Shown in pieces: positions 1-64,000 of a stretch of 64,000 nucleotides of DNA. The position numbers and the translations under genes were made by a program. The stretch is from a bacterium (GTDB lineage Bacteria; Hinthialibacterota; Hinthialibacteria; H5-UNCL2), in assembly GCA_015075175.1 (NCBI GenBank), contig JABTUV010000001.1:744001-808000 (forward strand). The letters run 5' to 3'. The notes below the pieces were generated by a model. It did no database searches. It saw only the letters and a program-made list of their open reading frames with translations, and had not been told where the DNA came from. Every line of letters starts with the position of its first letter. The stretch's first letter is position 1.

Positions 1-393
1 GCGGGGCGTGATCGCCGGCGCGGGAGCGGTCATCGGCAGCGCCTGCAGGCTGAAGTGCATCCTCTTCGGCGATGTGGAGGTCCCCACCTGGCCTACGTCG
101 GCTGACAGCATCCTGGGTTACAAGGCCCATCTGGGGCAGGCGTGCCAACGTCAGGCTGGACAAAGAGCACCATCAAGATTCGGCTCGGCGAGACGCTCGT
201 GGACACGGGACTCTGAAAGTTCGGCGCCATCCTGGGCGACCATACCGACGTGGGCTGCAATGCGGTGCTTAATCCCGGTTCCATCGTGGGGCGGGGAAGC
301 GTGATCTACTCGGGAGTCTCCTTCCGTGGGATATGTCCCGCCGGCAGCATCGTCAAGCTGCGGCAGGCGCAGGAGGTCGTCGGGCGGCAGTAG
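1..393 (+). pseudogene. C-terminal fragment of a left-handed beta-helix sugar-phosphate nucleotidyl/acyltransferase
   Basis: Only the end of this gene is in the window, and it is broken. Read across frames it gives hexapeptide-like segments: GVIAGAGAVIG, DSILGYKAHLG, KIRLGETLVDTGL, then KFGAILGDHTDVGCNAVL and GSIVGRGSVIYSGVSFRG, ending VVGRQ and TAG at 391-393. These segments match the C-terminal beta-helix of GlmU/RmlA-like sugar-nucleotide enzymes, which make activated sugars for the envelope. At least two frame changes occur before position 200, and an in-frame TGA stands at 214-216 where an arginine codon is expected (GL-stop-KFG). It could be a true pseudogene or poor consensus sequence at a contig end. 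The exact substrate cannot be told from this part. Confidence 0.6.
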
Positions 394-398
394 GGGGC

Positions 399-415
399 AT
401 GGGACTTATGGGACA
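399..415 (+). repeat. ATGGGAC-type short repeat just after a stop codon
   Basis: ATGGGACTTATGGGACA begins six bases after the stop of the preceding gene. Related copies occur at 28486-28524, 41189-41223 and 55362-55408, each beside the stop of a neighbouring gene and in that gene's sense orientation. Confidence 0.55.
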
Positions 416-424
416 AAAACCAGC

Positions 425-453
425 TTGCACGGGTTGCACGCGCATTTTATGAT
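425..453 (+). promoter_or_regulatory. Putative sigma70-type promoter of the subtilase gene
   Basis: TTGCAC at 425-430 and TATGAT at 448-453 are separated by 17 bases in an otherwise GC-rich intergenic region. Transcription from here would give a leader of about 165 bases before the ATG at 625. This is consensus matching only. Confidence 0.45.
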
Positions 454-624
454 ATTGTCGTTCTGTCGCATGTAAACCCGCGGAGCCACGCAGGCGCGCG
501 GCAGCATGGTTTAGGGGACGCCAGGAGGTGCTTGCTTCGTTTTTTCCGCTTGCATAAATCCAACGTGACAATTCGGGGGCCGGAGGCCCGGGCGCCATGC
601 GCCGGAGCAAGGAGGTTCATTCCA

Positions 625-2905
625 ATGCATCGATTCATCTCGTGGTGGCGGGCGCTCTTATCGACCATGCTGGCCCTGGGCCTGTGCGCGGGCGGCTGGG
701 GGCAGCTGGAGGGCGACCTGTCGAAGGTGGAACCCATGCTGCGCGCGCTGGCCAAGGAGGCGCTGGGCGTTGCGGCGGCGTCGCCCACCAAGGCGGCGGG
801 ACCGACGCTGGCGGCCACGGAGGGCGTCGGGCCGCTCTCCGCCGCGGGCCTCAAGCTTCCCGCCGCGCCCAGCTTCGTACCCCCTGCGCTCCTCTCCAGC
901 GAAGTCCGCGACGGCCGGCTCTATCTGGATACCTTCATCGTGCTGGCGCCCGGAGCCTCCACGGACAACCTTGCCGCCCTTGGCGTCCTCGTCGGCTCCC
1001 GCTCCGGGGATGTCATCACCGCCGACGTGCCTCCCGACCTCCTGGATGAAGTCAACGCGCTTCCCGAGGTCTTGCGCGTGACCGGCTCGCGCTACACCAC
1101 TCCCATGAACGACGCGGCCACCCTGGAGACGGGAGTCCAAACCGTCTGGACCAACCAGAACAACCGCGGCGAGAACGCGCTCGTCGGCGTGATCGATTCC
1201 GGCATTGATTGGCAACACGCCGACTTCAAACACGAATCCGGCCTCTCCCGCATCCAGTACATCTGGGACCAGACGGACGACGCCGGCCCCAATCCGTCCG
1301 GCTACAATTACGGCACCATGTGGACCAAGAGTCAGATTGACAGTACGCCGGGCTCGGTGCGCGAGCGCGACAACGACGAAGGCGCGGGCGGCCACGGCGC
1401 ACGTGACCGGAACCGCCGCGGGCGACGGCTCGGCGACCGGCGGCGGCCAGCCATAACCGCTTCGTCGGCGTCGCCACAAGGCCGACATCTGTTTTGTCAA
1501 AACCAAGTGGACCGAGCAGAGCTGGGCCGACGGTTGCACCTGGCTCTACGACCGCGCGGCCGGCCTGGGCAAGCCGATGGCCATCAACATGTCGCTGGGC
1601 GGGCTCTACGGCCCCCACGACGGCTCCGCTCCCGCCGAACAGTATCTTAGCAACCTCATGGGGCCGGCTGGCCGGGTCTTGTGCATCGCCATCGGCAACT
1701 CCGGCGGCCAGACCATTCACGCCTTTTCCACGCTGGTGCAGGAGACGGGCGACGGCAGCAACCTGGACGATACGCCCGTCATGGTCTTCTGGGCCTATCC
1801 CGTTCAGGGAATGAACATCGGCGTTTCGGTGGTCGAGCTGTGGTATCCGGCGGGTCAGAACGTGCAGTGGCGGGTGGTCTGGCCGATTCAGGGCAGCCGG
1901 CAGGCGGGTCCGTGGCTGGGAACGACTACGAGTACCCAGCAGGCCACCATCGCCAGCGGCCCCTTGCAGAACGTGCAGCTGGAGATGCACTCGGAGATTC
2001 CGTACAACGACGGCCGCAACGTGGTCAACTACGGCTACGTGGTAGTGCAGTCGCCGCAGGCCGGGCCGTTTCTGGGAGGTTATCCCTTTTTCATCCAGCT
2101 CAAAGGCGCGGGCGTGCCGGTGCACGCCTGGCACATCATGCGCGACATGGGCGCCTTCGTCCCCGCGCAGGTCTTCATCGACAGCCAGGTGACGCCGCCC
2201 GCCAAGCTGATCGAGCCGGATGACAACTACACCGCGGCCACGCCGGGAACCGCCGGCAAGGTGATCACCGTCGGCAGCTACGTGACGAAAGTGAATTGGA
2301 CGGATATCGACGGTGCTCTGCAGACGCAGCCCTTCGCCACCCTGGGAGCGATCTCCGGTTTTTCGTCCAAGGGACCGCGACGCGACGGCGCCAGCACGGT
2401 GGAACAGCAGAAGCCGGACGTGACCGCGCCCGGCGAGGCGGTCATCTCCGCGCTTTCCAGCGTGCTCACCCAGCGGCCGCGTTCCGACATCGAGCGTGAC
2501 GGCGTGCACCAGAAGATGCAGGGGACCAGCATGTCTTCTCCCATGGTCACCGGCTTGTGCGCGCTCATGCTTTCCAAGAACTCCAGCCTGACCAACGAGC
2601 AGGTGAAGACCATCCTTCGCACGACGGCGCGCGACGCGGGTCCCGCCGGTTGGGATGGAACCTGGGGAGCGGGCAAGATCGACGCCGTCGCCGCTCTCAA
2701 CGCCGTGCAGGGCGGCCAGCGCACGCCCGGCGACGTCAACAACGACGGCGTCGTGGACAGCCGCGACGCCATCAAAGTCCTCCGCCACATCGGCGGCCAG
2801 GAGACGTTGACCGGCGACGACCTGGCCGCGGCCAATATCAACGGCGACGGCGCGGTCGATAACGCCGACGTGGACGCCATCCTGGGCAAGGCGGTGGGGT
2901 TGTAA
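625..2905 (+). CDS. Exported subtilisin-like (S8) serine protease with C-terminal dockerin, frameshifted
   Basis: The start is ATG 625, with AAGGAGG at 609-615. The N-terminus is a signal peptide (SWWRALLSTMLALGLCAGG). The S8 triad is recognisable: Asp in GVIDSGID (about 1186-1209), His in the HGTHVTGTAAGDG block near 1395, and Ser in GTSMSSP (2522-2542), with the oxyanion segment IAIGNSGG near 1690. A large insert lies between His and Ser. The C-terminus has two calcium-loop repeats, GDVNNDGVVDSRDAIKVL and ANINGDGAVDNADVDAIL, typical of a type I dockerin. The frame breaks near the catalytic His (about 1395-1480), where two to three bases seem missing; the rest of the protein is well preserved, so a consensus error is likely. 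The protease is probably secreted and docked to a cohesin partner; the next gene encodes cohesin-like modules. Confidence 0.8.
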
Positions 2906-2997
2906 GACCATGAACCGACACACCAAACCCAAACGAGAACGGGTGCCACCCCTCTTGACACATTCGGGAACGCGGCGGCGTGTTGGATTGGCTCTGC

Positions 2998-3119
2998 GTA
3001 GCGCCGGCATCTTGCCGGCGCGTAGGGCATCCTGCCCGCACGCCGGTCACTTCCCCAACGGCCAGCGAAGCGTGGGGGCGGGACGCCGCCCACGCAAGCC
3101 GGCGAGACGCCGGCGCTAC
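2998..3119. repeat. Imperfect inverted repeat with GTAGCGCCGGC ends
   Basis: The left end GTAGCGCCGGCATCTTGCC (2998) is nearly the reverse complement of the right end, which closes with GACGCCGGCGCTAC (to 3119). The interior contains further small palindromes. It sits between the protease stop and the next gene and reads through as an open frame, so it could artificially lengthen the downstream N-terminus. Confidence 0.6.
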
Positions 3120-3153
3120 CTTCGGGAAGGCCCGCGCGCGCGCCGACCGTGCC

Positions 3154-6100
3154 GTGCTGCTGCTTATCGTCCTGCTCCTCGGCATGTTGGGTAGTGCGGG
3201 TTGGGCGCAGACCTTCGTGGACCTCACCAACGGCGCGGGCGCCAACGGAACCGCCATCGCCGACGCCAATCCCGATCCCAACATCGGTACCATGCACAAT
3301 GTGCAGTACCGCCTGGCCGTGCCCGCGGGCGCGACCAGCTTGACGGTGACGCGGGTTTTCGCCGCGCCCGTCGTCGATCTCGACCTTTTCTTGAACCTGG
3401 GCAGCCAGGTGACGTCTCAAGACTACGATGCTTCCTCGGAAACCTTTGACTCCATCGAGACGATCACGCTCAATTCGGGAACCACGCCGGCTCTGGGCGT
3501 GGGAACGTATTACTTCGCCATTGCGAACTACACCATGGCCGAGGTTCCCTACACGATCACCGCCACCTATACGGGTGGCGCGACGGGCAAGGCCGATCTG
3601 GTGGTAAATACTTTCAGTTGGACGGGATCGAGCGTGACGGAGGGCAACGCCTTCTTCATCCAGCCCGACATTACCAACGCGGGGCAGACGTCGGCGCCCG
3701 CCAGCCACGTCCGGCTGTTCTTGTCGCTGGACAATGACTATGACTATACCGACGACTACGAAGTGCTGCCGGAGCAGAGCGTGCCGGCGCTGGCGGTACT
3801 GGCGACGGCGCAGGTGCGCTGGGACTTCGCCTTTCCCAACCTGGCCGACACGGCGACGTACAACGTCTGGCCGGTGATCTTCGTCGACAGCCGCAACGAA
3901 GTGGACGAGAGCAACGAGAATAACGTGTTCAAGGCGACCAACCCCATGGTCGTCACGAACGCGGCCGGACCGACCAACACGCCCACGCGCACGCCGACGC
4001 CCACGCCGACGCCCACGCCGACGCCCACGCCCACGCCCACGCAGCCGGGACCCTCGCGGCAGGTCACCATCGGCACGACCTCGGGCGCGGCCGGCTCGGG
4101 CGTTTCGCTGACCGTGACGGTGAGTGATACGCAGGACGTGGCGGCGTTGGAACTGGACCTGTCGTTCAACGGGTCGCTGGTAACGGCGGGGCAGGCGACG
4201 CTGGGAGCGGCGGCGGGCAATTTCCGCGTGCGCTCCAACCCGGAGTCGGGCCGCCTGCGTGTGGCCATGGCGCGCGGTACGGGTCTGTCCGCCGGCAGCG
4301 GCGTCATGCTGAATCTGCCCTTCACCATCAGCGGCGGAGCGGGCGCGGGAACCAATGTCCCGATTACCGTGTCATCGGTGAAGCTCTATTCGATCAGCGC
4401 CGCCCTCAACGCTTCCGGCGTGAACGGGCAGATCAGCGTGACCGGCGGCGGCCCCACGAGCACCTTCACGCCCACACCCACGCCAACGCCCACCAACACC
4501 CAACCCGGCCCTTCGCGGCAGGTCGCCGTGGGCACGACCTCGGGCGCGGCGGGCTCGGGCGTATCCGTCTCCGTGACCGTGGACAACCTCCTGGACGTGG
4601 CGGCGCTGGAGCTGGACCTGTCGTTCAATGGTTCGCTGCTCTCGCCGTCGCAGGCGACGCTGGGCGGCTCGGCGAGCAATTTCCGCCTGCGCTCGAACCC
4701 GGAGGGCGGGCGCCTGCGCGTGGCCATGGCGCGCGCTACCGGCCTCTCCGCCGGAGGGGGAACCATGCTCACGCTGCCGTTCACCATCAGCGGCGGCGCC
4801 GGCGCCGGAAGCAATATTCCCATCACCGTGTCGGCGGTGAATCTCCATTCCATCAGCGGTTCGATTGCGGCCAGCGGCGTGGCCGGTCAGGTGAGCGTCT
4901 CGGGCGGAGCCGCGACCAACACCTTTACGCCCACGCCGACGGCGACGCCTACGCCCACTCCCACCCAGCCGGGCGGCAATACCCCTACCCCCACGCCGAC
5001 CACGCAACCGGGAACCTACTACACCGACATCAATAACGACGGCGTGGTGGATGAACGGGACCTCATGCTGCTAGCTCTGGATTGGCGGCGGGCCGTGCCC
5101 ACGCGCACCAGCGGCGAGCCGGGCGGCGGCCTCTCGACCCTGGTCGGGCGCGTGCTGGACCCCGAGACCGCCCAGGGGCTTGTGGGGGCGCAGGTGCAAC
5201 TCTACGACGTGGAGGGACGCTTGCTTTCGTCCACGCCGACGACCGACGGCGGTCGCTACGGCTTCAGCGACGTTCTGGCGGGTTACTACCGCATTCGCGC
5301 TTCAGCCGCGGACCATATCGACGCGGATCTCTACCAGTTGGTGGATGCCGAGACGGAGACGGCGCGCGATCTGTATCTTGTTCCCGGCGGTCCGGGGACG
5401 GGCAGCATCTCGGGCAAGGTCGTGAGCGCGGTGAACGGGCGGGGTGGAGGCGCCAAAGTGGGTTGCGGGCGGGACTGGGGGCGCTCCTGGGAGCGCCGGA
5501 TCGGACGCTCACCGCCTTGGGCAACGGAACCTATTCGAGTACCGGCGTGCCTGCCGGATGTTACACGGCGCGCGCCACCGCGTCCGGTTACGACGCGGGC
5601 GTCGGGACGGTCCTCGTGTATCCGTCCGTGTCCAAGACTCAGCCCGACCTGCCGATTTCTCAATCCCTGGGGCCGGGAGAGTTGCGCGTCACGCTGACGT
5701 GGAACGCCGCGCCCGGCGATCTGGACCTGCACGCGACCGGCCCCTCGGGCGGCGGACGCTTTCACGTGTACTACAATAATCGCGGCAGCATCCTGGAGGC
5801 GCCGTTCTGTCGCTTGGACTTGGACGACGCGGATGGTTTTGGACCGGAGACGGTTACGGTCAAGCAGCGGAGCGCGGGCGTCTATCGTTTCTCGGTGCAC
5901 GATTACACCAACCGCGACGATGGCGGCAGCGTGGTGCTGTCGCATGTGTCAGGCGCGGTCGTGAAGGTGTTCGACCATCTGGGCCTGTTGGCGACGTTCC
6001 AGGTTCCGACCGGCCGGACGGGAACCATCTGGCGGGTGTTCGAGCTGGACGGCGCGACGGGGCGATCACGCCGGTGGATACGTTTCACGTGGGCGCGCGC

Positions 6101-6172
6101 GACGATGCGGGCGCGTTCAAGGCGGGCGGCGAAGAATGGCCGGGGCCGGTCGGGGTTCCCGGCAAGGAGTGA
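3154..6172 (+). CDS. Large exported multidomain surface protein with two cohesin-like modules and a DUF2135-like C-terminus, frameshifted
   Basis: GTG 3154 is proposed as the start because it opens a signal peptide (VLLLIVLLLGMLGSAGWAQ); the open frame upstream is only repeat DNA. Modules in order are: a pre-peptidase C-terminal-like beta domain (about 3210-3585), a CARDB-like domain (about 3595-3940), a Thr-Pro linker, a cohesin-like module (about 4048-4440), a second linker, a second cohesin-like module (about 4513-4908), a linker, half a dockerin (DINNDGVVDERDLMLLALDW), two carboxypeptidase-regulatory-like beta domains, and a C-terminal part with LTWNAAPGDLDLHATGPSGG as in YfaP/DUF2135 proteins. 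Frameshifts occur near 5440-5490 and 6060; in the last frame the protein ends VGVPGKE at TGA 6170-6172. The protein is probably a cell-surface or secreted scaffold that binds dockerin proteins. Its true ligand is unknown. Confidence 0.75.
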
Positions 6173-6245
6173 CGGCGGGAATGATGGAGCCGGGAGGCTT
6201 GACTTCCCCGCCGCGGGCGGCTATAAATCCTAACGACACGCCGGT

Positions 6246-6318
<73 letters not shown>

Positions 6319-6452
6319 CTTTCCAAGTCCTGCCGATTTCGTGGCTCTGGTTTATCGTTATCACGACGCCCAAGTCGCCCAGCGCCTTGCCCCGAGCCTC
6401 GCCCCGAGTAGGCCGAAGGTCCTATCGAGGGGCGCTGCGCCTGCGCCGTAGT

Positions 6453-6537
6453 TGCGCAGCGTGCTGCGCTCGCCCCGAAGTTGCGTCCGCCGCGGCGGAT
6501 GCTGCGTTGCCTCGTGGAAAGCAGGCTGAAGCCTGTA
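6453..6537. repeat. Intergenic short palindromes
   Basis: The gap 6319-6571 has no gene. It holds GTTGCGCAGCGTGCTGCGC (6453-6471), which recurs at about 52112-52130 and inverted near 53408-53425, and CAGGCTGAAGCCTG (near 6522-6535), the core of the tandem array at 19377-19585. Confidence 0.5.
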
Positions 6538-6571
6538 CGCCGACCGACGCCCGACCGTGGGCGGTGTGTGG

Positions 6572-8419
6572 TTACAGAGAAAGAACAAACTCAGCCAGGT
6601 CGTCCACCTCCTGCTCCGTCAACTTGGAGGTGGAGCCGTGCTTGTCCGAGCCGTTGAAGGTGGTTAACACCTCCTTGATGGTGGCCGCGCGGCCGTCGTG
6701 CAGGTAGGGGGCGGTGCGCCAGACTTCGACCAGTGTGGGCGTATCGAGCGGCTTGCCCTGATCGATTCCGGCGCCGGTTCCCACGTCGTAGGCCGCAAGG
6801 TCGGTGTAAAGCGGTCCCGGATGGCAGCGGGCGCAACCGGCCTCTGCGAACAGCGCCTGCCCGCGCGTGGCGGCGGGACTGAGCCGGCCGTCGATCCGAT
6901 ACGGGCTGGGGACGGGTGCCAGCGAGCGCAGATAGGTGTCCATCGCCGAGGCGTCGCGTTCTTCGGGAACGGCGAACTGAATGTGTAAGAGTCCCGCCCG
7001 CACCGCCGTCTCCGCCCGCTCGCGCACCCCGCGGCTCATGGCCGGGGGGGTTTGATGCGCCATCAGCAGGCTCTTCGTGTTTTTGGGATTGCCCAAGCCG
7101 TCGTTGCCGAGGTCCCAGTTGAGGGCGTCCACGCGCGCCTCTCCCGGATGGCAACTGGCGCAACTCTGCCAATGTTGAAAGCACTGCCGCGCGTCGTGAA
7201 ACAGCATCTCGCCGCGGCGTGCGGGCGAGAGCGTCGGTTCGGGACCCAGGGGAATCGAGCTGGTCCGCCCGCCGTCCGCGCCTCCCAGGTCTACTACCGC
7301 CAGGCTGTCGCTGAAGTACTGCGCGGCGAAAAGGCGGTCTCCGACCGCGACGACCTCGCGCGGACCCACGCCGGGCAGGGGTACCCGCGTACGCAAGCCG
7401 GCGAGGAACGCGAGATCGTCGGGCACGTCCGCGGCCGTGAGCGGGCCTCCCCCCTCTTCGGGAGGCGCGTTGTAGAGCACGGCGCCCGCCGCCAGCCGGT
7501 CCAGTTTCTCATGCAGCCTCGTCCGATCGATCACGCTCAACTCGTGCGTGCCCGCGTGCGCCACGTACAGCCGGCGCCCGTCCGCGCTGCAGGCGACTCC
7601 CCACGGATTGGCGGCGCCCAGGTCCGGCTCGTCCAGGAGGACCGTGTTCACTAGCGCGCGGTCGGCGACGCGGATGACGGAGACGGCGCTGGTGTTCATC
7701 CAGCCGCGCTCCAGCTGCGTGGTAGGCAGCTGGTAGCGCGCCAGCGTGTGGGTCGCGTAAATGTAGGCGCCGTCGGGCGAAGCCGCGATACCCAGGACAG
7801 AGGTACTGCCGTTGGGAAGGGCGATCTCCCCGATGGCCTCGGCGGCGCGGGCGTCGATCACGGAGACGACGGCCGCAGACGACGCGCCGTTGGCCGGACC
7901 GGCGGGAAGAAGATTGGCTACGAAGAGGAGGTCGCTCGGCGGCGCTCGCACCGCCGCCACCGGCTCGCGCGAGACCGCAATGCGTTTCACTTCCCGGCCC
8001 GAGGCCAGGTCGATCACGGAGAGGTCGTGGTTGAAGCGGTTGCAGACAAAGAGCGTCGCGCCGTCGCGGCTCTGGACCATCGCGCCGGGCGTGTGGCCGG
8101 CCGGCAGCGTCGAGAGCACGCGGCCGCGCCGCGGGTCCACGACCCACACGCAGCCCAGCGGGGCGGCGTCGGCGACATAGAGGCGCGAGTCGTCCGCGGA
8201 CAGGGCCAGCCCGCCCGGGACGCCCTCAAGCGCGATCCTCTTGACCACCCGCCAAGCCTCCAGATCGAACACCGCCACGCGCCGGGCGGTCGTCTCCGCG
8301 ATATAAAGCCTCCGGCCCGCGTGATCGGCCGCCAGCGCCTGCGGGGAGAGCGGCTCCCCGCCGGTGGCGGATCGCCCCCACGCGAGAAGCAACAGGCTCA
8401 GGAAAACCCAGCGAGACAT
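6572..8419 (-). CDS. Exported YVTN beta-propeller protein with dihaem cytochrome c domain
   Basis: The protein is 615 residues with a signal peptide (MSRWVFLSLLLLAWG). Residues about 25-375 are repeated blades of the YVTN/lactonase type (RRLYIAETTARRVAVFDL, DSRLYVADA, GRRLYVAHAGTHELSVID). The C-terminal part has two haem motifs, CASCH near residue 418 and CARCH near 527, within a cytochrome c peroxidase/MauG-like arrangement (TPTLVEVWRTAPYLHDGR, and the closing LAEFVLSL). It probably acts in the periplasm as a redox enzyme or electron carrier; the substrate is unknown. The next gene upstream on the same strand also encodes a multihaem protein, and the ccm operon in this window supplies the haem attachment machinery. 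The start codon is preceded directly by a purine-rich AAGATT-type repeat rather than by a normal ribosome binding site. Confidence 0.85.
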   Translation of the reverse strand: MSRWVFLSLLLLAWGRSATGGEPLSPQALAADHAGRRLYIAETTARRVAVFDLEAWRVVKRIALEGVPGGLALSADDSRLYVADAAPLGCVWVVDPRRGRVLSTLPAGHTPGAMVQSRDGATLFVCNRFNHDLSVIDLASGREVKRIAVSREPVAAVRAPPSDLLFVANLLPAGPANGASSAAVVSVIDARAAEAIGEIALPNGSTSVLGIAASPDGAYIYATHTLARYQLPTTQLERGWMNTSAVSVIRVADRALVNTVLLDEPDLGAANPWGVACSADGRRLYVAHAGTHELSVIDRTRLHEKLDRLAAGAVLYNAPPEEGGGPLTAADVPDDLAFLAGLRTRVPLPGVGPREVVAVGDRLFAAQYFSDSLAVVDLGGADGGRTSSIPLGPEPTLSPARRGEMLFHDARQCFQHWQSCASCHPGEARVDALNWDLGNDGLGNPKNTKSLLMAHQTPPAMSRGVRERAETAVRAGLLHIQFAVPEERDASAMDTYLRSLAPVPSPYRIDGRLSPAATRGQALFAEAGCARCHPGPLYTDLAAYDVGTGAGIDQGKPLDTPTLVEVWRTAPYLHDGRAATIKEVLTTFNGSDKHGSTSKLTEQEVDDLAEFVLSL

Positions 8420-8495
8420 CTTATCTTACTCTTAATCCTAATCTTAATCTTGCTCTTAATCGATTACGAGCAAGAGCACGAGTACGATTACGAAC
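8420..8495 (-). repeat. AAGATT-type degenerate hexamer repeat upstream of the YVTN cytochrome gene
   Basis: On the minus strand the sequence leading into the ATG at 8419 reads as repeated AAGATT/AAGAGC/AAGAGT units (for example AAGATTAAGATTAGG). It also contains a small inverted repeat around ATCGAT. The same purine-rich polarity is seen upstream of the starts at 21853 and 38455. Confidence 0.65.
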
Positions 8496-8530
8496 GTTGT
8501 TCGTAGCCGTAAGGCGTTTTACTTCACGCC

Positions 8531-10987
8531 TCACTCCCGCGCCGCCGTCGCGCCGGCAGGCCGATACCAGAGCGACCGCCAGTAGGCCTGATCGAGGGCG
8601 TAGACGTCAAACGCGGCGTCGGGAGCGAGATCGCGGGGCAGAACGCCGAATCGCTGCAGTTCGCGCACGTAGGCGGGCGTAGGGCGGAATCCGGGCATGT
8701 CGAAACGCTTGATGCGCTCAAGTTCCCGCTGGCCGGCGCGACACAACTCCAGCAGCGTGCGGTAGTCGGGATCGCCGGTGGACTGGAAGACGGCGCGGTC
8801 GTCGCCGGTCGAACCCTTGCGGGCGGGAAGGAGACAGGCGCCGTACCCACCGGCGCTCTTGGCCAGCGGCGCCCGGAGCAGGAGAGAGTTGTGGGGACGC
8901 GAGAGGTTGAAGGCCAGGTGGTAGGAGAGAGGCCGCCGGTCCGAGTCCCGTGGCAGATCGCGGCGGTCGTCGGAGATGAAATGCGGCAGCGGGCGGACGG
9001 CTTCGTGGCAGGAGTCGCAACGCCGCGCCATGACGGCGCGGGCCGCCCTGGCCTCGGGCCACTCCTGGTCCGCGCGGTTCAATCCGCCCAGCGGGTTCAG
9101 GCTGACGATGCCGGAGCCGAGTGCCGCGTAAGTGCCCGGATAGGGCGCGCCGGTTTCGATCCAGTATCGCACCATGTCCAGCTCGCGCGAACTCGCCCGC
9201 ACGTCGTGATGGCTTCCGGCCAGCTTGGAGAGCAACGGGCTGGCGCTGCTGCCGATGGCGCGGGGGGGAAGATTGCCCGTCTGGCGGTTGCGCCCGTCGG
9301 CGAACTGCCGTGTGACGGTCAAGGCCACGTAGCTCTGCGAGTACATGGGGCCGCGATCGCCCGACAGGACGACCCCGCCCGAACGCCGCTCGTAGTCGTG
9401 GCAGCGGAGGCAGTGCCTGTCCAGGATGGGTTGAATGTCGCGCGGGAAGTCGAACACGTCGGGAATGTGCGGGACCGGCTCGATGCGGCTGGGCGGGCGC
9501 TGCAGGGCCAGGAGCGCGCCGCGCCCCGGATTGACGGGCGCGCGCGTGCGCTGCTCGTGGCAGCCCGCGCAACTGCCGGTCTCGCCCGGCATGACGGAGA
9601 AAAAGCTTTGCATGCGTTTGACCGAGTTGTTGTTCTCATCCAGGGCGACGAAAAACAGGCTGCGCAATGCCGGCAGCTCCATGTAGGCGGAGCCGTCCGC
9701 CTCGACCGGCACGGTTCCCAGCACGCGCTCGAGCGTGAACGTGCCGCCCAGGCTCAGCGGCTCCATGCCGCCGCTGTAGTTGACGGGCTTGGGAAGCGTC
9801 TCCAGAACCAGGAGCTTCCTGATCTCCCCGCGCCGCACGCCCTCCATGCGGCGCCCGTTGTACACGTCGGCCAGAATCCTGCGACCTGTTGATTGGTCCA
9901 GATGGACCCGCGAGGGCAGGATGCGCTCGCGCGGGCGGGACGCCAACGGACGCGGTTCGTGGCATTCCATCCCGGCCAGCGCCTCCTCGGTCGGCAGGCG
10001 ATAAATCTCCTGCAATTCGCCTTTCCCATTCATGACGACCAGCCGCGGTCCCTGCGCTACGAGAAAGCAGTCCGGCGAGAGCGGATACGGATCGCGGAAG
10101 TCATCGCCCGGATGAAGGCTGCGTGCGCTCTCCCACGTGTCCGGGCCGGTCTTGGGCGACACGATGGTGACGACCCCGTTGTGCTCTTTTTTGCCGTGGC
10201 CCGGTGAGAAGACGGCGACCACTTCGTTGTCACTGCCGGGAATCGGCTTGGCGTCCAGAATTACCGTGCGCGGGCGCTGATTGCCGAAGTAGATCATCTG
10301 CCCCGTCCCATCGGGGTTCATGCTCCAGAGATGGTGGTAGGAGACCTGCGAGCGGTCCACGTACTCCCAGCGCTGGTAGATGACGCGTCCGTCCGGCAGC
10401 GGCCAGGGGGTGTTGTCGTGCTCGATGTTGGCCGAGACGGGATGGAGGCCGCCGCCGTCGGCGTCGCAGCGATAAAGCACGGCGACCTGACTGAACCAGC
10501 AGTTCACCCAGCGCCGGCAGCGGCTGGAAGCGAACATGATGCCGCCGTCGGGCAGATAGGTCGGCTCGATGTCGTCAAAGGGGCCGTCCGTCAGTTGCCT
10601 GAGATTGCCGCCGTCGGCGCCGATCTCGTACAGATGGAAGTGGTCGGTCCCGCCCTTGCGGTAGGAGAAGAGAATCTTGCGACCGTCGTAATGCACCTGG
10701 GGATCGCGGATGCTGCCTTGTCGGTCTTCCAGGAGGACGGAGACCTTGTGCGTGGAGAGATGGAGCCGGCAGAGCCGGGACGGCTGGGTGTAGAACTTAC
10801 GCCCGGCGTCGCCGGCGGAGTATCCGAAGTTGGCGTACCAGTGGGGGTCTCCGCCCAGCGGACGGCAGGCGAAGATGATCTCCTCCACGCCCGGTTCGGT
10901 GGGGAGAGAGGAAGAAGCTGCGCCCACCACCATGCCGGCGAGCAACGGCAGGATGGCGGGCAGGACGCGTCGGGCGACAGGGTCCAC
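8531..10987 (-). CDS. HzsA-related exported multihaem protein
   Basis: The start is taken as GTG 10987 because GAGG lies seven bases upstream and a signal peptide follows (VARRVLPAILPLLAGMVVGA); the open frame continues to 11044 into repeat DNA. The N-terminal half is a propeller of the kind seen in hydrazine synthase alpha-like proteins (IIFACRPLGGDPHWYANFGY, KILFSYRKGGTDHFHLYEI, DIEPTYLPDGGIMFASSRC). Three haem motifs follow: CAGCH near residue 471, CLRCH near 525 and CDSCH near 656. HzsA relatives are common in Planctomycetota, Lentisphaerota and Hydrogenedentota that do not perform anammox, so hydrazine synthesis should not be inferred: no HzsB or HzsC is visible here. It is probably a periplasmic redox or carbohydrate-associated protein, and forms a tandem pair with the dihaem protein downstream. 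Confidence 0.8.
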   Translation of the reverse strand: MDPVARRVLPAILPLLAGMVVGAASSSLPTEPGVEEIIFACRPLGGDPHWYANFGYSAGDAGRKFYTQPSRLCRLHLSTHKVSVLLEDRQGSIRDPQVHYDGRKILFSYRKGGTDHFHLYEIGADGGNLRQLTDGPFDDIEPTYLPDGGIMFASSRCRRWVNCWFSQVAVLYRCDADGGGLHPVSANIEHDNTPWPLPDGRVIYQRWEYVDRSQVSYHHLWSMNPDGTGQMIYFGNQRPRTVILDAKPIPGSDNEVVAVFSPGHGKKEHNGVVTIVSPKTGPDTWESARSLHPGDDFRDPYPLSPDCFLVAQGPRLVVMNGKGELQEIYRLPTEEALAGMECHEPRPLASRPRERILPSRVHLDQSTGRRILADVYNGRRMEGVRRGEIRKLLVLETLPKPVNYSGGMEPLSLGGTFTLERVLGTVPVEADGSAYMELPALRSLFFVALDENNNSVKRMQSFFSVMPGETGSCAGCHEQRTRAPVNPGRGALLALQRPPSRIEPVPHIPDVFDFPRDIQPILDRHCLRCHDYERRSGGVVLSGDRGPMYSQSYVALTVTRQFADGRNRQTGNLPPRAIGSSASPLLSKLAGSHHDVRASSRELDMVRYWIETGAPYPGTYAALGSGIVSLNPLGGLNRADQEWPEARAARAVMARRCDSCHEAVRPLPHFISDDRRDLPRDSDRRPLSYHLAFNLSRPHNSLLLRAPLAKSAGGYGACLLPARKGSTGDDRAVFQSTGDPDYRTLLELCRAGQRELERIKRFDMPGFRPTPAYVRELQRFGVLPRDLAPDAAFDVYALDQAYWRSLWYRPAGATAARE

Positions 10988-11049
10988 GAGCGATCCTCGC
11001 GTCGAGACGATTACGGATGCATGGTACGCCGGCAGGCGCAACAATTCAA

Positions 11050-11700
11050 CCCTTCCCGCCGCGTGGGGTGCAGCCGCAAAAAACTACGGCTTCTGATCCC
11101 TTGCCCGTGGACTTGCCGCTTGGTGGGCCATCGCAAGCCCTGCGTCGCTGTCATTTCGACCGAAGGGAGAAATCTGATCCGGCGTTTGTCGATCGTGCGA
11201 CACGCGATGTCGGATTCTCCTTCGGTCGAAATGACGTGGTCTGCGGGTGGAAAACTGAATCTGCACCCGCCGCGTGGGGTGCAGCCGCAAAAAACTACGG
11301 CTTCTGATCCCTTGCCCGTGGACTTGCCGCTTGGTGGGCCATCGCAAGCCCTGCGTCGCTGTCATTTCGACCGAAGGGAGAAATCTGATCCGGCGTTTGT
11401 CGATCGTGCGACACGCGATGTCGGATTCTCCTTCCGGTCGAAATGACGAAACTGGTCTGCGGGTGGAAAAACTGAATCTGCACCCGCCGCGTGGGGTGCA
11501 GCCGCAAAACTACGGCTTCGATCCTTGCCGTGGATTGCCGCTTGGTGGGCCATCGCAAGCCCTGCGTCGCTGTCATTTCGACCGAAGGAGAATCGATCCG
11601 GGTTTGTCGATCGTGCGACGCGCGGATGTGATTTCTCCCTTCGGTCGAAATGACGAGCTTGGTCTGCGGGTGAAGAAACTGAATCTGTAGCCGCCGCGCG
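11050..11700. repeat. Three tandem copies of a roughly 214-base unit containing the TCATTTCGACCGAAGG hairpin
   Basis: The gap 11045-11741 has no gene. Units start at CCGCCGCG around 11056, 11267 and 11484, with a partial fourth start near 11688, giving periods of 211 and 217. Each unit has a segment beginning GTGGGGTGCAGCCGCAAAA, then the arm TCATTTCGACCGAAGGGAG and, about 60 bases on, the complementary arm. Copy three has several small deletions. Open frames here in all directions are products of the repeat. Confidence 0.85.
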
Positions 11701-11741
11701 CCCGTCCGCCGCCGCCCGGCTCGGAAAGCCCAATGCGCCTC

Positions 11742-12869
11742 CTACCTTCCCGCCAGGATCGCCCTCAACCGGTCGGCCACGATCTCCGCATCGCCGTCTT
11801 TGAAGAGATCGGGTCGGATGCGTAGGCACGTTTGGGAATCGCGCACGAGGATGGACGGCTCGCCCGCTCGGAGCGCCGCGCGGACCTCACCAAGCGTCAT
11901 GGGGAAGTTTTCGTCCAGGAGAACGTAGAGTTCCGTGCGGGGCGGGTGGTATGAGCTCGGCAGGGGAGACTCGAAGGTCGTGCGGATGCCGGGAAGTCCG
12001 TCCAAACCGGCGGCGATGGCAGACAACTGGGATTTCCTCAGCTGCAGTTCCCGTTCGTCGTCTTCAGCCAGATAGAGTTCCAACGCCGTGACCAGACCGA
12101 CGATCTCTTCCTTGCCGACTTTCATGGCACGGCCCACGGCGGCATTGGGACTGCCGTTCATGCGCGCTGCAGTGACCAATTCGCTCTTGCCCACGATGAT
12201 CCCCGTTCCCTGCGGCCCACGGATGCTCTTGCCGCCTGAGAACACGACCACGTCGGCGCCGGTCGCCGGAATCTCCCGAAAAAGCGAACGCGGCGGCATC
12301 TGTCCCGCGGCGTCCACGATGACCGGCAGGCCATGCGCATGGGCCAGAGACACGACCGGCGGGAGGTCCTCGAAGGGCTGCCGGCCCAGGAAGAACACCA
12401 GCGCCGCCGTCCGCTGGCTGATGGCGGGCGCAAAATCCTCCGCCGTGGCGCGCTCGGTGGTACCCGCCTTGACGACTTCCCCCCCGACCATGCGAATGCC
12501 CTGCGGGATGTACGGATGCTGGTCGGCGGCGGAGAGCACGAAGACGTTGGGGCGGCCGCCGGTGTCAGGCAACGCCCTGACCGCGTCCGCGTCCGTGCCG
12601 GTGAGGCAGGCGGCTGCGGACAGGATCAACCCGCCGGCGCATCCGGACGAGACAAATGCCGCCTCCGCCCCGGCCAGTTCGGCGATGCGCCGCCCCGCCG
12701 CCTCGTGCAGCTCGGGGATCAACACCGACTGCCGGCTGGCTTCCGTCATCGCCTCCAGCACTTCTGGCCGCATAAGCGCCCCGCCCCAGATGGTGTCAGG
12801 CCCCGCGGCGTTGATGAAGGTGCGCACGCCCAGGCGCGCGTAAGGCTGGTCGGCAGTCGCGGTCGTCAT
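11742..12869 (-). CDS. PLP-dependent SelA-like aminotransferase-fold enzyme
   Basis: The protein is 375 residues, starting MTTATADQPYARLGVRTFIN; AAGGAG lies about nine bases before the ATG, which decides the start over a longer frame. The opening RLGVRTFINAAG, the segment ELAGAEAAFVSSGCAGGLIL, and GADVVVFSGGKSIRGPQGTG with the likely PLP lysine are typical of the L-seryl-tRNA selenium transferase-like group, which also includes D-glucosaminate-6-phosphate ammonia-lyase (DgaE). It lacks the long N-terminal domain of true SelA, so a cytosolic amino-sugar or amino-acid lyase is more likely than selenocysteine synthesis. It is 74 bases downstream of the zinc-ribbon gene on the same strand and may be co-transcribed. 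Confidence 0.75.
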   Translation of the reverse strand: MTTATADQPYARLGVRTFINAAGPDTIWGGALMRPEVLEAMTEASRQSVLIPELHEAAGRRIAELAGAEAAFVSSGCAGGLILSAAACLTGTDADAVRALPDTGGRPNVFVLSAADQHPYIPQGIRMVGGEVVKAGTTERATAEDFAPAISQRTAALVFFLGRQPFEDLPPVVSLAHAHGLPVIVDAAGQMPPRSLFREIPATGADVVVFSGGKSIRGPQGTGIIVGKSELVTAARMNGSPNAAVGRAMKVGKEEIVGLVTALELYLAEDDERELQLRKSQLSAIAAGLDGLPGIRTTFESPLPSSYHPPRTELYVLLDENFPMTLGEVRAALRAGEPSILVRDSQTCLRIRPDLFKDGDAEIVADRLRAILAGR

Positions 12870-12943
12870 GCTGCTTGCTCCTTTCGTAATCAGGCCGCAT
12901 TGTGCATGAACCGGACGCGATTGTGAAGCGCCAACCGCCGGTT

Positions 12944-13591
12944 TTACGACGCACCGGCGGTCCCACTTTCGGCCTCCAGGAACTGGTGCAGTTGTTCCAG
13001 CCTCTCGGCATGGCGCGGGTCCGATTCGAGCAGCTCGCAGAGGATCACCGGCAGCGGCAGGTAGGGATGGCGATAGCCGAGAATCCGGTCGGGGGTGCTC
13101 TTGCCGACCAGGCCGTGCTTCCAAGAGAAGCGCGCCCGCTCGCCCTTTTCGATCATCACGGGATTGGGATGTCGGACTCCCACATTCCACGCGCGCTGGA
13201 ACAGCGGCGCAAATGGCTTGGCGGATCCGGAGACGGCGGCGTCGCACCTCGGGCAGAGTCCGCCCCACGAATTGTTGCCGGAAAGTGGGCTGCCGCCCAC
13301 GCCGACCACGTAGGCCGCACCGCCGCACTTCGGGCACGGCTGGAGAAATTCGCCTTGCGTCCACAGCGTGACCAACGCGCCCAGGCAGAGCTCGCAGTCG
13401 CCCGCGTAGGCCAGGCTCACACGCGCCTTTTCCAGCCTGCACCAGAAGTAGCGTTCTTGGGTCATAATGGTGTGCGCGTGCTCCAGAAGGGGGGTAATGC
13501 ACCATGGCTGGAGCCATTGTTCCAGGCGGGTGAAGCTGCGGTTGGGGTCGGGCTGGGTGATCAGATTGGAGAGGAGAATTCTGCGCGTCAT
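12944..13591 (-). CDS. Unknown zinc-ribbon protein
   Basis: I do not recognise the family. The 215-residue product starts MTRRILLSNLITQPD, with AAGGAGG about nine bases upstream; the open frame runs further up but without a better start. Cysteine pairs CELC, CPKCGG and CPRCDA in the middle suggest one or two zinc ribbons. The C-terminal half (YRHPYLPLPVILCELLESD) is hydrophobic and tyrosine-rich but has no clear membrane segment. There is no signal peptide, so it is probably cytosolic. A stable 14-base-pair hairpin lies about 60 bases upstream in its leader. The PLP-enzyme gene follows on the same strand. It could bind nucleic acid or be a metal-binding partner of another protein. Confidence 0.6.
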   Translation of the reverse strand: MTRRILLSNLITQPDPNRSFTRLEQWLQPWCITPLLEHAHTIMTQERYFWCRLEKARVSLAYAGDCELCLGALVTLWTQGEFLQPCPKCGGAAYVVGVGGSPLSGNNSWGGLCPRCDAAVSGSAKPFAPLFQRAWNVGVRHPNPVMIEKGERARFSWKHGLVGKSTPDRILGYRHPYLPLPVILCELLESDPRHAERLEQLHQFLEAESGTAGAS

Positions 13592-13649
13592 GTTCGGCCT
13601 CCTTGGTCTTGGGCGCCCAGGGAGGCGCGCGGAGAGCCCCGACATGCAA

Positions 13650-13680
13650 CCGGCCTCGCACCCCGTGGGTGTGAGGCCGG
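13650..13680. promoter_or_regulatory. Strong hairpin in the leader of the zinc-ribbon gene
   Basis: CCGGCCTCGCACCC and GGGTGTGAGGCCGG form a 14-pair stem with one G-T wobble and a three-base loop (CGT). It lies 59 bases upstream of the minus-strand ATG at 13591. No U tract follows, so it is not a standard terminator; a leader RNA structure or protein-binding site is possible. The rest of 13592-13901 holds no gene that I can support. Confidence 0.5.
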
Positions 13681-13823
13681 ACTTTGGGACTCCCCTTGCG
13701 TCCGACCTTTTAGCGCCTTCTTTAACGTGGCGGCAAGCCGGTCGGCTCAAATCACCACGATGCAAGTATCTTACTAAGAGCGCCGCTGAAAGTCAAGCGC
13801 AAATCGCGCGGGGATGGTGCGGC

Positions 13824-13852
13824 TTGACGATGATGTCGGCGAGAGGCATACT
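13824..13852 (+). promoter_or_regulatory. Putative promoter of the toxin-antitoxin operon
   Basis: TTGACG at 13824-13829 and CATACT at 13847-13852 have a 17-base spacer and lie about 50 bases before the antitoxin GTG. The match is partial. Confidence 0.35.
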
Positions 13853-13901
13853 TGATATGCGGTCGGCGAGACCAGGCAGGACCGCAGAGGAGGGCAGCGC
13901 T

Positions 13902-14090
13902 GTGAGTGCGATTAAGGAACAGGTCGTCGAGATGATCCGCAACCTTCCGGATGACGTTACGTTGGAGGACATCAAGTACCATCTTTACGTACTCGAGAAG
14001 ATCGAAGAGGGTCGAATCTCAGCTGAGACAGAGCGCACCTACACGCAGGAAGAGGCCAGGCAGCGCCTTGCGCGATGGCTACCCAAGTAA
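13902..14090 (+). CDS. Antitoxin of a RelE/ParE-type toxin-antitoxin pair
   Basis: The product is 62 residues, starting GTG (MSAIKEQVVEMIRNLPDDV after initiation), with AGGAGG about ten bases upstream. The sequence TLEDIKYHLYVLEKIEEG followed by a charged tail and RQRLARWLPK is typical of the small antitoxins that precede ParE/RelE toxins: a helical N-terminal part and a flexible tail that wraps the toxin. Its end overlaps the toxin start (ATG 14075) by 16 bases, which is usual for such pairs and suggests translational coupling. It probably represses its own promoter. The antitoxin frame is intact while the toxin frame is interrupted. Confidence 0.75.
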   Translation: MSAIKEQVVEMIRNLPDDVTLEDIKYHLYVLEKIEEGRISAETERTYTQEEARQRLARWLPK

Positions 14091-14395
14091 TCTAGTCGGA
14101 GGCAGCGCTGAAGGCGGTCGAATCCATCGGAGATTACATTTCCGAGAGTTCCGAGGCATCCGCCGGCGCCGTAGTGGATGCTCTCCTTCGGTCAACCGAA
14201 CCCCTCGAGCAATTCCCAAGGATGGGGAGGATCGTTCCGGAGGCAGCCGACGAAGCGCTTCGGGAGTTGTTCGTTTTCAACTACCGAGTCATCTATCGGG
14301 TTGTGTCAGAAGAGCACGTGACTGTTACGAACGTGATCCGCAGCCGTCGAATTTTCCGCCCGGATAAGGGAGGCGCCGGTCCGGACGCCACATGA
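14075..14395 (+). pseudogene. ParE/RelE-family toxin interrupted by an amber codon at position 7
   Basis: From ATG 14075 the frame reads MATQVI, then TAG at 14093-14095, then SEAALKAVESIGDYISES and on without interruption to the stop at 14393-14395. ParE-family toxins have a conserved W-S at this place (VIWS), so TAG is a one-base change from TGG. The remainder keeps the family features: PLEQFPRMGRIVPE, LRELFVFNYRVIYRV and [12 protein letters not shown] with the basic C-terminal strand. The intact toxin would inhibit gyrase or cleave mRNA depending on subfamily. As given, the toxin should not be made unless the amber codon is read through or translation restarts downstream. A sequencing error is the main alternative. 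Confidence 0.7.
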
Positions 14396-14498
14396 AGGTA
14401 CATCGAGTCTGCGGCGTATTCTCCTCGTCCACTCCCCCGTTGACAGCGCCGGTCCTTTCTCGCAAAGTACCCTCCATTGTTTTTCCCGAGGGAGAGAG

Positions 14499-15923
14499 AT
14501 GGAGATCACCATCGCCACGCGCGCGGAAGACTATTCCCGCTGGTATACCGACGTCATCGCCGCCGCCCAGTTGGCCGACTACGCGCCGGTCAAGGGCTGC
14601 ATGGTCATCCGCCCCAACGGCTACGCCATCTGGGAGCGCATGCAACGCGCGCTGGACGACATGTTCAAAGAAACCGGCCACCGCAACGCCTACTTTCCCC
14701 TCTTCATTCCCGAGTCGTTCCTGAAGAAGGAAGCCGAACACGTCGAGGGCTTCGCCCCCGAGTGCGCCGTGGTCACCCACGGCGGCGGCAAAAAACTGGA
14801 CGAGCCCCTCTTCGTGCGTCCCACTTCTGAGACCATCATCTGGGACAGCTATCGCAACTGGATTCAGTCCTACCGCGACCTGCCGCTGCTCATCAACCAG
14901 TGGTGCAACATCGTGCGCTGGGAGATGCGCACGCGGCTGTTTTTGCGGACCACCGAGTTCCTCTGGCAGGAGGGCCACACCGCCCACGCCACAGAAGAGG
15001 ATGCGCGCCAGGAAGCCATGCGGATGCTTCATGTCTATCGCCGCTTCGCCGAGGAGTGGATGGCCCTGCCGGTGCTTTACGGCGAGAAGACGGCGGCCCA
15101 GAAGTTCGCCGGCGCCATCCGTACTCACTGCATCGAGGCCATGATGCAGGATGGCAAGGCGCTGCAGGCGGGTACCAGCCACGAACTGGGGCAGAACTTC
15201 GCGCGCGCCTTCAACGTCACGTTTCTCAACGAGAAGGGCGGGCGCGAGTTTGTCTGGGCGACCAGTTGGGGCGTCTCGACCCGCCTCATCGGCGCGCTCA
15301 TCATGGCCCACAGCGACGACAAGGGTCTGGTCCTGCCGCCCAAGCTGGCGCCCATCGAGGTGCGCGTGATCCCCGTCTTTGCCAAGCAGCCGGAGAAGGT
15401 GGGAACCGCCGCCGAGGCCCTGCGCAAAGAATTGTCGCAGACCCTGCGGGTGGATATGGACGCACGCGAGAGCGCCTCGCCCGGCTGGCGCTTCGTCGAT
15501 TGGGAACGCTCCGGCATCCCCCTGCGCGTCGAAGTGGGCCCGCGCGACATCGACAACCACACCGCTATGGTCGTCCGCCGCGACACCGGCGAGAAAACCA
15601 GCCTGCCCCGAGAGGGCCTGGCGGACCGCCTGGCCGAATTGCTGATGGCCGTGCAGAAGAACCTCTACGACCGCGCTTTGGCCTTCAGGAATGCGCATAC
15701 GTACCAAGTCGACGACTACGAGGACTTCAAGCGCCTGATCGACGAGCGGCCGGGCTTCTATTATGCCCACTGGAACGGCAGCTCCGTGGTCGAGGCCAAG
15801 ATTCAAGAGGAGACCAAGGCGACCATTCGCGTGCTGGAGCACGACGTAGAGGCGAGTCCCGGCAAGTGCATGGTGACGGGCGAGCCTTCCTCCCGCCGCG
15901 TGGTCTTCGCCAAGGCGTATTAG
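14499..15923 (+). CDS. proS: Prolyl-tRNA synthetase, short eukaryote/archaeal-like type
   Basis: This 474-residue class II aminoacyl-tRNA synthetase charges tRNA-Pro with proline. The length and the absence of the long editing insert between motifs 2 and 3 show the type 3 form found in archaea, eukaryotes and some bacteria. Recognisable parts are [19 protein letters not shown] (motif 1 region), [11 protein letters not shown], and [20 protein letters not shown] (motif 2), [13 protein letters not shown], and [17 protein letters not shown] (motif 3). An anticodon-binding domain and the type 3 C-terminal region ending RRVVFAKAY follow. The start is ATG 14499 after GGGAGAGAG. It stands alone, followed by a 417-base intergenic region with an inverted repeat. 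Confidence 0.93.
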
Positions 15924-16011
15924 GCCGGCGGGACAGTCACCCATGGCCCGCGCGGGTCTGGCGATAGAAGCGGGAATCCATCGTGGGCAATGGGCGCCTG
16001 TCCCTTGAGAG

Positions 16012-16282
16012 AGAAAAAAACCGAGTCCTCGAGTAGCGGCGCGCAGAATCGCCCGCTGGTAGTGCGAGAGGCAACTTCGCGCCGCGTATCGAGAGGACGG
16101 CGTTGACGCGAGCGCCCCGCCTCGGACGCACCCAGGGGACAGTCCCTCACGAGGCTTCGACTCACCCGAAAAGGACAAGAAATCCGAGGCCGCTCCGAAG
16201 GCAAGTTGGCCGCATCAAGGCCGTCCTCTCGATACGCCGGAGTACCGGCTACTCGAGGACTCGGTTTTTCTTTCCCTCGCAA
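16012..16282. repeat. Nested long inverted repeat between proS and glnE
   Basis: The gap 15924-16340 has no gene. The outer arms AAAACCGAGTCCTCGAGTAG (about 16016) and GCTACTCGAGGACTCGGTTT (about 16251) are complementary over about 24 bases. The inner arms CGTATCGAGAGGACGGC (about 16083) and GCCGTCCTCTCGATACG (about 16220) are complementary too. The left arm carries about 35 extra bases between outer and inner segments. This looks like a decayed non-autonomous mobile element or a long RNA hairpin. Confidence 0.75.
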
Positions 16283-16340
16283 GCCTGCCAGGGCCTGTTT
16301 TTGAGAGCGCGCGCCGGTTCCCCAAGGCGCATCGCGGACC

Positions 16341-19300
16341 TCAGGCGGGATTCTGGGCGGAAACAGGCGACCGTCCCACCTGGGAGCGCCAGCGGGCCAG
16401 GATGCTCTGATAGTTCCGGCGCACGCGCTCCTGGTGCTGGCCAAGGCGGAGGAAGAAGTCTTCCGGCTCGGCTTCATCACTACCCATGCGGGCATGACGG
16501 ATGCGCACGACCCGCCGCGCCAACGCCGCCAGCGCCTCACTGTCCACCGGCAGGGCGTCGACCGAGACGTTGCCCACGATCCGCAGACTGTTCTCCACGT
16601 CGCGCAGAAAGTAGAACGAGGTTACAAGCTCCCCATACTCCGGCTCGCACAAGAGGCGGTGGTGGAGGAGCGCGCGCAGCGTGGCGTGGGTTTGCGTGGA
16701 CAACACGTCCGAATATTGCCGGCCGAAGACGAGTTGGGCGACCTGGGCGAGGAACTCAACGTCCAGGATGCCGCCGCGCCCGGCTTTGAGTTGGGCGCGG
16801 CCCTTTTCGCGCTCGATGCGCGCGCGCATGGCCTCGACCTCATCCAATTGGCTTGGCGACAGGCCGCCGCCCAGGGCGAAACCCCGCGCGATGGACATGA
16901 AGGCGGCGGCGACCTGGGGATCGCCCGCTACCGGCCGCGCGCGCAGCAGCGCCAGGCGCTCCCAGGTTCCCGCCTGCCCCGCCGGATTCGCCTCCGTCGC
17001 CGGCTCGCAGTAGTAGCGCTGCGCCGCCGGCAGCGACACCGCCAGCGGCGACTGCGAACCGAACGGCCGCAATCGCGCATCGACTTCATACCGGCTCCCG
17101 CTCCATCCCGAACTGGAGAACTCCCGTAACACCTCGCCGCAGAAACGTTGCACCGGCTCGCCCGTCTCCGCCGGCGCTCCCGCCAGCATGGGACTCTGCG
17201 GCCCGTACACGAACAGAAGATCCAAGTCCGATCCAAAATTGAGCTCGCGCCCGCCCAGCTTGCCCAGCCCGATCAGCGAAACCCCGCAGTTTTCAGGAGA
17301 CAGATGCGGATGCTCCCGCAAAAGAACCGTGCGAAAGACGCGCTGCACGATGATCTGCGCCAGATCGGAGAGGCGCTCCTGGGTGGTGGCGGCGGAATCC
17401 AGGCCCAGAAGGTACCGGGCGCCGAAGAGGGCCAGGAGGCCGGCGTGGGTTTCGGCGGCCTGACGCGGCTCGCCTCCGCCGCTCTCAAATCGCCGCGAGA
17501 GCTCAGCCAGCGTCGGTTCCTGGCTGAACCATTGCGGATGCTGGAGGAGGTCCAACGCTCCGGGAAAGCGCTCCAAGAGCTCGGAGAGAAACGGACTGGC
17601 GGAAGCGATGGTGGCCAGCAGGCGGAGGCTGCCGGGACTTCCCAGGAGCGCCTCCAGGAATCCCGCCCGACTGGGCGCGGCCATGGCCATGCGGCAGAAG
17701 TGCAGGAGACCCGAATCGGGATCAGGCTCCTCGCGCAGGTAGTCCAAGAGCTTGGGCAGAAGGCGGGCGGCCAGGCGATGCAACTTGGCGGCCAGGTAGG
17801 GCTGCTCGTCGTCGCGCGCCAGGTCACCGCATATCTCCAGCGCGCGCCCAGGGTTGGAGAAGCCCAGCTCCGTGAAACGCGCCCGGCCCACCGGGTCGTT
17901 CCGATCGCCGGAGAGAAAAAGTCCCACGTCCTCCTGCACGAAATAGCGCCCGAAGATTTCCGCGAGCATGCCGGCGACCGCCTGGCAACGCGCATCCAGT
18001 TGTTGCGTCAATTCGTTCCCGGAGGAGAAGCCGAGGCGCCAGGCCAGTCGCGCCAGCTCGTCGTGATCGGCGGGCAGGCTGTAGACCTGTCGGTCTTCGG
18101 CCATCTGCAGGCGATGCTCGACGCGCCGCAGGAGCAGGTACGCGCCCAGGAGGTTGTCGAAGTCGGCGGCGGACAGAAGCCCGCTTTGGTGGATGCGCCG
18201 CAGGGCGGCGGGCGTGCCCTCGACGCGGATTTCGGGATATTGTCCGCCGTACAGCATCTGCACCAGTTGCACCAGGAACTCGATGTCGCGGATGCCGCCG
18301 GGACGTTGCTTGAGATGGCGGGCCAGGGTCTCGGGATCGCTGAACTGCCGGCGCGCGGCGCGCCGCAGGGACTCGACTGCAAAAAGCGTATCGTTGACCT
18401 CGACCATGTCCACGTACTTGCGGAAGGCGTGCGGCCGGATGGTCTCCATGAAGGCGCGGCCCAGCGCCGCGTCGCCGGCCACCGGCCGCGCGCGCAGGAG
18501 CGCCTGCCGCTCCCAGCCCGCCGCGAAGGACTCGTAGTACAACGCCACCGCCTCCAGCGACCGTGCCAACTGTCCCACCCGCCCGTCCGGACGCAACCGC
18601 ACGTCGACCCGGTAGATCAGCCCCTCCTCCGTGGGCTGCGACAGGAGCGCGATGGCCTCGCTGGCGCGCCGCTGGAAGAACTGCTCGTTGGGCAGGCTGC
18701 GGCCCAGCCCGCCGGATGGTTGTGTCTTGCCTTCGCCGCGATAAATGAAGATCAGGTCCACGTCGGAGGAGAAATTGAGCTCGCGCCCGCCCAGCTTGCC
18801 CATGGCGATGACGGCATACTCGGCGGGCCGGCCGTCGGACGTTTGCGGCGGGCCGAAGCGCCCACACAATTGCGTGAACACGTGCGCGTCGGCAGCCTCG
18901 ATCAAGGCATCCGCCAGCTCGGAGAGTTGCCGTGCCGTGTTCTCGATGTCCGCGCGGCCCAAAATGTCAAGAGCGCGATGCGCACCACTTCGCGCCGCCG
19001 ATAGACGCAGCCGGTCCGCGACCGCTGCCGGGGCGACCTCCGCCAGCAATGACGCCAGCGCCTGGCGGTGGTGGGTGGCGCGCTGATCCAGCCCGTGCGG
19101 GTTTCGTCCAGGAGCGTGGGGAGCATTTCCGGTCGCGGACCAGCGCCTGCGTGAGGGCAAGCTTTGGGACGCCAGCGCAAAAGAACTCCTCCAGGGCGGC
19201 TTGGCCGTCTTCGTGCTGTTCCCAATACTGGATGAACTCAGGACGCGAAAAAAGCCGAAACAGGCGGGACTGGTATCCTTCATAGTCGGGAACGCTGGCC

Positions 19301-19364
19301 TGGCGCGCGCCAGCAACCGTTGGGCCAGTGGGTGTTCCGGGAGATTTGTGGAGAACTCTGTCAT
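16341..19364 (-). CDS. glnE: Bifunctional glutamine synthetase adenylyltransferase/adenylyl-removing enzyme, frameshifted near the N-terminus
   Basis: GlnE adds AMP to, and removes it from, glutamine synthetase in response to PII protein and glutamine. Two nucleotidyltransferase domains are visible, each with the signature GKLGGRELNF followed by S/G-S-D-V/L-D-L: the first near 18760-18820 (adenylyl-removing domain), the second near 17230-17270 (adenylyltransferase domain). GGIRDIEFLVQLVQMLYGG and GGILDVEFLAQVAQLVFGR are the matching helical motifs. The true start is ATG 19364 (MTEFSTNLPEHPLAQRLLAR). Between about 19090 and 19300 the frame changes two or three times; when joined, the residues VPDYEGYQSRLFRLFSRPEF and MLPTLLDETRTGLDQ restore the family N-terminus. 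The deletions are small, so a consensus error is likely. No PII or glutamine synthetase gene is nearby. Confidence 0.88.
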   Translation of the reverse strand: MTEFSTNLPEHPLAQRLLARARPAFPTMKDTSPACFGFFRVLSSSSIGNSTKTAKPPWRSSFALASQSLPSRRRWSATGNAPHAPGRNPHGLDQRATHHRQALASLLAEVAPAAVADRLRLSAARSGAHRALDILGRADIENTARQLSELADALIEAADAHVFTQLCGRFGPPQTSDGRPAEYAVIAMGKLGGRELNFSSDVDLIFIYRGEGKTQPSGGLGRSLPNEQFFQRRASEAIALLSQPTEEGLIYRVDVRLRPDGRVGQLARSLEAVALYYESFAAGWERQALLRARPVAGDAALGRAFMETIRPHAFRKYVDMVEVNDTLFAVESLRRAARRQFSDPETLARHLKQRPGGIRDIEFLVQLVQMLYGGQYPEIRVEGTPAALRRIHQSGLLSAADFDNLLGAYLLLRRVEHRLQMAEDRQVYSLPADHDELARLAWRLGFSSGNELTQQLDARCQAVAGMLAEIFGRYFVQEDVGLFLSGDRNDPVGRARFTELGFSNPGRALEICGDLARDDEQPYLAAKLHRLAARLLPKLLDYLREEPDPDSGLLHFCRMAMAAPSRAGFLEALLGSPGSLRLLATIASASPFLSELLERFPGALDLLQHPQWFSQEPTLAELSRRFESGGGEPRQAAETHAGLLALFGARYLLGLDSAATTQERLSDLAQIIVQRVFRTVLLREHPHLSPENCGVSLIGLGKLGGRELNFGSDLDLLFVYGPQSPMLAGAPAETGEPVQRFCGEVLREFSSSGWSGSRYEVDARLRPFGSQSPLAVSLPAAQRYYCEPATEANPAGQAGTWERLALLRARPVAGDPQVAAAFMSIARGFALGGGLSPSQLDEVEAMRARIEREKGRAQLKAGRGGILDVEFLAQVAQLVFGRQYSDVLSTQTHATLRALLHHRLLCEPEYGELVTSFYFLRDVENSLRIVGNVSVDALPVDSEALAALARRVVRIRHARMGSDEAEPEDFFLRLGQHQERVRRNYQSILARWRSQVGRSPVSAQNPA

Positions 19365-19376
19365 GCGCCTTCCGAC

Positions 19377-19585
19377 GGAGTACAAACTTCGGTTGCGCTC
19401 ATGCAGGCTGAAGCCTGTACTCCTGAACCCGGAGTACAAACTTCAGTTTGCGCTCATGCAGGCTGAAGCCTGTACTCCTGAACCGGAGTACAAACTTCAG
19501 TTTGCGCTCATGCAGGCTGAAGCCGTACTCCTGAACCGGTACAAACTTCAGTTTGCGCTCATCGCAGGCTGAAGCCTGTACTCCC
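19377..19585. repeat. Four tandem copies of a 54-base hairpin unit
   Basis: Units start at about 19377, 19431, 19485 and 19538. Each runs from GGAGTACA to TGTACTCC, which are complementary, and contains two inner hairpins, AAAC-TTCA-GTTT and CAGGCT-GA-AGCCTG, giving a three-way-junction fold. Copies three and four have one- or two-base deletions. The array begins 13 bases upstream of the glnE start. CAGGCTGAAGCCTG also occurs once near 6522. Confidence 0.85.
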
Positions 19586-19601
19586 GGACTGATGTAGTCT
19601 C

Positions 19602-19652
19602 GCCGATGCGGCAGCAAGCAGCCGCACTCCACACGGCTCCCCTCTTGACAGG
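19602..19652. repeat. Composite palindrome arm (GCAGCAAGCAGCCGC plus CCCCTCTTGACAGGGG)
   Basis: GCGGCAGCAAGCAGCCGCAC is followed by TCCACACGG and then the small hairpin CCCCTCTTGACAGGGG. The same two pieces make up the elements at 34274-34333 and 62391-62459. The interval 19365-19667 holds only this and the preceding tandem array. Confidence 0.6.
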
Positions 19653-19667
19653 GGATAGCGCACCCGT

Positions 19668-20792
19668 TCAATCCGGGCCTGTGATGCGGATTTCCCCCGG
19701 CTGGAGGGGCGGTTCCTTGGGCGGCTCGGCGGGTTTAGCCGATTCGACCTGGCGCCGCTGTTCCTCCTGCCGGCGGGAGGCCACGCGCCGCTGCTCTTCC
19801 AGCGCCGCCCGCTGCGACTCATGCTTCCGCCAGCTCTCCAGCAACCGCTCCAGCCGCTCCGCGTCGGGCGGATGGTTGGCCGGATTGCCGTCCCCCCAGG
19901 CCATTTCCGCTTCCGCGTCGGCGACCCGCCCATGGTCCAGGAAGACGTGCGCCAGGTAGTTGTGCACGACCGGGTCCCGGGGATGCCTCTCCGACGCGGC
20001 CAGCAGATACGGCCCCGCCAGCACGAAATGCCGGCTGTCCACGAGATAGCGCCCGATGAAGAGGTATGGATCGTACTCCAGCAGCGCGGCGGAACCGGCC
20101 TGGTCCAGGCGGGCGCGGAAGTCGTCGCGCGCCAGCCAACGCACGGCTTCGTCGACCCGCGCGGAATAGGGAATCTCGGAGAGGATGGCCCGCGCCTCGT
20201 CGGGACGCTGCGACAGCAGCGCCTCGTGCGCCATCCACAGCCGCGCCTCCGCCAGCCCCACGCGATATTCCAGCGCCCGCGGCTCCAGTTCCGCCGCCTC
20301 CTGCATCCGCCGCGAGGCCTCCGGGTAGCGCCTCTCCGACATCAGCGCGCGTCCCAGCCAGTATCGAACCACGCCGCTCTCCGGGTACCGGGCGGCCAGC
20401 ATTTCCAGCACCGCGGTCTCCTTGAGCATCGGCGCCAGGGCGATGATCTTCTCGTTGAGGGCGGCCCGGTGCGCCTCGCTCGTGGCCGCCGCCAGCGCCC
20501 GCTCGTAAGTCTTCAGCGCCTCCAGCCCGTATCCAAACCGCGCCAGGATGGCGGCGTCCTCTTCCGCATTCTGCGACAGGACCTCGATGCTCCGCTTGTC
20601 ATAGCATTTCTCTTGGCCGTCCATCCCCACGATATAATAGCTGACGCGATCTTCGCCGACGATCGCTCCCTCCAAGTACTGTCTCTCGGGCGCGTAGGAA
20701 AGACGACGAAAGCGCCCCGCCTCACTCGTGGGCGAGCCCGCCAGTCCGAAGAGCCAGGCCAACAACACCACCCCTAGCATCCGCTTGGTCAT
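19668..20792 (-). CDS. Exported TPR-containing protein
   Basis: The start is the second ATG, 20792, because GGAGG sits six bases before it and directly against the first ATG. The 374-residue product has a signal peptide (MLGVVLLAWLFGLAGS) and then a short beta-rich segment (YLEGAIVGEDRVSYYIVGMD) with a CYDKRSIEVL motif. Residues about 75-330 are tetratricopeptide-like helical repeats (GYGLEALKTYERALAAA, RYPEASRRMQEAAELEPRAL, DPVVHNYLAHVFLDHGRVAD). The C-terminus is a charged coiled coil (KHESQRAALEEQRRVASRR) and a proline-rich tail. It is probably a periplasmic or outer-membrane-associated scaffold. No enzymatic motif is visible. It lies head-to-head with the ccm operon, 504 bases apart. Confidence 0.7.
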   Translation of the reverse strand: MTKRMLGVVLLAWLFGLAGSPTSEAGRFRRLSYAPERQYLEGAIVGEDRVSYYIVGMDGQEKCYDKRSIEVLSQNAEEDAAILARFGYGLEALKTYERALAAATSEAHRAALNEKIIALAPMLKETAVLEMLAARYPESGVVRYWLGRALMSERRYPEASRRMQEAAELEPRALEYRVGLAEARLWMAHEALLSQRPDEARAILSEIPYSARVDEAVRWLARDDFRARLDQAGSAALLEYDPYLFIGRYLVDSRHFVLAGPYLLAASERHPRDPVVHNYLAHVFLDHGRVADAEAEMAWGDGNPANHPPDAERLERLLESWRKHESQRAALEEQRRVASRRQEEQRRQVESAKPAEPPKEPPLQPGEIRITGPD

Positions 20793-20900
20793 GACCATCC
20801 TCCATGCGATTGCGCGCGTGACGCCGATTCCCGTCGACCGCAGCCCGCCGCGTGGATCCTAACACGCCGACCTATCCCGCGGTACCGCCAAGCACGTTGT

Positions 20901-21032
20901 CGGTCATTTCGACCGAACCAACCTGTCATTTCGAGCGAACCAACCTGTCATTTCGACCGAAGGGAGAAACCTTTCCCCCGCCGCACTCCGCCGCCCGAGG
21001 GGCGAGATTTCTCCCTTCGGTCGAAATGACAG
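20901..21032. repeat. TCATTTCGACCGAAGG hairpin with left-hand arm array
   Basis: Two 22-base arm copies (GTCATTTCGACCGAACCAAC and a variant) precede the full arm GTCATTTCGACCGAAGGGAG; the complementary arm ends near 21030. It lies in the divergent promoter region between the TPR gene and ccmE. Elsewhere in 20793-21296 I see only GC-rich intergenic DNA and a TACAAT at 21271-21276 that could be a -10 box for ccmE. Confidence 0.8.
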
Positions 21033-21296
21033 TACTGGCGAGAGGCGCCAAGGCGCCGGTTCTCGTTCTTCGGCGCGACGCTGGCGCATTTTGAGTCCGA
21101 GTCTTAATCATACCCTTGGCCGTCGTCGTTTCGCCCTTGACGCGCGTCAATTCGGCTTGCATTGCCCCGGTGCTTAAGTTAATTTAACGCCGGCTTCGTG
21201 GCAAGCCACGAGGTACCTTCGGTTCGCGGTGCGCGGCCGACGATAAGAGGTCGCTGCGCGGTGCGCACCCTACAATAAGACGGAGTAACGCCGGTC

Positions 21297-21713
21297 ATGG
21301 CTCCCAAATTCGTCGTCACCATCCTCTTGCTCGTGGGAGGCGTGGGCTATCTCGCGGTCGGAGGCTTTCAGAGCGCCAAGTCCTATTACGTCACCGTGGA
21401 CGAGATGTACGCCAAGCTGGACCGCCTGGCGGGGCAGAAAATGAAAGTCGCGGGCGTGGTGTCCGAGAATTCGATCGCGCGCGAAGACGGCAAGCTCAAG
21501 TTCTCCCTGGAGCGCAACGGCAAGGTCCTGCCGGTCGAATACGTGGGCAGCGATCCCGTCCCCGACATGTTCAACGCCGGCGTGGAGGCGGTAGTGGCGG
21601 GTTTCTACCGCGATCCCGTCTTCGAGGCCGACCACATCCAGGCCAAGTGCGCCTCCAAGTACGAAGCAGAGTACGCCAGGGGCGACGGCACGGCCCCGGC
21701 CCAGTCCGATTGA
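21297..21713 (+). CDS. ccmE: Haem chaperone CcmE, CxxxY type
   Basis: CcmE carries haem covalently to CcmF during cytochrome c maturation. The product has 138 residues: an N-terminal membrane anchor (FVVTILLLVGGVGYLAVGG), then the OB-fold periplasmic domain (KMKVAGVVSENSI, LPVEYVGSDPVPDMFNAGVE). The haem-binding residue is normally the His of HxxxY; here the segment is AKCASKY, so Cys118 replaces His and Tyr122 is kept. This is the CxxxY form known from archaea and some sulfate reducers. It is the first gene of the operon. GGAG lies about 11 bases before the ATG. An 82-base region with a hexamer repeat separates it from ccmF. Confidence 0.9.
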   Translation: MAPKFVVTILLLVGGVGYLAVGGFQSAKSYYVTVDEMYAKLDRLAGQKMKVAGVVSENSIAREDGKLKFSLERNGKVLPVEYVGSDPVPDMFNAGVEAVVAGFYRDPVFEADHIQAKCASKYEAEYARGDGTAPAQSD

Positions 21714-21795
21714 TGGGTGAGACTGGGAGACACGAGCGGAGTGGGACAGGCATTCCTACCTGTCTGCCTGGTAGAGATGCCCACCTCACCGTTCA

Positions 21796-21851
21796 TTGAG
21801 ACTAAAATCAAGAGCGAGAGCAAGATTAAGATTAAGAACAAGATTAAGAAC
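21796..21851 (+). repeat. AAGATT-type degenerate repeat immediately upstream of ccmF
   Basis: AAGATTAAGATTAAGAACAA and related units run to the base before CC-ATG of ccmF. No GGAGG is present, so this purine-rich tract occupies the ribosome binding position. Its polarity matches the repeats before the starts at 8419 and 38455. Confidence 0.65.
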
Positions 21852-21852
21852 C

Positions 21853-24141
21853 ATGAATGACCTGGGACAGATTTCCCTTTTATGCGCCTTTGCATTCACG
21901 CTTTATGCGCTTTTTGCGAGCGCGGCGGGAGGAGTTTTCGGCAAGCGGAGACTGGCGGAGAGCGGCGCGCGCGCCATGCTCTGCGCCCTCCTCTTCGTCA
22001 CCCTGGCGGTCGCCTGCCTGGAAGTGCTGCTTCTCACCAGCGACTTCTCCAACAGCTACGTCTGGAGCATCAGCAACCACGCCCTTCCCGCCTTCTACAA
22101 GGCCAGCGCGCTGTGGGCGGGTCAGGACGGCTCCCTGCTGCTCTGGACTTGGCTCCTCACCATCTTCACCGGGCTGGTCTTGTGGCAGAATCGCGGACGC
22201 AACCGCCCTCTCATGCCCTATGTCATCGCCGTCCTTTCGGGAACCACGCTCTTCTTTCTTACGCTCAATCTCTTCTCCGCCAACGCCTTCGACGCCTATC
22301 ACGTGCTGGGCGCGGACGGCCGCCCCATCCACGCCTTCACTCCGCCGGACGGCAACGGCCTCAACCCGCAACTCCAGAATCCCTACATGGTCATTCATCC
22401 GCCCATTCTCTACCTCGGCTACGTGATGTTCGTGGTTCCCTTCGCGTTCGCCGTCGCCGCGCTGATCACGGGCCGTCTGGGAACCGAATGGACGCGCGCC
22501 AGCCGCCGTTGGACGCTCTTTTCCTGGATGTTTCTCGGCTTCGGCATCATTCTCGGCGGCCACTGGGCCTACGAGGAACTGGGCTGGGGCGGCTATTGGG
22601 CCTGGGACCCGGTGGAAAACGCCTCGCTCATGCCCTGGCTGACCGCGACCGCCTATCTCCACTCGGTGATGATCCAGGAACGCAAGAACATGCTGCGCGT
22701 CTGGAACATGGTGCTGGTCATCACGACCTATCTGCTCTGCATCTTCGGCACCTTCCTGACTCGCTCGGGCGTGGTCAGCTCGGTGCATTCGTTCGCCACG
22801 AGCAACCTGGGGCCTCTCTTCACCATTTTTCTGCTCACCACGGCGGCTTTCGCCTTCGGCCTGCTCCTGTGGCGACTGCCCCTCTTGAAGAGCCGGGCGC
22901 GCATGGAGTCGATGATCTCGCGCGAGAGCTCGTTTCTCTTTAATAATCTGCTCTTTCTCGTGGCCTGTTTCGCGGTTTTTTGGGGGACCATGTTCCCCGT
23001 CATCTCCGAAGCGATCACCGGCGACAAGATTCAGGTCGGCCCCCCCTGGTTCAACAAAGTGATGGTGCCGGTGGGACTCCTGATCTTCCTGCTCATGGGG
23101 GTGGCGCCGCTGTTCGCGTGGCGTCGCACCAACCGCGAAACCTCTTGCGCAACTTCCAGCCTGCCGGTGGTGCTTTCAGCCGTCTTGGGCGCGCTGTTGT
23201 TTGCCTTGGGAATGCGGCAGTTCTACGCCGTGGTGGCATTCGTGTTGTGCTTTTTCGTGGCCTGGACCATCGGCGCGGAGTTCGTCAAGGGCGCGCGCGC
23301 CCGCATGAGGAGCGCGCGCGAACCGGCCTGGACCGCCCTCTACAATCTCGTCTATCTCAATCACCGGCGCTACGGCGGCTATCTCGTCCACTTCGCCATG
23401 GTCCTCTTATTCATGGGCTTTACCGGCATGGCCTTCCGCGTGGACGAAAAAGGCGCGCTCGATCTGGGCGAGTCGATGCGGGTCAAGGGGTATGAACTCA
23501 GACTGGTGGACGTGCGCACGGGGCAGTATCCCCCCTTGCCCGCCAAAGCCAACTACAACTATGAGTATCTCCTGTTGGAGCTGACGAAAGACGGCAAACC
23601 CTCCGGCCGGCTCATGCCCGAGCGCCGGCAGTACCTGGTGGGCCAGAAGCCCGTCTCGACCGAGGTGGAAATCCGCTCCACGCTGAAGGAAGACCTCTAC
23701 GTCGTGTTCGCGGGCGTGGAGGGCGAGAGGTTCGTGGTGCAGGTGTACGTGAATCCGCTGGTGATGTGGGTGTGGGCGGGGGCGATCATGCTGCTGGTGG
23801 GCGCGGCGGTGTCGATCGTGCCCAACCCGGAGGCGGCGCGTGAACGCCGCCGCCGCCGCGCCGCCGCGCGCGTGCCGGCCGCCCTGCCGGATGGGAGCCT
23901 GGCGGAGTCACCTTGCCCCGCTTCCACCTCCTTCTCTGTCTTGGCGTCTGCTGGCTCTTTGCTTCCCATGCGCAGGAGGCCAAGCTGCCTCCCGCCCAGC
24001 AACAACTGTATGAGAACATCCTCGACAGCCTCATCAATCCCTGTCCCGCCGAGAACGCCACCGTGCTCCATTCCAATCCCACCTGCGAACACGCCAACCG
24101 GATTCGTGGCCAGGTCAGGAAGATGCTCGTTGACGGCATGA
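21853..24141 (+). CDS. ccmF: Cytochrome c haem lyase subunit CcmF
   Basis: CcmF takes haem from CcmE and, with CcmH, attaches it to apocytochrome c at the outer face of the inner membrane. The protein has many membrane segments; the tryptophan-rich haem-handling motif is seen as WGGYWAWDPVENASLMPWL, and the conserved SYVWSISNHALPAFYKASAL and MVIHPPILYLGY segments are present. The start is ATG 21853. The frame runs past the expected end to 24141, overlapping ccmH by over 200 bases with a low-complexity Ser/Pro tail. At 23908-23910 the codon is TCA, and TGA there would end the protein exactly three bases before the ccmH start; the authentic end is probably 23910. The extension is either stop loss by one base or a sequencing error. 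Confidence 0.93.
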   Translation: MNDLGQISLLCAFAFTLYALFASAAGGVFGKRRLAESGARAMLCALLFVTLAVACLEVLLLTSDFSNSYVWSISNHALPAFYKASALWAGQDGSLLLWTWLLTIFTGLVLWQNRGRNRPLMPYVIAVLSGTTLFFLTLNLFSANAFDAYHVLGADGRPIHAFTPPDGNGLNPQLQNPYMVIHPPILYLGYVMFVVPFAFAVAALITGRLGTEWTRASRRWTLFSWMFLGFGIILGGHWAYEELGWGGYWAWDPVENASLMPWLTATAYLHSVMIQERKNMLRVWNMVLVITTYLLCIFGTFLTRSGVVSSVHSFATSNLGPLFTIFLLTTAAFAFGLLLWRLPLLKSRARMESMISRESSFLFNNLLFLVACFAVFWGTMFPVISEAITGDKIQVGPPWFNKVMVPVGLLIFLLMGVAPLFAWRRTNRETSCATSSLPVVLSAVLGALLFALGMRQFYAVVAFVLCFFVAWTIGAEFVKGARARMRSAREPAWTALYNLVYLNHRRYGGYLVHFAMVLLFMGFTGMAFRVDEKGALDLGESMRVKGYELRLVDVRTGQYPPLPAKANYNYEYLLLELTKDGKPSGRLMPERRQYLVGQKPVSTEVEIRSTLKEDLYVVFAGVEGERFVVQVYVNPLVMWVWAGAIMLLVGAAVSIVPNPEAARERRRRRAAARVPAALPDGSLAESPCPASTSFSVLASAGSLLPMRRRPSCLPPSNNCMRTSSTASSIPVPPRTPPCSIPIPPANTPTGFVARSGRCSLTA

Positions 24142-24392
24142 GCAAGCAGGAGATCATGGACGCCATGGTCGGCGAGTACGGCAGGGACGTGCTGGCCCTG
24201 CCGAGCGCGGGCGGCTTCGGGCTGGCGGCGTGGATCACGCCCGCGCTGGTGCTGCTCGTTGCGGGCGCGTTCATCGTCATGCGCCTGCGCCTCTGGAAAC
24301 AGCAGAGCGCCCACGCCCCCGTCCCGCACTCGACCGCCGACGTCGTGCACCGGCGCATTGAAGAGGAACTTTCGGAACTGAGAAACCCGTGA
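23913..24392 (+). CDS. ccmH: CcmH-like thiol protein without the usual CxxC
   Basis: Position in the operon and the helical segment HANRIRGQVRKMLVDGMSK with IMDAMVGEYG identify the CcmH/CycL family, which handles the haem-binding cysteines of apocytochrome c. The start is TTG 23913, opening a signal segment (FHLLLCLGVCWLFASHAQ). A single C-terminal membrane helix follows (AAWITPALVLLVAGAFIVM). In place of the family motif LRCxxCQ the sequence has NPCPAEN and, 14 residues after that cysteine, PTCEHAN: cysteines 44 and 58. A disulfide could still form between them, but this spacing is unusual. It overlaps the next gene by GTGA. Confidence 0.75.
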   Translation: MPRFHLLLCLGVCWLFASHAQEAKLPPAQQQLYENILDSLINPCPAENATVLHSNPTCEHANRIRGQVRKMLVDGMSKQEIMDAMVGEYGRDVLALPSAGGFGLAAWITPALVLLVAGAFIVMRLRLWKQQSAHAPVPHSTADVVHRRIEEELSELRNP

Positions 24393-24784
24393 CCTGGTTC
24401 GCCCTCACCCTCCCTCTGATCGCCCTGGCGTTGGGATTCACGCTCTGGCCGTATGCGGGTGTGCGCCGCCGGGCGGATGCCTCGCGGCTGGAGCCGGACC
24501 TGGCCTATGATCCGCTCCTGGAGCGCAAGGAAGTGGTCCTGCGCAATATTCTCGATCTCGAGTTCGAGCATCGCATGGGCAAGCTGTCGGACGCGGATTA
24601 CGCGGCGGCCCGCGGCGACCTGGAGGAGGAGGCGGCGGCCATCCTGGACCAGCTGGCGGCCGGCGCCGCGCCGACGCCCGCCGGCGCGAAACCGCCGGCT
24701 GTGTGCGGCGCCTGCAGCGCCGCCAATCCCGCCGGCAACCGCTTTTGCGGCGCCTGCGGCGCTTCCCTGGAGAAACCACGATGA
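24389..24784 (+). CDS. Membrane-anchored zinc-ribbon protein in the ccm operon
   Basis: The product is 131 residues from GTG 24389, which overlaps the ccmH stop. It has one N-terminal membrane helix (ALTLPLIALALGFTLWPYAG), a helical part (LLERKEVVLRNILDLEFEHR, GKLSDADYAAARGDLEEEAA) and a C-terminal zinc ribbon, CGACSAANPAGNRFCGACG. The helical part resembles the short CcmI-like region that holds ccm components together; the zinc ribbon is not part of classical CcmI. Similar small membrane plus zinc-ribbon proteins are found in ccm operons of other non-proteobacterial groups. It probably acts at the inner membrane as an assembly factor. It overlaps the following gene by ATGA. Confidence 0.65.
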   Translation: MTWFALTLPLIALALGFTLWPYAGVRRRADASRLEPDLAYDPLLERKEVVLRNILDLEFEHRMGKLSDADYAAARGDLEEEAAAILDQLAAGAAPTPAGAKPPAVCGACSAANPAGNRFCGACGASLEKPR

Positions 24785-25947
24785 GACACGCCCTCGCGCT
24801 GCCTCTGATTCTCATAGCTTTCATCCATCCGGCCCTGGGAGCGGCGCGCGACTTAGAGGTCGAAATCTGGAACGAGACGACCGGGGCGCCCGGCCTCGCC
24901 GATCAGTTCAACGTGTTGACCATGGGCCGCGACGTCGAGTACCTGCTCTCGCGGGAGAACGTCGCCGGCGCGATCACCGTGCCCAGCCTGGAATTGGATC
25001 AACCGCATCTCCTGCAGGCCATCGTCGGGGGCGTCAAGTACAACCGTATGCTCATGCCCGGCGCGCCCCTTGCCGAGCCGCTGCGCGTCTCCGTCTACGA
25101 CGCCACTCAGAGTCCCCTCATCGTGCATGCGCACGACTTCCGCGTGCTGTTCGGGCATGACAACGCGGTCCAGCACGTGATGCTGGCGGCGACGCTGGTC
25201 AACGACGGCTCGTACACATACTTTTCCGAGGGGCCGACCTGGGTGCTGGCGGTTCCCGAAACGGCGCGGTCGTCGCTGAAGGTCGAACTCAACCGCGACG
25301 GCGTGCCCGTGCCCCTGACGCCGGAGCCGGCGGGCGAGGGCAGGGTCGGGCTTTCGTTTGCCGTGCAGCCGGGCCACACCAACCTTGAGATCAGCTATGA
25401 GGGCGAGCCTTACACGGGTCGGGCCGAGCTCTTATTGGATTTTCCCTTCGTGGCGCGCAGCCTGACCCTCCTGACGCTGCCCGACGACATCCGCGTGCTG
25501 GCGCCCTCCGCAGAGGATCGTGGCATTGTGGAGGAGGACCATCTTCATATCTACGGCGTGTCGGCGGAGTTGCCCGGCCGGCTGGCGTTTGCGTTCGAGG
25601 GGGGGCGCTTTCCGGCCCGCGCAGAGAGCGGCGGGCATGAAGGTGAGGTGAAGAATACCCCCAACCTCTGGGCGGGCTTCCGCGGTCTGGTGCTGTTGGG
25701 CGTGCTGCTCGCGCTGCTCTTTCTCTTCGGGGTGTGGGACTTGTTTCGGCGCGAGGAGCCGGGCGGCGCGCTCAACCTGTCGCCGGCGGAATGCCGGGCG
25801 CTGGAGGAGCGCCTGTCGGCGGAACTGGCCGAGCTGGAGGCGCGCCACGCGCGCCGCGAAGTCTCCGAGATCGTCTACCGCGACCGGAAGCGTCGGCTGA
25901 CGAGTCAGCTGGCGCTTTTGTCGGATCCATCGCGGGGGGCGGCGTGA
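24781..25947 (+). CDS. Unknown exported, C-terminally membrane-anchored protein in the ccm operon
   Basis: I do not recognise a named family. The 388-residue product has a signal peptide (MRHALALPLILIAFIHPALG), a mainly beta-rich periplasmic domain of about 300 residues, one membrane helix near residue 300-325 (GLVLLGVLLALLFLFGVWDL) and a cytosolic helical tail with ECRALEERLSAELAELEARH and YRDRKRRLTSQLALL. The tail resembles CcmI/CcmH-partner helices. Start ATGA overlaps the previous stop; its own stop overlaps the ccmA GTG. Translational coupling on both sides indicates a fixed role in this cytochrome c maturation operon, perhaps as a periplasmic holdase or a CcmI substitute. No cysteine pair or haem motif is visible. 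Confidence 0.6.
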   Translation: MRHALALPLILIAFIHPALGAARDLEVEIWNETTGAPGLADQFNVLTMGRDVEYLLSRENVAGAITVPSLELDQPHLLQAIVGGVKYNRMLMPGAPLAEPLRVSVYDATQSPLIVHAHDFRVLFGHDNAVQHVMLAATLVNDGSYTYFSEGPTWVLAVPETARSSLKVELNRDGVPVPLTPEPAGEGRVGLSFAVQPGHTNLEISYEGEPYTGRAELLLDFPFVARSLTLLTLPDDIRVLAPSAEDRGIVEEDHLHIYGVSAELPGRLAFAFEGGRFPARAESGGHEGEVKNTPNLWAGFRGLVLLGVLLALLFLFGVWDLFRREEPGGALNLSPAECRALEERLSAELAELEARHARREVSEIVYRDRKRRLTSQLALLSDPSRGAA

Positions 25948-26641
25948 ACGCCGCCGTACGCGCCGACAAACTGGGGCGACGCTTCGGGCGCCGGCGCGTG
26001 CTCTCCGAGTTGGACCTCATAGTTCCTCAAGGCTCGTTTGTCGCGCTCTTCGGCGGCAACGGCGCGGGCAAGACCACGCTCCTGCGCATTCTCGGCGGAC
26101 TGGCGCGTCCCACGTCCGGAAGGTGTGAAATCTTCGGCCGTCCGCCCCTGGGCGGGGGAGGTGAAGTGCGACGGCGCATCGGCTTCCTGTCGCATCAGGG
26201 CGCGCTCGTGCCCGAGCTGTCGGCGCGCGAGAATCTCGTATTCTACGCGCAACTTTACGGCGTCGCAGAGGCGGGCGCGCGCGCGGACGAACTCCTGTCG
26301 CAGGTGGGCCTGGCGGATCGCGCCGGCGATCGCGCGCGGGCCTTCTCGCGGGGGATGCTCCAGCGCCTGGCGCTGGCGCGCTGCCTGGTCCACGATCGAC
26401 CTGCTCCTATTGGACAGACGCTTCACCGGCCTGGACCCGCCGGCGTGGACGACATGGCGGCGCGCTTCACCGCGCTCCACCGGCAGGGCCGTACGCTGCT
26501 GGTGACCACACACCATCCGATCAGGGGCGCGCGCTGGCCAGTCATCTGGCGCTGTTGGAAAACGGTCGCATCACCATCTTCGCGGACGGCTCGGACGCGG
26601 CGCTGGCCGAAATCGCCCGCCGCGCCAGGGAGGAAGGGTCC
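25944..26641 (+). CDS. ccmA: ABC transporter ATPase CcmA, frameshifted
   Basis: CcmA is the ATPase of the CcmABCD complex that releases holo-CcmE. The start is GTG 25944, overlapping the preceding TGA. The Walker A motif is GGNGAGKTT, the Q-loop region is GFLSHQGALVPELSARENL and the signature is AFSRGMLQRLALARCLVHD. At about 26395 the frame changes: the other frame gives LLLLDRRFTGLD, which is Walker B, though the catalytic Glu after Asp is replaced by Arg as written. Another deletion near 26520 breaks HHPDQGRALASHLALLENGR. The frame then runs without a stop into the ccmB ATG at 26642, so the end of ccmA is uncertain. Losses of one or two bases explain all of this best. Confidence 0.8.
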
Positions 26642-27399
26642 ATGGCACTTCCGCGTGGCCTGGACCGTTTCCTCAGGACCTGCGCGTGGAGTCGCAGCCG
26701 CGAGGCGCTGGCGACCACGCTGGTCTTCGCCGCGCTCGTGCTGACCATCTTCCGCTTCGCCTTTGCGGAGGCATTGACGCCGCGCAGGTGGGACGTGCTC
26801 GTTCCGGCGCGGTGCGCACCGAGACGCTGGGTGGGCCGGAGACGCTCATTTCGGGCATGGTGTGGGTCGCCGTCGCATTTGCGGGCATGTTGGGATTCGG
26901 CCGCTGTTTCGGAAGCGAAAAGGACGACCGCTCGCTGGACGGCCTCCTGCTTCTCCCCGGCGACCGCAGCGCCGTGCTCGTGGGCAAGACGCTGTTCAAT
27001 CTCGCGTTGCTGTTCGCCGTGGAGGCGCTGGTATTGCCGCTGGCGGGGCTGTTTTTCCATCCGCCCGAGTGGGGATGCGCCATCCTCATGTTGACACCCG
27101 TGCTCTTTTTGGGCACATTGGGTTACGCCGTGGCGGGGACGCTGTTTGCCGCCATCACCAGCAACACGCGCCTGCGCGATCTGCTCTTGCCCATCCTGCT
27201 TCTGCCGGTCGCGGTCCCCGTACTGATCGCGTCGGTGGAGGGGACGGCGATGGCGGTGCAGGCGGCGAGCACGGACTCCGTGCTGGTGCGCCAGGAGAGC
27301 CTCGTGTCGATGAAGGGCTGGATTCGCGTCTTGATCGCCTGCGACGTAATCTACATCGCTGCGGCCCTCTGGTTGTTCGAACCGGTAGTCGAAGAATGA
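26642..27399 (+). CDS. ccmB: Haem exporter subunit CcmB, frameshifted
   Basis: CcmB is the inner-membrane partner of CcmA. The start is ATG 26642 after GGAGGAAGG. The N-terminus ALATTLVFAALVLTIFRFAF is followed by one frame change near 26775-26830; afterwards the sequence is continuous, with GMVWVAVAFAGMLGFGRCFG, LDGLLLLPGDRSAVLVGKTL, LFAVEALVLPLAGLFF and LRDLLLPILLLPVAVPVLIA, all characteristic of the CcmB family. The stop TGA overlaps the ccmC ATG. The indel is probably a sequencing fault because the rest of the protein is preserved. Confidence 0.85.
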
Positions 27400-28136
27400 G
27401 TGCGCCGCTCCCCAACAACACGGGCGCCGCCCTTTTGTACTCAAAAGGGTGCGCTACGCGATTCCGCAACACCTTCGCCCTGGACCTGGCGGCTCTGCTC
27501 ATGCTCGCCTATTCGCTCTGCCGCGTTTTCCTTACCACTCCCAACGAGAAAATGCAGGGAACCGTGCAGCGGATTTTTTATTACCACGTGCCGTTCGCAT
27601 GGGTCGCGCTGTTCGCGTTTTTCATGGTGTTCATTTTCAGTATCCTTTACCTGGCGCGGCGGCGGGAATGGATGGACGCGATGGCGGTCTCCAACGCCGA
27701 GGTGGGAGTCTTCTTCTGCACGCTGGTGTTGATCACGGGTCCCTTGTGGGCCAAGCCGGTGTGGGGCGTCTACTGGGATTGGGACGCAAGGCTGACGTCC
27801 ACGTTCGTGTTGTGGTTGATCTATCTGGGATACATGCTGCTGCGCGCATTCGTCCATGATACCCATCGCCGGGCGGTCCTGTCGGCGGCGGTCGGCATCT
27901 TCGGGTTTCTGGACGTGCCGCTGGTGTACTTCTCGATACGGCTGTTCAACACGCAGCATCCCAAGCCGGTGATCGCGGGCGGAGAGGGCAGCGGGTTGGC
28001 GCCGGTGATGCGGAACACGCTGTTCATCTGTCTTATTGCGATCACGTTATTCTATGTCTGCCTCTTGGTGCGGCGCTACCGGCTGGAGCGGCTGCGGCAG
28101 GAGGCGGAGACGCTGTGGGAAGAAGCGGGCGCGTAA
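27396..28136 (+). CDS. ccmC: Haem export protein CcmC
   Basis: CcmC loads haem onto CcmE. The 246-residue product has six likely membrane helices. Key motifs are the histidine in FYYHVPFAWVALFAF, the tryptophan-rich GPLWAKPVWGVYWDWD, and the second histidine region IRLFNTQHPKPV. The ATG overlaps the ccmB stop (ATGA). The N-terminus carries a short extra stretch before the first helix. The stop at 28134-28136 is followed immediately by a perfect-looking 48-base palindrome that separates it from ccmD. Confidence 0.92.
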   Translation: MSAPLPNNTGAALLYSKGCATRFRNTFALDLAALLMLAYSLCRVFLTTPNEKMQGTVQRIFYYHVPFAWVALFAFFMVFIFSILYLARRREWMDAMAVSNAEVGVFFCTLVLITGPLWAKPVWGVYWDWDARLTSTFVLWLIYLGYMLLRAFVHDTHRRAVLSAAVGIFGFLDVPLVYFSIRLFNTQHPKPVIAGGEGSGLAPVMRNTLFICLIAITLFYVCLLVRRYRLERLRQEAETLWEEAGA

Positions 28137-28138
28137 TG

Positions 28139-28186
28139 TGGACTGCGGCAGCTTGCTGCCGCGCGGCGGCAAGCTGCCGCAGTCCA
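28139..28186. repeat. 48-base palindrome (TGGACTGCGGCAGC family) between ccmC and ccmD
   Basis: Arm one (28139-28162, TGGACTGCGGCAGCTTGC...) and arm two (28163-28186) are reverse complements with one mismatch and no loop. Each arm is itself a smaller hairpin. It begins two bases after the ccmC stop. Transcribed, it could stabilise the upstream mRNA or reduce ccmD expression. Confidence 0.85.
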
Positions 28187-28205
28187 GAGGGGAGAATCAC
28201 GAAAT

Positions 28206-28433
28206 ATGCACTGGCTCAAACATCCGGTCGTCGTCGCTCTCGGCATCGCCGTGGTAGCGGTGGGATTCGGCAAACTGATCGAACGCCTGGCGGCGGAGAC
28301 CTACCATCCATTCCTGTACGCAGCCTATACGCTGTCGTTTATCGCGTTCTTCTTCTACCTCCGCTCACTGGACGCGCGGACGGCGGAAGTCAAACGCGAG
28401 ATCGACAGCCTGCGCAAGGAACTGCGCAAGTAG
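28206..28433 (+). CDS. ccmD: CcmD-like small membrane protein
   Basis: The 75-residue product has a first hydrophobic segment (HPVVVALGIAVVAVGFGKLI), then PFLYAAYTLSFIAFFFYLRS followed by a charged coiled coil (AEVKREIDSLRKELRK). The second helix with LYAAY and the following basic coil match the CcmD family, which helps holo-CcmE leave CcmABC. Typical CcmD has only one helix, so the first hydrophobic segment is an extension. GAGGGGAGAA lies upstream of ATG 28206. It is the last gene of the operon, separated from ccmC by the 48-base palindrome. Confidence 0.7.
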   Translation: MHWLKHPVVVALGIAVVAVGFGKLIERLAAETYHPFLYAAYTLSFIAFFFYLRSLDARTAEVKREIDSLRKELRK

Positions 28434-28485
28434 AACGCGCCCCTCGTGGTGGGCAAAATCCACCCTACGCCTCCGCACCCCCAAT

Positions 28486-28524
28486 GGTCCCATAGGTCCC
28501 ATAGGTCCTATACGTCCCATTCTT
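28486..28524 (-). repeat. ATGGGACC-type short repeat after the symporter stop
   Basis: On the minus strand, a few bases after the stop at 28529, the sequence reads ATGGGACGTATAGGACCTAT and on with two more ATGGGACC units. This is the longest copy of the stop-proximal family. Confidence 0.65.
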
Positions 28525-28528
28525 CCCG

Positions 28529-30343
28529 CTACTTCCCAATCTGCATCACGCCCCACGCGGTCAGAATCATCAAGCCGACCGCGGCCCAGGCGAGCACGAA
28601 TCCGACCAGGTCCTCGCGATAACGGAACCAGAAGTTGTGCCAGCGCTCGGCGGTCAACCAGCCGGGCAGATCCAGGAGGATCAGCTCTTCGCCGCGATCG
28701 CGCGCCAGAGGCTTTTCCCCGCTCTCCGGCAGCGCCTCCTCGTCGGTGGAACGCATCTGGTTGTCGAAGAAGGCGTCGATGCGTTGTTTGTCCTCCGGCG
28801 GCGTGAGCAAACTGACCAGCACCATCAGCGGGAAGCTGACGAGCATGGCGCCGCCGAACGGCCCCGGCTGCCACTTGTATACCAGCTTCCAGGTTCCCGT
28901 GTCCCAAAACGCGCCGAAGTTGCCGGCGGAGAGCGACGCCCACATGTCCTTCCAGGCGGGCCAAAGCGCGGTGTAGCTTTCGCTGCCGTCCAGCGGTTTG
29001 CAACTCATTAGGTAATTAAGCCCCCAATAAACGCCGAAGGCCGACAGCGTGGCCGCCCAGGCGCCCCAGCGGTTGGTCCGCCGCCACAGCACCCCGCCTA
29101 GGAACATCACGCCCATCAGCGCCGCGATGGTCTCGGTGAAAAGAAAGGCGTGTAGCACCTCCTTCACGTAGATGCCGAAAAGCACGCCCAACAGCGTCAG
29201 GGTCAGGCCCGAGACGCGCCCCGTCCAGAGCAGCTGGCGGTCGCTGGCATCCGCCTTGATGTAGCGTTGGAAGAGATTGCGGGTGAAGAGCGCGCCCGTG
29301 TTGACCATGAAGTTGGAGCAGGTGGACATGTTGGCGGCCAACACGCAGGCCACGATCAATCCTGTCAATCCCGGCGCCAACAACACCCGGCAGGCGTAAC
29401 CGAAAGCGTCCTCCGGATCGGCCAGCGGGCCTTGGCCGGTCTGAATCAGCAGCGCGGCCACGATCAACCCGGTCAACGCCCAGCCGATGGTACAAAAACG
29501 CTTGACCATCGCTCCATAAGTCTGGCCCACGCGCCCCGCCCGCTCCGTGCGTCCCGTCGCGCACATGGTCAGCACGTGCGGCTGCGCTACAATTCCCACC
29601 AGCCCGTTGATGGCCAGCATGGCGATGGTGAACCAGCCCAGCCCGCTCACGTCGCTGTACAGCCGGAAGTACTCCACCTCCTGGCCCTCCAGGCTGGCGC
29701 GCATCCCGGCAAATCCTCCGACTACCGACAAACCGATGGGAATCAGGAGAAACGACAACAGGATGATCAGGAACGACTGCACGAAGTCGGTGTAGGCGGA
29801 TGCCAAGAGGCCCCCGAAGAAACTGTACAGGATAAAAGCGACCGTCATCGCCACCACCACGCCGTCGGGCGAGATGGCGTGTCCGGTAGCGACCGAGATC
29901 ATCTTGCCCGCGCCCTTCAGCATGGCCCCCTGGTTGAAGACGAAGTAGGCGATGGCGAACAGGGTGTACACGAACGCCAGCAGCCGCCCGTAACGGTCCT
30001 CGATGATTTCCCCGATGGTGGTGCGTTCGCTTCTTCGGTACCAGGGCGCCAAGAGCCAGTAGAAGGGCGTGATCAGCATGTTCTTCCACTGGTACCAGAT
30101 GGTGGCGAAACCCAGGCTGTAGGTGGCTCCCACCTGGGCGACCGGCTGCTCGGCGTGGGTACCGGTGCCAAACGCCTGACCCACCATGATCCACCAGCCC
30201 AACCTGCGCTCGCCCAGGAAGTAACCGCCCGAGCTCTTGATGCGGCGCGCGATCCAAAGTCCAAAGGCGGTGATCCCGACGAAGTAAGCGATGAGAACAA
30301 CGCCATCCAACGTGGTGAATCCCGCTTCACCGGTTTGCGGCAT
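28529..30343 (-). CDS. Sodium/solute symporter (SSS family)
   Basis: The product is a polytopic inner-membrane protein of about 604 residues. The start is ATG 30343 (MPQTGEAGFTTLDGVVLIAY), chosen because AGGAGG lies about eight bases upstream; the frame extends nine codons further. Family features include GYFLGERRLGWWIMVGQAFG, the sodium-site helix SFFGGLLASAYTDFVQSFLI, and GLIVACVLAANMSTCSNFMV. About 13 helices are expected, with a long C-terminal soluble loop (EDKQRIDAFFDNQMRSTDEE) and a last helix. SSS proteins import sugars, amino acids, nucleosides or carboxylates with sodium; the substrate cannot be read from the sequence. It is monocistronic in appearance, downstream of ddl but 338 bases away. 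Confidence 0.88.
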   Translation of the reverse strand: MPQTGEAGFTTLDGVVLIAYFVGITAFGLWIARRIKSSGGYFLGERRLGWWIMVGQAFGTGTHAEQPVAQVGATYSLGFATIWYQWKNMLITPFYWLLAPWYRRSERTTIGEIIEDRYGRLLAFVYTLFAIAYFVFNQGAMLKGAGKMISVATGHAISPDGVVVAMTVAFILYSFFGGLLASAYTDFVQSFLIILLSFLLIPIGLSVVGGFAGMRASLEGQEVEYFRLYSDVSGLGWFTIAMLAINGLVGIVAQPHVLTMCATGRTERAGRVGQTYGAMVKRFCTIGWALTGLIVAALLIQTGQGPLADPEDAFGYACRVLLAPGLTGLIVACVLAANMSTCSNFMVNTGALFTRNLFQRYIKADASDRQLLWTGRVSGLTLTLLGVLFGIYVKEVLHAFLFTETIAALMGVMFLGGVLWRRTNRWGAWAATLSAFGVYWGLNYLMSCKPLDGSESYTALWPAWKDMWASLSAGNFGAFWDTGTWKLVYKWQPGPFGGAMLVSFPLMVLVSLLTPPEDKQRIDAFFDNQMRSTDEEALPESGEKPLARDRGEELILLDLPGWLTAERWHNFWFRYREDLVGFVLAWAAVGLMILTAWGVMQIGK

Positions 30344-30537
30344 AACGGCGGCCTCCTGTCGAGTCAGCAAAGCGCCCTCCTCGCCTGCACCGGCTGTCTT
30401 GGTGTGCAGGAGGGCCGTATTTTCCGGTCGTGACTTTCTCCGGCAGGAACCTTTGGAGACTCACGAAAGTGCAACCCATAGCATACCCGGTAGAAAAGCG
30501 GAATCCCAAAACGCCCAGCCTCGTCTTGACCCGGCCA

Positions 30538-30632
30538 TCTGTCATTTCGACCGAAGGGAGAAATCTTTCCGCCTGATTCTCGCACTCCCGGTCCGAGACG
30601 CAAGATTTCTCCCATCGGTCGAAATGACAGCT
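30538..30632. repeat. TCATTTCGACCGAAGG hairpin between ddl and the symporter
   Basis: CTGTCATTTCGACCGAAGGG and its complement, ending near 30630, enclose about 45 bases. One base of the right arm differs (CATCGG for CTTCGG). The rest of 30344-30681 contains no gene I can support. Confidence 0.8.
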
Positions 30633-30681
30633 CTGGGCGGAACAGTGAAGAAGGGAATCTGTGCCCGATACAAGCGCCGTC

Positions 30682-31716
30682 TCACAAGGCGATCAGTCGG
30701 TCCAGCAGTTCACCGAAAGGCATCCCGACGGCCGCCGCCGCGCGTGGCACGAGACTCATGGGCGACATGCCCGGAATGGTGTTGACCTCCAGGACCCGGA
30801 TGCCGTCGGGACAGAGCACCATGTCGGTGCGCGAGATGCCGCGGCAACCCAGGGCGCGATGCGCCGCCAGCGCCGTCGCCTGCGCGCGTCTCGTATCCGA
30901 TTCACTGAGGCGCGCGGGAGTGATCTCCTGCGTCGCTCCCGACAGATACTTGCTCTCGTAGTCGAAGAATTCGCGCGCCGGCACGATCTCCGTCGGGGGC
31001 AGGATCAGCGGCTCTCCCCCGTGCGGCTCGGCCAGGACCGCGCAGGTCAACTCCGTGCCCCGGCAATACTCCTCAAACACCAGCCAGGGCGACAATTCAC
31101 AGCATCCCTCGACCGCCCGGGTCAGTTCGGGGCGATCGTGCACGATGAAAACGCCGATGCTGGAGCCGGAGAGGTCGCTTTTCACCACGAGCGGCAGGCC
31201 CAGATCGGCGGCGATCTCGTCCAGGCGTTTCGGGGTCACGTCCGCGCAATGCAGCGGGAGGTAGCGCGGGGTGGGGATGCCGCGGGCCACGAACACTTCT
31301 TTACTGCGCAGCTTGGACATGGCCAACGCGCTGGCGGCCACGTTGCTGCCGGTGTAGCGAATTCCCAGCATCTCCAGAAACCCCTGCAGGCGGCCGTCCT
31401 CGCCGTAGGCGCCGTGCATGGCGATGATGGCTACATCGATAGCTTCGCCGTTGAACTCGCGCGGGACCAGGTCGGCCCGCGGGCGGACTTGGCCCGTGGC
31501 GGGCCTGTGCGTCTCCGGCTCGTGGATGTGCGAGGCTTCCGTCAGCGACGGGCAGACCTCCCCCATCCACCAGCGGCCCGTGCGGTCGATCTCGACCGGA
31601 ATCACGTCGTACCGGTCCGGGTCCAGGTTCTTTATGACATTTTTGCCGGATTCTATAGATACGACCCTTTCCGTCGAAGGGCCGCCGAATAGCACGGCTA
31701 CCTTAAGCTTTTTCAT
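30682..31716 (-). CDS. ddl: D-alanine--D-alanine ligase
   Basis: This ATP-grasp enzyme joins two D-alanines for peptidoglycan. The 344-residue product starts at ATG 31716 (MKKLKVAVLFGGPSTERVVS), seven bases after GAGGA; an earlier in-frame ATG at 31722 has no spacing to that site. Motifs seen are the glycine-rich FGGPSTER, HGAYGEDGRLQGFLEMLGI, the ATP-binding LPLVVKSDLSGSSIGV, and the C-terminal EVNTIPGMSPMSLVPRAA with the metal- and substrate-binding residues. The family signature normally begins HGxxGEDG; the sequence agrees. It stands alone, divergent from the exbB operon with a 261-base intergenic region in which I see no repeat. Confidence 0.93.
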   Translation of the reverse strand: MKKLKVAVLFGGPSTERVVSIESGKNVIKNLDPDRYDVIPVEIDRTGRWWMGEVCPSLTEASHIHEPETHRPATGQVRPRADLVPREFNGEAIDVAIIAMHGAYGEDGRLQGFLEMLGIRYTGSNVAASALAMSKLRSKEVFVARGIPTPRYLPLHCADVTPKRLDEIAADLGLPLVVKSDLSGSSIGVFIVHDRPELTRAVEGCCELSPWLVFEEYCRGTELTCAVLAEPHGGEPLILPPTEIVPAREFFDYESKYLSGATQEITPARLSESDTRRAQATALAAHRALGCRGISRTDMVLCPDGIRVLEVNTIPGMSPMSLVPRAAAAVGMPFGELLDRLIAL

Positions 31717-31977
31717 GCGCATCCTCGTTTAGAATAGAAAGCAGTCGGCGCTTGTCTCCACCTCCAGCGGCGCGGGGGACGCCGGCGGCTCGGGCGTAGG
31801 CCGTGTCAAGTCTCCCTCTCGACTATCGGAAGCCTTGACGATCCATAAAGATAGGGCCGCTCTTTTAAAACCCGTTGGAGTTACCTTTGTGTACGTGCTT
31901 GCGTTGGAGACAATAACGCTTTACGGTAATTTTGGCTTCGGCGCAAGCACCAATCTCGCGACGGGAGGAGAGCTGGG

Positions 31978-32754
31978 GTGAAACACGGCAAGGGGAGGCT
32001 GGCGGGATTGTGGTCGGGCGTGTTCTTCTTGTGGGCGGGTGCTGGATGGGCGCAGGAGGCGGCGACGGGCACGGTGGAGCTGGTCGGCGGCCCGCCCGCC
32101 GCGGCGGGCATGACGCTTTGGTCGGTCATCAAGTCCGGCGGGCCGGTGATGGTTCCCATCATTTTTCTGTCGGTCCTGGCGTTGGCGTTGGTCATCTACC
32201 TCTTCATCATCGTGCGTCGCACTCGGGCCGTGCCGCGCGAGATCGTGCGCCAGGCGTGGCTATTGATGAGCGAGGGCAAGTTCCGCGAGGCGCACGCGCT
32301 GGCGGTGCGATCCAACTCCGCCGCGGGACGCATCGTGGCGACCGCCATCGCCCGCGCCGGCCAGGATGTGAAGACCCTCGCCGCCGCCCTGCAAGTCGCC
32401 GGCGAGCGCGAGGCCGAGCGCCTCACCGACAGCATGGTCTATCTCTCCAACATCGCCACCATTGCGCCCATGCTGGGCCTTCTGGGTACCGTCATGGGCA
32501 TGATCAAGACCTTCAACACCATCGTCCTGCAGGCCAACGTGGTCAAACCCTGGGACTTGGCGGCGGGCATCTCCGAGGCTCTCATTACCACCGCCGCCGG
32601 CCTCATCGTCGCCATTCCCACCATGGCCATGTACTACTACTTCCGCGGGCGCGGGGCGCGCATCGTCACCGACCTTGAGGAGCTGGCCGAAGAGCTGGCC
32701 GACAAGCTGTCGCGCGTGCGCGCCGTCGCGTCCTACCAGGAGAAGGCGCGATGA
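31978..32754 (+). CDS. exbB: ExbB/TolQ/MotA-family proton channel protein
   Basis: The 258-residue product starts at GTG 31978 after GGAGAG. An N-terminal signal segment (LAGLWSGVFFLWAGAGWAQ) precedes the first channel helix (GPVMVPIIFLSVLALALVIY). The cytosolic part and the conserved pair of helices follow: IATIAPMLGLLGTVMGMIKT and ISEALITTAAGLIVAIPTMA, which line the proton path. ExbB with ExbD couples the proton gradient to an effector that spans the periplasm. It overlaps exbD by ATGA and starts a four-gene operon with a TPR protein and a TonB-like vWA protein. The signal-peptide-bearing form is common in non-proteobacterial ExbB. Confidence 0.9.
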   Translation: MKHGKGRLAGLWSGVFFLWAGAGWAQEAATGTVELVGGPPAAAGMTLWSVIKSGGPVMVPIIFLSVLALALVIYLFIIVRRTRAVPREIVRQAWLLMSEGKFREAHALAVRSNSAAGRIVATAIARAGQDVKTLAAALQVAGEREAERLTDSMVYLSNIATIAPMLGLLGTVMGMIKTFNTIVLQANVVKPWDLAAGISEALITTAAGLIVAIPTMAMYYYFRGRGARIVTDLEELAEELADKLSRVRAVASYQEKAR

Positions 32755-33176
32755 AGTTCGTCAAGCTGCGCCCGGACGAAGAGCCGGTTCTGCAGATCGC
32801 GCCCATGATCGACATCATCTTTCTCTTGGTGATCTTTTTCGTCACCACGTCGCTATTGGGCGAGATCGAGGCGGAGATCGACCTGACGCTGCCGTCGGCG
32901 AGCAAGACGGATCTGCCGCAGCGCGCGCCGGGCGAGATCATCATCAACATCAAGGCCGACAACAGCATCTGGGTAGGCGGCCGCGAGCGCACCGTCGCCG
33001 AGGTGGAAGCGTTGGTGAAGGAGCTGGCCGCCGCCTCCGAGCGGCCCTCCGTGATCGTCCGCGCCGACAAGGACAGCGCTCATGGCGCGTTCGTGAGCGT
33101 GGTCGACGCCTGCCGGTCGGCGGGCGTGCGCTACTACAAGATTCCCGTACTCAAGAGGGAGGAGCCGAGGCCGTGA
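32751..33176 (+). CDS. exbD: ExbD/TolR-family protein
   Basis: The 141-residue product has a short cytosolic N-terminus, one helix with the essential aspartate (IAPMIDIIFLLVIFFVTTSL) and a periplasmic domain ending YYKIPVLKREEPRP. It forms the stator with ExbB. ATG 32751 overlaps the exbB stop. The stop TGA overlaps the GTG of the next gene. All key features of the family are present; the Asp in PMIDIIF is the proton-carrying residue. Confidence 0.92.
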   Translation: MKFVKLRPDEEPVLQIAPMIDIIFLLVIFFVTTSLLGEIEAEIDLTLPSASKTDLPQRAPGEIIINIKADNSIWVGGRERTVAEVEALVKELAAASERPSVIVRADKDSAHGAFVSVVDACRSAGVRYYKIPVLKREEPRP

Positions 33177-35637
33177 GGTGGGGAGTCGCAGCAGGCCTTT
33201 CAATGGGGCTGTGCGCACTGTTGCCGGCGCAGCCGGGGGGCGTGGAACCCGTTCGTCCCGCCATCATCCTGACGGCGGAGAAGAAGCAACTGGACTTCGC
33301 CGATGGGTTGTTCGAGCAACGCCAATACGCGCAGGCTCTGGAGGAGTACGTCAAGTTTCTGGCGCAGTTTCCCGAGTCGGCCTCACGAGAGGCGGCGGCC
33401 CGCCGCCGCGCCGTGTGCCTGTCGGAGCTGGCTCGCACCGACGAGGCGCTGGCCGCCTTCCGCCAGTACATCCACGATTTCCCCGCGTCCGACAAGCTGG
33501 CCGAAGCTGAGACGCAGATCGGCATCCTGCTCTTGAAAAAGGGTGAGCTGGCCAACGCCGCCCCGACCCTCTACGCCGTGGTGCAACGTCGTGGGGTAGC
33601 GGGTCCCACCCTGGAAATGGCGCTCTACTACCTGGGCCAGACCAACTACCAGCGCGGCAAGTGGAGTGAGTGCGGGCAGCAGATGAAAGACTATGTCACG
33701 CGCTTCCCCAAGGGCGCCTACGCCCCGCTGGCGCGCTACTATCTGGCGGAGTGCCTGCGCAAACAAAACCAATCGCGCGAGGCCGTGCCCCACTATCGCG
33801 AGGTTCTCAAACTCGCCGAGGGTCCGCAGGCCGGCGAATACGCCGACCTCGTGGAGAAGGCCCAGTACAACCTGGCGGAGGCGCTCTACGAGACGGGGCA
33901 GTTCGCCGAAGCGGGCGCGACGTTCACCGGCTTGGCCGAGAAATTTCCCAACAGCGCGCTGGCGGAGACGGCCGCCTACCAGGCGGTCTGGGCGGCCAGC
34001 GCCGAGAACAATCAGGACCGGACGCTGACCGCCGCCCAACGCTTCGTTACCCGCCATCCCAGGAGTCCGCTGCGCTTCTCGGTGATGAGCCTTCTGGCCG
34101 GCGCGCAGTTTGACAAGAAGGACTACGACGGCGCGGCCAACACCTACCGGGCCATCATTGCGGGCACGACCGATCCGCGCGAGCGTTTCTTGTCGGAGGT
34201 GCGGCTCCTGTGGTGCGATTTCGAGGCCGGCCGCACCGAGAACGTGATCGAGGGCGCGCGGAAACTGGTGGAATCCCCCCCACCCCCCCTTATTGAGAGG
34301 GGGACGGGGGAGGCAAGCGGCCGCAGTCCACATCCCGAGCTGTCGGCCGTGCATCTCTTGTGGGGAAGTGCGCTGTACCGGCAGGGTAAGTACAGCGAAG
34401 CGCTGGAGCGGTTCCGGCAGGTGACGCGCGGTTATCCCGAGAGCGCGGATGCGCCCGCGGCCGCCTATTACGGCGCTCTGTGCCTGTACGCGCAGGCTCA
34501 ATATGCCGAGGCGGCGCGCGCCTTCGAGGAATATGCCACCCGCTTTACCACCCGCGACGACGCCCCCTTCGCCCTCTGGCTGGCGGGCGAAGCGCACCGT
34601 CAGGCGGGCGACCCCGCCGCCGCCGCCGACCGCCTGACGACTTTGCTTGCCAAGTATCCGGCCTTCGCGCGCCGGGACGACGCGTTGTACAGCCTCTTTC
34701 TCTCCTATCAGGCGCTGGCCAAAACCGACGAGATGGTCGCGGCAGGCGAGGAGATTCTCGCCGGCAGTTGCGCACCCGAGCGTGCGGCCGAGGTTTATTA
34801 CTCGATTGCCCTCTGCTACAGCGACCATGACGACTACGCTCGTGCGGTCGAGTACGCGCGCAAGGTCTTGTCGCTTGGGGGTGTGGAGCAGGCGACCGGA
34901 GGCATCGCGTCGGCGGCGCGGTATCTTCTGGCGCTGGGCCTCTCCGAGCAGGGCAAGCTGGACGAGAGCGCGGCGGAGCTGGCCAGGTTGCTGCTGGCCG
35001 ACCCGCCCTATGACCGCGTGGACATGCGCTTTCACGTGTGGGCGGCGCAGTACCTGTTTCAGAAGGGGCAGTGGAAGGAGAGCCGCGCGCTGTGGGAGCG
35101 GCTCTTGGCGCGCCCGGAGGCGGGCGACTACCAGGCGGAGGCGCGCCTGCGCATCGGCCAGGCCAGCGCCCGTTTGGGCGATCAGGCCGCCGCCCGCCGG
35201 CAGCTCCTGGATTTCGTCAAGGCCTATCCGGATACCATGGAGGCCGCGGAGGCGCGCCTGGACATCGCCCGCACCTACGCCGCCGAAAAGCAATGGAAGA
35301 CCGCCCTGGACTTCTTCGAGCAGAGCAAGGAGATCAATCTCTACAGCGACGAGAATGACCAGATCGTCCTGGGCATCCAGGCGGCGGTGGAAGCGGCCGA
35401 ATGCCGTCTCCACCTGGGCGACGACAAGACCGCCCTGCGCGATCTCCTGTACGTGGTCACGATGTTCGATTACTCCGACGAGTATCGCCCGCGCGCGCTG
35501 TACCGGCTGGGCGAGGCGCTGGAGAAGACGGGGACAAGGCGGCCCGTGAGCGCTGGCAGGAGGTCGTGGCGAAGTTTCCCAAGTCCGGTTGGGCGAAAGA
35601 GGCGCAGAAGAGACTGGCGCCGGCCGGTTCGTCCTGA
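33173..35637 (+). CDS. Large exported TPR protein of the ExbB/ExbD operon, frameshifted near the end
   Basis: The start is GTG 33173, overlapping the exbD stop. The signal peptide is GVAAGLSMGLCALLPAQ. About 800 residues of tetratricopeptide repeats follow (for example QRQYAQALEEYVKFLAQFPE, AEALYETGQFAEAGATFTGL, ALYRQGKYSEALERFRQVTR), many of the YbgF/CpoB and BamD-like form with FP near each end. Near 35528 one base is missing (GGGACAAG for GGCGACAAG); the other frame continues DKAARERWQEVVAKFPKSGW and ends AGSS at TGA 35635-35637. Near the middle an in-frame insert (34274-34333) encoding ESPPPPLIERGTGEASGRS is not TPR and is made of repeat DNA. It probably connects the ExbBD motor to the cell envelope in the periplasm, comparable to CpoB next to TolQRA. 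Confidence 0.75.
34274..34333 (+). repeat. Composite repeat inserted in frame inside the TPR gene
   Basis: CCCCCCACCCCCCTTATTGA followed by AGAGGGGGACGGGGG forms a C/G hairpin, followed by GCAAGCGGCCGCAGTCCACA. The same order of parts is at 62391-62459. About 60 bases keep the reading frame open and add a Pro-rich stretch between two TPR units. Confidence 0.75.
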
Positions 35638-35671
35638 TGGGTGGGAGTGGCGTGCGCACGGGAAGAGTGGG

Positions 35672-37369
35672 ATGAAAGAGCGCAAACTGGTCTATTGGGC
35701 GCTGGTGGCTTCGCTCCTGATCCACTTTGGATTCATGGTGTACAGCGGGCGGATCCGGATCGATCTCGGGCCGTCGCCGGAGAATCTGGAGTTGTTCCAG
35801 TTCGACTTGGTAGACAGTCTGCCGCCGGAGCTGGGGATGCGGGCGATCAAGCGGGAGGTCATGCCGGACCCGTCGCAGGTCCCGCGGGACCGCGACACGT
35901 TGCCGCGGCCCCGGGTGGGCGCGGCCCGGCCGGACGCGGCGCCCACGCCCAACCTGCCCGGACCGGCGCGCGACGCGCAACCGACGCCGGCGGCGGTCGA
36001 GGCGCCGGAGGCGCCCCTGCCGGTGATGACCGTGGAAGGCCGGGCCGAGGAGCGGCTGCGGGACTGGCTGGCGGGGGAATCGTCCAGCGCACCGGCCGAT
36101 CGCGCCACGCCGGTCGACAAGACCGGCCCTCGCGTCGTGCAGGCGCCGGCGGGCGGCGCGCCGCCCCCGCCCGTCGCCAAGAGCGCCCTGCCCTCCGCCG
36201 ACCTCTCCGCCGTGGGCGCGCCCAGGGGCGGCCCGACCCGCCAGGACGCCGTCAAACTTGAGCCGCCGCGCCTGCGGCCCCCGCGCGAACAGCGCCCCAG
36301 TCTTGCCCCCGCCGAACTGGCCGCCTTGGACCGCCGCAACTACGAGAATATCGAGGCCTTCCTCGATTTCAAACTGGAGACTTACCACAATCCCCGCGGC
36401 GAGGGCTTCTTCCGTATTACCATCGTCCCCAACCAGAGGGCGCTGGCCCTGCCCGTCCTGCGCAAGGACGTGGTCTTCTGTTTGGACGCCTCCCGCAGCA
36501 TTGGTCCGTTGACTTTTCGGGAACTGACCAAGGGGGTAAATACCTGCATCGCGCGGCTGCGTCCCGAGGATCGCTTCAACCTGGTGGGTTTCGAGACCAA
36601 GGACACCAGGTTTGTCGATGGCCTGGCGCCGGCGACCCCCGCCGCCAAGGAGGCCGCCATCGCGCTCCTCTCCCGCTTCCGCGCCGAGGGCCTGACCAAC
36701 ATCTACTCCGCCCTCGTCCCCATCTCGCAGATCGGCGGCGGCTACAACCATCCCTTCATCGTGCTGCTCTTCTCCGATGGCCGCGCCAATCGCGGCGTTC
36801 TGGACAGCAGCAAGATCATCAACGACATGACCGAGAACATCAAGGTCAACTCCAGCATCTTCGCCTTGGGCGTGGGCGGGCGCGTCAACGAGTATCTCTT
36901 GGACCTTCTGACCATGCGCAACAAGGGCCGCAGCTTCTTCGCCCCGGAGACGGTCCAGGTCGCTTACGAGGTGCGAAAACTCTTCGACCGCATCGCCGAT
37001 CCCTTGATGATCAACGTGGACTATCGCTTCTCGGGCGAGGTGGGCGAGCGCGTGTATCCGGGCCGCCTGCCCGACCTGTATCGCAACGGCGACCTCGTGC
37101 TCGTGGGGCGCATGGGGAGCGAGAAGGGCGTGACGCTGGGCATCAGCGGGCAGTTTACCGACGTGCGGCGGCACGCGGTTTTCACGCGCGACTATCCAGG
37201 CCAAGACAACGGCGGACCCGAGATCGAGCGGCAGTACGGCTACTATGCCATGTACGAAGTGATCGAGCGCATCTGCCGGCAGGGGCGAGACCCGGTGCTC
37301 TTGTCCGAGCTGGACCGGGTCTCGCGCCAGTACGGCGTGGCCAAACCGGACTACGCCGAATTCCGCTAG
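35672..37369 (+). CDS. TonB-like membrane-anchored protein with von Willebrand factor A domain
   Basis: The 565-residue product starts at ATG 35672. A short cytosolic N-terminus (MKERKLVYWALVASLLIHFG) with one helix ending in a His-containing LLIHFG resembles TonB, and is followed by about 190 residues rich in Pro and Ala (PRPRVGAARPDAAPTPNLPG). In place of a TonB C-terminal domain there is a vWA domain: the MIDAS motif DASRSIG after VVFCL, then PEDRFNLVGFETKDTRF, IYSALVPISQIGG, and FIVLLFSDGRANRG. The final part (YGYYAMYEVIERICRQGRD) is helical. As the last gene of exbB-exbD-TPR, it is the likely periplasmic effector energised by ExbBD. A vWA effector in this position binds a protein or metal-dependent ligand instead of a TonB box. 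Its function is unknown. Confidence 0.75.
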   Translation: MKERKLVYWALVASLLIHFGFMVYSGRIRIDLGPSPENLELFQFDLVDSLPPELGMRAIKREVMPDPSQVPRDRDTLPRPRVGAARPDAAPTPNLPGPARDAQPTPAAVEAPEAPLPVMTVEGRAEERLRDWLAGESSSAPADRATPVDKTGPRVVQAPAGGAPPPPVAKSALPSADLSAVGAPRGGPTRQDAVKLEPPRLRPPREQRPSLAPAELAALDRRNYENIEAFLDFKLETYHNPRGEGFFRITIVPNQRALALPVLRKDVVFCLDASRSIGPLTFRELTKGVNTCIARLRPEDRFNLVGFETKDTRFVDGLAPATPAAKEAAIALLSRFRAEGLTNIYSALVPISQIGGGYNHPFIVLLFSDGRANRGVLDSSKIINDMTENIKVNSSIFALGVGGRVNEYLLDLLTMRNKGRSFFAPETVQVAYEVRKLFDRIADPLMINVDYRFSGEVGERVYPGRLPDLYRNGDLVLVGRMGSEKGVTLGISGQFTDVRRHAVFTRDYPGQDNGGPEIERQYGYYAMYEVIERICRQGRDPVLLSELDRVSRQYGVAKPDYAEFR

Positions 37370-37370
37370 T

Positions 37371-37453
37371 ATGTGGAGTGCGGCAGCTTGCTGCCGCGAT
37401 GTCGAAAAGGACCTGTGAGACCCATGCGCGGCGGCAAACTGCCGCAGTCCAAA
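37371..37453. repeat. TGGACTGCGGCAGC-family palindrome between convergent stops
   Basis: TGTGGAGTGCGGCAGCTTGC (37372 on) begins two bases after the vWA-gene stop. Its complement ends at 37451, directly beside the RidA stop. About 30 unrelated bases separate the arms. As RNA it may end or protect both convergent transcripts. Confidence 0.8.
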
Positions 37454-38455
37454 TCATACCGCGGCGATGACGTCGATTTCGACCGCCACGTCCCTGGGCA
37501 GGCGCGCCGCCTGAACGGTCGAGCGCGCGGGCCGGGCCTTGCCGAAATACTCGGCGTAAATCTCGTTCAACTCGCCGAAGCGATTCATGTCGGCGAGATA
37601 GATCGTCACCTTCACCGCCGCATCCAGGCTGCTGCCGGCAGCCTCAAGCACCGCCTTGAGATTGTCCAGCACGCGACGCGCTTCTTCCTTGAAATCGGCG
37701 TTGCACAGTTGTCCCGTCGCCGGATGCAGGGCGATCTGGCCGGCGGTGAAGACAAGTCCTCCCGCCACGACCGCCTGGCTGTAAGGTCCGATGGGTTGCG
37801 GGGCGTGGTCGGTATGGACGATTTCTCGTGTCATGGTCAGCTCCGTGTTTTGGGCGTATTGTTGCGACAGGAGCGCGGCGGCGATGAGGTCGAGCGCGAC
37901 GCGATTGCGGCCGCCGCCGGTGATCAAGAGGTGGGCGTGGGAGGCGGAGGGCCAGACGTGCCGCTCGTGCATGGGGCGCACGCTCGCTTCGTACTGCCGG
38001 GCGACCGAGTCGGGGGTGCGGCCTCGCTCGGCGACGTCGCGCTCCAGCCGCCGCTGATAGGCGACCTCGGGTGGGACCTCTATGAAGAGCAGGAGGTCCG
38101 CCCGTTCGCGCAACTCGGGTACGGCAAGCGCCAGGATGCCCTCGATGAGCAGAAACGGCGGCGGCGCAAGCCGCTCGGTCTCTTTCGCGCGCACGTGCCG
38201 GCGGTAGTCGTACACGGGCAGATCCACCGATTCTCCCCCGCGCAACGCGGTCATCTGCTCGCACAACAGCGGAAGATCGAAGCTCTCCGGCGCGTCGAAA
38301 TTGCGGCCGCTTCGCTCCGGCTCCGGCAGGTGCGAGAGATCGCGATAGTAGCGGTCCATGCCCAGCACAACAAGGCCGGACACACGCTCCGACAACTCCC
38401 GCGCCCAGAGCGTCTTCCCCGATCCGCTTCCGCCGCCGAGAAGAATCGTGTACAT
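37454..38455 (-). CDS. Uridine kinase-like domain and RidA domain in one reading frame
   Basis: One open frame of 333 residues holds two known proteins. Residues 1 to about 205 are a P-loop nucleoside kinase: GGGSGSGKTLWARELSER (Walker A), MDRYYRDLSH, FDAPESFDLPLLCEQM and RRLERDVAERGRTPDSV, as in uridine kinase, which makes UMP. Residues about 208-333 are RidA/YjgF (MTREIVHTDHAPQPIGPYSQ, VFTAGQIALHP, and RSTVQAARLPRDVAVEID with the catalytic Arg), a deaminase that clears reactive enamines. An ATG at 37834 preceded by GGAG suggests that RidA can also be started separately. In the next frame a TGA lies right before that ATG, so a lost base could have joined two normally separate genes. The start at 38455 has no clear SD but follows an AAGATT repeat. 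Confidence 0.8.
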   Translation of the reverse strand: MYTILLGGGSGSGKTLWARELSERVSGLVVLGMDRYYRDLSHLPEPERSGRNFDAPESFDLPLLCEQMTALRGGESVDLPVYDYRRHVRAKETERLAPPPFLLIEGILALAVPELRERADLLLFIEVPPEVAYQRRLERDVAERGRTPDSVARQYEASVRPMHERHVWPSASHAHLLITGGGRNRVALDLIAAALLSQQYAQNTELTMTREIVHTDHAPQPIGPYSQAVVAGGLVFTAGQIALHPATGQLCNADFKEEARRVLDNLKAVLEAAGSSLDAAVKVTIYLADMNRFGELNEIYAEYFGKARPARSTVQAARLPRDVAVEIDVIAAV

Positions 38456-38470
38456 GGAGTTGAAATCTAC

Positions 38471-38575
38471 CGATTGCGATTCTTAATCTTAATCTTAATC
38501 TTAATCTTAATCTTGCTCTTACTCTTGCTCTTAATCGTAATCTTACTCTTGCTCGTACTCCTACTCGTATTCGGA
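38471..38575 (-). repeat. AAGATT-type repeat array upstream of the uridine kinase gene
   Basis: On the minus strand the array reads AAGATTAAGATTAAGATTAA several times plus AAGAGC, AAGAGT and AAGATTACG variants, about 30-120 bases before the ATG at 38455. Plus-strand frames through it are low-complexity Leu/Ile artefacts. Confidence 0.8.
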
Positions 38576-38589
38576 TCGGCTGAAGGGCC

Positions 38590-40500
38590 TCACACCCGAT
38601 TGGCCAGCCAGGTCTCCAAGCCTGCCACGACCAGCGCCAACCACAGGAGCAGTCCGGTCAGGCTGCGATAGCGGCCGGTATCGAAGGGCGCGGCGGAGAG
38701 GGTGTCGGGGGTGGCGGAGAGCAGGCCGAAGCCGCGCGCCGACAGGTTTTCCAGAAGCGCCGGATCGGGTGGCGAGACGTCCGATTCGGCGGTCACGGCC
38801 ATGCGCTCGATGCGCGGCGCCCGTTGTACGTCCGGGTCCAGGAGATACTTGAAGGCGACCTGGTTGCCGATCACGAAGGCGGGCGAAACCGCCAGCGTGG
38901 AATCCTCCAGCGACAGGCCCACGGAGACGACGACGATCTGTCCGCCCAGCGCGCGCTTGACTCCGGCCAGGACCGCGTGGCCGTCGGCTGCGCGCAGCCA
39001 AGCCCGATCCAGGCCGGAAAGGGCGCGGGCCGCGCGCACGTCGACGCGTCCCCACAGTTCGGGCGAAATCTCGGCCAGCTCCTCCGTGAAGGGATCGTCC
39101 GGCGGTGCGGTTTCCAAAGAGGCGTGGGTCACGGAGGCGCCGGCTTCCACGCCCAGAGCTGAAAGAAAGCGGCCGGCGCCGCTCGACGCGGGGTAGTACA
39201 GCAGACCGCGTCCCTGGCGAAGATGCTCCTGCGCGCGCGCGACCGCGTCCGCGTTCCAGGCCCCCGGTGTCTCTTCCAGAAGAATCAGGATGTCTCGTGG
39301 GGTCGTGAGCGCATCGGCCAGCGTGGCGGGCGCGATGAACTCGCTTTCGGCGGCGATGGGCGCCGACTCCTCGCCGGAAAGCAGCGCGCGGTACGCGCGG
39401 GCCGCCAGCCCCTCGGGATTGTCGGCGACGACCAAGACCCGCGGGCGCGGCAGAATGGGTACGACCACCGATGCCTCGTTGTCGGCGGCGATGGCGTCGG
39501 GATAGTCAAAACCCTCTTCCACGCTCAACTGGAAGTGGGCGGAGATTTCGGAAGCGGAGGCGGCGCGGGGAGAGGCGAGCATGAAGCGATGCCGTACGAT
39601 GCCGCCGCGCGCCGCGGGGTTGGGGCGGAAGCGCGTCTCCTGGCTGGCGGAGGGCACGCCGGCGACGCTCCAGCGCTCGACCAACCCGGGAGCGTCCAGC
39701 GAGCCGAAATTGGCCAGCGTGATGCCTGCTTCGCCGGTCTCTCCGGCAAGCAGCGGAAGCCGGGAGAGGTCCACGTCGCCGACGGCCAGATTGCCCTTGC
39801 CCAAGGGAACCGGCACAAGCAGGAAGGCGACGGAGGGATGGCGCTCCAGGAGGGCGGCGGCGCCGCGCGCCAACGCCTCGGTGGGACGCGGGGCGAAATC
39901 CGAGAGGATGAACACCGTGCCCGCGGCATATTCCTCCAGCCGCCGCGCCGCCGCCTCCGCCGATTCCAGTAGGTGCGTGTCGCGTCCGGCCACCGCCAGT
40001 TGCGCCAGGCCCTCGCGCGCCCGCTCGCGGCTGCGCGTGAAGAGCGGCAGGTCTCCCACGATCCCGTCCGCGAACGGCAGGAGCAGGATGTCGCTCTGGC
40101 TGTCGATGGTCGAGAGCACGCTCTCGGCCAGTTGCCGGGCGGCGTCCAGGCGGCTGCGCCCCCCCTCGCGCGCGCTCATGCTGGGGGATACATCCACCAG
40201 GAGCACCACGCCCGAGCGGGGAGCCCCGCCCAAGAGGTCCCACCAGCGTCCTGCCGCGCCCACTCTGACGTTGAGTTGCGCCAGCGCCAGCACCACCAGT
40301 GCGATCACCAGCAGGCGCAGAAAGAGGAGAAGCAATTGCTGCACCTTCAGCGACCAGAAGCGGTGCTTTTGCGCGTCCAGGAGAAAGTCCACGAAGGCGA
40401 AGGGCAAGCGGCGCGTGATGCGACGCCGCTCCAGGTGCAGGAGAATGGGAACGGCCAAAGCCAAGAGTCCGTAAAGCGCGATGGGGTTGGCGAAGAACAT
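38590..40500 (-). CDS. BatA-type membrane protein with von Willebrand A-like domain
   Basis: The 636-residue product begins with the BatA double-helix signature (MFFANPIALYGLLALAVPIL, RITRRLPFAFVDFLLDAQKH, LLLLFLRLLVIALVVLALAQ). A vWA domain follows with the MIDAS DVSPSMSAREG, then a long periplasmic region and a C-terminal helix (SLTGLLLWLALVVAGLETWL). The central part resembles the DUF4350/glutamine-amidotransferase-like region of BatA-like proteins (RVLVVADNPEGLAARAYRAL). These proteins occur with MoxR/DUF58 systems; here there is none adjacent, but two more BatA/vWA genes and DUF58 are at 55-61 kb. It lies eight bases downstream of the TPR lipoprotein gene. Its role is unknown. Confidence 0.85.
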   Translation of the reverse strand: MFFANPIALYGLLALAVPILLHLERRRITRRLPFAFVDFLLDAQKHRFWSLKVQQLLLLFLRLLVIALVVLALAQLNVRVGAAGRWWDLLGGAPRSGVVLLVDVSPSMSAREGGRSRLDAARQLAESVLSTIDSQSDILLLPFADGIVGDLPLFTRSRERAREGLAQLAVAGRDTHLLESAEAAARRLEEYAAGTVFILSDFAPRPTEALARGAAALLERHPSVAFLLVPVPLGKGNLAVGDVDLSRLPLLAGETGEAGITLANFGSLDAPGLVERWSVAGVPSASQETRFRPNPAARGGIVRHRFMLASPRAASASEISAHFQLSVEEGFDYPDAIAADNEASVVVPILPRPRVLVVADNPEGLAARAYRALLSGEESAPIAAESEFIAPATLADALTTPRDILILLEETPGAWNADAVARAQEHLRQGRGLLYYPASSGAGRFLSALGVEAGASVTHASLETAPPDDPFTEELAEISPELWGRVDVRAARALSGLDRAWLRAADGHAVLAGVKRALGGQIVVVSVGLSLEDSTLAVSPAFVIGNQVAFKYLLDPDVQRAPRIERMAVTAESDVSPPDPALLENLSARGFGLLSATPDTLSAAPFDTGRYRSLTGLLLWLALVVAGLETWLANRV

Positions 40501-40508
40501 GGCGCGGG

Positions 40509-41042
40509 TCAGGGAAGAATCTGGTTCGGGTTCAGTTTGAGAAGCCGCGAGCGCGCCTGGGTGAAGAAGGGATCGGCCTCGATGGCTTTGCGATAGTAGA
40601 CGGCGGCTTCTTCGGTGCGGCCGGCGCGCTCGGCCAGGAGTCCCAGGTTATAGGGATAAGCGGCGACCTTGGGCGCCAGCTGCATGGCGCGCTTGTAACT
40701 GCCCTCCGCCAGCGCCGGATCGCCCGACATCACCGCCGCGCGCGCCAGGTTCTCCAGGAAATCGAGATTGTTGGGCTGGATGCGCACGGCGTGCTGGAAG
40801 CAGGTGACCGCCTCGGAATAGCGCTTGCGCGTGAAGTACAACCGTCCCAGTTGATTGTGGGCGAACTCGTTGTTGGGATTATCCTTGATCGCGGCCCTGA
40901 ATTCCTTCTCCGCCGCGTCCGGGTCGGAAAGGAACAACTGCACCCCTCGGTTGTAATGGTCGGTACTGCCGGCGGTGGGCGTGGAGCAGCCCTGCAAGGC
41001 CAAAACCAGCAACGCCCCCGCGGGAAGAGTCCACACGCGCAT
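40509..41042 (-). CDS. TPR lipoprotein
   Basis: The 177-residue product starts at ATG 41042 (MRVWTLPAGALLVLALQGCS), seven bases after GAGG; the lipobox is LQGC, so it should be a lipoprotein. Four or five TPR units follow (DHYNRGVQLFLSDPDAAEKE, EFAHNQLGRLYFTRKRYSEA, LDFLENLARAAVMSGDPALA). This resembles PilF/PilW-type or Bat-associated TPR proteins. It sits between the BatA-like gene (eight bases downstream) and pilT (180 bases upstream). A pilotin-like role for the type IV pilus system is possible but unproven; PilF is normally larger. Confidence 0.7.
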   Translation of the reverse strand: MRVWTLPAGALLVLALQGCSTPTAGSTDHYNRGVQLFLSDPDAAEKEFRAAIKDNPNNEFAHNQLGRLYFTRKRYSEAVTCFQHAVRIQPNNLDFLENLARAAVMSGDPALAEGSYKRAMQLAPKVAAYPYNLGLLAERAGRTEEAAVYYRKAIEADPFFTQARSRLLKLNPNQILP

Positions 41043-41188
41043 GAATCGACCTCGCGCTCCCAGCCTGCGGCCGTCCCCGCCCATGGGGGTAGGCGGGTCC
41101 CTGGACCCGGCCCACGACCGTTGCCTGCGACGGTAAACGCAATGCCAACCACAATCAAGGGCCGACCGCTGTTGTGTTTCGCGCTCGT

Positions 41189-41223
41189 CTCATAGACCCC
41201 ATGGGTCCCATACGTCCCATTCT
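41189..41223 (-). repeat. ATGGGACC-type short repeat directly after the pilT stop
   Basis: Immediately downstream of the TAA at 41224-41226 (minus strand), the sequence is AGAATGGGACGTATGGGACC and on to CATGGGGTCTATGAG. Confidence 0.65.
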
Positions 41224-42393
41224 TTAATACGACCCCCGCGCCTCGGGGCGTTTTCCCGCGGGCGGAAGCGGCATGGGATTGTCGGTCGGCGGAATCGGCT
41301 TAGGGATGGTCTCCAGTATGGCGCTGGAGGAGACGCGGCGGGCCACCTCGTCGTAGCTGATGAGGCCGGCCGCGTAAAGCTCGCGCAGCCGGGCGTCCAT
41401 GGTGATCATACCTTCCTTGGTGCCCGTCTCCATCAGCGAGCGCGTCTGGTGCATTCGCCCCTCGCGGATGTGGGCGGCGACGCCATGCGTGCGCACCAGA
41501 ACCTCACAGGCGAGCACCCGCCCCTTGCCGTCCGCGCGCGGAATCAGCTGCTGCGCAAACACGCCCAACAAAACGAACGCCAACTGCACGCGAATCTGGT
41601 TTTGCTGGTGGGCGGGAAAGGTGTCCACGATGCGGTCGATGGCCTGGATCGCGTCGTTGGTGTGGAGCGTGGCGATCACGAGATGTCCCGTCTCCGCCGC
41701 CGTCAGCGCCGCCTGGATGGTCTCCTGGTCGCGCATTTCGCCGACCAGGATCACGTCCGGGTCCTGGCGCAGGACGTACTTGAGCGCGTTGGCGAACGAC
41801 AGCGTGTCGGCGTAAACCTCGCGCTGGTCGATGATGGCGCGCTTGTTGGTGTGAACGAACTCGATGGGATCCTCGACCGTGACGATTTGGCAGCGGCGGG
41901 TCTGGTTGATCAGGTCGATCATCGACGCCATGGTGGTCGTTTTGCCCGAGCCGGTGGGTCCGGTGAGCAGGATCAGCCCGTTGGGGCGCAGGGTGAGCGT
42001 CTTGAGAACGGGCGGCACGCCCAGCTGTTCCATGCTCGGGATGACGCGAGGAATCAGCCGGAACGCCGCCGACACGGCGCCCTTCTGATAATAGATGTTG
42101 GCGCGGAAGCGCAGGTCGCCGGTGACCGAGAGCGAGAAGTCCAGTTCGCGCTTGCGCTCGAACTGCTCCTGTTGGGTTTCGTTGAGAAGACTCCAGACCA
42201 AGCGGCGCGTGTCGGACGGAGCGAGCACGCGTCGCACCGCGGGGTAGAGGTCGCCGTTGAGGCGCACAATAGGCGGCGCCCCGGCGGTGAGGAGCAGGTC
42301 GCTGGCATCCATCCGCGCCGCATATTCGAACAGCGCCTTGATGTCCAGCGCCTCGTCCGGCGAAAGCATCGGCTCCGGGCGCGGCTCGCTCAT
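41224..42393 (-). CDS. pilT: PilT-family twitching motility ATPase
   Basis: This hexameric ATPase retracts type IV pili. The 389-residue product starts at ATG 42393 (MSEPRPEPMLSPDEALDIKA), overlapping the stop of the preceding gene by ATGA, with AAGGA nine bases upstream. Motifs are Walker A GPTGSGKTTT, Asp box TVEDPIEFVH, Walker B DPDVILVGEMRDQET, His box ETGHLVIATLHTND and the C-terminal IDRIVDTFPAHQQNQIR. The C-terminal tail is proline-rich (PKPIPPTDNPMPLPPAG) and longer than in PilT of Pseudomonas. It is paired with a second PilT-like ATPase upstream. The pilin-like genes of this window are at 47.8 and 51.3 kb. Confidence 0.9.
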   Translation of the reverse strand: MSEPRPEPMLSPDEALDIKALFEYAARMDASDLLLTAGAPPIVRLNGDLYPAVRRVLAPSDTRRLVWSLLNETQQEQFERKRELDFSLSVTGDLRFRANIYYQKGAVSAAFRLIPRVIPSMEQLGVPPVLKTLTLRPNGLILLTGPTGSGKTTTMASMIDLINQTRRCQIVTVEDPIEFVHTNKRAIIDQREVYADTLSFANALKYVLRQDPDVILVGEMRDQETIQAALTAAETGHLVIATLHTNDAIQAIDRIVDTFPAHQQNQIRVQLAFVLLGVFAQQLIPRADGKGRVLACEVLVRTHGVAAHIREGRMHQTRSLMETGTKEGMITMDARLRELYAAGLISYDEVARRVSSSAILETIPKPIPPTDNPMPLPPAGKRPEARGSY

Positions 42394-43535
42394 GGCTGGT
42401 CGTCCTTCTCCCACCTGGGCTTCTCCGTGCGCATGTCGATGGACTCGATGCCCGTGTACATCCCCTGCATATTAAGACGGAACTCCTCCAAGTTTGGTGC
42501 AATTCTCTCCGCCACGTCCTGACGAATTCGTCCCGTCCGGCAGAGTTGCACCAGCGACTGGTTCATGGTGCACATGCCGAAATCGGCGCCGCGCTTCATC
42601 AAGTCATAGATCTCCACCAGGCGGTTTTCGGCGATGGCCTTGCGCACGGAGGGGGTAGAGAGGAGGATTTCCACCGCGGGCACGCGGCCGGGCTTGTCGC
42701 GTCGGGGCAAGAGCCTCATCGACACAAGCCCGACCAGGGTAGTCGCCAGGTCGTTCTGGGCCTGCCCGCGCGCCTCGGGGGGAAAGTAATTGAGAATCCG
42801 GTCGATGGATTGCACCACGTTGGCGGTGTGCAGCGTGGTCAGGACCAAGTGGCCGGTCAGGGCCGCGGAGAGCGCCGTCTCCATGGTGTCCCGGTCGCGC
42901 ATCTCCCCGATCATGATCACGTCCGGGCTTTGTCGCACCACGTGCCGCAGAGCGGAAGCGAACGACTCCGTGTCGTAGCCCACCTGCCGCTGATGCACCA
43001 GGCAGCCGATCTCCTCGTGCACGAACTCGATGGGGTCCTCGATGGTGACGATGTGCCCGCGGCGGGTGCGATTGATCTCGTGGATCAGCGCCGCCAGGGT
43101 GGTGGACTTGCCGCAGCCGGTCGGCCCCACTACGAGAATCAGGCCGGCCTGGGCGCGCACCATGTGAAGGATGGCGTCAGGCAGGTTGAGGGTGCCAAAC
43201 TCGACCGCGCCGGCGGGGATGAGCCGCGCGACCATGCCCAGCGCGCCCTGGTGGAGAAAGAGATTGATGCGAAAGCGCCCCACCCCGCGCAACGTGTAGG
43301 CGAAGTCCAGGTCGGCGGTCTTCCGGAAGCGTTCCGCCGCAACGGGCGTGAGAATGGCGTCCAGGTAGGCGCGGAAGTCGGCGTCGCTGGGCGCGGGCAG
43401 CTCGGTGCGTACGATCTCGCCGTTGACGCGATAGGCGGGCGGCGAATCCGAGCGCAAGTACAGGTCGGACGCCTGCCGTTCGACCATGGCGGCAAGGTAG
43501 GCGTCGATGGCGGCTCGGGTAAGCGGTTCAGACAT
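42390..43535 (-). CDS. PilT/PilU-type ATPase, second copy
   Basis: The 381-residue product has Walker A GPTGCGKSTT, TIEDPIEFVHEEI, PDVIMIGEMRDRDTM, TGHLVLTTLHTANV and IDRILNYFPPEARGQAQ. The N-terminal PAS-like domain (ASDLYLRSDSPPAYRVNGEI) is normal. The Cys in Walker A replaces Ser; Lys and Ser/Thr are kept, so ATP binding should remain. A pair of PilT-like ATPases with overlapping frames is the usual pilT-pilU arrangement, in which PilU supports PilT retraction; by position this one would be PilU. It is the first gene of the pair; its start has no strong SD. Confidence 0.85.
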   Translation of the reverse strand: MSEPLTRAAIDAYLAAMVERQASDLYLRSDSPPAYRVNGEIVRTELPAPSDADFRAYLDAILTPVAAERFRKTADLDFAYTLRGVGRFRINLFLHQGALGMVARLIPAGAVEFGTLNLPDAILHMVRAQAGLILVVGPTGCGKSTTLAALIHEINRTRRGHIVTIEDPIEFVHEEIGCLVHQRQVGYDTESFASALRHVVRQSPDVIMIGEMRDRDTMETALSAALTGHLVLTTLHTANVVQSIDRILNYFPPEARGQAQNDLATTLVGLVSMRLLPRRDKPGRVPAVEILLSTPSVRKAIAENRLVEIYDLMKRGADFGMCTMNQSLVQLCRTGRIRQDVAERIAPNLEEFRLNMQGMYTGIESIDMRTEKPRWEKDDQP

Positions 43536-43700
43536 GGCAGTCCATTTCTCAATCTACTCCACTCGGGTTGGGCGCGAGTATAAGGCATGGCGTTGGGAAA
43601 TACCAGCGGTTCGCCGACCGGCGCGCAGTTGCAGGTCGCAAGGACACGTCGGTGCTTACGACTGCGCTCGCAAGCGCACGTGCGGCGGGAATCGGTGGGT

Positions 43701-43721
43701 GTGGGGCGCCCCGCGCCCCAC
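43701..43721. other. GC hairpin after the unknown gene
   Basis: GTGGGGCG and CGCCCCAC form a perfect eight-pair stem with a five-base loop, 16 bases past the stop of the minus-strand gene at 43737. It has no U tract, so it is at most a weak terminator or processing site. Confidence 0.4.
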
Positions 43722-43736
43722 CGGAGAAGGTGATCT

Positions 43737-44747
43737 CTACCGCTTCACACCCAGATGTTCGAGCACGTCTCGAACAATGAAGTCGAACATCGGCATCTCG
43801 TCGCAGAACTTGACCGTCAAGTTCAAGGGGACCACCAAGGGTTCGAGCACGCGGGCGGCGTGGATTTCCGATATGGTAATCAAGTCGGGCCACAATTCCG
43901 CTCTGTCCAAGAGGTGCAGCATGGCCTGGCGGGCGTCGGTGGGATCGGGCGAGGCCGGAAAAACCTCCGTGCCCACAATGAAGCCCGTGGTAGGACAGGT
44001 GACGAGCAGGCCCCACGCGTAGCGATAACGCTCGCCCTCGGGTTCCACGACCGGCGCGACGAATAATCCAACTTCCCAAGTACCGCGCCGCTGCCGGTTG
44101 GAGCGGCGCAGGCGCTGCACCAGAACCTCATCGACCGTACCCGTCGGAAAGCCATGCCACTCGTCCGGATCTTCCCAGGCATGGCGCCACGGCGCCCCGG
44201 AAGAGCTCTCCGCGCATGAAAACACGAGGACCGACGAGTCCGGCCCTTCGCCGTAGGGATGGGGCTCCTCCCGCATGTGGTCGAGGGCGTCCAACAAGAC
44301 GGGCAGGGCGGTCAGGAGATAATCGCGATAGCGGTCCGGCATCGGATCGGGATAATAACCCGGCTCCATGACGGACAGGATGGGATAGTTGCCCCCGCGG
44401 AACGAGAGGCCCAGTTGTTCCAGCCGCTCCCGTTGTCGGGCGGGAACCTCCTTTTTGGAACCGAACCACACGTGCAGGCAGGAAAGCAGGCTGTGCGTGA
44501 GCTGGGCTGCCTCGTCGGAGGGCGCGGTCAAGAGCCTGCCAAAGGTGCAGAGGCCGGCTGAACCCAGATGGACCAGGAGGCGTCCCCTGCGGCCGTCGCC
44601 CGAGACGGAGCAGTAGTTGACCTCGCCGCTCTGCGGATCGCGCACGCCGACGACCTGGGATTCTTCAATCCACTGCCAGGGCGCGAGCGCGCGGAACCGG
44701 GCCACGCCGTCGTAGAGTTCCCGCCAGGCGTGCAGTGATTCTGTCAT
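43737..44747 (-). CDS. Unknown protein, possibly DUF6930/DUF7309-like
   Basis: I cannot name a function. The 336-residue product has no signal peptide or membrane helix. It begins MTESLHAWRELYDGVARFRA; the first part (VVGVRDPQSGEVNYCSVSG, RRGRLLVHLGSAG) and the last part (LWPDLITISEIHAARVLEPL, LNLTVKFCDEMPMFDFIVRD) resemble proteins annotated with DUF7309 and DUF6930 domains, which often occur with SEC-C proteins; this is a recollection of pattern, not a search. The middle has YGEGPDSSVLVFSCAESSSG. It is single, between pilU and the oxidoreductase gene, which is on the same strand 143 bases upstream. Codon use looks like that of its neighbours. Confidence 0.55.
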   Translation of the reverse strand: MTESLHAWRELYDGVARFRALAPWQWIEESQVVGVRDPQSGEVNYCSVSGDGRRGRLLVHLGSAGLCTFGRLLTAPSDEAAQLTHSLLSCLHVWFGSKKEVPARQRERLEQLGLSFRGGNYPILSVMEPGYYPDPMPDRYRDYLLTALPVLLDALDHMREEPHPYGEGPDSSVLVFSCAESSSGAPWRHAWEDPDEWHGFPTGTVDEVLVQRLRRSNRQRRGTWEVGLFVAPVVEPEGERYRYAWGLLVTCPTTGFIVGTEVFPASPDPTDARQAMLHLLDRAELWPDLITISEIHAARVLEPLVVPLNLTVKFCDEMPMFDFIVRDVLEHLGVKR

Positions 44748-44890
44748 GAATTGGAACCCCCCGGGTATGCTGAACCAGCAGGTTACAGAAAACCGTCGCC
44801 AGGGGCAATCCCCACATGCGAGCGCAATTCGGTTGGCCCGACGCGCCCAGCCGTGGCATCAGCCGAACCGCTGGGAGACCGCAACCGCGC

Positions 44891-46165
44891 CTATCCCCGC
44901 TCTTTCAACTGCGGAACCTTGAGCCGCTCCCCCTCCTTCAGCGCGGACTGGTGCGCGACGATGCCCGGCACGGTCATCGCCAGCGCCTCAGTCAAGTTCA
45001 CCGCCGGCTCGCGGTCCTCCAGCAGGGCGTTGATGAACTCGGCGGAGATGAACACGGCGGAGCCGCCGTGGCCGGAACCGTGGCGCATCGCTTCGGGAAC
45101 CATCTCCGCCGTCTTCCAGTATTGGGGAACCTCGATGAGTTGGGTGTCGGGTTCTTCACGGGCGGTCCGCTCTTTGCGTGCGATCTTCTCGTACATGCCA
45201 GCCTTGGGCATGAAGAGCGAGACCTTGTCGCCGTACCACTGCGCGCGCTCGCCGCTATCGGCGACCAGCCAGAAGACGTTGCAGCGCAACACGTGTCCCT
45301 GGTTGGTCTTCATCAGGGCGGTTTCGTTCCAGTAGGGATTGCCGTAGGTGTTGTCGGCCACCCAGGGATGGGCGGGGCCTGCGCCCCAGTCGTAACAGGT
45401 GACTTCCGTCAGGCGTTCGCCGGTCACGCCGACCACGAACGCGAGACAGTGCGTGGGATAGTGCATGGGAGGCAAGCCCCAGCGCCACGAGTGGGTTCCG
45501 TCCGGATTGTAGAAGCGGGAGCTCCTGTCCTCTGCCAGCCGCGTAAGATCCCCTCGATCGTGGTAGTACTCCGCCTCCGTGTAATAGAGCTCGCCGAAGC
45601 CGCCGGCCTGGTACAGATTGCGCGCGAAGATGGCTTCCTGGCGATAGTAGCTGGATTCCGCCATCATGTAGCGCAGGCCGGTCTTGCGCTTGACCTCCAG
45701 CAGTTCCTCCGCTTCTTCCAGCGTCACGCAGGCCGGGCAGGCGGAGACGACGTGCCAGCCGCGTTCCATGCACATCCGGGTGTGTTTCACGTGATCGAGC
45801 GCGCCAGAGAAGACCGCCACGGCGTCGATGTCCCGGGCCTGCTTGAGCATCGTCTCCAGCGAGTCGTACACCGTGTCGCAGCGGTAGGCGTCGCGGAGCA
45901 CCTTGCGCCGCTCGGGTCGCAGGTCGGTCACCCCGGTCACCTTGCAGTTGGGATGCTCGTGCCAATGGAAGCTTGCGCCGAATCCGCCCCCGACTACCCC
46001 GAGACGGACTTGCCGCCCGCTTTCCGAGGGATAGGCCCGCCCCGCCTGAGTCAAGAGGCCGGCGGCGGAGAGCGCGGTCGCCGCGCCCGTCCATTGCAGG
46101 AAGGTGCGCCGCGCCACGCCGCCGCGAAGTGGATCGACGGGATGGGTTTCGTGGCTTTCGTGCAT
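44891..46165 (-). CDS. Tat-exported Gfo/Idh/MocA-family oxidoreductase
   Basis: The 424-residue product has a twin-arginine signal (ARRTFLQWTGAATALSAAGL). The Rossmann motif LGVVGGGFGASFHWHEHPN is followed by NAD-fold elements (CKVTGVTDLRPERRKVLRDA, AVAVFSGALDHVKHTRMCME) and the substrate domain (AEYYHDRGDLTRLAEDRSSR, PPMHYPTHCLAFVVGVTGER). Such secreted family members are very common in Planctomycetota and related phyla and act on glycans or sugar derivatives, with a tightly bound cofactor when exported by Tat. In the MocA motif the usual EKP is replaced by PACVT, so the cofactor use may be changed. It lies 92 bases downstream of the broken cytochrome gene on the same strand; the two may be one unit. 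Confidence 0.85.
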   Translation of the reverse strand: MHESHETHPVDPLRGGVARRTFLQWTGAATALSAAGLLTQAGRAYPSESGRQVRLGVVGGGFGASFHWHEHPNCKVTGVTDLRPERRKVLRDAYRCDTVYDSLETMLKQARDIDAVAVFSGALDHVKHTRMCMERGWHVVSACPACVTLEEAEELLEVKRKTGLRYMMAESSYYRQEAIFARNLYQAGGFGELYYTEAEYYHDRGDLTRLAEDRSSRFYNPDGTHSWRWGLPPMHYPTHCLAFVVGVTGERLTEVTCYDWGAGPAHPWVADNTYGNPYWNETALMKTNQGHVLRCNVFWLVADSGERAQWYGDKVSLFMPKAGMYEKIARKERTAREEPDTQLIEVPQYWKTAEMVPEAMRHGSGHGGSAVFISAEFINALLEDREPAVNLTEALAMTVPGIVAHQSALKEGERLKVPQLKERG

Positions 46166-46256
46166 GGTTTTGACGCGCCTCCCAAAACAACGTAACCGTT
46201 GCGGCGCGCCCGGAACAGGCCCGCCGCAACGGTTGGAATAGATGAAACGAATCGTC

Positions 46257-47627
46257 CTACAACGCCCGCATGAAGGCTACCAGGTCGGCCTTCTCCTGGT
46301 CCGTCAGCTTCAGCTCCTGGATCAGGTTGAAGAACTCCACCGTGTCCTCCAGCGTCAGGAGCCGGCCGTCGTGCATGTATGGGGGGGAGTCCTTGATCCC
46401 GCGCAGCGGGAAGGTCTTGATGGGCCCGTCCGCGGAGGCCATGCGCCCGTTGATCATCTTGGGCGAAAAGAACCGCTCCGCCTTGAGGTTGTGCATCAGG
46501 TTGTCGGTGTAATAGGGCGGGACGTGGCAGACGGCGCACTGCGCCTTGCCGAAGAAGACCTCCTGGCCCCGCAGCTCCTCTGCGGTCGCCTTCCTGGGGT
46601 CCAGCTTGCCGTAGATGTTAAGCTTGGGCGCGGGCGGGAAGTCCAGCAGCGCCTGAAACTCCGCCATGAAGTGGACCTGGCTGCCCCGCTCCAGAATGTT
46701 GACCCCCTTTTTGGTCGCGATGACCGGATCGCCGTCGAAGTAGGCGGCCCGCTGCTCGAACTCGGTGAAATCCTCGATGGACTTCAGCGCCCGCTGTGAC
46801 CGAACAGCCGCTGCGTTGACGCCCGCAACGACGGCGTATCAACCGATCCGGGCTCCTGCGGCGGATGTCGCCCACCAGGTGCGTGGCGGCGTTGCTGTGG
46901 CCGTTGGCGTGGCAGTCGAAGCAGGTCACGCCCCGGCTCGGCCGCTCCGAGCGCCGATCCTCCGTCTGATTGAACTGCTGCTGCGACGGCGTCACCAAGA
47001 GACGCAGGCCCTCAACTGTTTGGATTGAGAATCCCGTTGAAGAAACCGTAATAGTTGTCGATGGTGACCGAAGCTTCCCTGCGCCGTCGCCAGGTCCGGG
47101 CCAGGTCGTCAGGTAGATCGGCGCCGGGAGCTCAGGCAGGAAGTGGTCGGGCAGATCGTAATCGAATCAAAGCGCGTCAGATCGCGCCCCTCCTGTGATG
47201 ATTTCGTCAATGTGGAGCTAGGAAGAGCATCCCGCCCTCGGGATGGTTGGGATGCGGCAGGGGATAGAATCCGGCCAGCCAGTGGTCGCCTGCGCGGACC
47301 TGCTCCGGGGTCATTTCGGCGAGGGCTGCAGGTCATGCCCGCGGACAACGACGCGCACGCCCTCTTGCAGCCTTTCCTTAGACATGGTTACGCCCGCCGC
47401 CGGTCGGTTGGAAGGTCGTACCGCGCCTCAAGAGGTCCAGTTGGCGTTTCATCCGTCGGCCTTGGCGCCCATGCGCACGCCATGACCGGTCAAGCTCTCC
47501 TGGACGGCGACCGGGCGTAACTGGTGAGGCGTTTGTCCGGCGGCGCCTGTGCGCATAGCAAGACCGGCAGTGTCGCAAAGGCGAACCCGAGGACGAGCAA
47601 CGGCAGTTTGGGCAGGGTACGTTTCAT
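46257..47627 (-). pseudogene. Dihaem cytochrome c peroxidase-like gene, heavily frameshifted
   Basis: Start ATG 47627 (MKRTLPKLPLLVLGFAFATL, a signal peptide) has GAGGAGG eight bases upstream. The first half is visible only as fragments in different frames (LTGHGVRMGAKADG, LQEGVRVVVRGHDLQPSP, FDYDLPDHFLPELPAPIYLT, EGLRLLVTPSQQQFNQTEDR). From there GVTCFDCHANGHSNAATHLV has the first haem motif, and after another break the end is continuous: FFGKAQCAVCHVPPYYTDNL with the second haem motif, FPLRGIKDSPPYMHDGRLLT and the C-terminal LVAFMRAL. The family is the MauG/cytochrome c peroxidase group. At least six indels are needed to restore it, more than in any other gene here. A region of poor consensus is more likely than true decay, because the conserved residues between indels are unchanged. 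Confidence 0.7.
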
Positions 47628-47849
47628 CGATGGCATCCTCCTCTTAAGTTGACATGATGGGACCGCGGAGCGCGGCGCGGAGGGAACATCGGTCGCGGGC
47701 CACGGAGCCGTCCAAGCCAGGACAGCCATGAGACGGATTTCACCCGTGGAATTGACGTGGATCCCGGCGCCGCCTGGACGCGGGTCCTGACGGTTTCACG
47801 ATACAGGGAAACGGAAGCACGATCAAGAAGATTCGTAGCAAGCGTCCGT

Positions 47850-48527
47850 TCAGGGGAAGCTGAGGCCGCTGGGGAAGCGTACCACGTTGCCCGGGCTGGT
47901 CAGGCCGTTGGTGGGATCGTAGCGGTTGTAGATGCTCCAGCGGGAACGCACCAGCACGCTCCCGTCGCGGTTGAGCACGCGATGCGTCAGGTCGGGGCCC
48001 ACGCTGTAGAGGACGTACACCGTGGGAACCATGGCGGGATCGCCCTCCTCGTAATCCGGCGCCGTCCCGTACATGGTACCGTTGGCGTCGACCGGCATGC
48101 GCACCTTCTTGATCTCGGAGAACACGCCGGCGGCGTCAAAACCATATCCGCAGCGTTCGTAGTAGAGCAGGGGATTGCCCTGGTTGCCGGCTTCCTTCTG
48201 CGCCAGAAGGAAGGGGTCGTAAAGGCCGCGCGTCAGGTAGGGGATGGGGGACGTCAGGCCGCCGGGCGAAGTACGGCCGGGCGGGGCGCTCAGGGGCATC
48301 TGCCACTCGACGCCGCCCTTGTCCTGTACGTAGGGATAGTCGCCCTGCTCGGCCGCGTAGGCTTCCAGCGCCGTCGCCAGGGTGCGCAGGTCCGCTTGGG
48401 CGCGAGCGACCTTGGCGCGGATTTGCGCATGCAGAAAGTTGGGCACGGCGATCGCGGTCAGAATCGAGATGATACCTACCACAACCAGGAGTTCGATGAG
48501 GGTGAAGGCGCGACGAGAGTAGTGCAT
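47850..48527 (-). CDS. Type IV pilin-like (pseudopilin) protein
   Basis: The 225-residue product starts at ATG 48527 (MHYSRRAFTLIELLVVVGII). RRA|FTLIELL is the prepilin peptidase cleavage and methylation site, followed by the long helix (SILTAIAVPNFLHAQIRAKV). The globular part is beta-rich with DANGTMYGTAPDYEEGDP and ends YDPTNGLTSPGNVVRFP, a form of pseudopilin common in Hydrogenedentota and Sumerlaeota. The prepilin would be processed by PilD/GspO, and could belong to the type II secretion or pilus system powered by the PilT ATPases. It is divergent from pyrG. The 210 bases between it and the cytochrome gene hold nothing I recognise. Confidence 0.85.
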   Translation of the reverse strand: MHYSRRAFTLIELLVVVGIISILTAIAVPNFLHAQIRAKVARAQADLRTLATALEAYAAEQGDYPYVQDKGGVEWQMPLSAPPGRTSPGGLTSPIPYLTRGLYDPFLLAQKEAGNQGNPLLYYERCGYGFDAAGVFSEIKKVRMPVDANGTMYGTAPDYEEGDPAMVPTVYVLYSVGPDLTHRVLNRDGSVLVRSRWSIYNRYDPTNGLTSPGNVVRFPSGLSFP

Positions 48528-48590
48528 GGTTGAGTATAACCATGATAATGAGACTCTTCCAGGCGTTTCTTGCCGACGGACGCGGCGTGC

Positions 48591-48765
48591 TGTCATTTCG
48601 ACCGAAGGGAGGAATCTCTCCTAGGGTCCTGCGGCCGTTGAGAAGGGGCATAAGATTTCTCCCTTCGGTCGAAATGACAGTTTGATCGGAATGTCAGTTT
48701 GGTCGGAATGACAGTTTGATCGGAATGACAGTTTGGTCGAAATGACAGTTCGGTCGAAGAGACAG
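48591..48765. repeat. TCATTTCGACCGAAGG hairpin with right-hand 17-base tandem array
   Basis: CTGTCATTTCGACCGAAGGG starts at 48590 and its complement ends at 48680. Five 17-base units (TTTGATCGGAATGTCAG, TTTGGTCGGAATGACAG and variants) follow to 48765, each a copy of the outer arm. The remaining intergenic sequence to 49052 holds a TTGACT at 48903-48908 with only a weak -10 after it. Confidence 0.85.
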
Positions 48766-49052
48766 TCGTATGCCCTTTGGGACGAAATGACAACCGGACC
48801 AGGGGCCGCCTAGACGGGTTCGTGACTGCGACTCGGGCGCAACAACCAGACGAGACCGTACATCTTGTGGTCTATGTTCAGCAGGTCCGCAACATTTTTG
48901 GTTTGACTCTCACTCCGACTTTGCTACCGTGAAATCCCGGGGCGAATCCGGGGATCACGCACCCATCCAACCTTACCCGAATACGCGCGGAGCCTCGGAC
49001 CCGGACCCACGGTAGTGCTCCCGATCCAACTCTGCGGTCAAAGGTGTTTGCC

Positions 49053-50678
49053 ATGCCCGAAGACGCGCGCGAAACCCGATACGTGTTTGTCACCGGCGGG
49101 GTATGCTCCTCGCTGGGCAAAGGAGTAGCCGCCGCCTCGCTGGGGTGCCTCCTGGAGAGCCGCGGCTACAAGGTCGCCTTGCAGAAGTTCGATCCCTACA
49201 TCAACGTCGATCCCGGAACCATGTCGCCCTATCAGCACGGCGAAGTCTACGTCACCGACGACGGCGCGGAAACCGACTTGGACTTGGGATATTACGAGCG
49301 TTTCACCAACTCGGTCGTCACCCGGCTCAACAGCGTCTCTACGGGGCAGGTTTACGACGCGGTGATCAAGCGCGAGCGACGCGGCGGCTACCTGGGCAAG
49401 ACGGTACAGGTGATCCCCCACATCACCGACGAGATCAAGCGCCGCATCGTCGAACTCTCCGAGTACTCGAAGGCCGACATCCAGATCATCGAGATCGGGG
49501 GGACGGTCGGCGACATCGAGGGCGTGCCCTTCCTGGAGGCGATCCGGCAGATGGCGCTGGAGGTGGGACGGGCGCGCGCGCTGTTCATTCATCTCACGCT
49601 CATCCCGCTGGTCGGCGGGGCCAACGAGCTCAAGACCAAGCCCACCCAGCACAGCGTGATGAAACTGCGCGAGATCGGTATTTCCCCCGACATCCTCCTG
49701 TGCCGCGTGCCCCGCCGCATGTCCAAGGAGATGCGCGACAAGATCGCCCTCTTCTGCAACGTCCAACCCGACTCGGTCGTGAATGCGCTCGACATCAAGT
49801 CCACGGTTTACGAAATCCCGCTCATGTACCAGAAGGAGGGCCTGGATGAGCTGGTACTGTCCAAGTTCGGCCTTCCCGCCGCCGACCGGGACCTGGCCTC
49901 CTGGCGCAAGGTGGTGGACATCATCACGACTTCGACCCGCCACGTGCGCATCGGGGTCGTGGGCAAGTACATCAAGCTGCAGGACTCCTACCGCAGCATC
50001 TACGACGGGCTGATCCACGGGGGCGTGGCCAATCGCGTGCACGTGGACATTGTCAAGATTTTCTCCGAGGACCTGGAGGAAAAGGGCAAGGTGCGGCGGC
50101 TGGCCAACCTGGATGGGATTCTCGTGCCCTGGGGCTTCGGCAAGCGGGGCACCGAAGGCAAGATCGCCGCCATCAGCTACGCGCGCAAGAACAAGCTTCC
50201 CTTCTTCGGCATCTGCCTGGGGATGCAATTGTCGGTCGCCGAGTTCGCCCGCAACGCCTGCAAACTCAAGGGCGCCAATAGTACTGAATTGGACCCCAAC
50301 ACCCCCCATCCCGTGATCTGCCTGATGGAGGAGCAGAAGGCCATCGTGGACAAGGGCGGGACCATGCGTCTGGGGGCGTATCCGTGCGTCCTGGAGCCGG
50401 ACAGCCTGGTCGGGCTGGCCTACGGTGCTCGTGAGATCTCCGAACGGCATCGGCATCGCTACGAGTTCAACAACGCCTATCGGGACGTGATGGAGGCGGC
50501 CGGCATGCGCTTTTCGGGAACGTCCCCCAACGGCGAGCTGGTGGAAATCATCGAGCTGGTGGACCATCCGTGGTTCGTGGCCTGCCAATTCCATCCGGAG
50601 CTGAAGTCGCGCCCGCGCAATCCGCATCCCCTGTTCCGCGAGTTCATCCGCGCCGCGACCGAGCACGCGGGGGACTAG
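49053..50678 (+). CDS. pyrG: CTP synthase
   Basis: CTP synthase makes CTP from UTP, ATP and glutamine. The 541-residue product has the synthetase domain (RYVFVTGGVCSSLGKGVAAA, KFDPYINVDPGTMSPYQHGE, DDGAETDLDLGYYERF) and a class I amidotransferase domain with the nucleophile in FFGICLGMQLSV and the histidine in FVACQFHPELKS. ATG 49053 is taken as start because AAAGGTG lies seven bases upstream; a GTG nine bases earlier is in frame but too close to it. All catalytic regions are intact. A PAS-like gene follows 10 bases later on the same strand. Confidence 0.96.
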   Translation: MPEDARETRYVFVTGGVCSSLGKGVAAASLGCLLESRGYKVALQKFDPYINVDPGTMSPYQHGEVYVTDDGAETDLDLGYYERFTNSVVTRLNSVSTGQVYDAVIKRERRGGYLGKTVQVIPHITDEIKRRIVELSEYSKADIQIIEIGGTVGDIEGVPFLEAIRQMALEVGRARALFIHLTLIPLVGGANELKTKPTQHSVMKLREIGISPDILLCRVPRRMSKEMRDKIALFCNVQPDSVVNALDIKSTVYEIPLMYQKEGLDELVLSKFGLPAADRDLASWRKVVDIITTSTRHVRIGVVGKYIKLQDSYRSIYDGLIHGGVANRVHVDIVKIFSEDLEEKGKVRRLANLDGILVPWGFGKRGTEGKIAAISYARKNKLPFFGICLGMQLSVAEFARNACKLKGANSTELDPNTPHPVICLMEEQKAIVDKGGTMRLGAYPCVLEPDSLVGLAYGAREISERHRHRYEFNNAYRDVMEAAGMRFSGTSPNGELVEIIELVDHPWFVACQFHPELKSRPRNPHPLFREFIRAATEHAGD

Positions 50679-50688
50679 GCGGGAGACC

Positions 50689-51237
50689 GTGTCGGACACA
50701 CGTGAATTCGTTCACACCATCGATGCGCGCGACGTAATTGTCGAGGTGAACGACGCCTGGCGTCAGTTCGCCTGTGAAAGCGACGCCGGCGAACTGCCGG
50801 AGCGCGCGCTCGGAGCGGTGCTGTGGGACCACATCAGCGACTTTGAAACCGTTTATCTTTACCAGGCCATGGTTCGCATCGTGCGCGAGCAGGGCCGGAG
50901 GCTGAAGGCCGACTATCGATGCGATTCCCCCCGCCTTCGCCGATTCCTGTGCATGGAAATCGTTGCCATGCCCGAAAGGGCCGTCCGCTTTGTCAGCCGC
51001 GTGGTCAAGATCGAGGAGCGGGAAGCGGAACCGCTGTTGGATGCGCACGCGGCGCGGGCGGATTGGCTACTGAAGATGTGCAGTTGGTGTCGCAAGGTCC
51101 TGGTCGGCGAGAACGACTGGCGCGAGGTCGAAGAAGCGGTTCGCCTGCTCGGATTTTTTCAGCGTGAACCCCTGCCTGCCATTACCCATTCCATGTGCCC
51201 CGTCTGTTACGAGCGGGTGATGTCTCAGTTGCGATGA
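50689..51237 (+). CDS. PAS-like protein with C-terminal zinc-binding motif
   Basis: The 182-residue product starts at GTG 50689. The N-terminal 120 residues are PAS-like (FVHTIDARDVIVEVNDAWRQ, GAVLWDHISDFETVYLYQAM, VRFVSRVVKI). The C-terminal part has CSWCRKVLVGENDWREVEEA and MCPVCYERVMSQLR: the two CxxC pairs should bind zinc. This PAS plus CxWC/CPxC form is known from short sensory proteins and histidine-kinase inputs in deltaproteobacteria and planctomycetes. No kinase or output domain is present, so it would have to act on another protein. It is 10 bases after pyrG and probably co-transcribed. Confidence 0.65.
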   Translation: MSDTREFVHTIDARDVIVEVNDAWRQFACESDAGELPERALGAVLWDHISDFETVYLYQAMVRIVREQGRRLKADYRCDSPRLRRFLCMEIVAMPERAVRFVSRVVKIEEREAEPLLDAHAARADWLLKMCSWCRKVLVGENDWREVEEAVRLLGFFQREPLPAITHSMCPVCYERVMSQLR

Positions 51238-51270
51238 AAGATTGTGCGGAGGGGCGGAAGAGCGTGATTT

Positions 51271-51298
51271 TTGACTTGACTTCTTTGTTAAATATAAT
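51271..51298 (+). promoter_or_regulatory. Strong sigma70-type promoter of the second pilin-like gene
   Basis: TTGACT at 51271-51276 and a perfect TATAAT at 51293-51298, spacer 16, stand in an AT-rich stretch that is unusual for this sequence. The pilin ATG is at 51340, so the leader would be about 35 bases. Confidence 0.75.
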
Positions 51299-51339
51299 CT
51301 ATTTTTACGCGACCGACTTTGCCCTTCGAGGTATGGATC

Positions 51340-51990
51340 ATGAAGCGCGCCTTCACGCTGATCGAACTTCTGATCGTTGTTGCCATTATTGGCATTCTTG
51401 CTGCAATTGCCGTTCCGAACTTCCTTCATGCCCAGATTCGTGCCAAGATCGCCCGCTCGCTGGCCGACATGCGCAGCATCGGCGTCGCGGTCGAGTGTTT
51501 CCGCGCCGATCACGGTGTGGACCTCCTGGACGTCTGGGATGACGACGACAACGCCGAATGCGAGAAGTACATCGCCATGGGCCTGGGTTACACCGTGCCC
51601 TCCGGCGGCAGTGCGGGTCGCACCCACTGGATGGTCTACAGTCTGATTACCACGCCCGTGGCCTACATCCAGACCGTGCCCCCCGACCGGATGTTCCCGG
51701 AGATCGCCGGCGTTTTCGTGCCCAACCCATACATCTATGTGGACCAAGACGGACACCGCGGCGGCTCCATCAACGACCATAACATCGGCGCCCTGCAGTT
51801 CACCATCGCGCCGACGCGGGGTCTCCTGCCGCTTCAGAACGGCGAGTGGGCCATCCTGGGCGTGGGGCCGGACACCATCATCGAGGAGCTTGCCAACTAC
51901 CAGCGGCGGGGGGTTCCCTACGATCCGTCCAACGGGCTGAAGAGCAAGGGCGACTTGACGGTGCGTTCCTCCGGCGCGGCAAGCATTTGA
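51340..51990 (+). CDS. Type IV pilin-like (pseudopilin) protein
   Basis: The 216-residue product starts at ATG 51340 (MKRAFTLIELLIVVAIIGIL); a TTG start upstream is in frame but has no support. KRA|FTLIELL is the class III signal, and the helix continues AAIAVPNFLHAQIRAKIARS, almost identical to the first pilin's. The globular part has VDLLDVWDDDDNAECEKYIA and ends YDPSNGLKSKGDLTVRSSG, related to the end of the product at 47850-48527. It probably forms part of a pseudopilus or pilus. Its own promoter is the best in the window, and the upstream PAS gene ends 100 bases before it. Confidence 0.87.
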   Translation: MKRAFTLIELLIVVAIIGILAAIAVPNFLHAQIRAKIARSLADMRSIGVAVECFRADHGVDLLDVWDDDDNAECEKYIAMGLGYTVPSGGSAGRTHWMVYSLITTPVAYIQTVPPDRMFPEIAGVFVPNPYIYVDQDGHRGGSINDHNIGALQFTIAPTRGLLPLQNGEWAILGVGPDTIIEELANYQRRGVPYDPSNGLKSKGDLTVRSSGAASI

Positions 51991-52300
51991 GCTTCGAGCC
52001 GCCGGGCGGATTCCGTCGTCATCTTGCTCCCGCTCCCGCCCTTGTTTTGTACGTCATAATCTCACGCATACTATTGTGTCCATTACTGGTGCGGCATGGA
52101 AACCCGGCGGTTGCGCAGCGTGCTGCGCCTGCGCCCAACTTCCCAAGCGAGGTATTTCCCGGCGGCCGCAGCAACTCGCAATCCTTATCAGACTCCGCAC
52201 GTCTCGGCGGGGGCGGGGCAACGGTCCACGAAGGCTCGTCGTGGGGCGGGGAAGGCAAGGATTCGCAGACGATTGAGAGTAGGACTGAGAAGGCGAGACC
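51991..52300. other. Intergenic region between convergent pilin and PPK2 genes
   Basis: I see no gene here. It contains GTTGCGCAGCGTGCTGCGC near 52112-52130, also found near 6453, and GC-rich sequence with no clear terminator. Short open frames in this stretch have no recognisable content. Confidence 0.5.
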
Positions 52301-53146
52301 TCACTCGACCACAATCCGCTCCAAACCCTCCACCGGCGCGGGAAATCTCGGGTCGAGCCGCTCCAGAGTCTCGCGCATGATCATACTCACGGCATAATTG
52401 CGGAACCACTTGTTGTCGGCGGGAATCACGTACCAGGGCGCATGGGGAAGGGAGGTCTTTTCCAACATCGCCTGGTAGGCTTCCTGATAGGCGTCAAAGC
52501 ACTTGCGCTCGACCAGGTCGGCCTCGCTGAACTTCCAGTTCTTGTGCGGCCTCTCCAGCCGCGCCTGCATCCGCCGCTTCTGCTCGTCCTTGGAAATGAT
52601 CAGAAGGAATTTCAAAATAACCGTGCCGGAATCGACCAGGAGGCGCTCGAAGTTGTTGATGTGGGCGTAGCGCGCCTTCCACACCGACTTGGGTGCGAGT
52701 TCATGCACGCGCACCACCAGTACGTCCTCGTAATGGCTGCGATTGAAGCAGACGATCATGCCGTGGCCGGGAGTGTGCATGTGGATGCGCCAGAGGAAGT
52801 CGTGGGCCAGCTCGCGCGGGGTGGGTTTCTTGTAGGAAAAGACCAGCACGCCCTGCGGATTGAGCGGTCCCAACACGTGGCGGATGACGCCGTCCTTGCC
52901 GCCCGCGTCCATCGCCTGCAGGACGACGAGGACGCCGTGTTTGCACTCGGCGTAGAGCCGATACTGGAGTTTTTGCAGGCAGGCGATGTTCTCCCGGAAG
53001 GCGGTTTCGGCCGCCTGCCGGTCCAGGCGCCGTCCGTCGGGACCGCGCGTCTCGGCCGGGTCGAGCCGCGACAGCTGGAAGCGGTCGGCCTTGACCCGCA
53101 ACCACTTGGGATAGAGGTCCTGGATGGCATCGCTCTTTTTCGACAT
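52301..53146 (-). CDS. ppk2: Polyphosphate kinase 2 family protein
   Basis: PPK2 enzymes phosphorylate nucleotides with polyphosphate. The 281-residue product starts at ATG 53146 (MSKKSDAIQDLYPKWLRVKA), nine bases after GGAGG. Motifs are the P-loop-like VLQAMDAGGKDGVIRHVLGP, CFNRSHYEDVLVVRV (Walker B region) and RRMQARLERPHKNWKFSEAD of the lid. These features and the length suit the single-domain PPK2 forms that phosphorylate AMP and ADP. The acceptor specificity cannot be judged. It is single; a repeat hairpin follows its 5' side. Confidence 0.9.
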   Translation of the reverse strand: MSKKSDAIQDLYPKWLRVKADRFQLSRLDPAETRGPDGRRLDRQAAETAFRENIACLQKLQYRLYAECKHGVLVVLQAMDAGGKDGVIRHVLGPLNPQGVLVFSYKKPTPRELAHDFLWRIHMHTPGHGMIVCFNRSHYEDVLVVRVHELAPKSVWKARYAHINNFERLLVDSGTVILKFLLIISKDEQKRRMQARLERPHKNWKFSEADLVERKCFDAYQEAYQAMLEKTSLPHAPWYVIPADNKWFRNYAVSMIMRETLERLDPRFPAPVEGLERIVVE

Positions 53147-53258
53147 CGGAAAGCCTCCAGAGTGAAACGTACCGCGGGGGCGCAGGAGTACCAACTTGCC
53201 GCTCCAACCCGCGCGCAACCGCTCCGGCCAGTCGTCCCGCTTTCGGGGGGAAGAGAGC

Positions 53259-53344
53259 TGTCATTTCGACCGAAGGGAGAAATCTTTCCCGCCGCCGCGA
53301 GTTGAGCGCGAAACAGAAGATTTCTCCCTTCGGTCGAAATGACA
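53259..53344. repeat. TCATTTCGACCGAAGG hairpin upstream of ppk2
   Basis: GCTGTCATTTCGACCGAAGG and its exact complement ending near 53344 enclose about 37 bases. It lies between ppk2 and the GHMP kinase gene, both on the minus strand. Confidence 0.85.
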
Positions 53345-53423
53345 GCTACTCCGCCAAGTGCAAGAAAACGCCTCTGCACTTTGCCGCCGGCATCTGTACC
53401 AGCGCGCGCGGCACGCTGCGCAA

Positions 53424-54422
53424 CTACAGGATGGTGGGCCGGATCACGCGGCAATCCAGCTTGGCTAACTCCAGCGTCAGGCGCCGGAAGGCGGCCTCGT
53501 CGGGATAGGTCCCGACGATGGCGCCGCCGCTGCCGGCGAACTTGGCCGAGGCGCCGGAGGCCCGCCCCGTTTCCACCAGCTCCAGATTGTCGCGCGAAAT
53601 CGGCACGATGCGCCGCCGCAAATCGAAATTGGCGTTCATGATCTCCGCCAGCTCCTCCCGCCGTCCCGCGAGCAGCGCCTCGCGGAAGCGGTCGGTCAGC
53701 GCGGCGAAGCCGCGCATGGCCTCGTGCACCTCGGGATCGCCCCGCTCCCAGCGCCGCCGCAGATCGTTGTGCACGATCTCGGAGACTTCGGCCAGCTTCA
53801 CCTGGTAGGCCAGGTACAGCGGCGGCAGGAGCGCGGGGTCCAGCGGCTGATAGTCGCCGTATCCGTCGCGCTCCAGCTTCTCGCGCGCAAAGTCCATGTA
53901 GACAAGCCCCTCGTACACCTGACAGACGCGGTCCTGAAGGCCGCCGGAGATGCCCAGCTCCTCGCGCTCGGTAGCCAGAATCCAGTTGGGCAGGATCTCG
54001 CGCGGGATGGACACGTCATAGAAACGCATGAGGGCGCGAAAAGCCGCGGTGATGATGGCGGAGCTGCCCGCCAGTCCCACCTGGCGCGGCACGTCGGTCT
54101 CGTACCGCACCGAGAAGTTGCGCCGCGGCAGGTTCACACCCGTCTCGACGCAGTAGTCGTAGAACTTCTTGATCGACGCCTTGACCAGGCGCAACCCGCC
54201 GTAGTAGCCGTTGCGCCGCACGTCGTCGGCCAGTTCCTCCAGCGAGTCGAAGCGCACGTGATCCTCGCCGCTGGGCAGAATCTCCTGCGTGGGCCACTCG
54301 TAGAGCACGATGCGCGCAGAGAAGTCGCGCACGATCACGGCGATGGTCTTGCCGAAATAGCCGTCGGAGGGATTGCCGACCAGGCCCGCGCGGGCGTGGG
54401 CGACGGTTCTAACCATCCTCAT
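53424..54422 (-). CDS. GHMP kinase, glucuronokinase-like
   Basis: The 332-residue product starts at ATG 54422, nine bases after GAGG, and overlaps the end of galU by 14 bases. GHMP features are AHARAGLVGNPSDGYFGKTI at the N-terminus, the phosphate-binding loop PRQVGLAGSSAIITAAFRAL, and ASGASAKFAGSGGAIVGTYP near the C-terminus. The N-terminal NPSDGYFGKTI and the general plan resemble plant and bacterial glucuronokinase, which phosphorylates glucuronic acid to glucuronate 1-phosphate. The coupled galU-like uridylyltransferase would then give UDP-glucuronate or UDP-glucose for glycan synthesis. Other sugar kinases of this superfamily remain possible. Confidence 0.75.
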   Translation of the reverse strand: MRMVRTVAHARAGLVGNPSDGYFGKTIAVIVRDFSARIVLYEWPTQEILPSGEDHVRFDSLEELADDVRRNGYYGGLRLVKASIKKFYDYCVETGVNLPRRNFSVRYETDVPRQVGLAGSSAIITAAFRALMRFYDVSIPREILPNWILATEREELGISGGLQDRVCQVYEGLVYMDFAREKLERDGYGDYQPLDPALLPPLYLAYQVKLAEVSEIVHNDLRRRWERGDPEVHEAMRGFAALTDRFREALLAGRREELAEIMNANFDLRRRIVPISRDNLELVETGRASGASAKFAGSGGAIVGTYPDEAAFRRLTLELAKLDCRVIRPTIL

Positions 54423-55305
54423 GCAGCAGTCCTCGCACGTAATCGCGCAAGCCCGGCCCGTGCACCGGGTCGAACAGCGCGAAATCCATGAAGGCGCGGA
54501 AGTAGCTGTCGAAGTTGCCGATGTCGTAGCGCCGCTCGCCCGGCGGCAGCTTCATGCCCAGGACTCTTTCTCCTCCGCGGATCAGCAGCCGGATGGCGTC
54601 CGTCAACTGGATTTCGCCGCCCTTGCCGGGCCGCGTCTCGCGCACCGCTGCGAAGACGTGGTGGGAAAAGACGTAGCGGGCGGCGATGGCCAGCCGGCTG
54701 GGCGCCTCGGCGGGCGAGGGCTTCTCGATCAAGTCACGAATCACAAAGCTCTCGCCGTCGCTGGGCGCCGTCTCCGGTTCGGCGATGCCGTAGAAGCGCA
54801 CGTCCTCGGGCGGGACCTCCTCGAAGGCCACCACCGCCGCGCAGGTCTCGCTCATGAACACTTCGCACATGCGCGCGATCATGGTGCTGTTGGCGTGGCG
54901 CCCCAGGATGGTGTCGCCCAGCGCGACCACGAACGGCTGCTCGCCGGCGAACTCCTCCGCGTGCAGGACCGCGTCGCCCAGGCCCAGTTGCATCTTCTGG
55001 CGCGTGTAGAAGAAGCGCAGGTTGGCGCGCTCGAACTCCAGCTCCGACAAAAGGTCCTCCTTGGCCGTCTCGCGCAGGTAGCGGATGAGCACGGGATCCA
55101 CGTCGAAGTGGTTCTCGATCGAGTACTTGCTGGGGCCGGTGATAAAGAGAATGCGGGAGAGGCCGTTGCGCTCCAGCTCCTCGACCACGTATTGCACAAC
55201 GGGACGCTTGCCCACGGGCAGCATCTCCTTGGGCTGGCTCTTGGTGGCGGGCAAGAGGCGGGTCCCCAGTCCGGCCACGGGAACCACAGCGTTCTTGATG
55301 GTCAT
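54409..55305 (-). CDS. galU: UTP--glucose-1-phosphate uridylyltransferase
   Basis: The 298-residue product has the GalU signature: AVVPVAGLGTRLLPATKSQP with the nucleotide-binding GxGTR, KEMLPVGKRPVVQYVVEELE, FVVALGDTILG, and GEIQLTDAIRLLI. It makes UDP-glucose from UTP and glucose 1-phosphate, and some relatives accept glucuronate 1-phosphate. GGAGG lies seven bases before ATG 55305. Overlap with the downstream GHMP kinase gene by 14 bases shows translational coupling and suggests one pathway of sugar activation. Confidence 0.92.
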   Translation of the reverse strand: MTIKNAVVPVAGLGTRLLPATKSQPKEMLPVGKRPVVQYVVEELERNGLSRILFITGPSKYSIENHFDVDPVLIRYLRETAKEDLLSELEFERANLRFFYTRQKMQLGLGDAVLHAEEFAGEQPFVVALGDTILGRHANSTMIARMCEVFMSETCAAVVAFEEVPPEDVRFYGIAEPETAPSDGESFVIRDLIEKPSPAEAPSRLAIAARYVFSHHVFAAVRETRPGKGGEIQLTDAIRLLIRGGERVLGMKLPPGERRYDIGNFDSYFRAFMDFALFDPVHGPGLRDYVRGLLHEDG

Positions 55306-55361
55306 GGCAATCCTCCGAATTACCGGGCAGTGTGATGAAGGGAAGGCGGACTGTCAATGAC

Positions 55362-55408
55362 ACATAGGTCTCATGGGACCCATAGGTCCCGTGGATCCTA
55401 CAGGTGTC
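55362..55408 (-). repeat. ATGGGACC-type short repeat after the vWA-gene stop
   Basis: On the minus strand, a few bases after the stop at 55412, the sequence includes GGGACCTATGGGTCCCATGA and GACCTATGTG. It is the fourth copy of the stop-proximal family. Confidence 0.6.
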
Positions 55409-55411
55409 GTC

Positions 55412-57691
55412 CTACGGCAATCCCACCCGCCGGCGGTAGAGCCAGTCCAGCATCATGGCCAGTGCGACGAGGGCGAAGAAGAGCCGGCTGGAGGCCAGCG
55501 GCGCCTCGCCCTCCTCCACGCGCGCGTCCATCTGTCCCGGCAGCAACTCCAGGAGGCGGTCGGCGTCGTTCCATTCCAGATACCGCCCGCCGCTCTGCTC
55601 GGCCAATCCGGCGAGCAGCGGTTGATTGAGGCCCACGGCCACCCGTTCGGCGGCCTGGGCCTCGACAAACAGCGCCTGCCGCGCCTCGTCCACCACCAAC
55701 CCGCCGCGTTTGAGCCGAATCACCAGCTCCATCGCCCCCGTACTCGCCGGCGCCCACGGCAGGTGCAACTCGCGCGCGTCCCCCGACAGCTTGGGCATGG
55801 ACCACGGCTCCACCAACCCCACGGCGGTGCGCACCACGCCCGAAATCGACAAGTCCTCGGGCAGCACTTCGTAACCGTGCACCAGCACGCGGAGGTCAAA
55901 GCGGTCGCCCAGCGTGATGCGGTCTTTGTCCACGAAGATTTGCACGCGCTTGTTCTCCGGGTTGATCGCCCCCGTCGTCATCCACCGGACGGTGTTGCGC
56001 CAGAAGGAGAGATAGGCGACGCGCAGGGGATCGTCGTCGGGCGTCGAGAAAAACCAGCGCCAGGTCTGACCCATGGCCAGAAGCAGCGTGTGGCCCTTGC
56101 CGAACTTCTGATAGTAGAGGATGGGCGTGTCGCCCGCAGGGCCGGCCTTGGCGAGGATGACCGCGTCGGCGTCGGGGCCGGGCAGCTCGTAGGCGTCGCG
56201 CAAGAGCGGCAGGTTGGCCTCCTGGCCGCTGGCGGCCTCGCGCAGGTCGCGGATGAAGGTCAGGAGGGGATGGAACTTGCCGTCCTCGGTGGGTACCAGT
56301 TGCCGTTCCGGTCCTTCCAGGCGCCGTCCCGCGCCGCCGGCGATGAGCGGCAACACCGCGCCCAGCGGCGAGCTGAGGATGCCCTCGCGGGCGTCGAAGG
56401 CGCGCTCGCCCCCCATGATGACCAGGCTCTTCTTCTCCACTTCCACCGCGTGGGCCAATACGCTCCAGTTGCCGTCCGACAAGAGGTCCCGCGGCGTATC
56501 TACGAGCACGATGCAGTCGAAGGGGGTGAACGAGACCTCCAGGGGCGTGCCCTTGCGGATGTAAGCCTCGTCGGCATTGCTGTCGTAACCGGCGCTGCGC
56601 TGAACGAGAAAGACGCCCCGTCCCTGGGCGATCACGGAGAGAACTTGGAAGCGCGGATCGCTGGCGAGCGCATGGTGGAAGAGAAAGCGCTGCTCGTAGC
56701 CGGCGCTGCCGGCCAGGATGAGTATCTTGATGGCCTTCTTGCGCACCTCGATTTCCATCTCGCGCGTGTTGTTGCCGGGCACGGCGTCGCGGGCGGGCAG
56801 GTCGGAGAGCGCGGCGGTGATGCGATAGCGGCCGTCGCGGGCGGCGGTGAAGGTGAACTCCTGACGCGAGGCGCCTTCCCCCTCACCCAGGAGCAGCACG
56901 CGCTCGGCCTCCGGAATCTCCTGCGCGCGTGGCTCTCGATCTTCCAGCGGCCCCTCGACGCTCAGCCGCAGGTTGGCGCGTACTTCGGGAAAGCCGAAGG
57001 CCTGCACGTCCACGCGGATGGGAATCTTCTCGCCGACCATGGGCGCGTCCGGGGCGGAGAGGCGGACGATTTCCACGTCGTGATAGTCCGAGGGCAGGCC
57101 CAGTCCCACCGCCAGGATGGGCGCGGAGGTCGGCAGGCTGCGCGGATCGCGGCCCACGTTGTGCGCGCCGTCGGAGACCAGGACGACGGCGGCGGGGGTG
57201 CGGCCGCCCAGGCTCCCCAGTGCGTGCTCCAGGGCGCCCCCGATGTCGGTCGACTTGCCCGCGACGACCGGCACGGGCGCGTCGTTGTCGGGGTCCAGCG
57301 GCCGCGCAAAAGAAGAGAAGGTGAAGCAGGCGGTCTCGTAACGTTGGGAAAGAGCCGGCCACCAGGCCTGGTAGAGGCGATCCTGGGCGGCCCGCCAGCG
57401 GCTCAAGCCGTCGGGAAGGTCGGCCACGTTCATGCTCTCGGAGGCGTCCAGCAGCACGAGCAGCGGGGCGGGACGCTGCTCTTCCTGTCGCAAGAGCAGC
57501 GTGGGTCGCAGGGCCAGCAGCGCCAGGAGCGCCAAGGGTAAAACGCGCAGCCCGGCCAGCGCGCGTCGCGTGCGGGAGGAATAAAGGCCCGCCAGCCGTC
57601 GCGTGCGCACGAGGACCACGAGCAGTCCCAAGGCCAGGAGTGCGGCCACCCAGGCAGGTGGCGCCATCGGTCGCCACAGAAGCTCAGACAT
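55412..57691 (-). CDS. Membrane protein with vWA and glutamine amidotransferase-like domains
   Basis: The 759-residue product starts at ATG 57691 (MSELLWRPMAPPAWVAALLA), overlapping the preceding gene by eight bases. Two N-terminal helices (WVAALLALGLLVVLVRTRRL, VLPLALLALLALRPTLLL) are followed by a vWA domain (LLVLLDASESMNVADLPDG with MIDAS), a beta domain, a class I glutamine-amidotransferase-like region (IKILILAGSAGYEQRFLFHH, LVIMGGERAFDAREGILSSP) lacking an obvious catalytic Cys, and a C-terminal helix. It is the third gene of the DUF58-BatA-vWA operon, whose homologues accompany MoxR ATPases. It probably acts as a membrane-bound chaperone or assembly factor. Confidence 0.8.
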   Translation of the reverse strand: MSELLWRPMAPPAWVAALLALGLLVVLVRTRRLAGLYSSRTRRALAGLRVLPLALLALLALRPTLLLRQEEQRPAPLLVLLDASESMNVADLPDGLSRWRAAQDRLYQAWWPALSQRYETACFTFSSFARPLDPDNDAPVPVVAGKSTDIGGALEHALGSLGGRTPAAVVLVSDGAHNVGRDPRSLPTSAPILAVGLGLPSDYHDVEIVRLSAPDAPMVGEKIPIRVDVQAFGFPEVRANLRLSVEGPLEDREPRAQEIPEAERVLLLGEGEGASRQEFTFTAARDGRYRITAALSDLPARDAVPGNNTREMEIEVRKKAIKILILAGSAGYEQRFLFHHALASDPRFQVLSVIAQGRGVFLVQRSAGYDSNADEAYIRKGTPLEVSFTPFDCIVLVDTPRDLLSDGNWSVLAHAVEVEKKSLVIMGGERAFDAREGILSSPLGAVLPLIAGGAGRRLEGPERQLVPTEDGKFHPLLTFIRDLREAASGQEANLPLLRDAYELPGPDADAVILAKAGPAGDTPILYYQKFGKGHTLLLAMGQTWRWFFSTPDDDPLRVAYLSFWRNTVRWMTTGAINPENKRVQIFVDKDRITLGDRFDLRVLVHGYEVLPEDLSISGVVRTAVGLVEPWSMPKLSGDARELHLPWAPASTGAMELVIRLKRGGLVVDEARQALFVEAQAAERVAVGLNQPLLAGLAEQSGGRYLEWNDADRLLELLPGQMDARVEEGEAPLASSRLFFALVALAMMLDWLYRRRVGLP

Positions 57692-59810
57692 GGCCGGCCT
57701 CCGCCGCGGGACTCTTGGGCGCGCGCGCCAGGCCCCAGACGCCCGCCAGGGTTTCACCCAACCATACGCAGGCCAGCAGCGCCAACAGCACCGCCTCCAG
57801 CGAGCGTCCGCGCCGGTGCGCGGCGAGGACCGCTTCGGCCTCCGCCTGGTTGGCGATCCAGTCCACGCGATAACCGGCCAGAAGGCGCTGCAACTCGCCG
57901 GGATCGATGCGTGAAAGGTCGCTGTCCATGCGCGAGGCGTTGACGCAGAAGAGGCGCGGCTCCAGAGCGAGGAGCTCGGCGGGTTGGCCGGCGGTGGCGC
58001 GATAGACTCCGGGCTGGCGCAACGCCGCCAGCCGTCCCTCGAACACGCCCGGGCCCGTCTGCGTCAGCGGCACGCGCTCGACTGCGCCCTCGGGATTTTC
58101 CACGTCGATCATCACGTTGGCCACGCCGCGGGCGGCTTCCGCGCGCAACGGCACGTGCTCCCCGACCATGTAGGCCGGAGGTCGTGACGACTGCCCCGCC
58201 GCGCCGGCGATGATCTCGCCCAAGAGCGAAATCCAGAGTTCATCCAATCGGTCTTCGGGGCCGGGAGCGAAGTTGAAAAAGACCAGGCGGCCCTTACCGG
58301 CTACAAGCTCCACGATGGCCGGTCCCCCGCCGCGCAACCGGGCGGCGACGCGGCCGCTCCGGGGAGACTCGGCCCAGCTGTAAGCGACGCCCGCGCCCAG
58401 GCGCAGGGGATCGCCGTTGCGCGCGTCCGTCCACAGGGCAAAAAAGGGGTGCGCGTAGTCCACGCGTTCCAGGCGGGCGGGGCGATTGATGGGTGCGGCG
58501 AGGCGCCCGTTGAAGTAAGGCGCCAGCAGCCGGCTGTTCCAGCTGTCGAGGTCCAGATTGGCCGTTACGAAAAAGAGTGCCAGTCCACCGCGCGCCAGGA
58601 AGGCGTCCAGGCGAGGGCGGAAGCCCGCGTCGGGCAGGCGCACGGCGCCGAAGCAGGCGATGAGGTCGGCGTCGGACCAATCGGCCTCGGGAGGGCGGGC
58701 GGCCACCGGTCGCCGGCCCGCGGCCAGCGCCCCCAGCGCGGCGGCCAGATAGTAACCGCCGCCCAGCCCGCGATTGGCGAGCCGGTCGCCTTCCAGAACC
58801 AGCCAGGGTCGCATGACCGGCGTATCCAGGCTGAAGTACCAGATGTTGTCCTCGCGCAGCGCGTCGTCGGCCAATTGAAACTGCATGACGGGAGGCGCGA
58901 CGGCGCGCGCCTGGACGGTGAAGGGTAGTTCCGTGATGCCCGCCGCAGGCAGATGCACTCGGGCGACCTGCTCGAACTCGGAGAAGAGCCGTGCGCGCAC
59001 CTCCAACATGGCCGGCAGCGCGGCCTGGTAACGTGCCGCGCGCAACCGCAAGTCCACCGTCTCTCCGGGCGCGGGGCGCTCCGGCTCGGCGGACAATCCC
59101 ACGATGGCGGCGTTCTCCGTGCCGTCATAGCCGACGTCGAGGATGTGCAGGTCGATCTCGCGCGTCGCCCCCTCCAAGGGAGATGGCGCGTCCCACGCCG
59201 AGCGCTGCATGTCGGTGATGGGGACGATTTCAGGACGCTTCTCTTTACGCAAAAGGTCGCGGGCGACGGCCAGGCCGCGGTGGTTGTCGGAGCCGACGGG
59301 CAGCGGCGTCAGTTCGGAGAGGCGGCGGACCAGCGAGGTCTTGTCGGTCGTCAGAGCGGGCGTGAGCCGGTTGGGGCGTTCCGAGGTGAGCACGAGTCCG
59401 ACGCGGTCTTCGGGGCGGAGGGAGAAGAGGAAAGCGGCGGCGCGCTCGCGCGCGCGCTCGAAGCGCACCACGCCGCGGTCGCGGGCGGCCATGGAGAGCG
59501 ACTGGTCGATCACGACCACGACCGACGCGCCTCCCAGCTCGGGGGCGACCGCCGTCTCCGCCGTGCGCAGGGTGGGCCGGGCAAAGAAGAGACACAGGAG
59601 CGCCAGGGCCGCGCAGCGCAGGACGAGCAGCACGAGTCGGCGCAGGGCGCTCCGCCGGTTGCGCTGCCGGGCGCCCGCCAGTAGAAAGCGCAGCGAGCTG
59701 TACGGCAAGGGGACCATGCGGCGGCGACGGGAGAGATGCAGGAGGATGGGGACGGCCAGGAGCGCCAGCGCAAAAAGGAAAGAGGGCGCGCCCCAGGCCA
59801 TCGCCGTCAA
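57684..59810 (-). CDS. BatA-domain membrane protein with vWA domain
   Basis: The 708-residue product opens with the BatA double-helix domain (APSFLFALALLAVPILLHLS, VPLPYSSLRFLLAGARQRNR, RLVLLVLRCAALALLCLFFA), then the vWA domain (VVVVIDQSLSMAARDRGVVR) and a long periplasmic part with IACFGAVRLPDAGFRPRLDA and GGPAIVELVAGKGRLVFFNF. A C-terminal helix follows (LEAVLLALLACVWLGETLAG). The ATG overlaps the DUF58 gene stop by four bases, and the end overlaps the next gene. Structure and context match the Bat-type gene clusters of planctomycetes and Bacteroidota. Confidence 0.85.
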   Translation of the reverse strand: MTAMAWGAPSFLFALALLAVPILLHLSRRRRMVPLPYSSLRFLLAGARQRNRRSALRRLVLLVLRCAALALLCLFFARPTLRTAETAVAPELGGASVVVVIDQSLSMAARDRGVVRFERARERAAAFLFSLRPEDRVGLVLTSERPNRLTPALTTDKTSLVRRLSELTPLPVGSDNHRGLAVARDLLRKEKRPEIVPITDMQRSAWDAPSPLEGATREIDLHILDVGYDGTENAAIVGLSAEPERPAPGETVDLRLRAARYQAALPAMLEVRARLFSEFEQVARVHLPAAGITELPFTVQARAVAPPVMQFQLADDALREDNIWYFSLDTPVMRPWLVLEGDRLANRGLGGGYYLAAALGALAAGRRPVAARPPEADWSDADLIACFGAVRLPDAGFRPRLDAFLARGGLALFFVTANLDLDSWNSRLLAPYFNGRLAAPINRPARLERVDYAHPFFALWTDARNGDPLRLGAGVAYSWAESPRSGRVAARLRGGGPAIVELVAGKGRLVFFNFAPGPEDRLDELWISLLGEIIAGAAGQSSRPPAYMVGEHVPLRAEAARGVANVMIDVENPEGAVERVPLTQTGPGVFEGRLAALRQPGVYRATAGQPAELLALEPRLFCVNASRMDSDLSRIDPGELQRLLAGYRVDWIANQAEAEAVLAAHRRGRSLEAVLLALLACVWLGETLAGVWGLARAPKSPAAEAGHV

Positions 59811-60715
59811 CCCCGCCGCACGCGACGCCGCCGCGACAAGAGCCGGAACAGCGCCTCGGACACGCTCGTGTCGGTGTACAACACGTGATAGTCGGCGGCC
59901 AGTTCGTAGGCGGTCTCCTCCAACCGCGCCTCGTGCGCCGCCAGGGCGGACAGGTATTGGGCGCGCGCGCCGGTCGCGTCCACCGGCAGCCGTCCGCCGG
60001 TCTCCGCGTCCGTGAAGAGATACTCGCCGCGGAAGGGGAAGTCCCGCTCCGCCGGATCGACGATGCGCAAGAGGATCACGTCAAAGCGCCTGGACTGAAA
60101 GTAGAGCAGGCCGCGATGCAGCAACTCGGGGTCGGTCAGGCCGTCGGTGAAAAGGATCAGCATCCCGCGTCGCGGCAGCCCGCCGGCGACGGCCCGCAGG
60201 TTGGCCGGATAGTCCGCTTCCCCGCCGGCCTGGACGGCCTCCAGCGACTCCCAGACGAGCCGCAGGTGCGGCAGCGCGCCCGCCGGCGGCAGGAATCCAT
60301 GCAGTTGACTGCTGAACCATGCCAGTCCCACCTGGTCCTTCTGGCGCGTAATCAGATAAGCCAGCGCCGCCGCCAGTTCGACCGCGAATCCAAGCTTGCT
60401 CGTCTGGCCGGATGCGTAACCCATCGAGCCGGACGCATCCAGTGCCAGCGTGACGGACAGGCTGGTCTCTTCCTCGAAACGCTTGATGAAATAACGGTCG
60501 GTGCGAGCGAAGGCCTTCCAATCCAGCGTGCGCAGGTCATCGCCGGGCACGTACTCGCGATGCCCCGCGAACTCCATGTTCCAGCCGAAGCGCCTTCCCC
60601 GGTGCAAGCCGGAGAGAAAGCCCTCGACCACGTGCCGGGCGCGCAGGCCGATTTTGGGCAGGCCCTCGCTCTCCTGGGCCGCCAGGCTCGTGAGACGCCG
60701 CGAAGTCTCTCGCAT
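59807..60715 (-). CDS. DUF58 domain protein
   Basis: The 302-residue product is taken from ATG 60715 (MRETSRRLTSLAAQESEGLP). The DUF58 signature is LSGLHRGRRFGWNMEFAGHR, EYVPGDDLRTLDWKAFARTD with the following YFIKRFEEET, and a vWA-like MIDAS in LALDASGSMGYASGQTSKLG. DUF58 proteins occur with MoxR AAA+ ATPases and BatA proteins; the MoxR gene is not in this window, because 604 intergenic bases with repeats and a promoter precede this gene. No strong SD is seen; an in-frame ATG 69 bases upstream is less likely since it starts in repeat DNA. Confidence 0.87.
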   Translation of the reverse strand: MRETSRRLTSLAAQESEGLPKIGLRARHVVEGFLSGLHRGRRFGWNMEFAGHREYVPGDDLRTLDWKAFARTDRYFIKRFEEETSLSVTLALDASGSMGYASGQTSKLGFAVELAAALAYLITRQKDQVGLAWFSSQLHGFLPPAGALPHLRLVWESLEAVQAGGEADYPANLRAVAGGLPRRGMLILFTDGLTDPELLHRGLLYFQSRRFDVILLRIVDPAERDFPFRGEYLFTDAETGGRLPVDATGARAQYLSALAAHEARLEETAYELAADYHVLYTDTSVSEALFRLLSRRRRVRRG

Positions 60716-60777
60716 GGGATGAGAGTAATGGACGATGGCGGTTGGTGTCAAAGCCGGAACCCGCTTGGGAGAACAAC

Positions 60778-61045
60778 CTGTCATTTCAACCGCAGCAAGC
60801 TGTCATTTCGGCTGTAGCAAGCAGTCATTTCGACTGTAGCACGCTGTCATTTGGACCGTAGCACGCTGTCATTTCGACCGTAGGGAGAAATCTCCCGCGT
60901 TTGCCCCGAGCGTCTGCCCAGAAAAGATTTCTCCCTGCGGTCGAAATGACAGGGGCGGTCGAAATGACAGGGGCGTCGAAATGACAGGGGCGTCGAAATG
61001 ACAGGGCCGTCGGAATGACAGGGGCGCCGAGATGACAGGGGCGTC
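60778..61045. repeat. TCATTTCGACCGTAGG hairpin with tandem arm arrays on both sides
   Basis: Four 22-base units (CTGTCATTTCAACCGCAGCA, CTGTCATTTCGGCTGTAGCA and others) lead to the stem arm CTGTCATTTCGACCGTAGGG. After the complementary arm (TCTCCCTGCGGTCGAAATGA) five units of about 17 bases follow (GGGGCGTCGAAATGACA and variants). This is the most expanded copy. It occupies most of 60716-61319. Confidence 0.9.
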
Positions 61046-61119
61046 GGAGCTTGACGGCGTGCCATGAGGGACGGCAACGAGTTCTTGGTTGCCAATCAAG
61101 AACTGCCAAAGGGTACGGC

Positions 61120-61150
61120 TTGCCGTCTCTTTTATGTAACTTTATACAAT
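61120..61150 (+). promoter_or_regulatory. Putative promoter of the TPR-secretin operon
   Basis: TTGCCG at 61120-61125 and TATACA (61143-61148) or TACAAT (61145-61150) have spacers of 17 or 19. The AT-rich CTTTTATGTAACTTTATACA is unusual in this DNA. The first gene starts at 61320. Confidence 0.45.
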
Positions 61151-61319
61151 ACAGCATGTTACGCCATGCTCCCGGACTTTGCGGCTGGCGCACCGCAACT
61201 TGAGAGGCATAATTTTAAGAGAAAAGCGATCCGGCATGATTACATCCGAGCCGATCATCCGTAAGTGAAGAGAGAAGGCGGCAGTCCCTGCCGCGGAAAC
61301 AGACGAAAGGACCGGTGGG

Positions 61320-62330
61320 ATGGGCCGTTGGGCGATGCGGGCGATTCTGGCAGGGGCGATGCTGTGCGCCGGGCTTTTGTGGGCGGCTGAGAAGGCGCCG
61401 GAGTTTCCCAATAGCACGGCGGACGCGAAATCGCCGCTGGGCAGCGGTCTGACCAAGGGCCTGCGCGACAAGGAGGTGTTCTACTGGGCGCGCAGCGCGG
61501 GCGAGAAGGGCGACTATCGCAGCGCGGCGGCGCTTTATGAGACCTACCTGCGTCGTTACGCCGGCTCGCCCCGCGAGGATGAGGCCCGCTACGCGCTGGG
61601 CCGCTGCTATCTGGAACTGGGCGACTACCATCGCGCGCTGGGCAGCTTCCAGGCTTATCTTCGCAAGTTCCCCGAGGGCAAGCAGGTCGATCCCATGGTT
61701 TCCACGCTGCGACAGGTGCGGGAGGAATTGGCGCGCAAGGTGGAAACGCGCGAGGACAACGTGCGCCGCATCAGCGCCCGCGCCGAGGCCGTCGAGGTCC
61801 TGATTGAGAAAGGCTCCGTCTCCGCCGACCGCTACGCCGAACTGGGCGACCTGTACTGGGAGCTGGGCCGCTACCCGGACGCGCAGAAGGCCTACCAGAA
61901 AGCGCTGGAGGTCGATCCCCACTACTGGAAGACGCACGACGCCGGACAGCGCATCTACTTCGACGCGCACGGTCGGCTCCTGGTGCGGCCGCCGACGCTC
62001 AGCGATGAGGAACTCTTCTCCGGCCTGGTGCGGGTGAAGAATTACACCGCGCGCGTGCTCGACCTGGCCAACGACATCGAGGGCGACCGGCGCGCCTACC
62101 TGGTGAGCGGATTGGCCGTGAATACCGGCCAGGAGCCGCTCTCCAACGTGCAGTTGGAGATCACGCTGGTCGATCTCTTCGGCAACATCATGGACACCCG
62201 CACCGTCAACCTGGGCCATCTGCGGCCCAATGCGCAGAAGCCCTTTGCGGTGCGCTTTTATAATTTCGACGACAGCAACGTCAACGTGTTCAACGTGGAC
62301 CGGGTCAAGTTCACGGCCTCCTATGACTAG
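61320..62330 (+). CDS. Exported TPR protein with C-terminal FxLYD-like domain
   Basis: The 336-residue product has a signal peptide (MRAILAGAMLCAGLLWAAEK), TPR units (RSAAALYETYLRRYAGSPRE, YALGRCYLELGDYHRALGSF, LYWELGRYPDAQKAYQKALE) and a C-terminal beta domain (AYLVSGLAVNTGQEPLSNVQ, NIMDTRTVNLGHLRPNAQKP) typical of FxLYD-like modules found in outer-membrane associated proteins. It is followed by two secretin genes on the same strand, so it probably serves as an assembly or pilotin-like partner for the secretin pore. The first ATG (61320) is kept; an ATG at 61335 is an alternative. Confidence 0.75.
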   Translation: MGRWAMRAILAGAMLCAGLLWAAEKAPEFPNSTADAKSPLGSGLTKGLRDKEVFYWARSAGEKGDYRSAAALYETYLRRYAGSPREDEARYALGRCYLELGDYHRALGSFQAYLRKFPEGKQVDPMVSTLRQVREELARKVETREDNVRRISARAEAVEVLIEKGSVSADRYAELGDLYWELGRYPDAQKAYQKALEVDPHYWKTHDAGQRIYFDAHGRLLVRPPTLSDEELFSGLVRVKNYTARVLDLANDIEGDRRAYLVSGLAVNTGQEPLSNVQLEITLVDLFGNIMDTRTVNLGHLRPNAQKPFAVRFYNFDDSNVNVFNVDRVKFTASYD

Positions 62331-62390
62331 GTTGAGAACAAGGGCGATGAACACGCAGAAGGATGCAGAGCGGCAAGAGGCAGCCACGCT

Positions 62391-62459
62391 CCCTACTCCC
62401 CCCTTGACAAGGGGGGCGGGAGGGGATCGTGCGCGGCAGCAAGCAGCCGCAGTCCACAT
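62391..62459 (+). repeat. Composite repeat overlapping the start of the first secretin gene
   Basis: TACTCCCCCCTTGACAAGGG with GGGGCGGGAGGGG forms the C/G hairpin, followed by GCGGCAGCAAGCAGCCGCAG and TCCACAT, whose last bases form part of the ATG at 62458. The part order is that of the insert at 34274-34333. Confidence 0.75.
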
Positions 62460-63516
62460 GTGGGCCGTCTTGCGGGCCGCGGCGTTGGCCGCGCTGCTGG
62501 TCTGTACCTGCGTGGCCTATGGAGCGGAGAAGAAGGAGCAGGGCGAGGCGCCCCCGCCTCCCCCCGATCCCTTCGCCCAGCGGCAAATCTACATCGAGGT
62601 CTTGGTCGTCGAAACCGACTACGACGCCGACCACAGTACCGGCGTGATCCACGAGTACCTGCAGCGGGTCAACGGCGAGCTTCGCGGACGGCCGTATACC
62701 GGCGATCCTGACGACGACCGCGGCAGCCTGCGGCCCAGCATCATCAACTTCCCCACCCTGCCCAACGAGGACACCGGGACCCAGATCGTCGGGACGGCCG
62801 ATCTGGACACCGGCCTTTTGCGCTCGACCTTGCAGGCGCTGGTGGAAAGCGGCAAGGCGCGCGTCCTCTCCAAGCCCAGCATCCTGGTCCTCAACGGCAA
62901 GCAGGGCGTCATCCAGGCGGGCGAACAGGTCCCTTACCTCGCGCGCGTGCTCGGCAACAAAGATACCGTGCTGGCCACCAGCCACAAGGACACCGGCATC
63001 ACCATGAAGGTGACCCCTACCATCTGGAACGAGTGGACGGTCGACCGCCAGGCGCCCCCGGAAGAAGTGATGAAGTGGTCGCGCTACATCGTGCTGGACG
63101 TGGAGGCGGACGACCGGGTGCTCACGCGCTACCGCAAGGAAGCCAGCAACCCCATGCCCATCTTCGACGTGCGCAAGCAAAACACGACGGTGGTGGTCGA
63201 ATCGGGGCGGACCTTCATGATGGGCGGGCTGTTGCGCCAGCGCGACAGCCGCGCGGTCACCGGCATTCCGGTGTTGGCGGACGTGCCGGTCGCCGGGCGG
63301 GCCTTCTCCAGCCACAAGGAGAGCAAGGTGACCAAGGAGCTGTCGATCACCATCACGCCGACCATCCTGGCCGACGAGGTCGCCCTGGCGGGCCAGATCG
63401 ACCGCACGCTCGACCTGTCCGAGCAGATTCGCGCCGAGCAGCGGCGGGTCGAACAGGACGCCGCCAACGCCGGCAGCATCGAAGAGAAGTTCGCCAGGAA
63501 GAGGCAGCAGAAATGA
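62458..63516 (+). CDS. Secretin-like outer membrane pore protein, first copy
   Basis: ATG 62458 opens a clean signal peptide (MWAVLRAAALAALLVCTCVA), although no SD is visible because repeat DNA lies in front; the in-frame ATG at 62347 would put a repeat-encoded stretch before the signal. The 352-residue product has a short N1-like region (QIYIEVLVVETDYDADHSTG), SGKARVLSKPSILVLNGKQG, IQAGEQVPYLARVL, the secretin core GITMKVTPTIWNEWTVDRQ, and VESGRTFMMGGLLRQRD with GIPVLADVPVAGRAFSSHKE. These are the standard motifs of the GspD/PilQ family. It is short: only the secretin domain plus one small domain. It overlaps the next secretin gene by ATGA. Confidence 0.85.
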   Translation: MWAVLRAAALAALLVCTCVAYGAEKKEQGEAPPPPPDPFAQRQIYIEVLVVETDYDADHSTGVIHEYLQRVNGELRGRPYTGDPDDDRGSLRPSIINFPTLPNEDTGTQIVGTADLDTGLLRSTLQALVESGKARVLSKPSILVLNGKQGVIQAGEQVPYLARVLGNKDTVLATSHKDTGITMKVTPTIWNEWTVDRQAPPEEVMKWSRYIVLDVEADDRVLTRYRKEASNPMPIFDVRKQNTTVVVESGRTFMMGGLLRQRDSRAVTGIPVLADVPVAGRAFSSHKESKVTKELSITITPTILADEVALAGQIDRTLDLSEQIRAEQRRVEQDAANAGSIEEKFARKRQQK

Positions 63517-64000
63517 AGCGGTACCTCGCTCTCCTCGTTCTGGCGGCGCTCACGCTCGGCGACGGCAGGCTGCCGCACTTCACCGGCGGGCCGGCCTGGG
63601 GGCGGCCGCCGGACATGGTGCAGATCGAAGTCGAGGTCTTCGAGGTCATCCACGAAGCGGGCCAGGACCTGGGCTTCACCTGGAACTGGGTCAATACCAA
63701 CCCCTCGGGTGATCTCAAGGACAGTTTCTCGCGCTTCCCGGTAGGACTGAACGAGCGCGGCCAGCTGACGCTGGAATTGTTGGATACGCGCTTCGGCGTC
63801 CTGACCACGAGCATTGAGGCGGCCATGCGGCGCGGCAACGCCAAGCTTCTGTCCCGTCCTACTCTGGTCACCCTGGACGGCAAGCAGGCCTTTATCACCT
63901 CCGGGGAGGAGCTGCCCTTTAACGATTTCAAGAAGAGCATCAACCAGCAGCAGTACGTGGTCGCCTTCAAGAATACCGGCGTGCATCTTGAGGTGACTCC
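63513..64000 (+). CDS. Secretin-like protein, second copy (partial)
   Basis: ATG 63513 overlaps the stop of the previous gene. The signal peptide is MKRYLALLVLAALTLGDG. The sequence is parallel to its neighbour: QIEVEVFEVIHEAGQDLGFT, AAMRRGNAKLLSRPTLVTLD, FITSGEELPFNDF, and GVHLEVTP where the window ends. Two adjacent secretin genes of this short kind suggest a duplicated or hetero-oligomeric outer membrane gate. The C-terminal secretin core is beyond the edge. Confidence 0.8.
   Translation, partial: MKRYLALLVLAALTLGDGRLPHFTGGPAWGRPPDMVQIEVEVFEVIHEAGQDLGFTWNWVNTNPSGDLKDSFSRFPVGLNERGQLTLELLDTRFGVLTTSIEAAMRRGNAKLLSRPTLVTLDGKQAFITSGEELPFNDFKKSINQQQYVVAFKNTGVHLEVT

What the first reader, a model, noticed from the sequence alone, without database searches (positions are those of the whole stretch)
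399..55408. A short ATGGGACC-type repeat sits in sense orientation just after stop codons
Four copies (399-415, 28486-28524, 41189-41223, 55362-55408) each lie next to the stop codon of a gene (393 plus, 28529 minus, 41224 minus, 55412 minus) and all read ATGGGACC/TATGGGAC in that gene's sense direction. None is elsewhere in the window as far as I can see. A repeat with fixed polarity in 3' untranslated positions suggests an RNA-level role (processing, 3'-end protection, a protein-binding tract) or a replication-slippage process tied to transcription.
Basis: seen in the sequence. Interest (0 to 1): 0.75.

Follow-up and report, generated by a model that had tools for sequence, protein, structure and literature searches.

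The report
Stop-codon-anchored nine-base repeat arrays
Short runs of a nine-base repeat (ATGGGAC plus two free bases) sit just behind stop codons in this genome, and in unrelated bacterial phyla and some phages they form the arms of strong hairpins there, which looks like a new sort of 3'-end element resembling the REP elements of E. coli.

Summary
The four arrays are at the stated places, are the only arrays in the window, and all lie 1-21 nt behind a stop in sense orientation. The genome holds 142 exact GGGACNNATGGGAC sites against 2 for the reversed pattern. In 1.85 Mb, 33 intergenic arrays lie within 20 nt behind a stop in sense and 9 in antisense; random placement gives about 4.7 of each.

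The interpretation needs changing. Neighbouring arrays of opposite polarity nearly always face each other, so the underlying unit is an inverted repeat, a hairpin behind the stop. An Acidobacterium has the same anatomy with near-perfect stems. A Planctomicrobium has the hairpin at the same place with opposite polarity, so sense polarity is lineage-specific. In the window genome about two thirds of stop-proximal arrays, including the window's four, are solo arms.

The family is patchy (hundreds of sites in a few genomes of several phyla, none in most relatives), occurs between genes of phage structural operons, lacks a U-tract, and turns over at orthologous loci. Best reading: REP-like 3'-end hairpins built from tandem nonamers. 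The biochemical role is inferred. It is neither a DNA-uptake sequence nor a classical terminator.

The parts
398..415 (+). Solo sense array, 2 units (ATGGGACTT ATGGGAC), 5 nt behind the stop at 391-393
   Evidence: frame of the preceding gene is broken upstream, C-terminus credible
28483..28527 (-). Solo sense array, about 4 units (ATGGGACGT ATAGGACCT ATGGGACCT ATGGGACC), behind the stop of a sodium:solute symporter gene (28529-30343 minus), convergent intergenic region
41189..41223 (-). Solo sense array, 3-4 units, directly behind the stop of a PilT-family ATPase gene (41224-42393 minus)
55362..55408 (-). Sense array of mixed polarity, able to fold on itself (z -2.7), behind the stop of a 745-aa gene (55412-57649 minus)
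28529..30343 (-). Gene upstream of the second array: sodium:solute symporter
41224..42393 (-). Gene upstream of the third array: PilT/PilU-family ATPase
55412..57649 (-). Gene upstream of the fourth array: 745 aa, no family found

Best explanation
The arrays are the arms of a repetitive 3'-end hairpin element that works like REP elements. One arm is 2-6 tandem nonamers (heptamer ATRGGAC plus two free bases) starting 0-30 nt behind a stop codon. In its full form a second, inverted array follows after a loop of roughly 5-35 nt, so the transcript carries a 25-45 bp stem directly behind the coding sequence. In the window genome many copies, including the window's four, are solo arms. I think the stem acts on the mRNA 3' end: it blocks 3'-to-5' decay and shapes translation end or read-through between neighbouring genes. 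Copies are gained, lost and lengthened by a process that copies the nonamer. Shown: position, orientation bias, inverted pairing, hairpin potential, presence in several phyla and in phages, turnover. Inferred: effect on RNA, mode of spread, any binding factor.
For: Window genome: 33 sense against 9 antisense arrays within 20 nt behind stops, null about 4.7 each; antisense arrays peak 40-70 nt behind stops, where a second arm would be; inverted neighbours 16 facing to 1 back-to-back; 14 of 42 stop-proximal sense arrays have a complementary arm downstream better than 95% of control flanks. Acidobacterium G068: 25 sense, 2 antisense within 25 nt of a stop, second arm at 40-80 nt, 21 of 21 pairs facing, and arms match their own partner better than swapped partners (duplex -52.4 against -45.9 kcal/mol, 1 of 2000 permutations). 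Planctomicrobium G066: same place, opposite polarity, 18 of 20 pairs back-to-back. Orthologous locus in three relatives: element kept behind the same gene with diverged doublets, two stem pairs changed on both sides by inspection, z -8.5 to -13.3. At another gene 91-92% identical orthologues lack it, and one of them carries an unrelated perfect hairpin in the same slot. Arrays lie between co-directional genes of phage structural operons, which argues for an intercistronic RNA role rather than full termination.
Against: About two thirds of the stop-proximal arrays in the window genome have no partner arm, and three of the window's four do not fold better than shuffles by two standard deviations. 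Arms do not match their own partner better than a swapped one in the window genome or in Planctomicrobium, so fine pairing is not generally maintained. Six of 39 intergenic clusters in C1 lie in divergent regions, where a 3'-end role is impossible. No RNA data were available.
Confidence: 0.5

Rival explanations
1. A mobile or selfish repeat: a small inverted repeat spread by a transposase or another copying enzyme, with intergenic 3' ends merely the least harmful landing place and sense polarity fixed by the insertion mechanism.
For: Very patchy distribution: 3 of 61 relatives of G068 and 9 of 49 relatives of G066 have any site, yet positives hold up to 429; presence/absence between 91-92% identical orthologues; in 13 of 33 stop-proximal sense arrays the called stop codon lies inside the array, as after insertion into a gene end; copies in phages.
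Against: No common insert sequence beyond the heptamer; free bases differ from unit to unit; unit number varies; Y1 transposases (PF01797) are no more frequent in positive genomes than in negative ones. Other repeats of the same genome do not gather at stops.
Confidence: 0.25
2. A tract bound in the RNA by a sequence-specific protein, one heptamer per subunit with a two-base spacer; the hairpin is secondary.
For: Heptamer kept while the two spacer bases vary, within arrays and across phyla; solo sense arrays are the majority in the window genome; a purine-rich stretch precedes the array (68% against 49%).
Against: In Planctomicrobium the RNA right behind the stop carries GUCCCAU, not AUGGGAC; the third position of the heptamer is A in about 40% of units in the window genome. 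No candidate protein was identified.
Confidence: 0.15
3. Transcription terminators (intrinsic), as with paired uptake sequences in Neisseria.
For: Position behind stops; of 93 intergenic arrays 21 are in convergent regions; facing pairs.
Against: No U-tract behind the stem: T fraction 0.24 and 0.15 in the two genomes tested. Arrays sit between genes of phage tail and head operons, sometimes with only about 12 nt to the next start. Solo arms form no strong stem.
Confidence: 0.07
4. Chance or coding repeats (collagen-like Gly-X-Y reading of GGACNNATG).
For: Some hits in public genomes are coding, for example several phage contigs and bacterial loci.
Against: In the window genome 93 of 104 arrays are intergenic, and the reversed-pattern control gives 2 hits against 142.
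Confidence: 0.01

Closest known systems
REP / BIME elements (GTAG- and CGTC-tagged palindromes; PMC3733652, PMC12306157)
   Same: High-copy extragenic hairpins, a significant part within 1-20 nt of a stop codon, scattered over phyla, attributed roles in mRNA stability, termination and translation.
   Different: Arms are tandem nonamers of variable number with free doublets; no GTAG or CGTC tag at the borders; many copies are solo arms; polarity differs between lineages; no link to Y1 transposases seen.
TAACTGA direct repeats of Beggiatoaceae, cyanobacteria and Bacteroidetes (MacGregor 2015, PMC4679880)
   Same: Heptamer repeated 2-6 times, intergenic, fixed orientation relative to a gene in the richest genome, same heptamer in unrelated phyla.
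   Different: TAACTGA lies mostly upstream of start codons and predicts no RNA structure; here the period is nine, position is behind stops, and inverted pairs are common.
DNA uptake sequences paired as terminators in Neisseria and Pasteurellaceae (PMC1852404)
   Same: Short motif, inverted pairs behind genes, preferred pair orientation that differs between groups.
   Different: Lone heptamers are not over-represented (126 found, 130 expected); tandem arrays; no U-tract.

Membership tests
REP elements (GTAG/CGTC) | High-copy extragenic palindrome able to form a stem-loop | tested here: inconclusive
   Met in G068 and G066; in the window genome only 14 of 42 stop-proximal arrays have a second arm.
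REP elements (GTAG/CGTC) | GTAG or CGTC tag at one end | tested here: not met
   Border composition shows a purine-rich stretch, no GTAG or CGTC consensus.
REP elements (GTAG/CGTC) | Associated RAYT (Y1 transposase) gene flanked by the repeats | tested here: inconclusive
   PF01797 present in positive and negative genomes alike, 2 matches in the window genome; flanks of these genes could not be fetched.
REP elements (GTAG/CGTC) | Excess within about 20 nt behind stop codons | tested here: met
DNA uptake sequence | Motif strongly over-represented as single copies genome-wide | tested here: not met
   126 lone ATGGGAC against 130 expected.
Intrinsic terminator | GC-rich hairpin followed by a U-tract | tested here: not met
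   T fraction 0.24 (G068) and 0.15 (G066) in the 15 nt behind the stem.
TAACTGA-type heptamer repeats | Heptamer TAACTGA, mostly upstream of starts | tested here: not met
   Different heptamer, period nine, behind stops; comparison from PMC4679880.
Known Rfam RNA | Match to a curated family | tested here: not met
   No Rfam match at the arrays in the window or in three loci with arrays.

The most novel reading that the evidence does not exclude
A cross-phylum 3'-end element with its own sequence code (ATGGGAC-N2) that is moved between bacteria, partly by phages, and fills an interchangeable hairpin slot behind stop codons; a shared but unknown enzyme or binding protein writes or reads the nonamer.
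Probability: 0.25. Interest if true: 0.85.

Novelty: new variant of a known kind. Interest (0 to 1): 0.6.

Why it matters
Hairpins behind stop codons are known from REP elements in proteobacteria. Here the same place is filled by a quite different design, tandem nonamers, in genomes of Planctomycetota, Acidobacteriota, Verrucomicrobiota, Lentisphaerota-type and other groups and in phage structural operons, with hundreds of copies in one genome and none in its relatives. If functional, it is a general 3'-end device in groups where mRNA decay and termination are little studied; the polarity switch between lineages and the swap of one hairpin family for another at an orthologous gene give a direct handle on whether structure or sequence matters.

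Tried and rejected
DNA-uptake sequence: lone heptamers not enriched. G-quadruplex (GGG every 9 nt): rejected as a general cause because the third unit position is A in about 40% of units and the polarity is reversed in Planctomicrobium. Replication-strand marking: both polarities occur in every third of C1 and genes are about equally split. Intrinsic terminator: no U-tract. Rfam: no match. Literature: no paper in the held library contains the repeat sequence. Naming the window's phylum failed: classmates are 65-68% identical in CTP synthase, the named genomes tested (Hydrogenedentota, Sumerlaeota, Planctomycetota and others) 43-60%. A third orthologous locus could not be compared.

Full report
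Observation. A pattern scan finds no further array in the window, only three lone heptamers. Tandem Repeats Finder reports only the 28486 copy, as four units of period nine. Three of the preceding genes are well supported: a sodium:solute symporter, a PilT-type ATPase and a 745-aa protein of unknown family with a high coding score. The fourth, ending at 393, is broken upstream, but its last 47 residues look like a hexapeptide-repeat transferase (my reading).

Genome-wide test. The window lies in contig C1 of a 4.98 Mb, 84% complete assembly. Exact GGGACNNATGGGAC occurs 142 times, its reversed control twice. I took 1.2 Mb of C1 without selection, plus about 0.65 Mb of stretches chosen because they hold a hit, called genes with a codon-usage caller of my own, and trained a unit model: A T R G G (A) C C/G N, period nine, 2-6 units, with the polarity-giving A consistent within nearly every array. 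Of 104 arrays 93 are intergenic. Within 20 nt behind a stop there are 33 sense and 9 antisense; 2000 random placements in the same intergenic space give 4.6 and 4.8. At most three of the 33 are the window's own, so the result does not rest on the finding itself. Other repeat families of the genome do not gather at stops like this. About 2% of genes in C1 carry a sense array behind the stop.

The real unit. Neighbouring arrays of opposite polarity nearly always face each other (16 facing, 1 back-to-back), and antisense arrays peak 40-70 nt behind a stop, that is, behind a sense array. Folded, such pairs give long stems. Fourteen of 42 stop-proximal sense arrays have a good partner arm; the rest, including the window's four, stand alone. 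The ten bases upstream of the arrays are purine-rich (68% against 49%), and in 13 of 33 stop-proximal sense arrays the called stop codon lies inside the array.

Elsewhere. Among them are genomes of Planctomycetota, Acidobacteriota, Verrucomicrobiota, Lentisphaerota-type, Hydrogenedentota and others with up to 429 sites and no control hits; some hits are coding repeats and were set aside by gene context. In an Acidobacterium (G068) the anatomy is the same and cleaner: stop, a few nt, sense array, 5-35 nt loop, antisense array; 21 of 21 pairs face each other, and arms fit their own partner better than others. In a Planctomicrobium (G066) the hairpin is in the same place but the polarity is opposite: antisense array first in 16 of 18 cases, pairs back-to-back 18 of 20. 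A near relative of G066 has mostly facing pairs among its listed sites (G153), so polarity changes within a clade. Fixed sense polarity is therefore a lineage trait; the stem behind the stop is the common feature.

Turnover. Only 3 of 61 relatives of G068 and 9 of 49 of G066 have any site, and classmates of the window genome have between none and 15. At one gene the element is kept in G066, G061 and G154 (protein identity 79% and, over a fragment, 71%) with the heptamers conserved and the free doublets changed. By inspection two stem pairs are changed on both sides (innermost AAG/CTT to CAG/CTG; next GCG/CGC to CCG/CGG), and each folds strongly. At another gene the 91-92% identical orthologues of G061 and G154 lack the element; G154 has an unrelated, almost perfect hairpin in the same place. 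A hairpin slot filled by different families points to structure as the selected feature. Against this, arms do not fit their own partner better than swapped ones in G066 and in the window genome, so fine pairing is not kept there.

Phages. Viral contigs with tape-measure, portal, minor-head and tail-fibre-assembly genes carry arrays between successive genes, directly behind stops and sometimes only about 12 nt before the next start. This argues against full termination and offers a route of transfer; the second point is inference.

Comparison with known kinds. REP elements share position and hairpin but are GTAG- or CGTC-tagged palindromes, the former tied to RAYT transposases (PMC3733652); the tag is absent here and Y1 transposases show no contrast. 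REP elements within 15 nt of a stop reduce translation in E. coli according to work cited in PMC12306157, which is the model for the function proposed here. TAACTGA repeats (PMC4679880) are the best precedent for one heptamer repeated in unrelated phyla, but they lie mostly before starts. Paired uptake sequences (PMC1852404) are the best precedent for lineage-dependent pair orientation, but lone heptamers are not enriched here.

Limits. Gene calls are mine; stops are more reliable than starts. The null model places arrays uniformly in intergenic space and does not model selection against promoters. Mechanism is inferred throughout.

Noticed in passing
window 11055-11698, 20903-20961, 48667-48766, 60774-60883, 60940-61046: A second intergenic short-repeat family (GTCATTTCGACC with variable spacer, both polarities); 94 intergenic clusters in 1.2 Mb, not enriched at stops.
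   Followed up: partly
window 8418-8461, 21810-21851, 38481-38569: Hexamer arrays TCTTAN / AAGANN between genes, a third repeat family.
   Followed up: partly
window 19376-19584: Four copies of a 54-bp repeat containing GTACAAACTTCAGTTTG-type palindromes, strong fold.
   Followed up: no
window 13690-13768 minus: SAM-alpha riboswitch, 70.5 bits, a family described from alphaproteobacteria.
   Followed up: no
window 1-393: Gene broken by frame changes upstream of an intact hexapeptide-transferase-like C-terminus; assembly error or pseudogene.
   Followed up: partly
L373 1355-1497 minus: Almost perfect inverted repeat AATACAAGCTCGAAGCGCCAGCGAGTGCAT behind a stop, in the slot that a near relative fills with the ATGGGAC hairpin.
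   Followed up: partly
L302, L330, L341, L345: Phage structural operons with nonamer arrays between successive genes.
   Followed up: partly
L367 about 3456-3510: Behind the hairpin another degenerate tandem repeat (AGGACCAATGACCAA...) in G066, absent from the relatives.
   Followed up: no
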